From Posidonia oceanica (taxonomy: Eukaryota > Streptophyta > Magnoliopsida > Alismatales > Posidoniaceae): DNA of 64,000 bases. This document shows positions 1-64,000 of the stretch, in pieces. The position numbers were made by a program, and so were the translations under genes. The notes under the pieces are model-generated. The model had not been told where the DNA came from. It was given only the letters and a program-made list of their open reading frames with translations, and did not search any database. Where the stretch lies: NCBI GenBank assembly GCA_037176725.1, contig JAZBRS010000049.1:19424001-19488000 (forward strand). Direction: 5' to 3'. Numbering within the stretch: the first letter of the stretch is position 1; every line of letters starts with the position of its first letter.

Positions 1-640
1 CTCTCGGTTCGCTTTCGTTGACCCTTGAGACGCCTTTGGGGAGATGTAGTGTGGTTGCAGGTTCAGCTACCTTGGGACAACGCCAGCGTTGCCCAAGGGT
101 GCCCGTGCTTGGTAAGCTCTTTCTTCCTTCTTCCTCCTTGTATGACAAACGTTAGCAAAGCAAAACAAACAAAACAATATAAAGATGGATCAATATGTGT
201 AGTAACCTATCCAGAATTAGTAGAAAAGAAAATAAAGAAAGCGTAGTGAGATACGTACCCGAGGGGTTTGATCCCCCCAGTTGCAACTAAAAGAGATGTA
301 TGCCTAGCTAAAACAATATATGAACTTGAAATAAAAAAATGCTTGATTATGCTACAGAATTAAACATGTGATATCAGAAATGAAAAGGAAATGAATGAAA
401 TAGAGTTTCCTCTGTCTATGCACAAGGTGCAAACTGTGTTGACATGAAGTCAACAACAGCAAAAGGATCCTCAAGCTTTTCGAAGACTCTCCTTCTTTCA
501 AAATCTCTCTTCTCTCTTTCAATTCTTAAGGGCCTCACTTCTCTAAGATTTTTAATCTCAAGAGTATGTGAGTTCCAAAAGTTTCTTAACTCCTTTTCTC
601 TCTCAAAATTCTGGCCTTGAACTCTATGGGGGTATCTACA
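1..640 (-). mobile_element. 3' LTR of element C (partial, internally deleted)
   Basis: Nearly colinear with 46995-47627, then jumps to the last 8 bases matching 48221-48228. The segment equivalent to about 47628-48220, which holds the TATA box and upstream motifs of the 5' LTR, is missing here. Both ends of the missing segment carry GGGGTA in the 5' LTR. The LTR terminus TGTAGATA (minus strand) lies at 640. The remainder continues beyond the window start. Confidence 0.85.
71..97. other. Hairpin in element C LTR
   Basis: Twelve base pairs of inverted repeat (CTTGGG-CAACGC pairing with GCGTTG-CCCAAG), a one-base A bulge at 77 and a 2-base loop. The identical sequence is at 47065-47091 in the other LTR. 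Confidence 0.6.
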
Positions 641-657
641 AATTGCCCCTCCTTGAA
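641..657 (-). other. Polypurine tract of element C
   Basis: On the minus strand, purine-rich AAGGAGGGGC followed by AATT lies directly before the LTR start TGTAGATA. Element A has a very similar tract (AGGGAGGGGCATC) before its own 3' LTR, which supports calling 1-640 a 3' LTR. Confidence 0.7.
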
Positions 658-1190
658 GATGGCTTCGGCACGAAGCTATCTACAAGGCAAGACGATACCC
701 CTGTGTGGCACTACTTGGGGGTCCTAAATGAAATCCAATGCCTGCTGCCACCAGACTTGGACGGGACACAAAGAGGGTCGGCTAAAGAAACACGACCAAG
801 GGGATTGCCCAAGGGGAACAAACTAACGACATGCCATGGGGATGGCTCGTGGGGGTCAGACTAAAAAACACTACTGCGGGGATGGCCTGTGGGGGTCAAA
901 CTAAAAGACATGCCACGGGGATTGCCCATAGGGGTCAAACTAAAAGACATGCCATGGAAATTTCCCACGGGGTTCAAACTAAAAGACATGGATAGCTAAT
1001 GATTCCGACGACCACTCAATGCGAATGCAGTATAATGCGCTATGTATGGATGTGTGCTGACGGGAATGCAAAAGGAGTCATGATATGCAATGCATGACCC
1101 TAGGTAATGAGGTTCCTCCATCATTGCCAGCTTTAATTTGTATACCGGGTTGGCTCAGGAATTTTTCTCACCACCCAAGGCGGACTGACA
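658..1190. repeat. Degenerate 3' spacer of element C with diverged 44-bp repeat units
   Basis: No gene seen. From about 815 to 985 there are four or so diverged copies of the 'gacatgcca.gggga..gcc.a.gggg.tc.aactaaa' unit, relatives of the 44-bp array at 2640-3289. The rest is unique, AT/GC-balanced sequence. Confidence 0.6.
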
Positions 1191-1570
1191 CATGCATGAA
1201 TGCAATTTGTCATGATCAGGTGCCCTTTCCTTAAGTGTAGCCTACACTCTCCCAAGGGACCATCGTCTCAAGATACGCGGGTTGGTGAGCGAGAGGTCAA
1301 TGATGCTCCCAGGCAAAAGGGGAAATGATCTCTTCTCTGCCGACCGCGTTGGCTCTATTTGTCACAATTAGGTGTCCTTTCATTGAATGTTGCCTACATT
1401 CTTGACAGAGACCGTCATCTCGTGACTCGGAATCAATGAACAATGAGTCCATCGATACCGTTGGCGTTATTCGTCAGAATCAAGTGTCCTTTCATTGAAT
1501 GTTGCCTACATTCTCGGTGGGGACCATCATCTTCTGACCCGGGAGTTAGTGAACAGTGGATTCATTAATA
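1191..1570. repeat. Degenerate tandem repeat, unit about 120 bp
   Basis: Three successive units share 'gtgtccttt..ttgaatgttgcctacattct' followed by 'gaccatcatct' and 'gaccc/actcgg'. The best copies start near 1369 and 1486, and a more diverged copy starts near 1219. Non-coding. Confidence 0.6.
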
Positions 1571-2635
1571 CCATTGGCTTTGCTTTGTTGACCCAGTTAT
1601 GCTCTAGGGTTCTTTCTGCTGATTGGTTTTGCTTTATTTGTCCGGTTGTGCTCTGGGGTTGCTTTGTTTGTCCGGTCGTGCTCCGGGGTTTGCTTTGTTG
1701 TCCGGTTGTGCTCCAGGGTACCTGCTTTTGATTGGCTTGCTTTGTTTGTCCGGTTGTGCTCCGGGGTTTGCTTTGATGTCCTGGTTATGCTCCGGGGTTC
1801 TTTGCTTTGGTGTCCTAGTTATGCTCCAAGGTTCTTTGCTTTGATGTCCCAGTTATGCTCCGGGGTTCTTTGCTTTGATGTCCCGGTTATGCTCCGGGGA
1901 TCTTTGCTTTGGTGTCCCGGTTATGCTCCGGGGATCTTTGCTTTATTTGTCCAGTCGTGCTTCGGGGTTTGCTTTGTTGTCTGGTTGTGCTCCAGGGTAC
2001 TTACTTTTGATTGGCTTGCTTTGTTTGTCTGGTTGTGCTCCGGAGTTTGCTTGGATGTCTCGGTTATGCTCCGAGGTTGTTTGCTTTGATGTCCCGGTTA
2101 TGCTTCGGGGATCTTTGCTTCGGTGTCCCGATTATGCTCCGGGGATCTTTGCTTTGATGTTCCGGTTATGCTCCGGGGATCTTTGCTTTGATGTCTCGGT
2201 TATGCTCTGGGGATGTTTTCTTGATTGGTTTGCTTTGTTATCCTTGTTATGCTCCGGGGATCTTTTCTTGATTGGTTTGCTTTGTTATCCCGGTTACGCT
2301 CCGAGGATCTTGCTTTGGTGTCCTGGTTATGCTCCGGGGTTCTTTGCTTGGGTGTCCCAGTTATGCTCCAGGGATCTTTGCTTTGGTATCCCGGTTAAGC
2401 TCTAGGGATCTTTGCTTTGGTGTCCCGGTTATGCTATGGGGATCTTTGCTTTGGTGTCCTGGTTATGCTCCAGGGATCTTTTCTTGATTGGTTTGCTTTG
2501 TTATCCCGGTTATGCTCCGGGGATCATTCTTGATTGGTTTGCTTTGTTATCCCGGTTATGCTCCGGGGATCTTTGCTGATTGGTTTGCTTTGTTATCCCA
2601 GTTGTGCTCTGGGGTTCTTTCTTGATTTGGCGAGG
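1571..2635. repeat. Tandem repeat, unit about 34 bp (gctccggggatctttgcttt...)
   Basis: About 30 degenerate copies of a unit reading roughly 'gatctttgctttggtgtcccggttatgctccggg'. The spacing of 'gctccgggga' is 34 bases at 1891 and 1925. A stray copy of the unit ('gattgtgctccggggttctt') lies at 27845, on the far side of the insertion of A. Open frames across it are by-products of the repeat. Confidence 0.85.
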
Positions 2636-3289
2636 GGATTGCCCAAGAGGGTCGGAAACAAAAACATGACATGCCTAAGGGATGGCCCAAGGGAGTCGAA
2701 AACAAAAACATGACATGCCTAGGGGATGGCCCAAGGGAGTCGAAAACAAAAACATGACATGCCTAGGGGATGGCCCAAGGGAGTCGAAAATAAAGATATG
2801 ACGTGCCTAGGGGATGGCCCAAGGGAGTCGAAAATAAAGATATGACGTGCCTAGGGGATGGCCCAAGGGAGTCGAAAATAAAAACATGACGTTCCTAGGG
2901 GATGGCCCAAGGGAGTCGAAAATAAAAACATGACGTGCCTTGGGGATGGCCCAAGGGAGTCGAAAATAAAAACATGACGTGCCTTGGGGATGGCCCAAGG
3001 GCGTCGAAAATAAAAACATGACGTGCCTAGGGAATGGCCCAAGGTACTTGAAAATAACAACATGACGTGCCTATTGGATGGCCCAAGGGAGTCGAAAGTA
3101 AAAACTTGACGTGCCTAGGGGATGGCCCATGGGAGTCGAAAATAAAAACATGACGTGCCTAGAGGATGGCCCAAGGGTGTCGAAAATAAAAAACATGACA
3201 TACCTAGGGGATGGCCCAAGGGAGTCGAAAATAAGAACATGACATGCCTAGGGGATGGCCCAAGGGAGTCGAAAATAACAACATGATGT
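2636..3289. repeat. 44-bp tandem repeat array of element C, left part
   Basis: About 14-15 copies of a 44-bp unit containing 'gacgtgcctaggggatggcc' and 'caagggagtcgaaaataaaa'. The array is interrupted at 3289 by insertion of element A and resumes at 26759. Confidence 0.95.
3285..3289. repeat. Target site duplication of element A (GATGT, left)
   Basis: GATGT directly precedes the LTR start TGTAGTAATCCC and is repeated at 26759-26763 just after the other LTR end TGTCAACA. Confidence 0.95.
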
Positions 3290-3662
3290 TGTAGTAATCC
3301 CGGTGTTCGGATCGTCCATGCACGATGCCAAAGCTCGCGTGCACCGATCGGAATCAGGCTCACTATAAGCGGCTATGTCCGAGAAGGAAGACCTAACTCG
3401 AAAACATTTAAAAAGGGAAAAATGGAAAGAAAAGAAGAAGATAAGACAAAATCGGAGTCGCCACCAAGTCTATTAAATCGGAAGACGAGGAAAACCGGGG
3501 AAATGCGTGAATAATCACGCAAAACCAAGCAAAGGATGCAAAGCAAAGCAATGCAAAAGAAATAAGATGCAAATGAATGCAAATGATGTGACTCGTGCCT
3601 AGGACAAGGGCAATATGGTCATTGCAGGCCAAGAGAGGGTAAGGACTCCTGTTACGCGCGGG

Positions 3663-3720
3663 GAAGGTGTTAGGCACCCCCGACACGCCCGAGAATCGGT
3701 CTTTCTAGGCTTACGCTCGC
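3663..3720 (-). promoter_or_regulatory. Block conserved between LTR subfamilies (left LTR of A)
   Basis: About 55-60 bases are essentially identical in both LTRs of A, in B (53935-53994) and in D (56343-56401), although flanking LTR sequence differs clearly between subfamilies. It contains GGTG-ttagg-CACC, able to form a small hairpin. Its place near the downstream end of the LTR suggests an R/U5 role such as RNA 3'-end formation, packaging or reverse transcription. The function is inferred. Confidence 0.55.
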
Positions 3721-4044
3721 ATATGCAGGGAAATGCAGACTTTGAATGCCTAAGTGCCAATGAATGCCTGTCTAAATGCTCGAAGGTGTGCTCTAAGTGA
3801 TGAAAGGCGATGCAGGGAAGTAAACGTGCAATCTAAACGCTCAGCAACGCTGTCCATGTTCCGAACCGGGCGAAACCTGGCTCGTGAGAACTTCGGACAG
3901 TAAGCATCATCGCCCTATGTGCAAATGCAGGCGAAAAGACGAAACAGCGAGAAAACCATGCAATGCGATCGACGTGCAAGGGAAAACGGCGTAAAACAGT
4001 GCGAGGAACGAAAGAAGTATGCAAAAAGATGCGAGAACAGGGTT

Positions 4045-4676
4045 GACATGCAAAATGGGGCAAGAAATGGAACAAGAACGCAAAACCGCGCGAGAAAACG
4101 AAAGGAGGGCGCAAAACTGGGCAAGAAAACACCAGGGCACACAAAACGAGGCGAGAAAACGAAAGGGCACGCAAAACGGGGCAGGAAAACAAGACTGCGC
4201 GCAAAACGAGGCAAGCAAGCTGAAGGGCACGCAAAATGGTGCAAGACAGAGGGGCGGCGCGCAAAACGGAGCGAGAAAACATGAAAACACGCAAAACGAG
4301 GCGAAGAAATCAAAAGGCACGCAAAATGGTGCAAGATAGAGAAGTGGCGCGCAAAACGGAGCGAGAAAACTTGGAAACACGCAAAACGAGACGAAAAAAC
4401 TAAATGGCACGCAAAACGGTGCAAGGCAGGGAAGTGGCGCGCAAAACGGAGCGAGAAAACAAGAAAACACGCAAAACGGGGCGAGAAAAATAAAGGGCAC
4501 GCAAAACGGTGCAAGACCAAGAAGCGGCGCGCAAAACGGAGCGATAAAACGCGATGGCACGCAAAACGAGGCGAAGAAACTAAAAGGCACGCAAAACGGA
4601 GCGATAAAACGCGATGGCACGCAAAACGAGGCGAAGAAACTAAAAGGCACGCAAAACGGTGCAAATGGCATGCAAA
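4045..4676. repeat. 30-bp-period array within left LTR of A
   Basis: Successive about 30-base units start with (g)gcacgcaaaacg, gcgcgcaaaacgg or acacgcaaaacg, followed by a variable tail. Higher-order 60/90-base periodicity is visible. Because the period is a multiple of three, all frames stay open and give long spurious ORFs (for example minus 3907-4671). Confidence 0.9.
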
Positions 4677-5049
4677 ATGAATGCAGTGCAGAAGTTCAGG
4701 AAGATATACCTGGAGATCCGGGAGTCTGATCGGAGATCTGCTCGGTCCATGCTGAAGAGCGCTTCACTGCGGTCGCCTGGGCGGCTTACTTGAGGAGATC
4801 CGACGATCGGATTGGAAGATATCGCGGCTTCGGAGCAGAAGGGCCAGAACAGAAGAGGAGAACAGATCAAAGTGTTCAGGAGATCCTAAGGGTGTGCTGA
4901 AGGTCTTCCCAAGTGAAGGAGAGTTAGAAGTGCTTGGTGTGTGCAAGAAGATGCTAAAATGCAAGACTAAATGGATGCGGAATGTATGCAAAAGCAAGAA
5001 AAGTAAAGAGAAGTAATTTGAGAAAAGAAAAGAAAAAGAAAAAAAAAAC

Positions 5050-6090
5050 CAGGAGTCCAGAAAGCATTTTGAAAAAGAAGAGGGGCTAAAAGTGCAAATT
5101 TTCCAGAAAACAGGGTTCCACAGGAGAAGACTTTGAAAACAGGGGAAGCCAAGGGTCTATTTGGCAAAAAAAACTAGGCTCAGAAGGGTGTTTTGAAAAG
5201 AAGGTATGCTTTAAAAGAGATTTTGAAACCAAAAGGGGTCAGAGTGCAATTTTGGAAAAATCTAGGGTCTAAAATGCAAATTTTCCAGAAAACAAGGTCC
5301 TGGGGAGTCTGGGGGTATTAGTGAAAGGTCTGTATGAAATTTGGTAGGCATAGGGGTTAAAATGCAATCTAGGGGCAAAATGGTCTTTTCACATGATTTT
5401 TAAAGCATGCAGGGACCTAAGTGTGATTTTGAAATCATGCAGGGGTTGGAAATGCAATTTAGTATGGAAAATATGTTCTGAAAATTAAATGACTGGACCA
5501 CAGTGCAATTTCTGGAAAATATGGGGTTAAAAATGCAATGCAGTAAGTTAAAATGCATGCAGCACAGTTACTGTCCATTTAAAATGGACCTAACTGCAAA
5601 TATATAAAGTAGAGGGGCAAATATGCAATGCATCAACCAAAAATAAAAATCAGAACCTAAGTTTCTATAGTGCATGGACTTAAATGCAAAAATAGAAAAA
5701 TGCAGGGACTTGGAATGCAATGCAGTATGGAAAAATAAAAAATAATCCTAAGTTCTGACAGTGCATGGGACCTAAATGCAAAAATAAAAACATGCAAGGG
5801 GCCAGGATGCAATACAGTATGGTAAAATATGAGTAAATAAATGAACTGACTTGGTACAGGACTTAAATGCAAAAAAGGAAAACAGGAGGACTAAACTGCA
5901 AAATATCATAACAGCACAGCACAGTAGATGGATCTATTTGCAAATATTGAAAAACATAAACAGATCGTGCAATTTAGCAAAGTATTTAATTAAAAACCAA
6001 GCAGAATAAACGAAATAAGGACTGGAATGCAAAAATGAGGAAACTTAGGACAGACATGCAATATTTACCCTAAAACTATATAAACTGAAA
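5050..6090. repeat. Degenerate short-phrase repeat in left LTR of A ('aaatgcaa')
   Basis: The phrase TAAAATGCAA, or close variants, alternates with 'ggacctaa' or 'ggggct' phrases at irregular 40-70-base spacing. The same texture occurs at 22790-23810 in the right LTR, at 51900-52620 in B (reverse complement) and at 57770-58650 in D. Non-coding. Confidence 0.6.
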
Positions 6091-9032
6091 AATAAGTGAA
6101 CAGTGTTGATCGTCGACGGCGACGATCACTGTAGCACGAAGCTTCCAGAGTTCGTGCCGTCGACAGGGGAGGCTGAGGATGCGCGGGAAGGCGGAGAGCA
6201 GCGTCGGCGGTCGTCCGGAGCTCCGGGGGTCGACTGGAACTCGCTCTGCTGGTCGGAATGTCCGGAGGAAAAGCAGCCGGCGCCGGAGAAGGAGGACTGT
6301 CCGGCGAGCTGAAGACGGAGCAGGAGGTCCGGAAAGCCTATTCTAAAGGCTGGGGAAGCAAGAGAAGAAGGAGAGGAAGCTAGGGGAAGCAGTGATTACC
6401 TTTTCCCGCGCCTGAGTCGCTCCCCCGACGTCAGTGACTTCAGCTGTCGCCGGTGGAGGCCGCCTGGTTGCTGCAGGCGTTGCCGGCTGCCCGCGGAGGT
6501 TGGGATCACTTCAGGACGTCCCTCCGGTGCCTCCTGATCAATCGGACCGAAGTTCTGCAGCTCAGGTAACGCTTTGGCTTTTCTGGGTTCAGAGGATGCT
6601 GCCGGAGGTCGAGGGAGGTGTCCGCTGCTCGTCGGCTTGGATGGAGCGTTCCGGGAGATTGCTGGAGGTGCGGCGAGGCTACTTGGATGGCTGGAGGGGT
6701 TTTCTGGAGACCGTGGTGAGAGTTTGCTGGCGGAGTGGATTTCGGACGGAAATCGGCGCAGGTGTTTGTGGTGGTTCGTTTCGTCTGTGGGGCGAGTCGG
6801 AGATGGAGGCTGGGTGGCTTAGGAAGGTGGAGGTTAGGTGAGTGTCCGGGGAAGGTTTGGGGTCGATTGGAGGTCTGTGGTGGTGGGAATTTCAGGAGAG
6901 CTGGCGTTGGGTTCTGGCTGGGTTCCAGGGAGATTTCAGGCAGAAGGCTGGGCTATTCTCCGCGGGAAGGAAGGGTGAGGTTGCAGGTGGTTTGGGTGAG
7001 ATTCGGGGGCGGATTTTGGGCTGTTCTGGAGGTGTTTTGGGTGCTGGTTCGCTGGAAGAAGGAGAGGCCGAGGTCCGGTGTCTCTGGGTGGATTTCCGGA
7101 GAGAATTCGATCACTCTCTCGCCCGGGATTGCCTCTGGAATCCTCCTCTCTCTTCCGGGATCCAAATCCGCTTCTTCTCCTCTCTTTCCCTCCTGAAATG
7201 CCCTCTGAATTTCCCTCCCTTTCCGCCTGACTTCTGATAGCCTCCCTTCTTGGTTTTGCAGGTGTCTGCATTGACTGCCACGGCGTGGCAATGGCAGGAA
7301 GCACGGACCGGCGTTCGGCGCGAGCAGAAGGTGGCAGGAGGGCAGAATGGCAGGCGGCGTGCACTGTTGCACTGCCAGCGCGCGGACGGAGGAAGACGAA
7401 GGACTGTGCAGCACTGTAGCAGCGGGCCGAAAGTTTGAAAAAAAGAAAGAAAAGGTAAACGGGCTGATAAGCCCAGTAAGGAAGAAGAGAAAGAAAGAAA
7501 AAAAAAAGGAAGAAAGAAAGAAAGGTGGAAAGAAAAAATAGGAAAAAATGAGATAAAAATAAATAAAAATATGGGATGACTTGGGTTGTTGGTTAGACGT
7601 TTATCTGGATTTTTTAATGACCGTTTTCAGGTTAATTAGTGTGTTTTAGGCTTGATTAGGGCTTTAGGGTTTTATTTTGTTTTTGATTTGTTTTCCACTT
7701 GATTAGGGGTTGGTTAAGTTCTTTTAAATTGTTTTTAAAATTGTGTTTTCTTGTTAGGTATTTTAGGATGTTAATTAGGATTTTTGGGATTTATTTTTAC
7801 ATTATTTTGAGTGGGTTTTGGGCTTTTAGTTCTAGTCTTTTGTATTTTCCTTTTTTAAGTCTTTTGATCCATGCTTTTGTTTTTTATTTGTTAATTCTTC
7901 TTGATGTTTTTTAGTTGGATTTTTCCTGATTTGATTAAGTATTTTAGGTCTTTTAACTGTATTTTCTTTTCCTTTTTTAATTAAGTTCTTATGTTGTTTT
8001 TCTCATGTTTATTAGGTTAAGCCTCTTGTCTCCTTTAATTGCTTGTTTTAGCATTTGATTTTCAATTCTTTCCCTTGGGGTTTGTTTTTTTAATTCTTTT
8101 AGTGGGGTTTTCATTTTTGGTAGACTCTGATTTTATTTCAGTTTTTTAGTTGATTTTACAGTATTTTATTTTAGTTTGTTTTGCACTTTTTAGTTTGCAT
8201 GCTTGATTTTCTTTTTAGCTTGATTTAATTAAGTTTAGGTTTTTAATTATTTATTTAATGTTTTTAATTGCTTTTTCTGGGGATTCTGATTTGTTTCTTT
8301 TAGGCCTTGGGGTTTTACAGATTTTTAAGGATTTCTGAGGTTTTTTTGCAAAGGGAGGAAGAAGAAAAGAAAAAGAAGAAGGAAAGAGGAAAAAAGGGAA
8401 TAAAAGGGAAAGAGGTAGGTTTGAGGGAGAAGATTTTTTAAAATTCAAGGAGGATGGTAAAAATAAAATAAAAATAGGAATAAGATAGAGAAGGGATAGG
8501 AGTACAAAGGGGGCCCGCTGCCAAGCCAGAAGGAGGGCGAGAAGGGGATGAAAAGAGAGACGATAATCAGGAGAGAGAGAGGAGAGAGAAAACGATAATC
8601 CCGGAGAGAGAAAACGATAATTCCAGCGAAAAGGGGTCTTAAAGGTCTCCGAAAGGGGTGAAATTTGGCGGGTGCGGGGTCTAGGGTTCCTAGTTCTGCT
8701 CCTGGAGTTTTGGTTCAGTTTTGAGGAAGTTTTGGAGGGGTTTTGAGGGGTGGAAAAAGGGTATTTTCGCCTAAGTTTCCTAGGGTTTTTGGGAGGGGTC
8801 TGGTTTGAGATTTTGCAGGCTTTTTGGTGGGTTTACTAAGTCATCAGGGGTGAGTGTTCCTATGGATTTTGGCGGGTTTTCAGGTTCGGGAAAGGGGGGT
8901 AGGCTCAGGTCCAATTCAGGCTTGTTTTGAGGGGAAAGAAGGAGAGGAAGGTGTAGGTTTGGGTCTGGGTTCGGGTCCAGCAGCCACCGGAAGGCTCCAA
9001 ACGATCCAGCCTGTCAAAATGGGGTGTCAACA

Positions 9033-9050
9033 GATGCCCCTCCCTGAGCG
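9033..9050 (-). other. Polypurine tract of element A
   Basis: On the minus strand, CAGGGAGGGGCATC immediately precedes the 3' LTR start TGTTGACACC. Position and composition fit a plus-strand primer site. Confidence 0.75.
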
Positions 9051-9480
9051 AGGCCGAGCGAAGCGAGGCCGCTGCTCAGGGTTGACGAGACACCCCATTT
9101 GACCGGCGAGAGCAGAGGGTTTGCTATCGGCGTGAGCCACTTATTCGGCGGATGCGCCGAACATCGTGGATCGTTGCCGCAATGCAAAGTGCAGGTGCAA
9201 GTGGATGAGGTGCAATGTATACGATGCATGCTAATGCGGATGCAGTGCAAGAGTTAGCGTTAGAGTTAGTACCGATGGGGGGGACCGAAGCGATGCGGGT
9301 GACGCTGACGATGCTGACGACGCTGAAGAGGGACGTTGCGGTGCACCGCGGAGCTTGACGGGAGGTCCAGACCTGCCACGAAAGGAAGGATAGCCGAGGC
9401 TACAAAGGCGCGACGGGAGAGGCGGACCTTTTCCCAGACGCGGAAGGATGCGGGGCTCCGTCTTTTAGGACGAAGTCGCG
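9051..9480. other. Unique spacer 5' of repeats in element A
   Basis: GC-rich, no gene seen. Lies between the polypurine tract and the tandem-repeat region of A. Confidence 0.5.
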
Positions 9481-9489
9481 CGGGGAGGT

Positions 9490-10610
9490 GATAAGTTGTC
9501 GGACTTATCGACCGGATGAGTTTCGGATCATCAGCCGAGGGCGATAGTTTAGGTTATCAGCCTGGCGATAGTTTACGGTCCTATCAACCGGAATGCGCAG
9601 TTGTGAGTGATAGTTACTGGATATCAGCCGTATAACATGGTTGCCATAGATAGTTTAGGATATCAGCCTAGATAGATAGTTTAGGATATCAGCCTAGATA
9701 GTTTAGGATATCAGCCTAGATAGATAGTTTACAGTCCTATCAACTGGAAAGGGCAAACCATGAGGGATAGTTACTGGATATCAGCCGTATAACGCAAGTG
9801 CCGGATAGTTTAGGAATATCAGCCTGGATAGATAGTTTAGGATATCAGCCTAGGTAGTTTAGGTTACCAGCCTAAATAGATAGTTTAGGTTATCAGCCTG
9901 GCGGCCTTGCGAGGGACAGTTACTGGATGTCAGCCGTATAATGCAATTGCGATGGATAGTTTAGGATATCAGCCTAGATCGATAGTTTAGGTTATCAGCC
10001 TAGCGATAGTTTACAGTCCTATCAACTGGAAAGAGCAATTGCAAGGGATAGTTACTGGATATCAGCCGTATAACGTAATTGCCATGGATAGTTTAGGATA
10101 TCAGCCTAGATCGATAGTTTAGGTTATCAGCCTAGATAGATAGTTTAGGATATCAGCCTAGATAGTTTAGGATATTAGCCTAGATAGATAGTTTACAGTC
10201 CTATCAACTGGAGGGGGCAATTACGAGGGACAGTTACTGGATGTCAGCCGTATAACGCAGATGCCGGATAGTTTAGGAATATCAGCCTGGATAGATAGTT
10301 TAGGATATCAGCCTAGGTAGTTTAGGTTACCAGCCTAGATAGATAGTTTAGGTTATCAGCCTGGCGGCACTGCGAGGGACAGTTACTGGATGTCAGCCGT
10401 ATAACACAACTGCGGGCCAACCATGGATCGGCCAAGAGATAGATAGTTTAGGAATATCAGCCTGGGTCGATAGTTTAGGAATATCAGCCTGAGAGTAGAT
10501 AGTTTAGGATATCAGCCTGAGGATAGATAGTTTAGGATATCAGCCTGAGAGTGCTTGATTGTTGATAGTTTAGGATATCAGCCTAAGGGAACTTGATTGA
10601 TGAATGATCG
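9490..10610. repeat. Tandem repeat 'gatagtttaggatatcagcc' in element A
   Basis: Dozens of 22-35-base units of 'gatagtttaggatatcagcctaga', interspersed with longer units 'gatagtttacagtcctatcaactgg' and 'agttactggatatcagccgtataac'. The same family, in inverted sense, occurs in element B at 63055-63610, where 'atagttagggatatcagccc' and 'ggacctatcgcc' appear on the minus strand. Confidence 0.9.
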
Positions 10611-10689
10611 AGTGATGAGTGATGGAATGCTGAATGATTGATTGTTGAATGATTGATTGATGAGTGATTGATTGAGGAGTGCTTGATAA

Positions 10690-11340
10690 GAGGGGATGAG
10701 ATCATGATGAGAGGCTACTGCTAAAGAGGGGGATGAGATCATGATGAGAATTACTGCTAAAGAAGGGGGATGAGGTCATGATGAGAACTATTGCTAAAGA
10801 AGGGGGATGAGGTAGTGATGAGAGCTATTGCTAAAGAGGGGGATGAGGTAGTGATGAGAGCTACTGCTAAAGAAGGGGGATGAGGTAATGATGAGAACTA
10901 TTGCTAAAGAAGGGGGATGAGGTGATGATGAGAACTACTGCTAAAGAAGGGGGATGAGGTAATGATGAGAACTATTGCTAAAGAAGGGGGGTGAGATCAT
11001 GATGAGAACTATTGCTAAAGAAGGGGGGTGAGGTAATGATGAGAGCTACTGCTAAAGAAGGGGGATGAGGTAATGATGAGAACTACTGCTAAAGAAGGGG
11101 GATGAGGTAATGATGAGAACTATTGCTAAAGAAGGGGGATGAGGTGATGATGAGAACTACTGCTAAAGAAGGGGGATGAGGTAATGATGAGAACTATTGC
11201 TAAAGAAGGGGGATGAGGTGATGATGAGAACTACTGCTAAAGAAGGGGGATGAGGTAATGATGAGAACTATTGCTAAAGAAGGGGGGTGAGATCATGATG
11301 AGAACTATTGCTAAAGAAGGGGGGTGAGGTAATGATGAGA
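10690..11340. repeat. 37-bp tandem repeat array in element A
   Basis: About 17 copies of a 37-base unit 'gctaaagaagggggatgaggtaatgatgagaactatt', with copy-to-copy changes mostly in 'aatgatgag' versus 'gatgatgag' and 'gatcatgatgag'. Highly homogeneous, so recently expanded. Confidence 0.93.
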
Positions 11341-11847
11341 TTGATTGATTGGGAAAGGTGATAAGATATCGGACTTCTCGGCCGGCAAAGAGGAGATGAG
11401 AACAAGGGTGGGATACCGCGGGGCGTCTGAAAAGATGCCCCTGGTATCAGGATGATACCAGAGCTTAGTCGAAACGTCCCCGGTATCGAGAAAGCGAAGG
11501 ATGGACAAAACTGACGCGTTTGTCAGACGAGTAGTTTGGGGTACCAGCCCAAGGAGACTCAGCCGGGTATGTCCGGTAGCAGGTCGGACGGCGCGGGTTC
11601 GCGAAGGTCCTGGAGCCTGGGTCGTTTGCTGAGGACTTCCCTGCGTCATGTGAGCAATCAGTCGGGCCAAGGGGCCTTCGGACGTGAGCGACGAGGAGCA
11701 CGGAATGCATGATCAGCTTTGAAATGCGAACAGCCAGCACAAAACAGTTTTGCATTGATAGAATTGTTGGTTACATGCCCGTGTCAGGCCAAAAAGGTAC
11801 AGCACAACTTGAAAGGAAGACAGAATGACAGCGGCATGATGGCTCTA

Positions 11848-13209
11848 GCTGATTCGGGCCTTCTTTGATTTTCCAGAGTCAGGGAATAAGGGACCGCTCG
11901 GCGGGATTTCGTCAATGGGCCAGAGGTCCTGCACTTTAGTGATGTACTCAGGGGTACACCCTACACCTTTTATTGCAGCGATGTCTGTTGATCGCACCCC
12001 ATGCTGCATCAGGTTGGCCAGCTCCTTTGTGGGGGCAGTTGTACTGAGCGGATATTCTTGAAGAAGCTTGGGCGCTGTGCTGTCGACAAAGGCGCCCTGC
12101 TGGAGGCCGAACTAGCGCATGACTCTGATAGGGTGATATTCTACACCCGTAGTAAATCCTGGTAGCACAACCAGACGCATGTCGCGTGTGTTGAAGAGGA
12201 CAGTGAATGCTTCGGCTGCAGAAGGAATGATGCGCCATGTGACCGTGTCGTCTGTCAGTCCCGATAGCCTTTCATACTCTTCCTTGACGCTCTTGATTGC
12301 CTTGGCATGGCCGCTGCTGCAGTAGGCCTCGAAAGCATGTACTTGGGGGCGCAGAAGGTCTATCTCAGTGTGCGCTGCTAGCCAGACCTGAATGAATGAT
12401 CCGCAACCATGAAAGTGGCGGCAGCGGTGCGAGACGCGGTCCAGACCGCGGTAGGTCTCTGCCAAGACAACCGGTGCCAGGTCTATGTGCTGGGTCACCA
12501 CGGCGAGTGCTATTTCAGCAATCTCGACGGCCACTGTTACCTTGCCATGAGTAAAGACCAGCTCGCCTAGGAAACGGGTGACAAACCCTCGGAGCCACAG
12601 CTCGTCTCCGAGTTCAGTGCGCTTTTCCATAATATCATCAAAGTACGCTAGGCGAAGCAGGGGCGTGGGCCCGCTAGTACAAATCAGCTTCTGCTGGCAA
12701 CTTTGGGTAGAGAGGCCGGTCAGCTGTTTCAGGACTGCCAAGTATCCGTCACGCCTCATGAAGATGGGCGGCCCCAAGATCTTGGAAAAGCCGCAGATCC
12801 GGCGCACTTCTTCCAGTGTGGGCGTCAGTTCAGTTCTACCGAAACGGAAGACATGGTGTGCTAGTTTCCAGAATCGCGCAGCAGCACACAGAAGATGGCG
12901 GCTTACTTCTACATCAGCAGCCTTGAGCAGTTTGGTCGGAATGCCCCACAGACGCAGCTTCTCGCAGTCATCTCTTGTCAGCTTGCCGATCCATTCTCGC
13001 AGGATCTCAGAACAGTGTGTGGGGGTTACCAAGGTGGGGAAACCCATTGCACAGATTGCAGGATGTGGGCAGACGGTTGTCGCAAGAGTCTTCAGGTACC
13101 TGTTGCCAAGACTGTGAATTATCAAAGCTCGTATAAGCACCAAAACATCATAGGAAAGCAGATTCTGAAACTGGCAGAAACAGGTGCAACATGTATAGGC
13201 AGTAAACAT
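11848..13209 (-). pseudogene. DUF7745 / plant-mobile-domain-like protein in element A (one nonsense codon)
   Basis: A minus-strand frame of about 450 codons. Likely translation starts at or before MGFPTLV (about 13047). The N-terminal part has the motif FRFGRTELTPTLEEVRRICG, typical of plant mobile domain / DUF7745 proteins, then RGLDRVSHRCRHFHGCGS and, near the end, a YHPIRVMR segment followed by FGLQQGAF. A TAG at 12112-12114 splits the frame, and reading continues in the same frame to about 11848 (end KKARIS). The family is plant-specific and often carried by transposable elements; its molecular role is not established. It lies in sense orientation downstream of gag-protease, where an autonomous Ogre would have RT, RNase H and integrase. 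The TAG is most simply a CAG-to-TAG change. No intron boundary was resolved. Confidence 0.7.
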
Positions 13210-14388
13210 TCAGACTATGGCAATTGAACATGTATAAGCATAAGGGCGTTCTGTTGATGTGGCAGGGACCGTCGGGAACCCGGGTTGTCGCAGCCTGATG
13301 GTGCCAACGCATGCTAAGCAGAGGTACTGTCTCAGTGCTGGAGTAAGCCTTTGCGGAGCAGAATGATCAAAGAGGGTAGACGACTGGAAAATGCAGATGC
13401 GTGTGATTTGGTGTAGTTTGCCCTCAGTATCGGGGTGCTGTGGTGCCTGCTGTACAGAAAGGGAGCGGTCCTTAACTCACTGGACTCTACTCGGACTCCT
13501 GACTTGTTGGTGGCACTCTGGGGGAAGGTATGGGTGATGTTTGGTGGTGGTGTAGAGAGGACGGGCTCCATGCCAAACTCTCAAGGACTTACACTCACTC
13601 CTAACTCTTTTTCCTCTCTCTCTTTTTTAATGTTGGTGTATAGGGCCCTCTTTATCCCCATTTTGGGAGCGAGGAGGGCCTGACCCGAGCTTTGGCTCTT
13701 TTCTGGGGTAGGCGAGAGGTACGGGGTTACCCGGCTTGCCTTCATTCTCTTCTTTTTTCTTCTTTTTTCTTCTTTTTTGTTTTTTGCGGGAATGGGGCCT
13801 TTGTCCCTTTCTCCCTTTTCTTTTCTATCATTCTCCTTTTGTTGTTGTTTTTTTTTCTTTTTCCTTTTTTTTCTTTTTTTTTTTGGCTTGCAGGTTTCCG
13901 CTGTCCCCTCCCCCAGGGGAGATGGGCGTTAGGGTCTTTCGGGTACAGACTTCTAGCTCTCTTTTTCTCTTTCTTTTTTTGCACATCTAAGCTGGGGTAT
14001 GTACTGCTTTCTGACCAGCACCTAGCACTCTTCTAAAGGGTGTAAGTCCTTAGGGGTTTGGGCATTTCGCCCGTTCTCATTGAGTGGTGGCTCCCTCACT
14101 AGTCAAGACATCTAAGTAGTATCAGGTGAGGTCGGGAGACTCCTTTCGCAGCAGGCCAGCACCTCCGGTTTTCATCACCGGGCAACTATGCAATGCATGG
14201 TTTGACAAGAGAATGTGAACGGAATGAGTAGAGGTGCGCAGGAGTGTTGTGATGCCAGGAAAGGCAAGAGAGTGGATGAAGTAAAGTATGGAGGAGATAG
14301 AGCAAAAGAGATGCAAAGATATGCAAGCGGTGAAGGTATGACAAGTGGGAGGACGAATCCGCAATGGCTACTCCCAGCTACTGATAAT
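13210..14388. other. Non-coding spacer of element A
   Basis: Between the DUF7745 ORF and the end of the gag-protease frame. Contains a T-rich/poly-pyrimidine stretch (13735-13980 on plus) and no conserved protein. It could hold the intron known from Ogre elements between protease and downstream ORFs, but I could not define splice sites. Confidence 0.4.
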
Positions 14389-17300
14389 ACTTCTTGAGGT
14401 AGCACATGTTGACCGGCTCAGACTGCTCGACCTGGTCCATGTCCTCAAGGGTTACTGCGCCCCCTCTGTTCTGATAACTTCTCCCGCCTGCTCTGCTGCT
14501 GATGATACTGCTGCATGTTCTGCTGACACTAGTGAAGGCCCTACTGACTCAGCGACTGATGCTGCTGATGACTCTGCCACTGAAACTTCTGACAACTCTG
14601 TCACTGACTCTGCTCTTTGCTCTGTTACTGCTGCTGTGCAACCCGCTGGTGTCTCTTCTTCTGAATCTGCCAATGTACTTGTGGAGGGCATACGCTGTAC
14701 AAGCCATCTGGATCCACCCTCGGCTTGAAAAGTAATGAGCTCGTCGGGTCTGAGAGAAACCGACATCATCGAGCTTTCTCCGAGGACCATGATGGAGGTG
14801 GAGTCCTCCCGCAGAGGAGGGTCCGTAACTACGGCTTTTCCCTTCCTTTCTGCGGCTTGGTGTCGTGCCAAGTCTTCTACTATGGATTCGAGCTGTTCTT
14901 GCTAAAGCAGCTCCAAATCCGACATCCATGAATCGACTTGGGCTTCTACTACCCCTTCTTCTTCCTCATCTGGGGGTGAATCGACATAGTAGGCGCCGAG
15001 GGCCTGAGGCACTAGCTCGGCTGCGAGACGGATTGCTGTCTCCGATACTTGTATTTTCTGACTCACGGGCGCGCCTGATTGCGACTGTCCCGGCAAGGGA
15101 GACCCAGATGGTCTAGTTAGAGGGATCGCAGATGGATAGGCTGCCAAGGTGACTGCTGCCGTTAGAGGATGGGCGGAGGTGCTCTCTTGAAGGCCCGAAG
15201 GCCGGGAGACCGCGATGCTCAGCTGATTCTCCGTGACTGATGATGATGATGAGAGCGCGGCCTCCGATGCCATAGGATCTGGCCATAAAAATTGCCGGTC
15301 TGCGGCAAGGGGGGGCATGACTGATTGAGTTGGCTGTATCGCCTGTGGTGTGGCCTCTGAAAAGGGCTGAGCTATGCTGCTGACTGAACTCAGCGACTGA
15401 CCTTTCTGCGAAGGTGGTAGTTGCACCGTTGCGACAAGGGTTGCATGCGAACTGACCGACTGTACTTGAGCTGGTGCTGATGGTGCTGACATGACTGCGG
15501 GAGAATCAAAGACTGCCAAATCTGCCAAGGGTTCCATCAAGACTGTTGCCTCATGATCTGGGGAAGGAGTGGCCAGATAAACTGACTGATGTGCTGTTGT
15601 ACTTGGCTGGCTTTCACTGCAAGTCTGAACTGCCCCTGTTGTGCCCGACTGTTCCTCGTCCGAGTAGTAGTCCTCAACGCAGACCCAGTCCTCCTCCGGT
15701 GGCGGAGGGCTTTGACACGGCTCCGACGGCACTGCAACTTGAACTGCGCTTGAGTCCAGGATACCTGCGCTCGTGAAATTGGCCAAGCTCCGAGGTATGA
15801 CCAATCTCTGATTCCTTGCTTGTGGGCGCTTGCCTTTATCGGAGTGAGGGTCGTAACCTAGACCCTCGTTGTCTCTTCGTTCTTCCACTAGGATTGGTTC
15901 AGCGATTCCTTGGCCATGTCGCCCAAGCGGTGTCCCTTTGACGTAGCCCCATCTGTGACAAACGTTCTCGACCATCCGAAAGGGGTTGTTGTGAACGGCC
16001 AAGGAGTTGACACGTTCAAGATCTGGCAAAAAGTTAACCGGCTCGCACCGATTAACGCGATACAAAGCGTTCGAAAGATCAGGGTCAAAGGGGACAGTCC
16101 GCGAAGAGATAGAAGAAACCGCCTCGATCCGCTCCTTCTCAAAATTCTCCGCCATGACAACGATGACATCGTCACCTCGGCGGAACTTGATCATGCGATG
16201 GAGGGTCGAGGGGATAACCTGATGCTTGTGGAGCCAAGGGCGCCCAAGCAGAAAGTTGAAGTTAGGTTCCAAGTCGACGACGTAGAATTCCACATCGAAT
16301 GTGACCGGACCAATGGTCAGAGGAATGATCAGAATCCCTAGAGCGTCATGGTGAGTGTTATCAAAAGCTGTCATTCCCTTTACAGCTGGAGTAATGTCCT
16401 CGGCCTTGAATCCGAGCTTGGTTGCTGTTCGCAAGGGACAGACGTTAAGGCCTGACCCATTATCGACTAGTGCAAGGGGAATGCGAAAGTTTTTGAATTG
16501 TACCGTGACGAACAAGGGTTGATTGTGATTAATCCCCGCCGGAGGCAGCTCATCACTCGTGAAAGTAATGACCTGGGGCTCCGCAATCATTCCAACCATG
16601 CTTTCCAAGGCAGCAGGTTCTATGGCTTGGGACACACGGGCGGCTTGAAACACGCGAAGGAAAGCTTCGCGGTGCTCAGCCGAGGTGTGTATCAGGTCCC
16701 AGATGGATATGTCGGCTTTAACTCTTTTGAGCTGGGATGTGATGTCGGCTTTAGGCTGGCATTTCTTGGTAGCAGGTGGTGCAGTTGTGGGGACAGGTTC
16801 AGCTATGGTGGATTCAAAAGGCTGGCTTGAAGGTAGTGGGACCGTAGGCCGGGCTAAAGGCAATGGTATTGCAGGTTGCGGATGACTAGGTCTGGTTGCT
16901 GGTGCAGGAGGTCTGTAGACCCTCCCCGATCGCGTCACTTCCGCACACATTTCTGTGGCGTAGCTGTAGGGTACGCGATGGGTATCCCGGGTTAAGTTAA
17001 TAACCACGGGAGCGCGTGCGGCGAGCACGAGAGGGGTTACAGGCTGAGGAGGGCATGGGTAGGTGGGTAGTTGGGAAGGCAAGCTAGGTGGGGACTGAGG
17101 TCTTGCTAATAGGTGCACGGGAAGCTCTGGCTGAGGTCTGACTAAGAGATGTATTGGGGCTTGGGCCCGGGAAAGCATGGCGGCTGATGCAGGAGAACGC
17201 TCCGGCCTGGCGCGCGGTCGGATCATATGGACGCCCGACTCGGAACCAGCGATGGCTGCGAGATAGAGAGAGACTGGAAAGGGAGTAGAAACATCATGGA

Positions 17301-17416
17301 TAAGCTCGGAAGGATCTACCACGGATGTGGGAGACCCAGAAGGAAACAAGGAGTGGATTCCTGAGGTCCCTGCGCCTCCTGAATAGGAGTGCTCCGGCAG
17401 GGGTCGGCGGACAATA
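14389..17416 (-). pseudogene. Retropepsin + G-patch region of element A polyprotein
   Basis: Open from about 17445 to 14452 apart from one TAG at 14902-14904, with the last 20-25 codons displaced by one base. Order on the minus strand: Pro-rich linker; segment ISIWDLIHTSAEHREAF (about 16710), shared with element C; aspartic protease with active site LVDNGSGLNVCP at about 16470-16435 and C-terminal FLLGRPWL (about 16300); G-patch with HRWGYVKG...GRHGQGIAEP and GLGYDP (about 15990-15845); then 450 residues rich in Ser, Pro and Ala. DNGS instead of DTGA is a known variant of this plant lineage. The protease would release Gag and other products in the particle. No RT follows. The 14902 stop is followed by CAA, as in some readthrough contexts, but decay is the simpler reading. 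Confidence 0.8.
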
Positions 17417-19573
17417 TTAGCTGGGGTGGATGCTGATGCAGGTGCAAGATGGTGCAGAAGTGGACGCCTCGTGCGTGTCGATCACAATCGTTCCTGATTC
17501 GATCAAGTCCTGGATGGCATTCCGGAGAGTGAAACAACTATCAGTCGAATGCCCGACGCTTCGATGAAAGTCGCAGCAAAGGTTCGCCTTAAACCAATGC
17601 GGTAGTGGGTTTGGTGGCGGGCGAACCTCCGGAAATCGCAGGAGCGACGCAACCTTCGGGAGGACGGCACTGAGCGGTTCCACCAGTGGGGCGAACTTCC
17701 GCTTCTCCATGGGTGGCCGTCTCGGCCTCGGGAATTGTCCTTGCTGAACCGGTGCGGCAGGATAGACCGGTCGAGCGGTGGTAGTGATCTGTGGTGTAGG
17801 GTGTGCCCTAGGTGCAGGTGCGTAATAGATCTGAGGAGGGGCAGGCCGGGACGCCAGACGGACGGGCGCAGCAGGGGAGTCGACGTATGCGACAACGGGC
17901 TTTGGCGGATCCTTCCTCTTGGGACGGTTGTTGTTGAGACTGCTGTTGTTGTTGACGGCGCTGCTGCTACTACCGTCGTTGCTGGCGAGGGCCTGCCTGG
18001 CAAGCACAGAGAGTGCGGGGAAGTTGCCACTCCGCAACGAACTCTCTACGCGAGTGCCAGCTCGGATCAAAGCAGTGAAGGTCGTGACGGGTTGGATGCT
18101 AAGCAAAGCTCCGGTAGACGGCTATGCCCCTTTTATGATGATCTCGATAGAATCCTCGTCGGAGGGCCTATCTCGAACTTGCGAGGCAAGGGCACGCCAG
18201 CGGCCGATGTACTCCCCGAACGGCTCGCCCGGATTCTGCTTGGTTGCGATCAAGTCCGCGCGCTTTGGGACCAGATCGAGGTTGAAGGAGTACTGTTCCA
18301 AGAACGCCTGGCTTAGGTCGTTCCAGGTCTTGATCGTAGCCATGTCAAGCGAGGTGAACCACTTGAGGGCCGGACCAGACAAACTCTTCTGGAACAGGCG
18401 GATCAGCAACCTCTCGTCCGCTTGGAGTTGGGCGAGATCACCGCAGTACGCCTTCAGATGGGCTATGGGGCAGCCCCTACCATCATATTTCTCGAAGTCC
18501 GGTATTTTGAACTTCGGGGGGAGTACCGCCTCTGGGAAACAGCAGAGGTCTCGGAACTGGTAGGTCTGGTGGTCCGTGCCCTGCACTAGACGCAGTGCTT
18601 TCTCCAGAACATCCATCCTGTTGTTGATGGGGTCTGGAATAGCTGCTACAGGAGATGGGGCAGCGGGGGCAGGGACCACGTATGCCGAATGGGTCGCACC
18701 GAGGTGCTCCTCCGGATCCACCATCACGTCGCCTGGTGACGCAAGGTGATGGCCGGCATACCCGTGCTGTGGTGGAGTGCAAGGAGGGATGCATGTGGGA
18801 TTCTGAGCCTGATGCAAAGGGGGAGGATAGACGGTATGCTGTGCGGTGGGTGCAGGATGCTGGAGCATCAGCGGCCGTACCGGGGCGATGCCGGGGGACG
18901 GGCCTGCGAGATACTGTGCTCCCACCAGTCCGAACGACTGGCCACCAGGTGGCGGAGGTGTATGCTGTGTGAGGTGTGGTGCTGATGCAAGAGGCGGAAT
19001 ACGTGCCCCCATCGTCGGAACCGTGAGCAGTTGGGACGATGGTCGAGGCGGAAGTGCAGAGTGCAATGCAAGATGTGCGGGAGCAGGCCGCACAGGAACC
19101 TCAGGAACAACAGGAGGGGAAGGAGGGCGGACTGATAGAGCTATACCCTGCAGCCGCTGGATAGTGTCCATCAGTTGCTGGTACTACTCTTCAGGGGTCC
19201 CGTCAGTGGGAACACTGAATTGCAGTGCCGGCGAGGAACCAGAACCAAGAGATCCGGACTGTCCGGGAGACTGGAATCCTAAGGCGTGGGTCGCCGCAGC
19301 AGAAGGGTCAAAAGTGACAAAACCCTGAGAAGGTGGGGTCAGTGGTGCCTCCAGAACACGTGAAGTGGTCATCAGGATGGACTCGGCGACCGGATCAGGA
19401 GGAGCGAGCGTCTGCCACTGTCCCACAGCAAACTGGGGTGCCCCAGACGACAGAGGGGAAAAGCCTGGCGTCACAGAGGGCACAGAGGGGTTTGAAACGG
19501 GAACCGGAGGGGCCGAAGCGGGAACCACCTCCTTGGCAAGGGTGAGGGGGGTCTCGACAGTGCGCTGGGCCAT
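17417..19573 (-). pseudogene. gag: gag of element A (two in-frame TAGs and a frameshift)
   Basis: Starts at MAQRTVETP (19573). A Pro-rich N-terminal half is followed by the Gag core with FEKYDGRGCPIAHLKAYCGD, ADERLLIRLFQKSLSGPALKW and EPFGEYIGRWRALASQV, then a basic linker and a C-X2-H-X4-H-X4-C knuckle (about 17575-17534, CDFHRSVGHSTDSC). Gag forms the virus-like particle and binds genomic RNA. TAG codons interrupt the frame at about 19184 and 18119. The first lies between Glu and Tyr-Gln-Gln; the second follows IIKGA, where element B reads Leu. A one-base shift near 17440-17450 separates Gag from the protease frame. Element B carries an orthologous Gag that aligns through both breaks. Confidence 0.85.
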
Positions 19574-20875
19574 TGCTGACCGAGAGCGGGTCAAAACGGG
19601 GCTGCGACGACGGAAAAGTGGACGGGCTCTACGAGGAGCTATGCTCGCAAAGACGAGTAGCTCAGAAAAAGGGATGGTCGAGCACAGGTGTCTCAGCAGA
19701 GATGTCAGCAAGGGAGAGACCCGAGCTCTAGCTAAGGAGATCGCTTACTGAACTCTGTTAAAGACACAAGGGGAAACTAGGGTTAGAGAAGAAAGAGATG
19801 CAAAATGCATTATGTTATGGCATGAATGTCATGTATGCTTTCTAGCATGCCCCCCTCACCTAACTAGTGTTTCCTAGCAAGGTTGTCTACTTCAGGTATC
19901 CCTGGGTGTACGGGTCACCGACTCAAGTCAGAAAAGTAGGCTCCCTGTCTAACTCCCGGCCCAAAGCTCAGGTAATGACAGGGTGGTGCGTTGGTGGCCT
20001 CTACCCCGCCAAAGCGTGGGTGGTACCCTCCACTAACACCGACACGACCCCGGACAAGGGGGGACAGACCGACTGACTCACACCATGCCAAAGCATCGGG
20101 GTGAGAAGCCGGAACCGTCCTTCGCAGACTAGTAGGTGGACTCAGAGGAGAAGAATGCATGCCCTATATGATGCTTATGCAAATGATTAAAGTCTTTTAT
20201 CTTGCACATTTTATTAACCAAAAGGGAGTGAAGGATTGTTCAGAGTCTCTAGTTGTTCCTAAGAGTTCTTTTACTTGCACTTTTTAGTTAACCATGGGGA
20301 GAGCAAACAAGTTTCTACTATCCTAAGCATGGCAAGTGCGAAAGGGAAGAAAATCAATCAAGCATGGCAAGCAAACAATCATACAACACAACAAAAGGCA
20401 AGTGCATGGCATGTGCAAGTGTTTGTGAGCATAATGGTGAAGAAAAACATTCATCAAGCCAAAAGGCATGTATGCAAGGTATGTGCGTGTGTAGTGACAT
20501 AGCAGGTGTGTAAAAGGAAGCATTCATCATTCAAAAAGCATGTATTGTTGCCAAACAAGTATGTAGACATGCAATGTGCGAGAATTAAAGCAATAGTAAG
20601 CAAGTAAGGCAAAGAAAGTAAAGACAAGTAAGCTGCAAAGGAAGTAAGAGCATAAGCGAGACAATAAGTAAATAAACAAGCACAGAAGCAAAGCCAAGCG
20701 AAAGAGAGCGCAAATCGAGGTAAAAGGGGTGCAAAACCTAAGCAAAGTAGCCATGAAGCGACTCGCTAGGTGTTTGCACAGGAAAGCGAGCAAAACAGGC
20801 AAAGAAAACACAAAAGCGGACAAAGAAAGCAAATCCCAAACGAGCGAAAGCGGAGGCGGAAGCCGGAGTCTAGTA
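19574..20875 (-). other. Leader of element A (between PBS and gag)
   Basis: No gene seen. About 1 kb of this (to roughly 20300), together with the 5' part of gag, is absent from element B: the junction 'gtagaaac.tgtttgct' is shared, after which B goes straight to a later gag position. The PBS-proximal part (20480-20870) is rich in 'caag' and 'aagcaa' phrases. Confidence 0.55.
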
Positions 20876-20893
20876 TCCCCAGCGGAGTCGCCA
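20876..20893 (-). other. Primer-binding site of element A
   Basis: On the minus strand, TGGCGACTCCGCTGGGGA starts one base after the LTR end TTACTACA. The first 8-10 bases fit an arginine-type tRNA 3' end (...GGAGTCG-CCA), the primer reported for Ogre elements. The tRNA identity is from general knowledge. Confidence 0.8.
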
Positions 20894-21266
20894 CTGTAGT
20901 AATCCCGGTGTTCGGATCGTCCATGCACGATGCCAAAGCTCGCGTGCACCGATCGGAATCAGGCTCACTATAAGCGGCTATGTCCGAGAAGGAAGACCTA
21001 ACTCGAAAACATTTAAAAAGGGAAAAATGGAAAGAAAAGAAGAAGATAAGACAAAATCGGAGTCGCCACCAAGTCTATTAAATCGGAAGACGAGGAAAAC
21101 CGGGGAAATGCGTGAATAATCACGCAAAACCAAGCAAAGGATGCAAAGCAAAGCAATGCAAAAGAAATAAGATGCAAATGAATGCAAATGATGTGACTCG
21201 TGCCTAGGACAAGGGCAATATGGTCATTGCGGGCCAAGAGAGGGTAAGGACTCCTGTTACGCGCGG

Positions 21267-21325
21267 GGAAGGTGTTAGGCACCCCCGACACGCCCGAGAA
21301 TCGGTCTTTCTAGGCTTACGCTCGC
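21267..21325 (-). promoter_or_regulatory. Block conserved between LTR subfamilies (right LTR of A)
   Basis: Copy of the block at 3663-3720 in the other LTR, including the GGTG/CACC mini-hairpin. Confidence 0.55.
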
Positions 21326-21649
21326 ATATGCAGGAAAATGCAGACTTTGAATGCCTAAGTGCCAATGAATGCCTGTCTAAATGCTCGAAGGTGTGCTCTA
21401 AGTGATGAAAGACGATGCAGGGAAGTAAACGTGCAATCTAAACGCTCAGCAACGCTGTCCGTGTTCCGAACCGGGCGAAACCTGGCTCGTGAGAACTTCG
21501 GACAGTAAGCATCATCGCCCTATGTGCAAATGCAGGCGAAAAGACGAAATAGCGAGAAAACCATGCAATGCGATCGACGTGCAAGGGAAAACGGCGTAAA
21601 ACAGTGCGAGGAACGAAAGAAGTATGTAAAAAGATGCGAGAACAGGGTT

Positions 21650-22403
21650 GACATGCAAAATGGGGCAAGAAATGGAACAAGAACGCAAAACCGCGCGAGA
21701 AAACGAAAGGAGGGCGCAAAACTGGGCAAGAAAACACCAGGGCACACAAAACGAGGCGAGAAAACGAAAGGGCACGCAAAACGGGGCAGGAAAACAAGAC
21801 TGCGCGCAAAACGAGGCAAGCAAGCTGAAGGGCACGCAAAACGGTGCAAGACAGAGGGGCGGCGCGCAAAACGGAGCGAGAAAACATGAAAACACGCAAA
21901 ACGAGGCGAAGAAATCAAAAGGCACGCAAAATGGTGCAAGATAGAGAAGTGGCGCGCAAAACGGAGTGAGAAAACTTGGAAACACGCAAAACAAGACGAA
22001 AAAACTAAATGGCACGCAAAACGGTGCAAGGCAGGGAAGTGGCGCGCAAAACGGAGCGAGAAAACAAGAAAACACGCAAAACGGGGCGAGAAAAATAAAG
22101 GGCACGCAAAACGGTGCAAGACCAAGAAGCGGCGCGCAAAACGGAGCGATAAAACGCGATGGCACGCAAAACGAGGCGAAGAAACTAAAAGGCACGCAAA
22201 ACGGTGCAAGACCAAGAAGCGGCGCGCAAAACGGAGCGATAAAACGCGATGGCACGCAAAACGAGGCGAAGAAACTAAAAGGCACGCAAAACGGTGCAAG
22301 ACAAAGAAGCGGCACGCAAAACGGAGCGATAAAACGCGTTGGCACGCAAAACGAGGCGAAGAAACTAAAAGGCACGCAAAACGGTGCAAATGGCATGCAA
22401 AAT
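21650..22403. repeat. 30-bp-period array within right LTR of A
   Basis: Same array as 4045-4676 but expanded by four units. The block 'ggcacgcaaaacggtgcaag' + 'gcggcgcgcaaaacggagcg' + 'ggcacgcaaaacgaggcg' is repeated more times around 22110-22380. Confidence 0.9.
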
Positions 22404-25400
22404 GAATGCAGTGCAGAAGTTCAGGAAGATATACCTGGAGATCCGGGAGTCTGATCGGAGATCTGCTCGGTCCATGCTGAAGAGCGCTTCGCTGCGGTCG
22501 CCTGGGCGGCTTACTTGAGGAGATCCGACGATCGGATTGGAAGATATCGCGGCTTCGGAGCAGAAGGGCCAGAACAGAAGAGGAGAACAGATCTAAGTGT
22601 TCAGGAGATCCTAAGGGTGTGCTGAAGGTCCTCCCAAGTGAAGGGGAGTTAGAAGTGCTTGGTGTGTGCAAGAAGATGCTAAAATGCAAGACTAAATGGA
22701 TGCGGAATGTATGCAAAAGCAAGAAAAGTAAAGAGAAGTAATTTGAGAAAAGAAAAGAAAAAGAAAAAAAAAAACCAGGAGTCCAGAAAGCATTTTGAAA
22801 AAGAAGAGGGGCTAAAAGTGCAAATTTTCCAGAAAACAGGGTTCCACAGGAGAAGACTTTGAAAACAGGGGAAGCCAAGGGTCTATTTGGCAAAAAAAAC
22901 TAGGCTCAGAAGGGTGTTTTGAAAAGAAGGTATGCTTTAAAAGAGATTTTGAAACCAAAAGGGGTCAGAGTGCAATTTTGGAAAAATCTAGGGTCTAAAA
23001 TGCAAATTTTCCAGAAAACAAGGTCCTGGGGAGTCTGGGGGTATTAGTGAAAGGTCTGTATGAAATTTGGTAGGCATAGGGGTTAAAATGCAATCTAGGG
23101 GCAAAATGGTCTTTTCACATGATTTTTAAAGCATGCAGGGACCTAAGTGTGATTTTGAAATCATGCAGGGGTTGGAAATGCAATTTAGTATGGAAAATAT
23201 GTTCTGAAAATTAAATGACTGGACCACAGTGCAATTTCTGGAAAATATGGGGTTAAAAATGCAATGCAGTAAGTTAAAATGCATGCAGCACAGTTACTGT
23301 CCATTTAAAATGGACCTAACTGCAAATATATAAAGTAGAGGGGCAAATATGCAATGCATCAACCAAAAATAAAAATCAGAACCTAAGTTTCTATAGTGCA
23401 TGGACTTAAATGCAAAAATAGAAAAATGCAGGGACTTGGAATGCAATGCAGTATGGAAAAATAAAAAATAATCCTAAGTTCTGACAGTGCATGGGACCTA
23501 AATGCAAAAATAAAAACATGCAAGGGGCCAGGATGCAATACAGTATGGTAAAATATGAGTAAATAAATGAACTGACTTGGTACAGGACTTAAATGCAAAA
23601 AAGGAAAACAGGAGGACTAAACTGCAAAATATCATAACAGCACAGCACAGTAGATGGATCTATTTGCAAATATTGAAAAACATAAACAGATCGTGCAATT
23701 TAGCAAAGTATTTAATTAAAAACCAAGCAGAATAAACGAAATAAGGACTGGAATGCAAAAATGAGGAAACTTAGGACAGACATGCAATATTTACCCTAAA
23801 ACTATATAAACTGAAAAATAAGTGAACAGTGTTGATCGTCGACGGCGACGATCACTGTAGCACGAAGCTTCCAGAGTTCGTGCCATCGACAGGGGAGGCT
23901 GAGGATGCGCGGGAAGGCGGAGAGCAGCGTCGGCGGTCGTCCGGAGCTCCGGGGGTCGACTGGAACTCGCTCTGCTGGTCGAAATGTCCGGAGGAAAAGC
24001 AGCCGGCGCCGGAGAAGGAGGACTGTCCGGCGAGCTGAAGACGGAGCAGGAGGTCCGGAAAGCCTATTCTAAAGGCTGGGGAAGCAAGAGAAGAAGGAGA
24101 GGAAGCTAGGGGAAGCAGTGATTACCTTTTCCCGCGCCTGAGTCGCTCCCCCGACGTCAGTGACTTCAGCTGTCGCCGGTGGAGGCCGCCTAGTTGCTGC
24201 AGGCGTTGCCGGCTGCCCGCGGAGGTTGGGATCACTTCAGGACGTCCCTCCGGTGCCTCCTGATCAATCGGACCGAAGTTCTGCAGCTCAGGTAACGCTT
24301 TGGCTTTTCTGGGTTCAGAGGATGCTGCCGGAGGTCGAGGGAGGTGTCCGCTGCTCGTCGGCTTGGATGGAGCGTTCCGGGAGATTGCTGGAGGTGCGGC
24401 GAGGCTACTTGGATGGCTGGAGGGGTTTTCTGGAGACCGTGGTGAGAGTTTGCTGGCGGAGTGGATTTCGGACGGAAATCGGCGCAGGTGTTTGTGGTGG
24501 TTCGTTTCGTCTGTGGGGCGAGTCGGAGATGGAGGCTGGGTGGCTTAGGAAGGTGGAGGTTAGGTGAGTGTCCGGGGAAGGTTTGGGGTCGATTGGAGGT
24601 CTATGGTGGTGGGAATTTCAGGAGAGGTGGCGTTGGGTTCTGGCTGGGTTCCAGGGAGATTTCAGGCGGAAGGCTGGGCTATTCTCCGCGGGAAGGAAGG
24701 GTGAGGTTGCAGGTGGTTTGGGTGAGATTCGGGGGCGGATTTTGGGCTGTTCTGGAGGTGTTTTGGGTGCTGGTTCGCTGGAAGAAGGAGAGGCCGAGGT
24801 CCGGTGTCTCTGGGTGGATTTCCGGAGAGAATTCGATCACTCTCTCGCCCGGGATTGCCTCTGGAATCCTCCTCTCTCTTCCGGGATCCAAATCCGCTTC
24901 TTCTCCTCTCTTTCCCTCCTGAAATGCCCTCTGAATTTCCCTCCCTTTCCGCCTGACTTCTGATAGCCTCCCTTCTTGGTTTTGCAGGTGTCTGCATTGA
25001 CTGCCACGGCGTGGCAATGGCAGGAAGCACGGACCGGCGTTCGGCGCGAGCAGAAGGTGGCAGGAGGGCAGAATGGCAGGCGGCGTGCACTGTTGCACTG
25101 CCAGCGCGCGGACGGAGGAAGACGAAGGACTGTGCCGCACTGTAGCAGCGGGCCGAAAGTTTGAAAAAAAGAAAGAAAAGGTAAACGGGCTGATAAGCCC
25201 AGTAAGGAAGAAGAGAAAGAAAGAAAAAAAAAAGGAAGAAAGAAAGAAAGGTGGAAAGAAAAAATAGGAAAAAATGAGATAAAAATAAATAAAAATATGG
25301 GATGACTTGGGTTGTTGGTTAGACGTTTATCTGGATTTTTTAATGACCGTTTTCAGGTTAATTAGTGTGTTTTAGGCTTGATTAGGGCTTTAGGGTTTTA

Positions 25401-26758
25401 TTTTGTTTTTGATTTGTTTTCCACTTGATTAGGGGTTGGTTAAGTTCTTTTAAATTGTTTTTAAAATTGTGTTTTCTTGTTAGGTATTTTAGGATGTTAA
25501 TTAGGATTTTTGGGATTTATTTTTACATTATTTTGAGTGGGTTTTGGGCTTTTAGTTCTAGTCTTTTGTATTTTCCTTTTTTAAGTCTTTTGATCCATGC
25601 TTTTGTTTTTTATTTGTTAATTCTTCTTGATGTTTTTTAGTTGGATTTTTCCTGATTTGATTAAGTATTTTAGGTCTTTTAACTGTATTTTCTTTTCCTT
25701 TTTTAATTAAGTTCTTATGTTGTTTTTCTCATGTTTATTAGGTTAAGCCTCTTATCTCCTTTAATTGCTTGTTTTAGCATTTGATTTTCAATTCTTTCCC
25801 TTGGGGTTTGTTTTTTTAATTCTTTTAGTGGGGTTTTCATTTTTGGTAGACTCTGATTTTATTTCAGTTTTTTAGTTGATTTTACAGTATTTTATTTTAG
25901 TTTGTTTTGCACTTTTTAGTTTGCATGCTTGATTTTCTTTTTAGCTTGATTTAATTAAGTTTAGGTTTTTAATTATTTATTTAATGTTTTTAATTGCTTT
26001 TTCTGGGGATTCTGATTTGTTTCTTTTAGGCCTTGGGGTTTTACAGATTTTTAAGGATTTCTGAGGTTTTTTTGCAAAGGGAGGAAGAAGAAAAGAAAAA
26101 GAAGAAGGAAAGAGGAAAAAAGGGAATAAAAGGGAAAGAGGTAGGTTTGAGGGAGAAGATTTTTTAAAATTCAAGGAGGATGGTAAAAATAAAATAAAAA
26201 TAGGAATAAGATAGAGAAGGGATAGGAGTACAAAGGGGGCCCGCTGCCAAGCCAGAAGGAGGGCGAGAAGGGGATGAAAAGAGAGACGATAATCAGGAGA
26301 GAGAGAGGAGAGAGAAAACGATAATCCCGGAGAGAGAAAACGATAATTCCAGCGAAAAGGGGTCTTAAAGGTCTCCGAAAGGGGTGAAATTTGGCGGGTG
26401 CGGGGTCTAGGGTTCCTAGTTCTGCTCCTGGAGTTTTGGTTCAGTTTTGAGGAAGTTTTGGAGGGGTTTTGAGGGGTGGAAAAAGGGTATTTTCGCCTAA
26501 GTTTCCTAGGGTTTTTGGGAGGGGTCTGGTTTGAGATTTTGCAGGCTTTTTGGTGGGTTTACTAAGTCATCAGGGGTGAGTGTTCCTATGGATTTTGGCG
26601 GGTTTTCAGGTTCGGGAAAGGGGGGTAGGCTCAGGTCCAATTCAGGCTTGTTTTGAGGGGAAAGAAGGAGAGGAAGGTGTAGGTTTGGGTCTGGGTTCGG
26701 GTCCAGCAGCCACCGGAAGGCTCCAAACGATCCAGCCTGTCAAAATGGGGTGTCAACA

Positions 26759-26763
26759 GATGT
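26759..26763. repeat. Target site duplication of element A (GATGT, right)
   Basis: Identical to 3285-3289 and directly follows the LTR end TGTCAACA. Confidence 0.95.
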
Positions 26764-27810
26764 GCCTATGGGATGGTCCATGGGAGTCGAAAATAAAAAC
26801 TTGACGTGCCTAGGGGATGGCCCATGGGAGTCGAAAATAAAAACTTGACGTGCCTTGGGGATGGCCCAAGGGAGTCGAAAATGAAAACTTGACGTGCCTT
26901 GGGGATGGCCCATGGGAGTCGAAAATAAAAACATGACGTGCCTAGGGGATGGCCCAAGGGAGTCGAAAATAACAACATGACGTGCCTTGGGGATGGCCCA
27001 AGGGAGTCGAAAATAAAAACATGAGGTGCCTAGGGGATGGCCCAAGGGAGTCGTAAATAAAAGCATGACGTGCCTAGGGGATGGCCCAATGGAGTCGAAA
27101 ATAACAACATGACGTGCCTAGGGGATGGCCCAAGGGAGTCGAAAATAAAAACTTGACGTGCCTAGGGGATGGGCCAAGGGAGTTGAAAATAAAAACATGA
27201 CATGCCTTGGGGATGGCCCAAGGGAGTCGAAAATAACAACATGACATGCCTAGGGGATGGCCCAAGGGAGTCGAAAATAAAAAAACATGACGTGCCTAGG
27301 GGATGGCCCAAGGTAGTCGAAAATAATAACATGACGTGCCAGGGGATGGCCCAAGGGAGTCGTAAATAACAACATGACGTGCCTAGGGGATGGCCCAAGG
27401 GTGTCGAAAATAAAAACTTGACGTGCCTAGTGGATGGCCCAAGGGAGTCGAAAATAAAAACATGACGTGCCTTGGGGATGGCCCAAGGGAGTCGAAAATA
27501 ACAACATGACGTGCCTAGGGGATGGGCCAAGGGAGTTGAAAATAAAAAAACATGACGTGCCTTGGGGATGGCCCAAGGGAGTCGAAAATAACAACATGAC
27601 GTGCCTAGGGGATGGCCCAAGGGAGTCGAAAATAAAAAACATGACATGCCTAGGGGATGGCCCAAGGGAGTCAAAAATAACAACATGACGTGCCTAGGAG
27701 ATGGCCCAAGGGAGTCGAAAATAAGAACATGACGTGCCTAGGGGATGGCCCAAGGGAGTCGAAAATAACAACGTGACGTGCCTTGGGGATGGCCCATGGG
27801 TGTCGAAAAG
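26764..27810. repeat. 44-bp tandem repeat array of element C, right part
   Basis: About 24 copies of the unit at 2636-3289 ('cctaggggatggcccaaggg' ... 'gtcgaaaata'). Together with the left part this was one array of about 38 copies before insertion of A. Confidence 0.95.
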
Positions 27811-28060
27811 GATTCTTCTTTGGCTTTGCTTGCTTTGTTGACCCGATTGTGCTCCGGGGTTCTTGCTGTTCTGCTTTGACTTGTTGGACGCTTGATTGTT
27901 AGCATTCAATGTTGGATGCCTGAAGAACCGCGGCTAATGTTGGACGGCATTGCGGCCGCGTATAACGTCGCGAGACAGGCTGCTGTCTTTCCTGTTCGGG
28001 CACCACCGTTTTGGCAGTAAATCTCCAATTTTTTTTGGGTTTCCATTCCGATAAAGGCTC
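27811..28060 (+). promoter_or_regulatory. Upstream region of antisense gene 1 with palindromic-motif copies
   Basis: Contains half-site copies of the GCGTMYAAYGTTRKACGC family: GTTGGACGC (about 27882), AATGTTGGATGC (about 27908), AATGTTGGACGGC (about 27936) and GCGTATAACGTCG (about 27958). They lie 95-190 bases before the TATA-like box at 28068. One stray 34-bp-family unit lies at 27835-27870. Confidence 0.6.
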
Positions 28061-28067
28061 CACGGCT

Positions 28068-28075
28068 TATATTAG
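28068..28075 (+). promoter_or_regulatory. TATA-like box of antisense gene 1
   Basis: TTATATTA in the context 'ggcttatattagacc', 95 bases before the ATG at 28163. The spacing matches the TATA boxes of antisense genes 2 (29782) and 3 (33830). Confidence 0.5.
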
Positions 28076-28162
28076 ACCTCCTCTTGGCTTGAATCTTGTG
28101 ATTCAAACATTTATCTTCCTTTCCTTATTGATTTTTGCTTGCTAGGGCTTGTGCTTCTCCTC

Positions 28163-29506
28163 ATGGATTTGAGTGATATCCCATGTCATGCTTTCCAAGT
28201 GGCCGTCTTCTCCTCTCCTTCTAACATGGTGCAACTCCGGCTGGAGGCTATACCCAACCATTTGGCGAACCTGTTGGTGCATGAGAAGGTACTCCCTGTT
28301 TTCATCATTTCCGCATACTCCCATTCTCGTACTTCTACTGATTTTTCCTTACTTTATAGCCCCTATCTTCTACCAACAACGACTGTGACTCGAAAGCCTA
28401 TCAGTTGGACTGGGTTCCGCTCTTGGGCTTTGAAGAAGTATTAGGAGTGCTTGGAGGAGGTTGGTTTCTGTCAGGCCCTTCGCCAGCTGCTGCAGCATGT
28501 TGACTGGAAGGTGCTCTTCGGCCTCTGTGGGCTGTGGAATCCTTTGACTCACACATTCTTTTCTTCTTCGGGGGAATTGACCATTCTTTTGGAGGAGGTG
28601 AGCGCCTTCCTAGGTACTCGACATGCCAACCCATCCATTTACTACAGGGATGCCTACCTTTTGCCAATCGGGGTGGTAGGTTCTTTTTCTCTCTTAAAGC
28701 GCATCTTTGGCTCTATTGTTGTGCCAGAGGACCTGGTGCTGGATGGCTTTATCAAACTCTCCTTCTTGTGGAAATTTTTATGGAAACAGCACGACAGCAT
28801 CCGCTCTGAGGCTTCTTGCTTGGAATGCGTCTTTATTCTGATCGGGGGACTGGTGCTCTTCCCAAATAAAGCTCTAACTATTAGTGCCTACCATGTTGAG
28901 CTCATGTGCATCTACGTGCGCAACCCAGAGAAATGTTTGAGTCAGTCTGTCTTGGCTTTTACCATCCGAGGCTTATCCAGTGCCTGCCTCGGGGGGCCAT
29001 TCTTTGGCTCGCCGTTCCTACGTCTGCGCTGGCTAGAGGAGCATTTTCTTCTGCCTGCTCTTGATGCTAGCATTCCCTTGGAGGAGCTCATTCGCCATTT
29101 ATGCGCTTGCAAGGTCAAGTCCCAGATGGACTCCTTTAGTCCCCCCTCGTCTTTCAGGACAGTGTCTGACCCAGAGTATTTCCTGACGCTGATTGGGGCG
29201 ACCGAGTTTGTGAGGTACAACCCTCAGCGATGCTTCTCAATGTTGGGTACTCCTCGGGCTGTACCTCCCTTGCCGCACTTCTCTGATATGATTCTCCCGC
29301 GCTTGAGGGACACTCCTAAGGACATCATCCAGGACTTCTATCAGGCTGGTACTTGGGACAAGAAGGGGCGAAACCGAGTCCTTTCTGAATGGGAGAACTC
29401 GAATGCGGACCGTGAAGCCATTTCTCTTGCAACTTATGACGCTTGGTACGAGGACGTGCGTCCTAAATTGTTCATTGAATTTCCTTCAAAAAGACAAAAA
29501 ATGTAG
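28163..29506 (+). pseudogene. Antisense gene 1 of element C: plant mobile domain / DUF7745-like protein
   Basis: Proposed first exon 28163-28288 (MDLSDIPCHAF...LVHEK), donor AAG/GTACTC at 28289 and acceptor TATAG at 28359 or AAAG at 28396. The acceptor is uncertain because the first breaks the frame. The main exon is open from about 28397 to the stop at 29506, apart from TAG at 28442-28444. It carries LWNPLTHTFF followed by GELTILLEEVSAFLG, the FxP/E-LEEV motif of plant mobile domain proteins, then FGSPFLRLRWLEEHF, YNPQRCFSMLG and a basic C-terminus SKRQKM. The gene is antisense to gag-pol and lies between integrase and the 3' LTR. It is related to antisense gene 3. Host PMD proteins (MAIN, MAIL1) affect silencing of transposons and genes, but the role of element-borne copies is not known. 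An AATAAA follows at 29530. Confidence 0.7.
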
Positions 29507-29529
29507 TTAGAAATGTATCATTTATCATC

Positions 29530-29535
29530 AATAAA
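29530..29535 (+). promoter_or_regulatory. AATAAA polyadenylation signal of antisense gene 1
   Basis: AATAAA 24 bases after the stop codon, followed by T-rich sequence. Consistent with termination of a plus-strand transcript. Confidence 0.5.
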
Positions 29536-29617
29536 ATTTATTTCGTCTCTTTGGTCTCTTTTGAATGAATTTGTATGAGTTGAATGAGAGTATCAGAATT
29601 CAGAACACTTCCCTGAA

Positions 29618-29775
29618 CTTAAAGCGTTGTACGCTCAAAATGGAGTGTCCGTCGTTATACGCTGGCAAACCAGTGGCTAACGTTTTAACTCGCAAAACGT
29701 TGAACGCGTCATATGGCGCGTATAACATTCTTTCTTCCCGAGGCGTTGGACGTTGGGATTCACGCGTACAACGTT
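29618..29775 (+). promoter_or_regulatory. Palindromic-motif cluster upstream of antisense gene 2
   Basis: Seven variants of GCGTMYAACGTT in either orientation: GCGTTGTACGC (29624), CGTTATACGC (29654), TAACGTTTTAAC (29673), AACGTTGAACGCG (29697), GCGTATAACATT (29718), GCGTTGGACGTTGG (29741) and GCGTACAACGTTG (29763). The last ends a few bases before the TATA box at 29782. Confidence 0.65.
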
Positions 29776-29781
29776 GAAAGG

Positions 29782-29787
29782 TATAAA
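29782..29787 (+). promoter_or_regulatory. TATA box of antisense gene 2
   Basis: TATAAA in 'aaaggtataaagccc', 109 bases before the ATG at 29896. Confidence 0.6.
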
Positions 29788-29895
29788 GCCCTCGTCCTAC
29801 ACCGCAGATGGCCATCTGCTCCTCCTTTCTTCTTCTTCTCCGGCGCCAACATTCTCTCTGGTGGCTCTCCTCCCCATTCCGGCGAACTTATCTTG

Positions 29896-32800
29896 ATGGA
29901 GAAGCGGATCTCGCACTTTTATACTCCGGCGGCTAAAAGGGCTCGGACCTGCCCTTCCCCCTTAAGCGAGGTGGCGTTGGAGGCGGCGGTTGGGGCTGCT
30001 GAGGCACAGGAAACGGCGGCCAAGACTGCGGGAGGCGTTGGCGAGGTCGTGGTAGGCGGGGGCATGCCGGCGGAGGCGAGTTCGGCGGCTGTGGGGGCTG
30101 TGGGAGCGGAGGCTTTCCCTGGGCTAGGCACTGGGGTGGCCGTGGAGGCTGGCCGGACTGCAGCAGGGGTGGTGGAGGCTGGTGGTGCCGTGGCGGGGCT
30201 TGGGGCGACGTCCGGTGGCGATCCCGAGGCTGCGAGAGCGAAGACGGGGGCTGGTGGTGGTGGTACCGCGGAGGCCGAGGTGGCAGTTGGTGGCGACGCC
30301 GTGGAGGCAGAGGCGACGGCCAGTAAGGCCACTGTTGGGGAGGACTCTGGTTTCGAGGAAGCCGTAGAGACGACGGCGGAGGCGGTCTCCGGTTCCAACA
30401 GCTCCTTCAGCTTGGAGGATTTAGAGGAGACAGTCTTAGAGACAAGGCCTGAGGTCAGCCTAGACGAGGTGGGGCCCTCGAGGTGCCAAAGGCGAGGCCA
30501 GTCAACCCCTTCCTTGCGCAGTTTGGCGAGGACGACGACTGGTGGCGGAACATGGTCGACTTCGTCTGACGAGAGGCGGAGGGCGATGCGAGGGATCCCC
30601 CGGACTACTGGCCGGAGCAGATCCCTAGGGATGAGGTGCAAGCATCGGGACCGCGTAGGGACGCGTCCCGATCAGAGTACGCCACTGCCACACTAGCTTC
30701 TAAGGGGCAGGTATACATTTTTTATTCTTTATTTCCTTATTTTGTTCAATTATTTCATTCTGACTGATAGTTCTCCTGCTTGCTTGTAGAGTCGAGCATC
30801 GGCCGTGACCTACTGCTACTGGGGTCAGGTCCGCTGGTCCTACGATTTGTTGGCTTCTTTCCAGCAGGAGCGTCTGGATCAGATGGGATTTGGGCATTTT
30901 CTGTCCATCCCGGACTTTCCCCTCCGTCCGATGTTTTTGGTGGCGGTTGTAGAGTGATTGAGCTTCCGGATGAGCTCGATCGTCACGAGGGCAGGTGAGT
31001 TTGTCCTCTCCCTTGAGGACATGGCGCGGCTGACTGGTCTTCGGGTCACGGGCAGACCAGTGACAGGGCGGGTGCGCCCAGGCTACTTGGCTTTGGCGCA
31101 GGAGCTTGTTGGACGTCAGTTAGCCATGAGCGGGGAGCAGCTCGTGGTGATCACTTCCGCGGTTCGCCGAGAGAATATGCTGGCGAAGATAGTAGTCGGG
31201 CAGGGTGTGGAGGCTGACCAGCAGCTACGGGCCTTCCTCCTAGTGCTGTTCGGGGAGGTGCTCTTCTCGCACTCCTCCTCGAAGCTCTCGGCGTGGTTCC
31301 TTCCTCTTCTGGCGGACTTGGAGCGTGTGGGAGAGTACGCTTGGGGTGCGGCTAGCTTGGCGCACCTGTACTCCACCCTATTTCGCTTCACTAATGGTAG
31401 TTCTCGCCAGCTGGGCGGGAACCTGCCCTTCCTTCAGGTAAATCTGTATATTTAAGCTTGCATTGGATATTATATTCTTACTAACAACTTCCTTGTTTTG
31501 CGTGCAAATGTGGGCATGGGACCACTTCACCTTTCTACACCCTGCCCCTCCTCCAGTTCCTCCTACTGGTGTCCCCTTTCCTCGAGGACTATTTTAGGCT
31601 GCTGCTGAGCAGGCCCTCGAGCCAGCAGATGACAACCACTATGTCGGTCATCTGCTTTTCGAGCTCCTTGTCCCGGTTCAGGTAACTTGCTTCTTTTAAT
31701 TTCAGCTTCTGTTTATTTGTTTATGCTGCTTTCTGACATGTATTGCTTCTTTCAGGTGGTTTGGCGTCCCTATGCTGAGCGAGAGCATGCGGACGTCCCC
31801 GAGATTGCCCGTGATCGAGCCATTTTTGACCGAGACGTATGGATCCACTGCTGGAACCACTGCCACTTCCAGCAGATTGGCAGGGCACTACGACAGCTAG
31901 GGCACTGGCAGGCTCAGCCTTCACCTCCTCCTCACTGAGTTTGGCAAGAGACACGTGGTGGGGGTAGCTGTGCTCGCCATTGGGTGGACGTCTACTGTCC
32001 ACAGCTCTTGGACTGGGCCCGTCATGGTTCCCCCGCTCCGACGGATGCTACAGAGGAGGACGAGGCGGTGTGGGCCGAGTGGATAGACTGGGAGTTTTCT
32101 TCTCTGATGATCTTCCACCGGTCCCACTTCCTTGGGCGCGGGAACCTTCCCTTGGGGGACACAGATCCTGGGGAGGCGGTGGTTTCCCATGCGGCCCTGC
32201 TGGAGGAGGTTCCGTCTTCCCGAGCCCAGCTGGAGATAACGGTGAGCTTCTAAATTTCATTTCGTAGACTGTTAATCCAATGTGGTTAACTTGCTTTCTT
32301 TCTTTTACAGCTCAAGGCAGCCGATGAGCGGGCTCAGCAGGAGCGCCACTTGACCCAGTAGCTCTCCATTCTGACCAGGGAGATTGATCGTTTGCAGGCC
32401 TCTGCCTCTCAGGTATCTCCATATGTAGCTTTTATAGTCTGGCTATGAATTGTAACTGACTTGAATCTTTCTTTTCAGCCTTTGACTAGCAGTGCTCCTC
32501 CTCCGGACCGCTCAGAGGAGATCTCCCATCTCCAGGAGAAGGTAAATATGCCTTTATTTTATTTCTGCTTTTGAAATTCCCTTGGTCCTGATGCCATTGC
32601 TTGTAGGTTGCTTATCTAGAGGACGAGCTGAGGGAGCAGGCTGGTGACTTCATAGCTACTAGCTCTATCAGGAGGTTGGAGGAGCTGGAGGGGACAGTTG
32701 CTGCTAGCAGTGCTCGGATCCGAGAGCTGGAGCAGCAGGTTGCTGATAGGGACACTGAGATTGCCCAATCTCATGTGGTACGATTTAATTCAGCGCTTCT

Positions 32801-33105
32801 TTATGTCTTTCATGTCCTTGCTTATATCTGATATTTTGGGCTGCTTCTCTCCTCAGGGTACGGCAGGCGTTATCTCCCAGCTATAACTTGAGCTTGGGCA
32901 CTATTGGAGGTTTGCTTTTTCAGCTGGTGCCAGGCTCGGGGTGCCTGTTCCTTCTGTATCGAGCCGCCGGTCGGGTAGCCATTATTCTCGATCTGTCTCT
33001 AGGGCTCCGTCAGGCGTTTCGGTTCGGCAGTCGCCTCGTCCCCCTACTGCCCCTTCTCCGGCTCCTGCTTCAGCTCCTAAGGGTGAGGGAGAGACTGCTC
33101 CCTAG
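29896..33105 (+). pseudogene. Antisense gene 2 of element C: eight-exon plant mobile domain (PMD) gene with coiled-coil tail, decayed
   Basis: Exons 29896-30710, 30790-31437, 31508-31681, 31756-32241, 32311-32412, 32479-32541, 32607-32777 and 32857-33105. Every junction is phase 0 and has GT donors and AG acceptors, except the acceptor before exon 3, which is AA (31506-31507). Exon 1 is Ala/Gly/Glu-rich after MEKRISHFYTP. Exon 2 holds the PMD core: MGFGHFLSIPDFPLRP, LSLEDMARLTGLRVTGRPVTG and GEYAWGAASLAHLYSTLF. Exon 3 begins MWAWDHF, the usual next PMD motif. Exons 5-7 encode heptad-like coiled coil (LREQ, RRLEELEGTVAAS). Damage: a one-base shift near 30470, TGA at 30567, 30955 and 31936, TAG at 31595 and 32359, and TAA at 32884. 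PMD proteins resemble an aminotransferase-like fold; MAIN/MAIL1 act in the plant nucleus. The gene is antisense to pol, which may explain why its introns survived an RNA intermediate. Confidence 0.8.
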
Positions 33106-33580
33106 CTTTTGTACTTCAGGGGTATGCCTCGGTGACCTTGTAGAACAATTGTATATTTGGAAATGATATAGATTTCTGCACACTCAGTAAACTTGTCAAA
33201 TACTTCTTTTAAATTACCTTTCTCAAAGCTAAAGTGAGCTTAAGCGACCAATATGGTAAAATAATGGTCCTTAATCCAAATTAACTTGAAACCAGCATAT
33301 GCAAGTGAAGTAGCATGTAAATGACATAGTTATAAGGAAAGATTTCACCTGGAAGCTTAAGAATTGACTTTTGAAGTCGTCGACGCCTTAACGAGCCATT
33401 TACTTGATGAAACGAGCAACTAGAGATTCCGACTGGCCCAGATGTCCAAAAAAAAAATGAAACCAACGCTCACACGTGTATTTCAACTTAGTTAAACCTC
33501 TGGAATGGGCAAAACAGGCACATGCAACTCAATTACGGATTAGGGGGCAATCCAGCCAAGTTCAGTAACTTAAGTCACTG
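33106..33580. other. Intergenic spacer between antisense genes 2 and 3
   Basis: AT-rich, no gene seen, no clear AATAAA. Confidence 0.4.
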
Positions 33581-33720
33581 ATAAAACGTTATACGCCTCA
33601 TCTGCTGTGGCCAACGTTATCCGCTTGAATGTCTGCGTCCAATGCCGGTAGTTGCTCTAAATGTTTTACGCATCAAATGGCGCGGCCAATGTTGGACGCG
33701 CCCCATCTCGCGTAGAACGA
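33581..33720 (+). promoter_or_regulatory. Palindromic-motif cluster upstream of antisense gene 3
   Basis: Copies: AACGTTATACGC (about 33585), CCAACGTTATCCGC (about 33611), GCGTCCAATGCC (about 33629), AATGTTTTACGC (about 33658), CCAATGTTGGACGCGCC (about 33688) and CGCGTAGAACG (about 33710). The TATA box lies 110 bases further on. Confidence 0.65.
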
Positions 33721-33829
33721 AGCGAGCCCAGAAACTTTTCTTTCCTTTCCTGTTCTTGGCTAATCTTTCGGAATGCTTGCGAAATTTTCTCAATGCCCGC
33801 GTGAAAGATTTCCGACGACCCTCCTGTGC

Positions 33830-33838
33830 TTATAAAAG
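33830..33838 (+). promoter_or_regulatory. TATA box of antisense gene 3
   Basis: TTATAAAAG in 'tgtgcttataaaagcttgg', 105 bases before the ATG at 33935. A strong consensus match. Confidence 0.7.
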
Positions 33839-33934
33839 CTTGGCCACCCCTTTAATTTTCATGCATACTTGCCCCTTTTCTCTCTACTGATTTCTTCCTG
33901 ATTTGTGCTTCTTCCTTCCCTCTCTTTTGCTTTC

Positions 33935-35280
33935 ATGGCTTCTAGCTCAGTCCCCAATGTCTTCATGCACAACAAGAAGGGGGTCATAAAACCTTTGGAA
34001 GAGATTGAAGGGCATATGATGTCCCTTATCAAGATGGGGAAGGTATGATCTTCTTCATTAGTCCCTTCACATTCCTTTGTTCCTCATGCTTCCGAATTTC
34101 TTTGCAGGAAATCCTCAATTTTACCAAGACACCTTGCTTTGACAATGACTTCCCCTACTACTCCACTTGGGTGAAGGATTTTGTGCTTTGGGCTTGAGAG
34201 AGGAAATCTGTTTTGGCCCGTACGTGCTTTGATGGACTTTTGGATTTATTGGGCGCAAACTTGGACTGGCCCCTGCTTCATGCCTCATGCGCCTCCTGGA
34301 GTCCTGAGATTCATACCTTCTTCTTTGGGGGTTGTGAGGCGACAATCCTAGTAGAGGATGTTCACGGCCTGCTTGGCGTAGCTCAGATTGGAGCGGCTCG
34401 GCCAGATATTGACTTCCCATTGCCGCATGGAATAGCAGATATGCAAACATATATAGACCGTATCTTCACCCTTCCGCCTACCTTCCCAGTGATCAGAGGT
34501 CGCAGACTCAACTTGACACATTTGTACTTCAGCTTCCGGCGGATTGAGGAATCTGCCTCTCAGGATCAACTGCTGGTGTGTCAGCATTTACTGATTGGAG
34601 GCCTCACTTTATTTGTCACCAAGGATTTCTCCTTGGATGTTTATCATACTGAGTTCTCGATAGGCCTTACTGAGCATTTCTGGCGCTCTCCTTCAGTCGG
34701 CATTCTTGTTGCTACATATCTCGGCCTGACTAGCGTTTCCACCGGAGGGGATTTTGTAGGCTCTCCTTTCTTTCTTTCCAGGTGGCTGCAGGTCCATTTC
34801 CCGAGGCTCGGTCCCGTGAAGACGGATTTGATTGACGAAAGGGTTTTCTCTTTGTCCACTGCCCCTATTGACATTTCCGTGCCTTCCACGTCCCTTTCTC
34901 ATAAGCACCAAGTGCGAGGTTCTTCAGTTGAGCTAGAGTTGATAGGGCCCACCCACTTTGTAGTATACAACTCCCATTGTTGCTTCGAAATGGTGGGGCA
35001 GATGAAGGGAGTGCCACCTCGGCTGAGCTTTATTCCTCGTATTCGGGTTCGGGAGTGCAGTCTTCCATCTGATGCAGTAATAGTGTACTACATTCGGGCT
35101 CTTTGGTCGTCTCTGGACCGCCATGATGATTCAGAGGGGCCATCAACTGCTCCTTCGACTTGCTGCCTACCACGGGAGGATGCACACTGGAAGTGGTATT
35201 CAAAGCTACTGCCCAAACCCGAGGAGTGGGTTGAAGCGACGGGCATGCTGTGCAGGAAAAGGAAGAAGATGGTTAGATAA
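33935..35280 (+). pseudogene. Antisense gene 3 of element C: plant mobile domain / DUF7745-like protein, two exons, one nonsense codon
   Basis: Exon 1 is 33935-34042 (MASSSVPNVFMHNKKG...). The intron, 34043-34107, has GTATGA and TTTGCAG ends. Exon 2 is 34108-35280, in phase. The only break is TGA at 34195-34197 after DFVLWA. Exon 2 carries SWSPEIHTFF followed by GGCEATILVEDVHGLLG, the same LEDV-type motif as gene 1, then FVGSPFFLSRWLQVHFPR, a VYNSHCCFEMVG segment and a basic end RKRKKMVR, a possible nuclear signal. About 420 residues in all. Genes 1 and 3 are diverged paralogues with the same exon-1/intron plan. Located antisense between integrase and gene 2, it is the best preserved of the three. 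The function is unknown. Confidence 0.75.
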
Positions 35281-36983
35281 ACAGTCATTGTAATTTTTAA
35301 TTTCAGGGACCATGTATCTTTTCAAGGGAATTAATATATATATTTCATTTTTCATCCTTATTCATGTGTTTTGGACTGTTCTGAGTTTAGAAATATTCCC
35401 TGGTGGATATGATATTTGATCAAGGGCCCCTTTTCCACATTCTGCAGTTTAAGTCACAGTTAAAACGTAAGACGCTCAATATGGCCCTTATAACGTAAGA
35501 CGTAGAATATCAGACGTCCAATATCCCTCTGTTGATCGTTATACGCTTCAGATGGCGCGTCCAATGTTGGACGCTGATTTTTGCTCGTTTAACGCCCCTG
35601 AACTGTTTCCCTGCATTACCTCAGCAAATTTGTTAATCCATCTAGGGGTATTATTGCCCCTAGTCCAAAGTGATTTCTGGAAACTTAGAAACATCCTTAA
35701 CACTGTGAAATCAGCATGGTCACAGAGCACTTGGTAACAACCTATATACAATGCATATTTTAAGCAGACCTAATGCTATGAATGGGAAAGAAGAAATTAA
35801 GGGAAACTTAGGTTTTGAATAACAAGTATACTGTCTCTTCTTGAGATCCCAGTCTTAGCTCCTAGGCGAATACCAAGCGACCGTCCTGAATAGGAGGGGT
35901 CGAGTACGACGCGGAGTCGTAAAATGTCCTAGATTTTTGCATCACTGGCCTTTACTTGTTATCACATCACTGGCCTTTACTTGTTATCAGTTTCATGAGA
36001 TGATGTTGGTTGGGTAGATTTTACCCTACTCACTATTTTTGGATTTTTGACTTTATCATTTTTTTTTTGGATTTTTTATTTTCGATTTTTTTTTGGATTT
36101 TTGATTTTATCGTTTTTTTTTTTTGATTTTTGATTTTATGAGAGATGAAGAATCCTCCGGGAAGTTGGGAAACTGGAGACCTCATGGTTGGAAAACCTTG
36201 ACAGTTTGGTCCTTTGTGCATCCTAGAGTCAAAAAATACCACGGGCTCACCTTGGCACCTAACTACCCCTAGACCTAGGTCTCTGCCCCTTGCCTCTTAG
36301 TGTACAGTGCAGGATGTGGGTAGAAGGAAAGTCCATGCCCTATCCTAAGATGTCGGCTGAGGGTTTGAAGCCTAAACCCCTCCTAGTTCAAGGTTGATTG
36401 CTACTGCGCTTAGTATTCCCCAGCTTTTCAGTTTTGACTCTTGGACAGCTTCTTTGCTGCCGTCTTTTCCACTCTCTTTCTTTTTCCTTGCACATGGACA
36501 ACTTCTTTGCTGCCTTCTTTTCTACCCCCTTTTTTCTTGCTTTCTTTTCTAGGTACTTTGCCAAGTAGTCTCACCCCTTCTGAGTGCTCGGTCAATGGAC
36601 ACTCGCTTTTTGATGAACCGAGACACTCTTTCATTTGATACACTCCCCTCTTTTCTACACTTCTAGGTTTTGGCCTTAGATGCCTACCCAATTTGTATTG
36701 GGGTAACGCGCTTGACTCGAGGGATGTGTGTGGACTTGTTATTCATGAACTGGGAGGGGGCTCCTTATGATTTGCCTCTATCTCAGTGTGGGACCATTTC
36801 CTTTCCTTTTCCCACAAGGTGTTTGTGGGGTGAGGCTAAGGCATGATTCCTAGGCTTCAACAGTAGAGGGCCCTTAAGCACGGGTAGTCTAATGGCTTAG
36901 TGTGCATATCAAGGGTAGTACCTTTTGAGGTGTAGTGCATTCTAGGGATATTCAAGCCTAGTGCCATCCTCTCTGGCCAAACA
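35281..36983. other. Spacer between antisense gene 3 and integrase of element C
   Basis: No gene seen. At 35462-35590 there is a dense cluster of the palindromic motif, including a full 18-mer GCGTCCAATGTTGGACGC at 35557-35574. At 35937-35990 a 24-base phrase ('atcactggcctttacttgtt') is duplicated. At 36050-36135 there is a T-rich run of 'ttttggatttttgatttta' phrases. The remainder is unremarkable. Confidence 0.6.
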
Positions 36984-38084
36984 TTAGGCATTGCCTGGAT
37001 ATGCCTCAACTACCAAGTATGGTCCTTCCCATTTTGGTCTCAGTTTCCCATGCTTGCGAGGAAGGATTTCTTTAAGCACCCATTCACCAATATTGAATTT
37101 ACGTTCAATTACTTTCTTCTTATATGCTATTGCAAGTCGTTCTTGGTAGAGGCGTGCATGCTCAGCTGCTTGCAACCGCTTCTCATCTATCAAATCCAAC
37201 AGTAGACTTAATAATTGCCTCTTATCCTTGGCAGTTATCTCATCGTCGAGTTGTATCCTGGATGAGGGGACCATGACCTCAAATGGGACTACCGTCTCCA
37301 TACCATAAGTAAGCGCAAACGGGGTTTGGCCCGTAGGCGTTCTTATGGAGGTTCGATAGGCCCACAAGGTATCAATTAGCTTATCTATCCAGTCATGTCC
37401 CTTGGCTCCTTCTACCATTTTCTTAAGGATTCAGATTAACGTTTTATTAGTAGCTTTAGCTTGCCCATTACCGTAGGGGTAATATGGCGATGAATGATGC
37501 AAATCGATCTTAAACTTCTTACAGAGCTTTTTGAAGTCTTGGGATACGAAGATTGCGCCATTGTCTGCTACCAATTTCTTTGGGATCCCGAACCTTGAGA
37601 GGATATTCTTTCGCACGAACTTGCAAAGATTTGAAGCTTTGATTTCAGTGAATGCTTTCGCTTCAGCCCATTTGGTGAAGTACTCAGTGGCTGTGATTAT
37701 GAACCTATTCTGCTTTTCAGTGTCGAATGGTCCCACGACATCAAATGCCCACATGGAGAAGGGCCACACTGCTTGAGTTGGATTCAACTCTGATGCAGGC
37801 GCATGTATTCTGTCTGCATGGATCTGGCACTGCTTGCACCTTCTCACTTTGTTTGCGTAATCTGCCTCCATTGTGGGCCAGTAGTACCCTCTACGCAATA
37901 TCATTTTTGCCATTAATTGGGAACTGATGTGTCCTCCACATATGCCTTCATGCATTTCTCCGATGATAACTTCAACCTCCTCATAAGTGACACAACGCAG
38001 CTCTATTCCGTTGAAAGACCTTTTGAAAAGGACCTCGGTTCTCATGAAGTATCTTGTAGCCATCCTCCGAACTGCCTCTTTGTC
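36984..38084 (-). pseudogene. Integrase of element C (catalytic Glu replaced)
   Basis: One frame with TGA near 37431. The N-terminal zinc-binding part has H-X6-H (MHEGICGGHISS) and C-X2-C (RRCKQC). The core has D at 37742 (MWAFDVVGPF) and D at about 37565 (LVADNGAIF). At the DD35E glutamate position the codon 37455-37457 encodes Lys (YGNGQAKATNK), so integration activity would be lost. The C-terminal domain ends with GKLRPKWEGPYLVV. In the family, integrase joins cDNA ends to host DNA. It lies after the archaeal RNase H, the order expected for Ty3/gypsy. Confidence 0.9.
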
Positions 38085-38732
38085 CTATGAAGTTGCGTAG
38101 TCGGGGAAGATCCCGTCTTGAATGTAGTTCTGGATGTCAAAGAACCATGGGTTCCCGTCATCCTCTATGTTGTAGCAAACTTCAAACATGCCTACCCTTG
38201 ATGCCCCAACTTTTCGTCTAAGCTCCACGGCCCATGGCTCAGTTGAGTCAATGGCAGGTATCCTGTGCTGTTGAACCATTATTGTTTGCTCCTGGATATT
38301 GATGGGGAACTCGATCGAGGAAGCCAGCAAAGCGAGAGCATTTGCTAGTAGGTTATGACTCCAGAGGGTGTGGACGTACACCACTTGCTAAAATCGTGCC
38401 AATAGGAGGCGTGCAATGCCTTTGTATTCTTCTAGCCTTGGGTTGAGGGTTCTATACTTGTTCAAAATTTGTCTTAGAACCAATTGGGAGTCTCCGATGA
38501 GTTTCAACTGCCTTGCCCCTAGCTCCAGTGCTAGGCGTAGTCCGAGGATCAAGGCCTCGTATTCTGCAACATTGTTGGTATTTGCGGCAAAGTTTAGCTG
38601 TACAGCTCGAGGATTGAGAACTCCTTCTGGAGTGAGAAGTGCTACTCCGATGCCTGCCTCTTGTCTATTGAGTGCTCCATCAAAGTAGAGGGTCCATTGT
38701 TGAGTGGGAGACTCGGTGGCTTGTATTTCCAA
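38085..38732 (-). pseudogene. Archaeal-type RNase H (aRNH) of element C
   Basis: Begins after a linker, with WTLYFDGALNRQEAGIGV (Asp at about 38681), NNVAEYEALILGLRLALELG (Glu at about 38564) and LKLIGDSQLVLRQ (Asp at about 38492). TAG near 38388 interrupts it. The last catalytic Asp, normally in an ADALA motif, reads Asn here (LLANALALLAS). A second, archaeal-type RNase H between the Ty3 RNase H and integrase is the diagnostic feature of plant Tat-lineage elements, where it takes over RNA removal from a degenerate native RNase H. Another TAG lies at about 38085. Confidence 0.88.
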
Positions 38733-40709
38733 TATCTCCTCATCGGGGAAGTCTGTTCGGACTGGTTGATAATCTTCTATTGGTAGTTCTGCCAGGTGAT
38801 TTGCAATGGCCTGCCCCTTGACTGCCTTCTAGGACACATATTGCAAGTCGAATTCAATGAGGAGAAGTTGCCACCTTGCCAACCTTCCAAAGAGGGCTGG
38901 CTTCTCGAACATATATTTGATTGGGTCAATTTTGGCAATGTAACAGACTTTATGGGCTAGGAAGTAGTGTCTCAACTTTTGAGATGCCCATACCAAGGCC
39001 AAGCAGTGCTTTTCTATGGCTGTATACTTCTCTTCATAACCCAGGAAAGTTCTACTCAGATAGTAGATAGCTTTTTCCTTCTTCCCATCCTCATCATGTT
39101 GAGCTAGCACTACCCCTATTGATGATGCAATGGCTGCCACATAGAGTAGCAAAGGCTTCCCTGGCATAGGCGCTGACAGGACTAGGGGGTTCATGAGGTA
39201 TGCTTTGAGTTCATCAAAAGCTTTCTGGCATTTCTCATCCCATGTGAATTCCCTTCCTCCTTTCAGTAACTCATAAAACGGCTTACATCAATCTGCATGC
39301 TGTGAGATGAATCTCCTGATGAACTGTAAGCGGCCAATAAGTCCCCTGAGTTCCTTGATGTTTTGGGGCGGAAGCATCTGTGCTATTGCTCTGGCCTTCT
39401 GTGGGTCCACCTCAATTCCTCTCTTGCTGATGATGAAGCCCAGTAGCTTCCCGGTAGTTACCCTAAACACACATTTCTTTGTGTTCATTTTCAGCTGATA
39501 TTGCCTTGCTTTGCTCAGTACCCTTCTTAATGCCTCAAAGTGTGCCTCCCTTGTTCTTGATTTGACCAAGATATCGTCAACGTACACTTCCATGCAGTCG
39601 TGCATCATGTCGTGGAAGATGGCCATCATCGCTCTCTGATATGTTGCGCCAGCGTTCTTGAGACCAAATGGCATGACTACGTAGCAGTATGTCCCCCATG
39701 GTGTGATGAACGACGTCTTCTCTTGGTCCTCCTCTACTAGCTTAATCTGGTTGTAACCGGAGAAACCATCCATGAAAGATAGCATCTCAAATCCTGCTGT
39801 ATTGTCCACTAGCAAGTCAATATGTGGCAAAGGGAAGTCATCCTTGGGACAGGCGGCGTTGAGGTTGCGATAGTCAATGCAAACCCAAACTTTCCCGTCC
39901 TTTTTGGCCACTGGTACTATATTTGTGACCCAACTGGGGTACACAACCACTCTGATGAATTTTGCTTTGTAGAGCTTGTCAATTTCTTCTTTGACTTTGA
40001 GGGCAAGTTCCGGCCTTAGTCGCCTTAGCTTCTACTTAACGGGCTTGGTTCCAAAGTTTAGGGGAAGTAGGTGTTCCACTAGGGTTGATTGCAGTCCAGG
40101 CATATCCACATATTTGAAGGCTAGCACATCCACAAATTCTTTCAAGATTTGGACCATCTCCTCCTGCTCTTTTGGGCTCAGGCTTGCACTTATGAGTATT
40201 GATTTTGGCTCTTCAGCAGTTCCCAGGTTGACCTCCACAGTCTCTTCTTCGGCTACCTTGGTTTGCTCATCATATTTATCCATGAGGTGCTTAAGGAGGT
40301 TTGAGTCGGCCTCTTGATCTTCTTCCTCATCACTGCAGCTAACCAGCTCATACGCCTCTATTCCTGCACACTTCCCAAACCGATCAAATTCTTCTACTAG
40401 GAAGACCATGTTAGCAGTAGCCAGCTCCTGAGGCAATGCCTCCGTGTATTGACACACACACACAGTTTTGGAAGCGGTGGTCGAAGTTAACCGCGAGCTG
40501 CTAGAACTAACATGGTAATCCTCTCCCTTATTGAAAACAGAAAGTAAATTACTTTTATTCCTAGGAAATGAAAACAATATAGAATTAAACAATGTTTTAT
40601 TTACAGCATCTAGGGGGATGTCCCTAGAGTTACCTCCATCAGTAGAGGTAGGAGCCTCTCTAGGTGGGCTCGTCAGGATTGACGTTCCCATCATCTTCGA
40701 GAAGCTCAT
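38733..40709 (-). pseudogene. Reverse transcriptase and degenerate Ty3 RNase H of element C
   Basis: A single frame with TAG at 40032, TGA at 39288 and TAG at 38829. The acidic linker EEPKSILISASLSPKEQEEM precedes the RT. RT motifs are IDYRNLNAACPKDDFPLP, SFMDGFSGYNQI, FGLKNAGATYQRAM and the catalytic YVDD at 39584-39573, then GFIISKRGIEVDP and the connection IKELRGLIGRLQFIRRFI. The following native RNase H reads LLLYVAAIASSIGVVLAQ, with the usual first catalytic Asp absent, which is common in Tat elements. RT copies genomic RNA into cDNA in the particle. This is the only RT in the window. Confidence 0.92.
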
Positions 40710-41621
40710 AGTCGGCCCCTAGATCAGGGTCAACTTCAGGTCTCTGAGGTTGCAGCCCTTCAGAGAGATCAGTCGTGAGCCAGCAGACCCTGTCTACGAG
40801 TCGTTGTGACTTGCATAGAGTTTGCCCCGGCCTTTGCTCCAAAGAGGAAGAGATGTCCGGAGCTGGAGGAGGTGGAGGCTTGGAAGTGGCAGTGCCAGAA
40901 GAAGAGGGAGAAGAAGAAAGATGTGGCCGATCCAGAGGTTCAGAGGCCGATGCGCCTAGAGAAGAGGGCAAAGAAGAAAGAGGTGGCTGATCCAGAGGTT
41001 CGGGGGCCGGTGCACCTAACAGTGGTGGCGGCGATGTTGCAGTCTGACCTTCGTGAGGTTTTGCTGGCAACTCTTTTGGAGTCTGACCTTCGTGAGGTTT
41101 TGCTGCTACAGTCTGGCCTTCATGTGGCTCTGCTGTCAACTCCCTTGCAGTTTGACCTTCGTGAGGCTTTGCTGGCAATTCAAATGTTTGGAATAAGCCA
41201 GAAATGTTTACGTCGGCTGTGTCCTCTGCACTTTGGAGAGTGTTTTTAGTTGATTGCGCTAAAATAATATTTTTCAAGGGGATGAATTTGGGTCGAATAT
41301 CCCTACGCTGGTAAAATGTCCTTGTAGATTCCACTGTAGTGGTCGTCCGTCGGGGAACTGGTCGAAACCGAGTCCTCCTCATCCTTCTCTGTCACAGGCC
41401 TTCACTGGCTCCTTCATTCCCTTTTCTTCTGGGCTTAAGCCCTGGCCTTTTTTGTAGCCAATTCTCCTCATGATTTCCCATCCCACATTCATGGATGGTC
41501 TTTGGCTTTTGGAGGGCTCCTTCTTCTTGTGAAATAGCTTAGGCCTGGCCCACTTGTCCCTCAGCTCGACCATAGACACTACATTCTTGCCTTTTTCGGT
41601 GCAGGTCAGCTTCTCTCGCAC
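40660..41621 (-). pseudogene. G-patch domain and acidic linker of element C
   Basis: The G-patch (about 41483-41397) reads VGWEIMRRIGYKKGQGL followed by EEKGMKEPV, the glycine pattern of nucleic-acid-binding G-patches. A TGA at about 41379 and a one-base shift near 41390 interrupt the next segment (GLGF.., then RRDIRPKFIPLK). A linker follows with four or five imperfect copies of KPHEGQT (41050-41190). A further shift near 40670 leads to the RT frame. Element A has a G-patch at the corresponding place. Confidence 0.75.
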
Positions 41622-42140
41622 ACTGAACTAGTGCGGCAGGTATATCACATTTGCCTCTGCTTCTTGGCTTGGTATGTCCCTCACTATCTTTATGATTTTC
41701 CCATCGTGTGGGAATTTCAGGCATTGGTGCCGAGGAGATGATACTCCTTTTAAACTGTCCAGCCATTGTCTCCCCAGGATAATCTGATATGGGACATTGA
41801 CGTCTATGACGATTAGTTGGGTTAGAACCTGAGCTGGTCCTATCCCTATCTTTGTGGTCCACTTGCCATGTGCTTTTCTTTTGCTGTCATCATACCCGGC
41901 AATCGTCATATCAATGGGGGTTAAGGAGGCCTCATTCACGCCCAAGGCTCGTTTTGTATTCAACGAGCAAATGTTCATTGATGCACCAGTATCTATGAGC
42001 ACTTCAAAAATTAAGTGATTGTTTATAGAAATGATTACATTCAATGGAGCTTTTCTCCTCTCTATTGGTGCCAACTCGCTATCAGCAAAAGTAATGATTG
42101 GTTCTACAAAGGCTGCTGTAGCTATGATATGGGGCAACTT
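41622..42140 (-). pseudogene. Second retropepsin-like domain of element C
   Basis: Aspartic protease with active site VLIDTGASMNICSL (DTG 41993-41985), then VPYQIILGRQWLDSL. It aligns with the single protease of element A, including the upstream ISIYDLINSSNEHQKALL segment (42190-42240). A one-base shift near 42140 separates it from the upstream frame, and TAG at 41628 ends it. The catalytic triplet is intact. Confidence 0.82.
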
Positions 42141-43311
42141 GGGCCTTCTCTAGCACTTCTAGCAGAGCTTTCTGGTGTTCATTTGAGCTATTTATGAGGT
42201 CATAGATCGAGATCCTGGCCTGCATCTTCTTTACTTGCTCTAGGATGTCATATTCTGCCGACCCAGGTCCTACTTCAGGTCTGACCGGCTCTGCTTGCTC
42301 TGCTGGTGGCATGATTCGATTTGACAGCCTCCCTCCTCTGGTGATGGGTGCAGCAACCTCATTTCCTTTGGATGCTCCCTTCTTGAGCGGCCAGGCGAAG
42401 ATGGACTCCCTCCGTATTGATCCGCCAAGCTCTGGTGGCTTCGTGGCTCTAGCTCGCTGCTCTGTTGGCACTTGGAAGATTGGGGATGATGGAGTAGTAG
42501 TGCCTCGAAGTACTGAAGTGCTGAGGGTCGGCAATTGACTTGATGGTGGCCTTGCTGCTCTGAAGATTGGGGTGACTGGTGGTGATAGCAACTTGGGATC
42601 CCATAGCGGTGATTTTCTCCATGGCAGACGTTGTGACTCCTCCTCTTCCCGAAGGGTTGCAATCTGTGGCTCTGGCATCTTGAATGTGTATAGAATCCCT
42701 GGTCGGTTGGCTGGAATGCTAACAACCGCTCCTTGGTATTTGAATTTTAGCATTTAATGAATCGAAGATGCTACAGCCCCGACCACCGCTAGCCAAGACC
42801 TCCCTAGGATGAGTGGCTCCAGGACTTCCTCCTTCATAATGATCACTGAAGTGATACTGGTCAAAGGACCGACTGTGATTTCCATGGGTATTGTCCCTAG
42901 TGCCAACTTCTCTTTCTAATCAAACCCAGTGCACATAAAAGGAGTCCTATCCATCTCGCCCTCATTTAGCCCTAAGCTCCGGAGTGTGGAGAGAGAACTG
43001 AGGCTTCGGCTCACTCCAGTGTCGACAAATACTCCTTGGAGCACATTATCATTGATGCCCACTGTGATGACAAGTGGCAGCTCTTGCTTATGTGGGGGCG
43101 GAAGCTTCGAATCTTTGAAGACTATATTTTCCCATTCAAATTGCTGATTGGCTTTTTGAACTTGGCTTTCCTCCTCTATGTCTTCTTGTGGCTCCTCCAC
43201 TACTGCTGTGAGGTTGAACTGGGTAAGGAGCTCCTTCACTGTTAGTCCCTCATCTGCCTCACTGTCCCAATCATCATCCGAGATTATTCCCCAGTGTTCA
43301 GCTTGGCTGTC
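42141..43311 (-). pseudogene. First retropepsin-like domain and Pro-rich linker of element C
   Basis: An earlier, separate protease-like domain: LQGVFVDTGVSRSLSSLSTL (DTG 43023-43015), then LEPLILGRSWLAVVGA about 85 residues later. The usual ILGR.WL partner motif is also present, so the fold is complete by eye. In-frame stops lie at 42916 (TAG) and about 42757 (TAA). A 150-residue Pro/Ser-rich linker leads to the second protease. All segments share one frame down to the shift near 42140. Confidence 0.7.
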
Positions 43312-45279
43312 CTAGTCCTCTTCTAGTACAACATGGTTGTCCCAGTCCTTTGATGTTAGCGGATTAGGGAGTTGCTCATCCTGGAATGCCATGACTTGGT
43401 GCTTGGGGAGAGGGTCACTGTAGACCTGTTGGGACGTCCCTGTCTGCTTTCTTTGTTTGGCTCTTTTGACCAGGACATCCCATTCAAACACATCTGCCTC
43501 CACCATGTCATAGACTATGTCCCTGAAAATCCAGCAGTCATTGATGTTGTGACCATGCATTCTATGGAACAGGCAGTATTTGCTCCGATCACAATTCGGC
43601 AATTCTGGCCTAGCTGGCGAGAATTCGAGTGCTTTTGCTTCCTCTAGTTCTATAAACATATCTGCTAGTGTGACTGGTAGAGGAGGGTAATGGTCTCTTC
43701 TTCCCTTTTTGCGTGGCAATGGAGGGGGAACATTATGATAACCGCTCCCATTCCCAGTGTTGTTGGGGGGATTTCGGTTGTTGGCTTGGCCATTTTGATT
43801 GCCCCTAGTCCATTGCTGCTGGGGAGCATTCCACATAAAGCAGATCTGTTGCTGAAGGGGAGGGTTATTCCATGCCTATTGCTGTTGTGGAGGGCGGCTT
43901 CAAGCTTGCTGTTGCTGAGGAGGAGGGTGGCTCCATGCTAGCTGTTGCTGAGGAGGAGGGTGGCTCCATGCTGGCTGCTGTGAAGCTAGTATAGCCCTTT
44001 GTTCGAACAGCCTGTGTGCGGGGCTCATCTTGTTGATGACTCCGGTCACTCCCTCTATCACCTGTGCTTTTCGGCTCTTCTTCGGCTCCTCCATGAATTC
44101 ATGCAGATTTTCTTTAACAGAGAACACCACTTCGTACAAAGCCGTTACATTGGGGCAATAGGCATTTACTAGCCCCTTCTTCATTGGTCTAGTGGTGTTT
44201 GCAATGAGGGTCTGGACCACTTGTCTCTCCGGAATGGTCAGCCCTGATCTGGCTGCCATTTCTAGCCATCTGTTGGCGAATGTTACCCAGCTTTCGCCTT
44301 GCTTCATGACCTCCTTGCTTAGGTCGTGGAAGGTTGGCTTGGGGTCTATCTTGTGCTGGTATTTTGTGAGGAAGCTCTCTTTGATTTTATCAAAGCTGCT
44401 GAGGTCTTCCTTGGAGAGAGTGAGAAACCAATCCATGGACTCTCCCTCGAGTGAGTTGAAGAACAGGTGTACCACAAGCCCCAAATCATGAAAGTAGGGG
44501 ACTGACTCCATTTGGAACTGCACTAGGTGACTGAGTGGGTTAGTGGTTCCATTGAACTTGGGAGTCTTTGGGTACTTGAAGCCTAGAGGTAATCTGAATG
44601 GGGGAAATCGGCTCATATCAAAGTTTGCCCGAGCCTAGGTATGTATCCCTAATGCACTGAGCATTTTTCTCATCTCATCCAAATTTGTTATCCCGGCTGA
44701 TGGGGTCGGGACATGTGAATTGAAGGACGGATGGTTTTGCTGCTGATGGAGGTAGCTGTTGCAGAAATGTTGAGGTGCGACATGCTCGTATCGCGGGGGA
44801 GATGCCTGGTGGTGGTGATGATCTGGCCGAGGCTGATTGCCTGCCATAGGTGGTCGGGGATGTCTTAGATAGACTCCTTCCTTGTATTCGCCATGTGGCA
44901 TGTAGTTGTGTTCTTGAATCAAGGGGTTGGCCCTTGAGTTACAAGCTCCGTTGAGCGCTGTGCTCGGACCTGGGTGGTTTGTGTCCGGCGGTGGGTTGCC
45001 ATTTTGTCCCTGGTATAGATCTTCAGGGGTATGGTCCGCAACTGGCCTTCATTGTCCTTCACCGAGATGGGGTGGCTGTTGGAGGTTGTTTAGACATGGC
45101 CTCGTTTGGACTGATGTCTCTTTGTTTAAAAACTGGTACATGGCTCTATACTGGATTGAGTCCAGATCTAAGGCTTCTCCGGTGATCGGGTGGTAGATTG
45201 TAGGCTCCTCTCCCGAGGTACTTGCTGAGTCTGACCTCTCTCTTTCTAGCTGCTCAGCTTCATGGATTTGATTCATCAT
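43312..45279 (-). pseudogene. gag: gag of element C
   Basis: Starts at MMNQIHEAEQ (45279) and is open in one frame apart from TGA about 45049, TAG about 44635, TGA about 43900, TAG about 43883 and TAG about 43312. The N-terminal region is rich in His, Gln and Pro. The Gag core has FKYPKTPKFNGTTNPLSHLV, SLEGESMDWFLTLSKEDLSS and MKQGESWVTFANRWLEMAAR. A Gln/Pro-rich repeat with WSHPPPQQQ units follows, then a C-X2-H-X4-H-X4-C knuckle (CLFHRMHGHNINDC, about 43575-43534). It forms the particle shell and packages RNA. The same CHHC spacing occurs in Gag of A and B. Confidence 0.85.
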
Positions 45280-46994
45280 TACTGCAGCTTTTGAGATGGA
45301 ATTAGCTTCAGGGCGTAATACACCTCAGTGTAAGGCGTATAACGTTGGACGCACAATGTCAGGTGTACAACACCCTTAACAGTACTCCTCCTATCTTCTC
45401 CTGTCTTTTCTTTTCTATTTTTTCTCCTTTTCCTCTCTTTTTTTTGCCTGTTTTCTTTTTCTGCTTTTTTTTATATGATTTTTTTTCCTGTTTCTTTTTG
45501 TTGTGTTTTGGCTTTTCTCTTTTTTTTTAATCTCTTGAAGGATTTACAAATGCAAAGGAAAAGAAATTATAAGAACTTGGAAATTTTAATACAGATTCCT
45601 AAAAACGTAAAAATGAAACAGAACTATCACTGTTATGGGTATTTCCATTGTCTTCCCCTGTCAAACAAATCACAAAGGAGCTAAAAATATAACTGCCACA
45701 CAAAGAATGCGTTAGACGCTTGACCTTCTGCGTATAACGTTAAACGCAGAGATCTCAGCAGCCAATGCCCTGTTTCAGAGAACTGCACAGAAACACTTTC
45801 AAACAACGATTTAAGGTTTTAAGTTTTGTTTTCACTTTGAGATTAGTGCTTTAAACCTACTGTAGCTCTCTGGGTTCCTTAAGGCTTAGGTATGGCTTTT
45901 TTTTTTGGAATTTCCAAGGCTCCTCACAAGATAGGTGAATATGATTGGTACTACCCCCTACCTCAACTCCTGAGGATGCTAGAGGGAGCCTGAATACACT
46001 TAGGTCCCTACCCCGTAGAGGTAGAGCCCAGCATACTCAGGATTGATCGAGTCACTTACGTATCCACACACAAATGCAATAAACAAACCACCGAAGGGGG
46101 GGGGAAGAATACAAGTCAGAGCTTGAGGTTCTAATTATCTTTCACAAAAGGCCAAAGAAGAAGGAGGGCCCTTAGTAAAAGATAATGACAATACAAGTAC
46201 CTTTCCTAAGCCCTTTGCAACAGAGGTGCTTGGGACCTAGATGGTTACTTATATAACCCAAGAAATGACACAAGCAATTAGTTCCCAATGAGGGCCATGC
46301 AAGTCATATAAAAAGATTTGATTTTTTATTTTGTTATTCTTTGCAAAGCACCCACAGAAATTGAAGTTCCGGTCCCTACGGCAAAGCCGATCACCTCACA
46401 CCTCAATTCTTCGGGCCAGTTATAACAAGGAAAACTAAAAGAAATTTTAAAACAGAAGGGTTTCTGTTCAGTAGTCGTTAGACGCAAATATTGCAGCGTC
46501 CAATGTTAGACGCGCCAGATCACGCGTATAACGTACTGACAGTATTTTTTCAGAAAAAGCAGTAATTTTTACAGATCACCCCCACGCCCGAGAATCCAGA
46601 GAGAAGGGGGAGGTGATTTCAGTTATTGAAACATAGAAAACAAACGAAAAAGATCACGACGCCTCAAAACACTACGAGGAATTTCGCTGCTTCTTTAAAA
46701 CATACGAGAAAATAAGAAACTAAAACTAAACGAAGAATGTCAATAACGAAGGAGGAAGAAGAAAGGAAGGGTTTGCTTACCTTGCACGAGGGCACTTTTA
46801 GCCGTCCCACTATGATCGCCAGCCTATGGATATGGGGTTTTGGAGGAGAAGTGAAGAGGAAGATGGTGAGGGAGGTTTGGGGAAGATGAGGCTTCTTTTG
46901 GCTCTCTTCCTCGCTCTATCTTCTCTTTCTTGGGGTCCCCTTCTTTGTATCCGACTCCGTCACTCCACATGTGATGGAATCGGTGTGATCGCCA
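45280..46994 (-). other. Leader / inner LTR region of element C (boundary unresolved)
   Basis: No gene seen. Full 18-mers of the palindromic motif occur at 45335-45352 (GCGTATAACGTTGGACGC), 45730-45747 (GCGTATAACGTTAAACGC) and 46497-46514 (GCGTCCAATGTTAGACGC). A T-rich stretch runs 45400-45540. Two minus-strand TGGCGATC words, ending at 46814 and 46987, could mark a primer-binding site, but neither fits a familiar tRNA end convincingly. The inner end of the 5' LTR therefore lies somewhere in or just right of this region. Confidence 0.5.
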
Positions 46995-47064
46995 CCCTTG
47001 GTTCACTTTCGTTGACCCTCGAAATGCCTTTGGGGAGATGTAGTGTGGTTGCGGGTTCAGCTAC

Positions 47065-47091
47065 CTTGGGACAACGCCAGCGTTGCCCAAG
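47065..47091. other. Hairpin in 5' LTR of element C
   Basis: Same 12-bp inverted repeat with single-base bulge as at 71-97. It is downstream of the TATA box in element orientation, so it would be in the RNA. Confidence 0.6.
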
Positions 47092-47634
47092 GGTGCCCGT
47101 GCTTGGTAAGCTCTTTCTTCCTTCTTCCTCCTTGTATGACAAACGTTAGCAAAGCAAAACAAACAAAACAATATAAAGATGGATCAATATGTGTAGTAAC
47201 CTATCCAGAATTAGTAGAAAAGAAAATAAAGAAAGCGTAGTGAGATACGTACCCGAGGGGTTTGATCCCTCTAGTTGCAACTAAAAGAGATGTATGCCTA
47301 GCTAAAACAATATATGAACTTGAAATAAAAAATGCTTGATTATGCAATGGAATTAAACATGTGATATCAGAAATGAAAAGGAAACGAATGAAATAGAGTT
47401 TCCTCTGTCTATGCACAAGGTGCAAACTATGTTGACATGAAGCCAACAACGACAAAAGGATCCTCAAGCTTTTTGAAGACTCTCCTTCTTTCAAAATCTC
47501 TCTTCTCTCTTTCAATTCTTAAGGACCTCACTACTCTAAGATTTTTAATCTCAAGAGTACGTGAGTTCCAAAAGTTTCTTAACTCCTTTTCTCTCTCAAA
47601 ATTCCGGCCTTGAACTCTATGGGGGTACCCTTGC

Positions 47635-47646
47635 TTTTATAGAAGC
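47635..47646 (-). promoter_or_regulatory. TATA box of the element C LTR
   Basis: On the minus strand CTATAAAAGC, inside a near-perfect palindrome (CCCTTGCTT..AAGCAAGGG at 47627-47650). Motif clusters lie 60-380 bases upstream in element orientation. Missing from the 3' LTR copy. Confidence 0.65.
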
Positions 47647-47699
47647 AAGGGAGGAACAAAAAAGGATACAAATGCCAAGTTAGCAAAGTTTCCTGTTTC

Positions 47700-48020
47700 A
47701 GAAGTGTTATACGCTGGAAAACCAGTGTATAACGTTATAAGCGAGAGTACCCGCGTATAACGACCTTCGAGGCATAATTGCCAAGATCAGAGAAGATTCC
47801 GCAATTAAGGAGTCTTTAAGTGTGATTAAACTCGGCTTTGATGGCTTTGACCGATCAACAGGTTCCAAAGAAGGCAAAAACATGATTTTTGGAATAGGCC
47901 AAATAAGGAAAGCTTTGGCTGACTAGGTTGCCACGTTGGACGCTGGAATAGCAGCAGCTAATGTTAGCTGCTGGAAAACTAGCGGCTAACGTTGTATGCT
48001 GAGAATCCAGCGGACAACAC
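47700..48020 (-). promoter_or_regulatory. Palindromic-motif clusters in U3 of element C LTR
   Basis: Copies include GTTATACGC (about 47707), GTATAACGTTATAAGCG (about 47727), GCGTATAACG (about 47753), ACGTTGGACGC (about 47934), AATGTTAGC (about 47958) and TAACGTTGTATGC (about 47984). They sit upstream of the LTR TATA box, as in the antisense genes. Confidence 0.6.
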
Positions 48021-48228
48021 CCTTAATCCATTTAACTTCCAAATTTGGTCAGGACGTGAAGAACACTCAGGTTGCCAACATTTGGGGCTTGGATAAGGAT
48101 AGTATTTTGGACCTTGAGGGGAACATTTGGCTCAAGTGAGATTCAGAAATGGGTGGAGGGCTTCTAAGAGCGACTTAATGCAAGAGACTATTCTAACATG
48201 AAGGGAGTGCCAAAATGGGGTATCTACA

Positions 48229-48573
48229 GCAGCGTCCAACGTAGGACGTTAAAGCCCCCAGCGTCCAACACATGAAGGATGCAAACCTACCTGCAAAGGG
48301 GGAGCTCAGCTCTAAACCCCACTTAAACATGCATGCAAGCTACTGAGGACATGCTAGATCAGGAAAAACCACTTATACCAAGCATATAATCCATGAGAAG
48401 CAAGTAAAAAAGAGTATGCAGAGGAATAAAGGGGTAAAAATCCATGAAAATTAGCATGCAACTTGAGAGGAGACTAGCAAGCTTAAACATGGTTGCCATA
48501 GGGGCCATGCATCACTAAACATGCATGGATCATGTATAAATCTCGAAAATAAGCAAGATACAAGCATGGCAGC
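48229..48573. other. Sequence between elements C and B
   Basis: No gene seen. Begins GCAGC next to the C LTR and ends GCAGC next to the B LTR. Two further motif copies (GCGTCCAACGTAGGACG at about 48232 and GCGTCCAACAC at about 48264) lie just outside the C LTR, so this flank may be part of a related older element. Confidence 0.45.
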
Positions 48574-50466
48574 TGTTGACACCCCATCTTGGCAGGCTTG
48601 GACCACTTGGAGCCCTCCTAGTGATTGCTGGACTCAAACCCAAACCAAAACCAAACCCTAACCCTCTTCTTTACCCTTCAAAACCAAGCAAACTTGACCT
48701 AAGCCTTTACCCCTCTTTCCAAGCTCAAAACCTGACCAAAATCCATAGGAAAACCCACCAACACCACTTATCAAACCTGTCCGAACACTTAGAAAATCTC
48801 AAACCTAGACCATTCCCAAAAACCCTAGAAAACCTAGGCAAAACTCCCCTTCTTCTACACCTTGAAACCCCTCTAAAACCTTCTCAGAATCAAACCAGAA
48901 CTTCAGAACCAACACCTCAAACCCTAGACTGCCCACTCAACAATTTTCATCCCATTCCAAGACCTCTAAGCCTCTCATTTGCCCAAATTATCCTTTTCTC
49001 TCTCCGGGATTATCATTTTCTCTCTCCTCTCTCTCTCCTGATTATCATCTCTCTTTTCATCCCCTTCTTACCCTTTCTCTGGTCTGGCTGTGGGCCCCCT
49101 CTGTGCTTCTGTCCTTCCTCTATCTTATCCCTATTTTTACTTTATTTTTAGCATTTTTTTTCTGAATTTTAGAAATCATTTTCCTCCAACCTATCTCTTT
49201 TCCTTTTATCTCCCTCTTTTTTCCATTTCTTTCCTCCTTCTCTTTTCCTTTTCTCTCTTTTGCAAAAATCCATAAAAACCCCTAAAAATCTGTAAAACCC
49301 CAAAACATGAAAGAAACAAATCAGAACCCTAAGAAAAACAATGAAAAAACATTAAACAAGCAATTAAAAACCTAAACTTAACTAAATCAAGCTAAAAGGA
49401 AAACCAAGCATGTAAGCTAAAAAATGCAAAACAAATCAAAAGAAAATACTGAAAAATCAAGAAAAAAACTAAAATGAAATCAAAACCCACCAAACGTAAA
49501 AACCCCATCAGAAGAGTTAAAAAACAAACCCTAAAAAGAAGAATTAAAAATCAAACACTAAAACAAGTAATTAAAGAAGCAAAAGACTTAACCTAATAAA
49601 CATAAGAAGAACAACATAAAAACTTAATTAAAAAAAAGAAAAGAAAAACACATTTGAAAGACTTAAAAACACCCCATCAAACCAGAAAAATCTAACTAAA
49701 AACTTCAAGAAAAATCAACAAATAAAGATCAAAGCACAACTTAAAAGACTTAAGAAAAAAAAAAACCTAAGAAGACTAAGACTTAAAACCTAAAACCAAT
49801 CCTGATTAATACGAAAATAAATCCTAAAAAATCCTAATCAATGTCCTAAGTATCTAACAAGGGAAACACAATTTTTAAAACAATTTAAAAAAGGTTTAAC
49901 AAACATTTAATCAAGTGAAAACTAATTAAAAGCAAAACCAAAACCCTAAAACCCTAATCAAGCCCAAAACACATTAATCAACCCAAAATGGCCATTAAAA
50001 AACTTTAATTAAAACCCTAATTCACATCACAACCTTTCTAGTATTTTTATTTATTTTTAGTTCCTTTTTACAAATTTTATTTCCCCATTCTACCCTCTCT
50101 TCTTTCTTACTGCTCTTTTTCTTTCTTTCCTTTCCTTACTGGGCCCAATCCAGCCTGTTTTTCTTTTTTTCTTTTATTTCTTTTTCCTTCGGCCCACAGC
50201 TCGGCCTCCTTCTTCCTTCTTCTTCCTCAACCTTCTGCGTTTTTCTTTCCACCATTTTTTCTCCCGCGAGCAGCTGCAACAGAGTTCCCTCTTCCATTTG
50301 AAATTCGACCTCCCATCCAATCAGCACCAGTAGCTCGCCGCCTCTCTTCCATCTCAGCGTCTTTTCCGGAAGCTTTCAATGCCGGTCGCCTCGCCGTCTC
50401 CTGTCTGCTACAGTGCCGCCGATTGAATTCAAATTCAGCAGCGCGCCAGCGGCCAGCTCCTCCTCA

Positions 50467-50472
50467 TATAAG
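50467..50472 (+). promoter_or_regulatory. TATA box of LTR B
   Basis: TATAAG in 'cctcatataagcctccgtt'. The corresponding position in solo LTR D (59976-59983, minus strand) reads GATATAAGCCTCC, so the box is conserved. Transcription would start near 50500, leaving a U3 of about 1.9 kb and a very long R-U5. Confidence 0.55.
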
Positions 50473-53399
50473 CCTCCGTTCATTCCTTCAGAGGATCTCT
50501 TCTTCGGTGGGCAATCAGTGTGAGCAATCAGAGAGAACCAGCGTTAGCAAAACCAGAGATCGAATCCAACTTCCTCCACCTAAGCGACCTCCCTTCTTCC
50601 TCCTCTTCACCTTCTAATTCCAGAGGAGAGAGTGAGAAAAGAGTGCCTGAGTGTCCTCCTTGGCATCCCGGAAAGAGGCCTCCAATTCCCCAGCATCCTC
50701 CACCCAAATTCTTCTCCTTTTCCCCCTGAAATCCACAGCCAATCGACCTCTTCATTTTCCAGTAAACCAAAACCTTTCCCAGCCTTCATACTTCTCCAAA
50801 TTGCTCCCCCAAATCCACCCAGCAACCAGCCTTCATCCTCCACCATCCCACGGCCATTCCACCACTGAAACCACCCCAGAAATCCACCTAAAAAGCCAAC
50901 TGAACCCAACCTAACTCCCTTCTTAATTCCCTTCGCTCCAGTCCACTACTTCCTTCCAAACTCCACCCAGATTCACCAGACCATTACCTTCCCAGAGCGC
51001 CTGACATCAGACCCGACCATCCACCACAGACCGAGAATTCTACAACAAACACCTGTCTTCTCCACTGACCAGAAGATCAACCAGGTTCCAAATCTTCTCC
51101 ACACTCTCTAGAAATCCGATGCAGCAATCTAGAATCACTCTCCGGACCTCCAGCTACCTCTCGGAAGGCTCCACCAAGTCCGACGAGCAGCGGACACTCC
51201 CCCCGGCCTCCGGCTGCCACCCTGAACCCACGATCTGCCGAATTTCCCTCCGGTCTTCACAGCTCGTGTTTGATCATCTGGGAAGCTCCGGAGGACCGTT
51301 CTGAGGTGACTCCAGCCCTCGCGAGCAGTGGACAGTGCCCGCAGCGACCGGACGGACCCCACCGGCGACCCCTGAAGCCACCGACGTCGAGAGGGCATCT
51401 CAGACGCGGACCCAGGTAGAATTTTCTTCATTTAGCTCCCTTTTCTTCCCCTGCTGCTTCTCCACCCCTTAGAAGTAGGTTTCCGGCCCTCCTGCTCCGC
51501 TTCTGTTCGCCGCTCCGGTCGTCTTCTCCGGCACAGACCTCTGGCCTTCGCGTCGCTCCGGCCAGCGAAGTGGATCTCCAGAGATCGTCTGAGCTCCGCG
51601 TGAACCTCAGGAGCGTTCTCCGGCCCTCAGAACGCAGCATCGCTGTGTCGAACGGCCGAACGAGACTTCTGAAGTACTGCAGAGCTCCGGCGATCGTTCC
51701 AGCGCGTTCCAGGCCACGTCGTCCTCCGCTGATCGCCGCCCTGCCTTCGCCAGCTCCGGGAGCACCTCCTCCGCCGTCCAGCGCCTCCTCAGCAGCCCTG
51801 TGCCGGCGGTCGCGGGCACTGGCAGCCTGCTGCTACAGTGCCCACGGCCGTCGGCCGTTTACTGTTTAGTTATTTTTCTGTTAATATAGTTTGCTAGTAA
51901 ATATTGCATGTTTAGCTTAAGTTTTCTTATTTTTGCATTCTGGTTCTTATGTCATTTAATTTGCTTAGTTTTTAATTCAAAACCATGCTAAATTGCACTA
52001 AGTGTTTCTGTTTTTCTGTATTTTCAAATCAGTCTCTTTACTGTGCATTCCAGTTATAATTTTTTATGTTTTAGCCCCTCTGTTTTTAATTTTTGCATCC
52101 AGGTCCTGCAGTAGTTTATTTAATTTAAATGCATGAACTTTGTCTTATTATATTGCATTCTGCCCCCCTGCTTTTTCTCATTTTTGCATTTTCATCCTCT
52201 GCACTGTAGTAACTTAGGTTTCATTTTTATTTTTTGCATGCTGCATTGCATATTATGCCCTCTGTTTTTTCATTTTTGCATATAGGTCCTGTTAAATGCA
52301 CAGTAATCATTTTGCATGCATTTTTGCTTATTGCATTGCATTTTCAACCCTGTTTTTTTAAAAAATTGCACATCAGTCCTGTCTTCTGATTTCAGAGCAT
52401 GTTTACCATATAAAATTGCATATTTCACCCCTGCATGATTCAAAAATCACACATAGGTCCTTGCATCCTTTAAAAACCATGTAAAAAGACTGTTTTGCCC
52501 CTAAAGTTGCATCTTAGCCCCTATGCTTACAAAATTGCATGTAGACCCTCCACTTGCATTCCCGGACTCCCCAGAACCTTGTTTTTTGGAAAATTTGCAC
52601 TTTAGACCCTAGAATTTTTCCAAATTACACTCTGATTTCCATTTGTTTTCAAAACTTCTTCTGATGCATACCCTCTTTTCAGAATAGCTTTCTGAACCCA
52701 ATCTTTTGCAAAATGACCCTCTGCCCTCTCCTGTTTTCAAAACCCTCCTCTGTGGACCCCATCCTTTGTGTAAACTTGCATTTAGCCCCTTTTCTTTTTC
52801 AAAAATGCATCTGAACTCCTGTCTTCTCCAAGTTTTTCCCCTTGTCTCTTCTTGCTTTTGCATGCATCCTGCATTCATTTAGCTTTGCATTTTAGCATCC
52901 CTTTGCACACACTAAGCACCTTTAGCTCCCCTTCACTTGGGAGGACCTTTTGCACACCCCTAGGACCTCCTGAACACTTAGATCTGTTCTTCTCCCCTGT
53001 TCTGGCCCTCCTGTCTTGAAGCGGCGATATCTTCCAATCCGGCCGTTGGATCTTCTCAAGCAAGCTGCCCAGGCGACCGCAGCAAAGCGCTCTTCAGCAT
53101 AGACCAAGCAGATTTCAGATTAGGCTCTAGGATTTCCAGGTATGTCCTCCTAAACCCCTGCATTGCATTCATTTGCATGCCATTTGCATTCTTTGCCTTG
53201 TTTTCGCTTTCTGTCTCTTTAAGCATGTAGAATAGGACCTCCCCTTTCTGCTTGGCAACTCAGATCCCCGTTTGCTCACTCTCCCCTTTGTAGGTCTTCA
53301 CACCTACTCTGTGTGGCCCCGAACAGCGCCTGTTCTCACACATGCGTTGTTCTACCTCTCCTTTTACTGCTTCTAATCTTTTCCTTGCATTTGCATTCG

Positions 53400-53680
53400 C
53401 ACGGCTTTTTCGAGGTTTTTATCTCGCTGCTTTTGGCACCGTTTTGCATGCCCGCTCTCGTTTTGGCACCGTTTTGCGTGTCTGCTTTGTCTTTCGCGCC
53501 GTTTTGCACGCTCGCCCTGTTTTTGGCACCGTTTTGCGTGCCCGACATCGTCTTTTGCACCGATTTGCGTGCCGCCTTGCTTTCTCGCTCGTTTTGCGTG
53601 CCGATCTTGTCTTTTTGCACCGTTTCGCATGCCGTTCATGTTTCTTGCCTCGTTTTGCGTGTTTTACGCCGTTTTCCCTT
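53400..53680. repeat. 30-bp-period array in LTR B
   Basis: About nine units of 'ggcaccgttttgcgtgcc' type, the reverse complement of the array in LTRs of A. Shorter than in A. Confidence 0.8.
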
Positions 53681-53934
53681 GCATGTCGATCGCATTGCAT
53701 GGTTTTGCCGTTGTTTTGCTTTTTCGCCTGCATTTGCATATAGGGCTGTGATGCTTACTGCCTGGAGTTCTCACGAGCCAGGTTTCGCCCGGTTCGGAAC
53801 ACAGACAGCGTAGCTGAGCACTTAGACAGCACGTTTACTTCCTTGCTTTGCATCTCCCACTTAGAGCACACCTTGAGCATTCATTTAGGCATTCATAGGC
53901 ACATAGGCATTCAAATCTGCATTTTCCTGCGTAT

Positions 53935-53994
53935 GCGAGCGTAAGCCTAGAAAGACCGATTCTCGGGCGTGTCGGGGGTGCCTAACACTTTCCT
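53935..53994 (+). promoter_or_regulatory. Block conserved between LTR subfamilies (LTR B)
   Basis: Same block as 3663-3720 in reverse complement, with GGTGCCTAACAC in place of GGTGCCTAACACC. Confidence 0.55.
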
Positions 53995-54314
53995 CGCACG
54001 TAACAGGAGTCCTTGCCCTGTCTTTTGGCCCGCAATGACCATATTGCCCTTATCTTAGGCTAGAGTCATCTCTTTTGCATTCATTTGCATCTGTTTTCCC
54101 TTGCATTGCTTTGCCTTGCATTTCTTGCTTGGTTTTGCGTGTTAATTCACGCATTTCCCCCGGTTTTCCTTGTCTCCCGTTAATGGACATGGTGGCGACT
54201 CTGATTTGTCTTATCTTTCTCTTTTCTCCTCGATTTTAAGTGTTTTCGAGTTGAGCCTCTTCCTCGGATCAATCGCCGCTAATAGCGAGCCTGATTCCGA
54301 TCGGGATTGCTACA

Positions 54315-54333
54315 GTGGCGACTCTGCTGGGGG
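54315..54333 (+). other. Primer-binding site of element B, first copy
   Basis: TGGCGACTCTGCTGGGGG starts one base after the LTR end CTACA. It differs from the PBS of A at one or two positions. Arginine-tRNA-like. Confidence 0.8.
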
Positions 54334-55039
54334 TGCTAGACTCCGACTTTCGCCTTTGCTTTCGTTCGCTTGCTTTGCGTCTTTGTTTGCCTTTGTGCCT
54401 TTGTCTGCCTTGTCTGTTTGCTTGTCTGCCTGTGTCGGCTCCCAGCGAGTCGCACAATGGCGACTCTGCTGGGGATGGCAGACTCCGGCTTTCGTTCCCG
54501 GCTTTTCCGCTCGCCTGTTTTGCAGCCTTGTCTGCCTTGTGTGCCTTCTTTGCCTGCTTTGCTCGCTTTTCTGTGCAAACTCCTAGCAAGTCGCTTCGTG
54601 GCTACTTTGCTTAGGTTTTGCACCTCTTTCGCCTCGATTTACGCTCTTTTTGCTTAGCTCTACTTCTGTGCTTGTTTATTTACTTGTTTCCCTGCTTCTG
54701 CTTTTACTTCCTTTACCGCTTGCTTGCCTTTACTTGCTTTGCCTAACTTGCTTATTACTGCTTTAGTTATCGCACATTGCATGTCTACATACTTGTTTGG
54801 CAACAATACATGCTTTTTGAATGTTGAATGCTTCTTTTACACCTTTGCTATGTCACTACGCACGCACATACCTTGCATACATGCCTTTTGACTTGATGAA
54901 TGTTTTTTCTTCACCATTATGCTCACGAACACTTGCACATGCCATGCGCATGCCTTTTGCTTTGTTGTGTGATTGATTGCATGCCATGTTTGTCTGTCTT
55001 CTTCCCTTTCGCACATGCCATGCCTAGGACAGTAGAAAC
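54334..55039 (+). other. Leader of element B with a second primer-binding-site-like copy
   Basis: At about 54457, TGGCGACTCTGCTGGGGA recurs, followed like the first by 'g.agactccg.ctttcg'. The phrase 'agtcgcacaa' before it resembles an LTR end. The rest is rich in 'gcttgc' and 'tttgc' phrases and non-coding. The leader joins gag through the junction described for A. Confidence 0.65.
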
Positions 55040-56020
55040 ATGTTTGCTTTCCCTTCTACTGCGGCGACCTTTGCTTTAGGTTCTCAATCTCTTGAGTCCG
55101 CCTCCACTCACAGGTCCCCTGAAGCGCGGTATCGGCACCTGATGGACCTTGCCCACACACTGCAGGGTATGGCTCTATCAGTTCGACCCTCTTGTATTCC
55201 TGTTGCTCCCGAGGTTCCTCTGCGGCCTGCTGTTGCACACACTGCACCCCCGCCTAGGCCATTGCCCCAGCTACACACTGCTCCGGTGATGGGGGCGCGG
55301 CATCTGTCTCCTGCTTCTGCACAACACCGTGCACTGCATACAACTCCCTTTTCTGGTGATCAGTCTCTTGGACTGGTTGGAGCACAGTATCCCACTGGTT
55401 CACTGCCCGGCATCGCGCCTGTGCAGCAACTGTTGCTCCAACAATCTGCACATCGCACTACACAGCATATTGCCCATCCATCTCCCTTGCATCAGGTTCA
55501 GAACCCAGCATACTTTCCTGCCTACACTGCACGCACGCACGGATACGCCGGCCATCCTGTTGCTCCACCAGGCGACGTTATGGTAGATCTGGAGGAGCAC
55601 TTAGGTGCGACCCATTCGGCGTATGTGGTCCCTACCCCTGTTGCCTCATCTCCTATGGCAGCCAATCCAGACCCTATCAATGACAGGATGGACGTTCTGG
55701 AGAAAGCACTACGTCTAGTGTAGGGCAAGGACCACCAGTCTTACCAGTTTCGCGACCTTTGTCTCTTTCCCGAGGCCGCACTCCCTTCGAAGTTCCGCAT
55801 CCCGGTCTTCGATAAATACAATGGTAAAGGCTGTCCTATTTCGCATCTGAAGGCATACTACGGGGACCTTGCTCAGCTTCAGGCTGATGAAAGGCTCCTT
55901 ATCCGCCTGTTTCAGAAGAGTTTGACCGGCCCCGCGCTCAAGTGGTTCACTTCCCTTGACATGGCCACGGTTCGAACTTGGACGGATCTCTCTCAGGCCT
56001 TCCTTGAGCAGTATGCTTTC
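55040..56020 (+). pseudogene. gag: gag of element B, 5' part
   Basis: Starts MFAFPSTAATFALG. The ATG is in leader sequence joined to an internal gag position, so about 100 N-terminal residues present in A are missing. The Pro/His-rich region is followed by INDRMDVLEKALRLV, TAG at 55721-55723, then the Gag core FDKYNGKGCPISHLKAYYGD, ADERLLIRLFQKSLTGPALK and SLDMATVRTWTDLSQAFLEQ. It is cut at codon EQYAF by the insertion of solo LTR D and resumes at 61873. Confidence 0.82.
56016..56020. repeat. Target site duplication of solo LTR D (CTTTC, left)
   Basis: CTTTC before TGTAGCGATC, repeated at 61873-61877 after TGTCAACA. Confidence 0.95.
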
Positions 56021-56342
56021 TGTAGCGATCCCAATCGGAATCAGGCTCGCTATTTAGCGGCGATTGGATCCGAGGAAGAGGCTCGACTCGAAAACACTTG
56101 AAATCGAGGAGAAAAGAGAATGATAAGACAAATCAGAGTCGCCACCATGTCTATTAACGGGAGACAAGGAAAACCGGGGGAAATGCATGAATTAACACGC
56201 AAAACCAAGCAAGAAATGCAAAGCAAAGCAATGCAAAGGAAACAAATGCAAATACATGCAAATGAGATGACTCTAGCCTAGGATAAGGGCGGTATGGTCA
56301 TTGCGGGCCAAAAGACAGGGCAAGGACTCCTGTTACGTGCGA

Positions 56343-56401
56343 GGAAGGTGTTAGGCACCCCCGACACGCCCGAGAATCGGTCTTTCTAGGCTTACGCTCG
56401 C
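56343..56401 (-). promoter_or_regulatory. Block conserved between LTR subfamilies (solo LTR D)
   Basis: Same sequence as 3663-3720, identical over about 55 bases, while flanks differ. Confidence 0.55.
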
Positions 56402-56639
56402 ATACGCAGGAAAATGCAGATTTGAATGCCTATGTGCCTATGAATGCCTAAATGAATGCTCAAGGTGTGCTCTAAGTGGGAGATGCAAAGCAAGGAAGTA
56501 AACGTGCTGTCTAAGTGCTCAGCTACGCTGTCTGTGTTCCGAACCGGGCGAAACCTGGCTCGTGAGAACTCCAGGCAGTAAGCATCACAGCCCTATATGC
56601 AAATGCAGGCGAAAAAGCAAAACAACGGCAAAACCATGC

Positions 56640-56980
56640 AATGCGATCGACATGCAAGGGAAAACGGCGTAAAACACGCAAAACGAGGCGAAAAACAAGA
56701 AAACGCGCAAAACGGTGCAAAAAGACAAGATCGACACGCAAAACGAGGCGAAAAACAAGAAAACGCGCAAAACGGTGCAAAAAGACAAGATCGACACGCA
56801 AAACGAGCGAGAAAGCAAGGCTGCACGCAAATCGATGCGAAAGACGGTGACGGGCACGCAAAACTGTGCCAAAAACAGGGCGAGCGCGCAAAACGACGCG
56901 AAAGACAAAGCAGGCATGCAAAACGGTGCCAAAACGAGGACGGGCACGCAAAACGGTGCCAAAACTGCGAGATAAAACCT
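56640..56980. repeat. 30-bp-period array in solo LTR D
   Basis: About ten units of 'cacgcaaaacg' type. A 60-base block is perfectly duplicated at about 56675-56800. Confidence 0.8.
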
Positions 56981-59975
56981 CGGGAAAGCTGTGCGAATGC
57001 TAAATGCAAAGAAAAGATTAGAAGCAGAAAAAGGAGAAGCAGAACAGCGCATGTGTGAGAACAGGCGCTGTTCAGGGCCACACAGAGTAGGTGTGAAGAC
57101 CTACAAAGGGAAGGGTGAGCAAACGGGGGGATTACCACCTCTTTTGCGACCATTTCCCACTGAACCGTTCCACGGTGTGTCTCGCATGCTGCCCAAAGCT
57201 CGCGATGCGATCAGATCGTGGAAAAGGGGGAAGAAAGTCACATTAAGTGGTGAATCCAGGGAAACACAACACAAAACACATAGGGGAACGCGAAATGGGG
57301 ATCTAAGTTGATAGACAAGAAGAAGAGGTCCTATTCTACATGCTTAAAGAGACAGAAATCGAAAACGAGGAAAACTATGCAAATGGCATGCAAATGAATG
57401 CAATGCAGAGGTTTAGGAGGACATACCTGGAAATCCAGGAGCCTGATCTGAGATCTGCTTGGTCCATGCTGAAGAGCGCTTCGCTGCGGTCGCCTGGGCA
57501 GCTTACTTGAGAAGATCCAACGGCCGGATTGGAAGATATTGCAGCTTCAAGGCAGAAGGCCAGAACAGGGGAGAAGAGCAGATCTAGGTGTTCAGGAGGT
57601 CCTAGGGGTGTGTAAAAGGTCCTCCCAAGTGAAGGGGAGCTAAAAGTGCTTAGTGTGTGCAGAGGGATGCTAAAATGCAAGACTAAATAAATGCAGAATG
57701 CATGCACAAGCAAGGAGAAACCAGGGGAACAAACTTGGAAAAGACAAGAGTTCGAAAGCATTTTTGGAAAAGAAGAGGGGCTAAAATGCAAATTATCACA
57801 AAAGATGGGGTCCACAGAGGAGGGTTTTGAAAACAGGAGAGGGCAGGGCTTTATTTTGCAAAAGACTGGGCTCAGAAAGCTATTTTGAAAAGAGGGTATG
57901 CATTGGAAGAAATTTTGAAAGCAAAAAGAAATCAGAGTGCAATTTTGGAAAAAACTGGGGTCTAAAGTGCAAATTTTCCAGAAAACAGGGTTCTGGGGAG
58001 TCTGGGAATGCAAGTGGAGGGTCTACATGCAATTTTGTAAGCATGGGAGCTAATATGCAGCTTTAGGGGCAAAACAGTCTTTTTACATGGTTTTTAAAAG
58101 ATGCAAGGACCTATGTGTGATTTTTGAATCATGCAGGGGTCAAATATGCAATTTTGTATGGTAAATATGCTCTGAAAACACTGAAAAGGACTGATGTGCA
58201 ATTTTTGAAAAAAATAGGGGCCAAAATGCAATGTAGTAAGCAAAAATGCATGCAAATGGTTACTGTCCATTTAAAATGGACCTAAATGCAAATGTGCAAA
58301 AACAGGAGGCAAAATATGCAATGCAGTATGCAAAATTGAAAATAAAACCTAAGTTTCTACAGTGCATGGACCTATATGCAAAATCAAAAACATGCAGGGA
58401 TGTAGAATGCAATTTCATATGGTAAACTATATGCAATTAAATGAACTGATTTAGGGCAGGACTTATATGCAAAAATAAAAAACAGAAGGGCTAAAATGCA
58501 AAAAGTTACAATAGCACAGCACAGTAAAAGGATTGGAAAGAAAATACTAAAAAGCAGAGATAAAAGCAGCAATTTAGCATGGTATTAAATTAAAAACTAA
58601 GCATATTAAAAGAACAGTGGACCAGAACGCAAAAATGTAAAAACTTAAGGCAAGAATGCAATATCAACACAGAAACTATATTACTAAGAAAATAAAGCTA
58701 CAGTAATCTGCCGGCGGTGAGAGGTACTGTAGTAGTGAGCCACCGAACCTCAGCACCACCGGCACAGGGAGCTTGAGGAGGCGCGAGGCGGCGGAGGGCG
58801 CTACCGGCGTCCGCACGGAGCTCTGGAGATCGGCAGGGGATCGTTCTGTTGGCCGGAGCGTCCGAGGGGCAGGAGGCCGGCGCCGGAGAAGATGAACTGT
58901 CCGGCGAGTTGCAATTGGAGCAGGGAGGCCAGAAAAACCAATCTAAAGGCCGGAAAAGCATGACGAAGGAGAAAGGAGGCTAAGGGAGCAGAGAGTGACC
59001 TGTTTTCGCGTCTGAGTCGTCCTCCCGACGTCGGTGGCTTCAGCAGTCGCCGGTGGAGGTCGTCCGGTCACCGCGGGCGTCGCCGGCTGCTTGCGAGGGT
59101 TGGAGCTGCTTCAGAATGTTCTTCTGGTGCTTCCCAGTCGTCCGGACGCGAGCTTCGAAGCTCAGGCGGCGATTCGGCAACTTTGGGTCCACAGGTGGTA
59201 GCCGGAGGTGGGGGAAGTTGTTTGCTGCTCGTCCGGTGAAGCGGAGGCCTCCGGGAGTTTGCTGGGAGGCTGGCGAAGGGGTTTGGGTGATCGGAGGGGT
59301 TTTCAGGAGAGCGAGGAGAGAGTTTAAGAGCTGGGTTGATTCTGGGTCCGGAGGTGACACAGGTGTTTGTAGTGAAGTTCGGAGTCTGTGGTGGATGGTT
59401 AGGTCTGATGTCTGGTGCTTCTGGAAGGTGGGGTGCAGGTGATTATCTGGGAGGAATTTGGGAAGATGCGGTGAGCTCTGGAGGAGGGAATTGTGAGAGG
59501 ATCAGGTTGGGTTTACAGTTGGCTTTTTGTGGGTGATCAGGTGGTGTTTTAGTGGTGGAAAGGTTAGGAAATGGTGAAGGGAGGATGCAGGGTTGCTGGG
59601 TGAGTTTGGGGGATTGATTGGGAGAGGGATGAAGGCTTGGAGTGGTGTTGGGTTACTAAAAAAGGAAGAGAAGGATTTGCTGAAGATTGAGGAAGGAATT
59701 GGAGAAGGTTCTGATGTGGGATTTCTCTCTGGAATGGAGGCCTCTCTCCGGGATGCCAGAAACTCTCTCAGGCTCTCTCTTACTACTCTCTCTTCTCTGG
59801 GGATTGAAGGATGCAGAGGAGGGAAAATGGAGGTCGTTTCAGGTGGAGAAAAAGCTCTGGATTCTGGTCTCTCTCCGCTCTCTCAGGTCTACTCTCTTCT
59901 GATGGTCTGCCCCTCTTCTGATGGTCTGCTCTCTTCTGATGGTCTGCCCTTTCCAATTGACGAACGAAGAGGAGG

Positions 59976-59983
59976 CTTATATC
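59976..59983 (-). promoter_or_regulatory. TATA box of solo LTR D
   Basis: Minus strand GATATAAG followed by CCTCC, at the position matching 50467 in LTR B. Would drive transcription leftwards across D. Confidence 0.5.
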
Positions 59984-61872
59984 AGGAGGAGCTGCCGGTA
60001 CGCGTGCTGGAATTTTTGAATTCAACGGCGTCGCACTGCAGCTGAAAGGAGACGGATGCCAGCGAGACGACGGGCATTGAATGCCTCCCGGAATCGGTGC
60101 TGAGACAGGAGAGAGCGGTGAGCTGCTGTAGGTGATTGGATGGAGAGCTTGAATTCAAAAATGAAGGAGGGAGGATTGTTGCTGGCCGCGGGAGAAAACC
60201 GGTGGAAAAATGCAGAGAAGGTGAAGGAGGAAGAACGGGTGGAGAAGGCTGGGCCGGACTGCTGCGGGCCGAAGGAAAAAAAAAGAAATAAAAGAAAAAA
60301 AGAAAAACGGGCTGGATTGGGCCCAGTAAGGAAAGGAAAGAAAGAAAAAGAGAGGTAATAAAGAAGAGAGGGTAGAATGGGGAAATAACATTAGTAAAAA
60401 TGAACTAAAAATAAATAAAAATATTAGAAAGGTTGTGATGTAGATTAGGATTTTAATTAAATTTTTTTAATGGCCATTTTGGGTTGATTAATGTGTTTTG
60501 GGCTTGATTAGGGTTTTGGGTTTGCTTTTAATTGGTTTTCACTTGATTAAATGTTTGTTAAACCTTGTTTTAAATTGTTTTAAAAATTGTATTTCCCTTG
60601 TTGGACACTTAGGACATTGATTAGGATTTTTTAGGATTTATTTTCGTATTAATCAAGATTGGTTTTAGGTTTTTAAGTCTTAGTCTTCTTAGTTTTTTTT
60701 CTTAAGTCTTTTAAATTATGCTTTTATTTGTTGATTTTTTCTTGAAGTTTTTAGTTAGATATCTTTGGTTTGATGGGGTGTTTTTAAGTCTTTTAAGTGT
60801 GTTTTTCTTTTCTTTTTAATTAAGTTTTTTAACTTGCTTTTTCTTATGTTTATTAGGTTAAGTCTTTTTGCTTCTTTAATTACTTGTTTTAGTGTTTGTT
60901 TTTCAATTCTTCTTTTTAGGGTTTGTTTTTTAATTCTTCTGATGGGGTTTTTTACTTTTGGTGGGTTTTGGTTTTATTTTAGTTTTTTCCTTGATTTTTC
61001 AGTGTTTTCTTTAGATTTGTTTTGCATTTTTTAGCTTACATGCTTGGTTTTCCTTTTAGTTTGATTTAGTTAAGTTTAGGTTTTTAATTGCTTGTTTAAT
61101 GTTTTTTAATTGTTTTTCTTAGGATTCTGATTTGTTTCCTTTATGTTTTGGGATTTTGCAGATTTTTAGGAGTTTTTATGGATTTTTGCAAGAGAGGGAA
61201 AAGGAAAAGAGAAGGAGGAAAGAAATGGAAAAAAGAGGGAGATAAAAGGAAAAGAGATAGGTTGAAGGAAAAGGATTTTTTGAAAATTAGGGAAAGTGTT
61301 AAAAATAAAGTAAAAATAGGAATAAGATAGAGGAAGGATAGAAGTACAAAGGGGGCCCATAGCCAGGCCAGAAAAAGGGCAAAAAGGGGATGAAAAGAGA
61401 GATGATAATCAGGAGAGAGAGAGGAGAGAGAAAATGATAATCCCAGAGAGAGAAAAGGATAATTTGGATGAAAGGGGGGCTTAAGGGTCTTGGAATGAGG
61501 TGAAAATTGGTGAGTGGGTAGTCTAGGGTTTGAGGTGTTGGTTCTGAGGTTTTGGTTTGATTCTAAGAAGGTTTTGGAGGGGTTTCAAGGTGTAGAAAAA
61601 GGAGAGTTTTGCCTAGGTTTTCTAGGGTTTTTGGGAATGGTCTAGGTTTGGAAATTTCTAGATTCTTGGGTAGGCTTGTTAAGTGAGTGTTGGTGGGTTT
61701 TCCTATGGGTTTTGGTTAGGTTTTGAGCTTGGGAAGAGGGGTAAAGGCTTAGGTCAAGATGGGCTGATTTTGGAGGATAAAGAAGAGGATTAGGGTTTGG
61801 TTTTGGGGTTTGAGTCCAGCAATCATCAGGAGGGCTCCATGGATCCAAGCCTGCCAAGATGGGGTGTCAACA

Positions 61873-62753
61873 CTTTCAACCTCGACCTGACCCCCAAGAG
61901 GGAGGATCTCGTCGCCATCCGGCAGAGACCCCAAGAGCCATTCGGGGAGTATGTCGGTCGCTGGCGTTCCTTAGCCGCCCAAGTCAAAGATAAACCCTCC
62001 GAGGAGGATTCTATCGAGATGATTGTTAAAGGGGCGCTGCCAGTGATTGGGACTCTGCTTTGCATTCAGCACATCACTAGTCATGCATCGCTGATTAGGG
62101 CTGGTGTCCGCGTGGAAAGCTCGCTGCGAAGTGGGCATTTCCCCGCACTTTCTGCATTGGCTAGGCAGGCCAACACCTCCAGCGGCCGCAGCAACAACAA
62201 CAACAGCTCCACTCTTGACCGCTCCGAACAGCTCTCCGAGTTATGCGTCGATCTTCCCGAAGAGCCTGCCTATGTAGAGAGTCAACTAGACCATTTTCCG
62301 TTAGAGCACGCACCTAATTTTGCACCCACTGAGCACACTACCACCGTCGAGCCCGTGCATCACGTCGCACCCGCTCGGCAAGGACTCCATCCAGGGCAAA
62401 GACAACCTCGTCGGGCTAAGTGTAATTATACGCCTCTCCCCGGACCACTGAGTGTCATCTTCCCTCAAGTTGAGTCGCTCCTGAGACTCCCGGCTGTCCA
62501 TCCGTCACCAAACCCCCCTCCGTGGTGGCATGATACGGATCAGTTCTGCAGTTTCCATCGGGCCATCAGGCACTCGACGGACAACTGCCTCGCTCTCCGG
62601 GACGCCGTTCAACGCCTGATTGATCGCAGGATCATCAGCGTTGGCGAGCAGGAGCCTGCACATACACATACACCTGCACTTGCACATGCACGCCCTAATA
62701 TAGCCAATCCTTCCTCCGCCGGAACCTCGGGGGGTTACCCCAATCTTTTCTGA
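61873..62753 (+). pseudogene. gag: gag of element B, 3' part
   Basis: After the duplicated CTTTC the Gag frame continues NLDLTPKREDL, EPFGEYVGRWRSLAAQV, IEMIVKGALP, RVESSLRSGHFPALSALARQ, a linker with Asn and Ser runs, and a C-X2-H-X4-H-X4-C knuckle (CSFHRAIRHSTDNC, about 62545-62586). It ends at TGA 62751-62753 after YPNLF. This part has no nonsense codon and reads Leu where gag of A has the second TAG. Confidence 0.85.
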
Positions 62754-63054
62754 ATCCCGCTCTGCTCCGATGGATCCTTCTGGTCCCATCGGCGTGATCC
62801 TCTTCTCTCATCCTCCCTATCTCGTCCGAGGGACGCTCGGAGATGCAACGGCAGCGTCGACAGCACGACCAGGCGCAGCGCCATCGAGGTAAGTCCTTCT
62901 AACCTCTCTTTTGTTTTCTGCATTGTCTTTTCTTTCCGTTTTGTTTTGTTTTTTTTGGTTTTTCGCCTTGCCTGAAAATCATAAAAAGCATAAAATCAAC
63001 GAAACTCATTAAAAAGCATGCATCTCTTCTACTTCTTGCATTCATCTCATATCA
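62754..63054 (+). other. Post-gag region of element B with splice-donor consensus
   Basis: A short continuation of coding-like sequence to GCCATCGAG/GTAAGTCC (donor at about 62889), then T-rich and 'aaaagcataaaatcaac' sequence. No protease follows as in A. Ogre elements splice an intron within their coding region, so this donor may be functional. The acceptor is not in view. Confidence 0.45.
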
Positions 63055-63610
63055 TTCGGGCTGGCACCCCAAACTGCTCGGCGAAAGGTCCGTCAACCTG
63101 TCATCCTCCTCAGCTGATCATCCCCAGCTGAGTCCCCAGTGGGCTGGCACCCCAAACTGCTCGGCGAAAGGTCCGTCAACCTGTCATCCTCCTCAGCTGA
63201 TCATCCCCAGCTGAGTACCCAGCGGACTGGCACCCCAAACTGCTCGGCGATAGGTCCGTCAACCTGTCATCATCCCCAGCTGGTCATCCCCAGCTGGATC
63301 ATCATCTGCGGGCTGGCACCCCTAACTGCTCGGCGATAGGTCCGTTAACCTGTCATCCTCGGGCTGGCAACCCTAACTGCTCGGCGATAGGTCCGTTAAC
63401 CTGTCATCCTCGGGCTGGCAACCCTAACTGCTCGGTGATAGGTCCGTTAACCTGTCATCCTCGGGCTGGCAACCCTAACTGCTCGACGATAGGTCCGTTA
63501 ACCTGTCATCCTCGGGCTGGCAACCCTAACTGTTCGGCGATAGGTCCGTTAACCTATCATTCGGGCTGATATCCCTAACTATTCGGCGATAGGTCCGTCA
63601 ACCTATCACC
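63055..63610. repeat. 51-bp tandem repeat in element B
   Basis: Five clean 51-base units from 63310 ('gggctggcaaccctaactgc' + 'tcggcgataggtccgttaac' + 'ctgtcatcctc'), preceded by three longer units of about 80 bases with 'cagctgatcatccccagctg' inserts, and followed by two diverged units. Reverse complement is related to the 9490-10610 repeats of A. Confidence 0.9.
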
Positions 63611-64000
63611 TTCCTCTGCACATAGCTATCATCTCATGCATTCATCCCATCCTGTACATATCTGTCATCATGCATATCACCTTCTGCATACATGCCATTT
63701 CTTGCATCCTATAAAGCACAAAAACGCCAAAAAAATCAAGAAAACCAAAAAAACACAAAAATATTTTCTCGCATTGCTGTTGGTTTTCCCTTTTATGTTT
63801 TCTTAAACCTAAAAAACCATAAAAAATACAAAATCAATGCAAAAACCTAAAAACATGCTTGTCCCTTCCCTTCTAAAAAAATACAAAACCCATAAACATT
63901 TGTATAATCAAAAACCTGGCTATGGACAAGCAAGCAGTGCCTAGAGGATGTCAAGCAGCGACAGGCTCAGGCAGGTCTCACCCGAGCAGCGCCATCTCTT
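63611..64000. other. Element B spacer to window end
   Basis: No gene seen. Rich in 'aaaaacc.aaaaa' and 'catgcat' phrases. The last 60 bases (GC-rich, 'gacaggctcaggcag') resemble the post-gag segment near 62850 and may begin another coding-derived stretch. Confidence 0.35.

Follow-up and report, generated by a model that had tools for sequence, protein, structure and literature searches.

The non-coding DNA of element C, a Tat-type Ty3/gypsy element of Posidonia oceanica, contains nine arrays of a 28-bp inverted repeat, GTTNNACGC-N10-GCGTNNAAC, which is repeated head to head. The arrays are located upstream of three antisense PMD genes, downstream of the third of these genes, in the leader (three arrays) and in the U3 of the LTR (two arrays). 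The element was analysed in a window of 64,000 nt (GCA_037176725.1, JAZBRS010000049.1, positions 19,424,001-19,488,000 of the forward strand). Judging from the sequence, we see about an even chance that the arrays serve as operators linking the sense and antisense promoters through a DNA-binding protein that acts as a dimer; this would probably be a PMD protein encoded by the element. A phased site near element promoters that is present in other copies and respelled in other families names a DNA target to test.

Structure of Element C

The domain order of element C is of the gypsy type with integrase in the last position, and the element has two RNase H domains, of which the second stands between RH and integrase; this dual RNase H is named as a Tat feature in the available text of PMC9289625. 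The right edge of the 5' LTR was set by comparing it to the 3' LTR and to the ends of elements A and B, and a PBS-like TGGCGATCATAGTGGGAC is present just left of this LTR. A different LTR edge at 46997 was dropped as an artefact of the window start, because the copies place the edge at 46827. The 3' LTR of C lacks a U3 (the counterpart of 47628-48222), with the gap lying between GGGGTA repeats, while the LTR at locus L005 has its U3 in full and continues into the internal sequence known from C. The gag start is predicted at about 45282 on the minus strand. With in-frame stops in PMD genes 1 and 3, the copy in the window appears to be dead.

Table 1. Window positions of the arrays and coding parts of element C, with the corresponding places in other loci.
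Feature	Position	Strand	Remarks	Other loci
3' LTR	1..640	-	cut by window start	
Array 1, three 28-bp units	27883..27966		about 100 bp upstream of TATA-like word (28067) of PMD gene 1	copy 2, L025:2864-2947; copy 3, L035:5653-5736
Antisense PMD gene 1	28163..29506	+	predicted start; main ORF 28445-29506, in-frame TAG before it	
Array 2	29626..29781		upstream of, and abutting, TATAAA (29782) of PMD gene 2	L025:4616-4716; partly L035:7390-7426
Antisense PMD gene 2, several exons	29896..33105	+	predicted limits	
Array 3	33588..33718		about 112 bp upstream of TATA word (33830) of PMD gene 3	L025:8535-8665
Antisense PMD gene 3	33935..35280	+	predicted start; main ORF 34198-35280, in-frame TGA before it	
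Array 4	35467..35593		downstream of PMD gene 3, before 3' end of pol	L026:389-487
gag-pol	36984..45290	-	GAG, PR, RT, RH, second RNase H, IN; stops interrupt the frame	
RVT_3/RNase_H match	38388-38828		profile match	
RT_RNaseH match	38829-39287		profile match	
Array 5	45315..45371		leader, just upstream of gag start; first spacer 11 bp	L006, L027, L028, L029, L033, L034
Array 6, two units	45711..45766		leader	L006, L027, L028, L029, L033, L034
Array 7, two units	46477..46532		leader	L006, L027, L029, L033, L034 (L028 leader unalignable there)
5' LTR, TG...CA	46827..48228	-	left edge common to L005 and L035	
Array 8	47706..47761		U3 of 5' LTR, 65 bp upstream of LTR TATAAA (47641, minus strand)	copy 2 3' LTR, L005:1482-1537
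Array 9, three units	47935..48018		distal U3	copy 2 3' LTR, L005 about 1711-1775
Array remnant outside C	48232..48269		in flanking element D; C inserted into a D-array spacer	

The Repeat Unit

An earlier note on this DNA had described an 18-bp palindrome as the unit of the motif. Allowing up to 3 mismatches, the 18-mer gave 25 strand-hits in the window, all located at 27902-48249 and confined to element C and its flank, compared to 0.24 expected from 100 shuffles. The four 18-mers singled out before are present at 35557, 45335, 45730 (with one mismatch) and 46496 (previously given as 46497), and the motif is indeed dispersed as a dyad at the promoters of C in non-coding DNA. The half-site GCGTNNAAY with its 7 fixed bases occurs 31 times in exact form within 27811-48573 (29 in C and 2 in the flank; 2.2 in shuffles with a maximum of 7, n = 200), and the same region contains 20 in-register half-site pairs vs. 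0 in shuffles. Gapped words of the motif, e.g., GCGTnnAAC (21 vs. 0.97), head the enrichment list of 27830-48573, and none of them is among the top 12 enriched words of the pol-gag part.

The register of the half-sites identifies the 28-bp inverted repeat as the actual unit. Across a 10-bp spacer, a mate with at least 5/7 bases is present for 20 of the 27 exact anchors, while only 10 of the 27 have their partner inside the 18-mer, and the other spacer lengths tested (4 to 17) yielded 0-3 mates. Because the partner at 10-bp spacing is better conserved, the 18-mer, which spans the point where two 28-bp units meet, had to be given up as the unit. The top score of 21/27 at an offset of +2 was disregarded because it represents the half-site overlapping itself. 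The unit at 45316 in array 5 failed a leave-one-cluster-out test (value -10.8), and we did not count it as a 28-bp unit; in other copies the spacer at this place is 11 bp long, and the outermost half-site of this array is degenerate (5/7). The idea that the variable CC/AT dinucleotide keeps the dyad symmetry did not hold up either, as it is equal in 5 of 15 palindromes vs. 3.9 in shuffles (P = 0.34). In the pairs compared, similarity between arrays ends no farther than about 18 bp from the edges of the arrays. One 26-bp match between sequences lies outside the arrays. Searching for a two-unit pattern gave 0 matches in viral contigs and 0 in prokaryote genome contigs.

Positions of the Arrays

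The earlier note had placed clusters upstream of the TATA boxes of the three antisense genes and of the LTR, which is correct. Array 4 is located downstream of gene 3. A search for minus-strand TATA boxes beside the leader arrays revealed a single TATA-like word, gag-ward of array 7. The cluster at 48230-48275, previously taken as part of C, does not belong to it, because the LTR ends at 48228 and the flank belongs to another family: the sequence beyond 48228 is 92-95% identical to L031:1318-1578 and 93.6% identical to L032:1266-1608. In L031, the point corresponding to the insertion of C is flanked by a '<' half-site (1301) and a '>' half-site (1321).

Other Copies and Families

A second copy of C contains all nine arrays at corresponding positions, and leader arrays were also found at five more loci, four of which have three arrays, while L028 has two. 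The two conditions by which the earlier note would have been refuted give a split answer: the motif does occur at the same places in other copies, but it is also frequent in elements of other families. The assumption that it is limited to element C failed because other families share the arrays. In the 2.96-Gb genome, we counted 78,296 and 78,528 exact matches of the 18-mer on the two strands, compared to 0 for the control and 0.18-1.4 expected per strand. In 18 stretches (180 kb) chosen regardless of the motif, exact facing half-sites were separated by spacers of 10 bp (3 cases) or 11 bp (9 cases) only.

The families share a fixed frame and differ in the middle dinucleotide and the spacer. 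The arrays of C contain AT, CT or CC and mostly a 10-bp spacer, those of element D contain CC and mostly an 11-bp spacer, and the relative E (one locus; GAG 59.5% identical to that of C) contains TC. TC is the majority dinucleotide in four of the five arrays of E and in none of the 17 arrays scored in the window and in copy 2; the array that follows gene 3 in copy 2 (L026) did not enter this tally. The gag-proximal array of E could not be aligned with that of C. Pairs with CC in both half-sites make up 15/87 at the 10-bp spacer and 29/55 at the 11-bp spacer (P = 1.4e-5), leaving out L002, which overlaps L001. The dinucleotide is mixed within C, with no co-variation between half-site partners. 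The repeats of element A were rejected as a form of the 28-bp unit, as their score of 12.5 is below the shuffle maximum of 18.3.

Over a set of copies partly picked for the motif, divergence was 6.7% at non-CpG fixed bases, 15.6% at other non-coding bases, 21.7% at the variable dinucleotide and 25.1% in the spacers. The corresponding values for loci not picked for the motif were 11.7% (fixed), 17.6% (other non-coding), 28.3% (dinucleotide) and 24.0% (spacers). In these unselected loci, the fixed bases are more often invariant than the spacers (P = 0.005), while their excess over other bases is not significant (P = 0.33, and P = 0.42 for CpG bases). Between C and copy 2, the fixed bases including CpG differ like other non-coding bases (44/361 vs. 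347/3441, P = 0.20). Between C and E, 43 of 141 fixed bases differ (30.5%), compared to 32.3% of other bases (P = 0.71), 49.5% of the spacers (P = 0.003 vs. fixed bases) and 30 of 40 variable bases. Base-level constraint on the half-sites appears only moderately supported by these comparisons.

The Antisense PMD Genes

The exon of PMD gene 2 at 30958-31455 matches PF10536 with 85 bits (E = 7.6e-24), which is above the family cut-off of 34.9, and genes 1 and 3 each reach 23.8 bits under this cut-off (E = 3.1e-5 and 3e-5, respectively). The latter two are paralogues (31%). Near its end, gene 2 contains a coiled-coil-like stretch with weak coiled-coil-type matches at 32607-32831, all under the cut-off. 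As point estimates, dN/dS values were 0.20 and 0.49 for gene 1, 0.33 and 0.40 for gene 2, and 0.23-0.43 in three pieces of gene 3; this overall range of 0.20-0.49 compares to point estimates of 0.17 for RT, 0.27 for IN and 0.09-0.24 for GAG. DUF1985 (PF09331), the domain given for VANC, matches one PMD exon weakly (19.5 bits against a cut-off of 35.1; E = 0.001). Among the ORFs scanned, we found PMD instead of the Retand-type domain TRP28 (PF04195), which gave no match at E up to 0.1, and no DNA-binding domain was recognised among the PMD ORFs scanned. A structure model of the PMD ORF 34198-35280 from 6 sequences was unusable (pLDDT 31), and searching solved structures with two PMD ORFs gave 0 matches. 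When gene 2 was tried for a PIP-box-like conserved start, its first 60 residues gave no homologue in the protein database (E up to 0.001). Scanning viral contigs with PMD yielded 2 stretches matching a pattern, neither of which was confirmed.

Possible Functions of the Arrays

In the proposed mechanism, a sequence-specific protein would bind the 28- or 29-bp inverted repeat (GTTNNACGC-N10/11-GCGTNNAAC, head to head) as a dimer or larger assembly, each half-site being contacted by a single subunit and the half-sites across the spacer lying about two helical turns apart. Because the LTR promoter and the three antisense PMD promoters carry arrays, as does the leader, one factor could switch sense and antisense transcription together. 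The likeliest factor would be an element-encoded PMD protein, creating a feedback loop in which it would keep its own promoters and the LTR active via transcriptional activation and/or VANC-like local anti-silencing. We infer that a protein binds the arrays, what this binder may be, and what effect it would have. Tens of thousands of occurrences in the genome, spelled differently from family to family, make the pattern look like a recognition address for self-control. If PMD proteins bind the arrays, this would explain why these elements carry PMD genes, and would extend self-addressed silencing control beyond DNA transposons to retrotransposons; with about 78,000 exact 18-mers per strand, such a system would also provide the host genome with binding sites by the tens of thousands. 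A further idea, which we regard as doubtful, is a switch code of the Tat elements in this genome, in which the frame GTT..ACGC-N10/11-GCGT..AAC would be read by the PMD proteins of the elements, while the middle bases and the spacer would specify the family. It would represent a large-scale retrotransposon version of VANC self-recognition and anti-silencing covering both promoter senses. Several observations count against the operator mechanism with a PMD protein: no DNA-binding domain was recognised among the PMD ORFs scanned, base-level constraint is only moderately supported, the dinucleotide is mixed within C, and the copy in the window appears to be dead. Moreover, other families whose non-coding DNA does not align with that of C (D; L009, L010) contain the array, and element A contains a PMD gene without such an array. 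The A-like stretches with PMD in L019 and L021 contain one exact half-site each.

The arrays may alternatively consist of sites for a dimeric transcription factor of the host, which several Tat families would have exploited independently for their promoters; we consider this possible, yet not probable. The cores of the CGT/ACG type are reminiscent of plant NAC and bZIP sites, and the array is common to several families. Moreover, the Sirevirus palindromes are located upstream of TATA boxes without an element-encoded factor being proposed in the available text of PMC2829016. However, co-evolving element proteins would more easily account for the dinucleotides kept per family over several arrays (TC in E, CC in D) and for the linkage of spacer length to the dinucleotide, and the PMD genes that the element itself encodes have arrays at their promoters. 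We consider it quite improbable that the arrays are functionless short tandem repeats spread by slippage and recombination. Such an origin would suit the fast-diverging spacers, the moderate base-level constraint and the frequency of tandem repeats in Tat-type elements (mentioned in the available part of PMC11963269), but the fixed bases of the half-sites diverge less than the spacers, the spacer length is held at 10 or 11 bp, and the promoter-adjacent places are retained in other copies. By its geometry, the unit could also fold in the genomic RNA into a stem of 9 bp closed by a loop of 10 nt, serving for packaging or RNA-protein recognition, and the spacers show weak self-complementarity (49/125 pairs vs. 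31, P = 0.0002). We rejected such RNA hairpins as very improbable because the two variable bases show no co-variation between the sides of the stem (4/25 equal vs. 5.5 in shuffles, P = 0.86). C itself lies in the spacer of a family-D array, and a weak palindrome preference is reported for plant LTR retrotransposon insertions (PMC6911290, available part), but it is hardly credible that the arrays attract related elements: no in-register half-site is listed at the two other C-type LTR edges for which outer flank was available, in L005 (near 600) and L035 (near 1443), and neither A, in a 44-bp tandem repeat, nor B, at 48574, lies inside such an array.

Comparison with Known Systems

The proposed control by an element-encoded PMD protein has a counterpart in the Tas protein of foamy viruses, which is encoded by an accessory gene in the 3' part and acts on the LTR and an internal promoter; these are animal viruses with a sense-strand accessory gene and other sites. 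The parallel drawn by the earlier note is to VANDAL transposons, which contain a family-specific short motif repeated in their non-coding DNA (Hosaka et al. 2017, PMC5735166; Sasaki et al. 2023, PMC10398659; both in their available parts). According to these texts, VANC proteins carry DUF1985, their targets differ among related families, and motif binding as well as methylation loss were demonstrated in the VANDAL system. However, VANDALs are DNA transposons of Arabidopsis, and their motif YAGTATTAY occurs in one orientation rather than as a fixed-register inverted repeat, whereas the motif of C is family-specific only in the dinucleotide and the spacer, with fixed bases common across families. 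The parallel gains weight from the non-coding arrays, the family-specific bases in several arrays of one element, the PMD dN/dS values well below 1 and the weak DUF1985 match, while PMD binding and anti-silencing are inferred.

As in C, the antisense genes of Retand, Grande and RIRE2 are located between pol and the 3' LTR (Vicient 2025, PMC11963269; 2020 review, PMC7264820), and gene23 of Grande has its own promoter and a nuclear product. These elements differ from the far longer C in that a shared promoter array is not described in the available parts of both papers, and Retand contains TRP28 rather than PMD (PMC11963269). PMD-A proteins are likewise encoded inside gypsy elements (PMC5418596, available part), and the host PMD proteins MAIN and MAIL1 affect silencing and the expression of genes with DOWN-motif promoters, with binding unproven according to the accessible text of PMC7156037 and PMC9899485. 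The DOWN motif (CATGCAGTTT, MORC1 promoter) is unlike the unit of C, and the available parts of these three papers describe neither an array nor self-recognition.

The RM boxes of Sireviruses (Ty1/copia) resemble the arrays in being high-copy, CpG-rich palindromes whose sequence is specific to the element and which cluster upstream both of the TATA box in the LTR and of an additional (env-like) gene (BMC Genomics 2010, PMC2829016, available part). They belong to another superfamily and have a CGG-CCG core, and the same text describes no fixed-spacing inverted-repeat unit, antisense PMD genes or element-encoded binder. We rejected an assignment of the arrays as Sirevirus RM boxes, because C has the gypsy order and the core GCGTNNAAC.

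Repeat Unit and Register

The 18-bp palindrome described in an earlier note was found in its reported places and far beyond chance, with 25 strand-hits against 0.24 expected, every one within 27902-48249. It is, however, not the unit. Using the exact half-sites as anchors (n=27) and scoring offsets up to 150 bp for partners that match 5 or more of the 7 bases, the best non-overlapping partner was the opposite half-site over a 10-bp spacer (20/27 anchors), followed by the neighbouring unit at 28 bp (14/27) and a second partner at 47 (12/27). The partner within the 18-mer ranked lower (10/27), and the top-scoring offset of +2 (21/27) represents a half-site overlapping itself. Therefore, an inverted repeat of 28 bp forms the unit, and the 18-mer is the meeting point of two units. 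The half-sites GCGTNNAAC ('>') and GTTNNACGC ('<') follow each other in strict register ('<' +19 '>' +9 '<' +19 '>').

With a matrix leaving out each unit's own cluster, 25 of 26 units scored 13.9-31.4, while unit 45316 failed; because the highest score in 20 window shuffles was 18.3, a few of the lowest-scoring units could not be claimed on their own. Similarity between clusters stops at the array edges or within about 18 bp, apart from one 26-bp match outside the arrays. The information content of 41 half-sites was 1.5-2 bits for the seven fixed bases, 0.7 for the middle dinucleotide and 0.1-0.5 for the spacers, which is partly circular since these half-sites were selected for at most one mismatch. 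The CpG o/e ratio of 1.44 in the arrays versus 0.50 in the remaining non-coding DNA of element C is likewise partly circular, as the motif contains CpG.

Arrays within Element C

The assembly that contains the window (C48:19424001-19488000) measures 2.96 Gb in 80 contigs. Element C, on the minus strand, is marked as Tat-type by a second RNase H domain. Its antisense genes are followed by tandem repeats, into which element A is inserted, and a 3' LTR without U3; the missing ~595 bp correspond to a gap between GGGGTA repeats (window 627-640 vs. 47621-48228).

Main features of the window
Feature	Position	Strand	Remark
5' LTR of C	46827-48228	minus	
gag-pol of C	about 45290-36984	minus	
Three antisense genes of C	within 28163-35280	plus	
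Element A	3290-26762		inserted in tandem repeats of C
Element B	48574-54315 and 56020-61872		two LTR-like arms in inverted orientation, flanking ~1.7 kb

As proposed before, arrays lie upstream of TATA-like words of all three antisense genes. The array of gene 2 ends 0-1 bp from its word, while the gap is about 100 bp at gene 1 and 112 bp at gene 3; one further array ends 65 bp before the LTR TATA. The remaining arrays are located after gene 3 (one), in the leader (three) and in U3 (a second one). Their location outside coding sequence also held: half-sites in the 9.7 kb of pol-gag did not exceed the background, numbering 24 when up to one mismatch was allowed, of which one was exact. Elsewhere in the window, exact half-sites occur twice in element A and four times in element B, none within an 18-mer match.

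Conservation in Other Copies

The arrays recur at the same positions in other copies of C, as the earlier note had required. Copy 2 (contig C1; adjoining loci L005, L025, L026 and L006), which is 83-97% identical to C piece by piece excluding the tandem repeats, contains all nine arrays in the same places, and its U3 arrays are seen in the 3' LTR, which in the window has no U3. Three leader arrays each were present in L027, L029, L033 and L034 and two in L028, where the third part does not align; these five loci were picked for holding the 18-mer. Copy 3 (L035), fetched as a neighbour, shows the U3, gene-1 and gene-2 arrays. Loci not picked for the motif gave gap-free alignments at 72 of 76 half-sites; in each segment, 5.8-6.7 of the 7 fixed bases are retained, matching the window.

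Non-CpG pairwise differences in these unselected loci amounted to 11.7% for fixed bases, 17.6% for other non-coding bases, 24.0% for spacers and 28.3% for the variable dinucleotide. Fixed bases differed from spacers (P 0.005), but not significantly from other bases by invariant columns (P 0.33) or at CpG (P 0.42). Over all copies, a set partly chosen by motif, the values were 6.7, 15.6, 25.1 and 21.7%, respectively, with P 7e-6 for fixed versus other and P 0.035 for CpG bases. Comparing C with copy 2, 10/204 fixed versus 298/3246 other non-CpG bases differ (P 0.04), while no difference was found for CpG bases (34/157 vs. 49/195) or all bases pooled (44/361 vs. 347/3441, P 0.20). We regard the conservation of array position and register in the aligned copies as strong; because of the mixed outcome of the fixed-versus-other tests, base-level constraint on the motif appears only moderate.

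Array Families and Genome-Wide Abundance

Arrays of this type are not confined to C. The C insertion point (48228/48229) lies in the spacer of a family D array, and the right flank (48229-48573) shares 92-95% identity with parts of the family D loci L031 and L032, the former displaying the array whose spacer received C. Family D arrays occur mostly every 200-300 bp with mostly 11-bp spacers. Arrays are also present in L001-L004, L013 and L030, which resemble none of the tested C pieces, and in L009 and L010, which encode relatives of A and C proteins.

The families differ in the variable dinucleotide. CC prevails in D (38/47 half-sites), whereas the window plus ten C loci (8 copies, n=159) show AT 51, CT 36, CC 35, AC 19 and TC 11. 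In family E (L036), whose GAG is 59.5% identical to that of C, TC reaches 14/19 (P 1.7e-10 under the assumption of independent sites, which does not hold) and the majority in 4/5 arrays, versus none of the 17 arrays scored across the window and copy 2. The E arrays align partly with two of the three C leader arrays and the U3 arrays, while the gag-proximal E array does not align with that of C. Between C and E, 30/40 variable, 43/141 fixed, 50/101 spacer and 743/2298 other bases differ. CC/CC pairs are tied to 11-bp spacers (29/55 vs. 15/87 at 10 bp, P 1.4e-5, families not being independent). Two C-like LTRs (~74-84% identical in pieces) are unlike in type, L022 being CC/11-bp and L011 mostly AT/10-bp.

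In the 2.96-Gb genome, the exact 18-mer occurs 78,296 times forward and 78,528 times reverse, compared to 0.18 (first-order composition of the sample) or 1.4 (uniform) expected per strand and 0 for a control pattern. Because AACGTT-bearing sites are counted on both strands, the number of distinct sites lies between about 78,000 and 157,000. A sample of 18 stretches of 10 kb (180 kb), located at preset positions irrespective of the motif, contained 62 exact half-sites, whereas two control words occurred 13 and 26 times (both strands each). The '<' to '>' spacers were 10 bp (3) or 11 bp (9), with no other value in 0-30, and the '>' to '<' gaps 0 (4) or 29 (1). Allowing one mismatch, other spacers appeared seven times versus 26 at 10/11. 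Pairs at 10 bp or 18-mers were found in 5/18 stretches, leaving those with 11-bp pairs alone uncounted.

Candidate Binding Factors

The arrays are most simply read as a putative operator, whose DNA-binding protein would be dimeric or oligomeric and act jointly on the promoters of the LTR, the leader and the antisense genes. We favour an element-encoded PMD protein as the binding factor because the sites mark PMD gene promoters and their middle bases vary by family. In this, the arrays resemble the targets of VANC, short sequences repeated in non-coding DNA that change together from one related family to another (PMC5735166). A host factor stays a serious rival, since several families share the array frame and element A has a PMD gene yet no arrays. 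Action as an RNA hairpin is disfavoured by the absent co-variation of the middle bases, which suggests instead that each half-site is read separately. Among the open-access papers listed on Ty3/gypsy or Tat palindromic arrays, on PMD in combination with retrotransposons and antisense ORFs, and on element-encoded LTR activators, none describes the array as judged from titles, abstract openings and selected passages; the palindromes of Sireviruses come nearest as a precedent (PMC2829016).

For PF10536 (PMD), a single exon of gene 2 scores well above cut-off, and it also matches weakly DUF1985, a domain reported for VANC. Genes 1 and 3, which are paralogous to each other (31%), score below the PF10536 cut-off. 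Their window ORFs are preceded by in-frame stops. Between-copy dN/dS values, given without significance test and leaving out stop codons (0-2 per relative), were 0.20-0.49 for PMD ORF pieces, compared to 0.17 for RT, 0.27 for IN and 0.09-0.24 for GAG, which suggests that the PMD ORFs are kept as proteins. Gene 2 starts with MEKRISHFYT in three copies (window 29896-29950; L025:4885; L035:7660), which we take to be PCNA-interacting (PIP-box-like) in look and which might link its protein to replication-coupled methylation. The database protein P0002 (ENA contig, 1063 bp) fuses gene-1-like and gene-3-like PMD sequences and probably stems from a deleted or recombinant copy. The expression of genes with a certain promoter motif depends on MAIN and MAIL1, two PMD proteins of the host, direct motif recognition being one hypothesis of the authors (PMC7156037, PMC9899485). 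In tea, whose genome measures ~3 Gb, PMD genes are reported to be the site of 175 phased-siRNA loci (PMC10673657).

Element A carries its own dispersed repeats of about 22-28 bp, TAGTTTAGGATATCAGCC and GTTACTGGATATCAGCCGTATAAC (9540-10580), downstream of its sense-strand PMD gene (12112-13209), which are possibly its own target set. Its protease ORF (14902-17481) carries a G-patch domain. Two A-like loci, L019 and L021, contain RT, integrase and a PMD gene (74-80% to that of A), with one exact half-site each.
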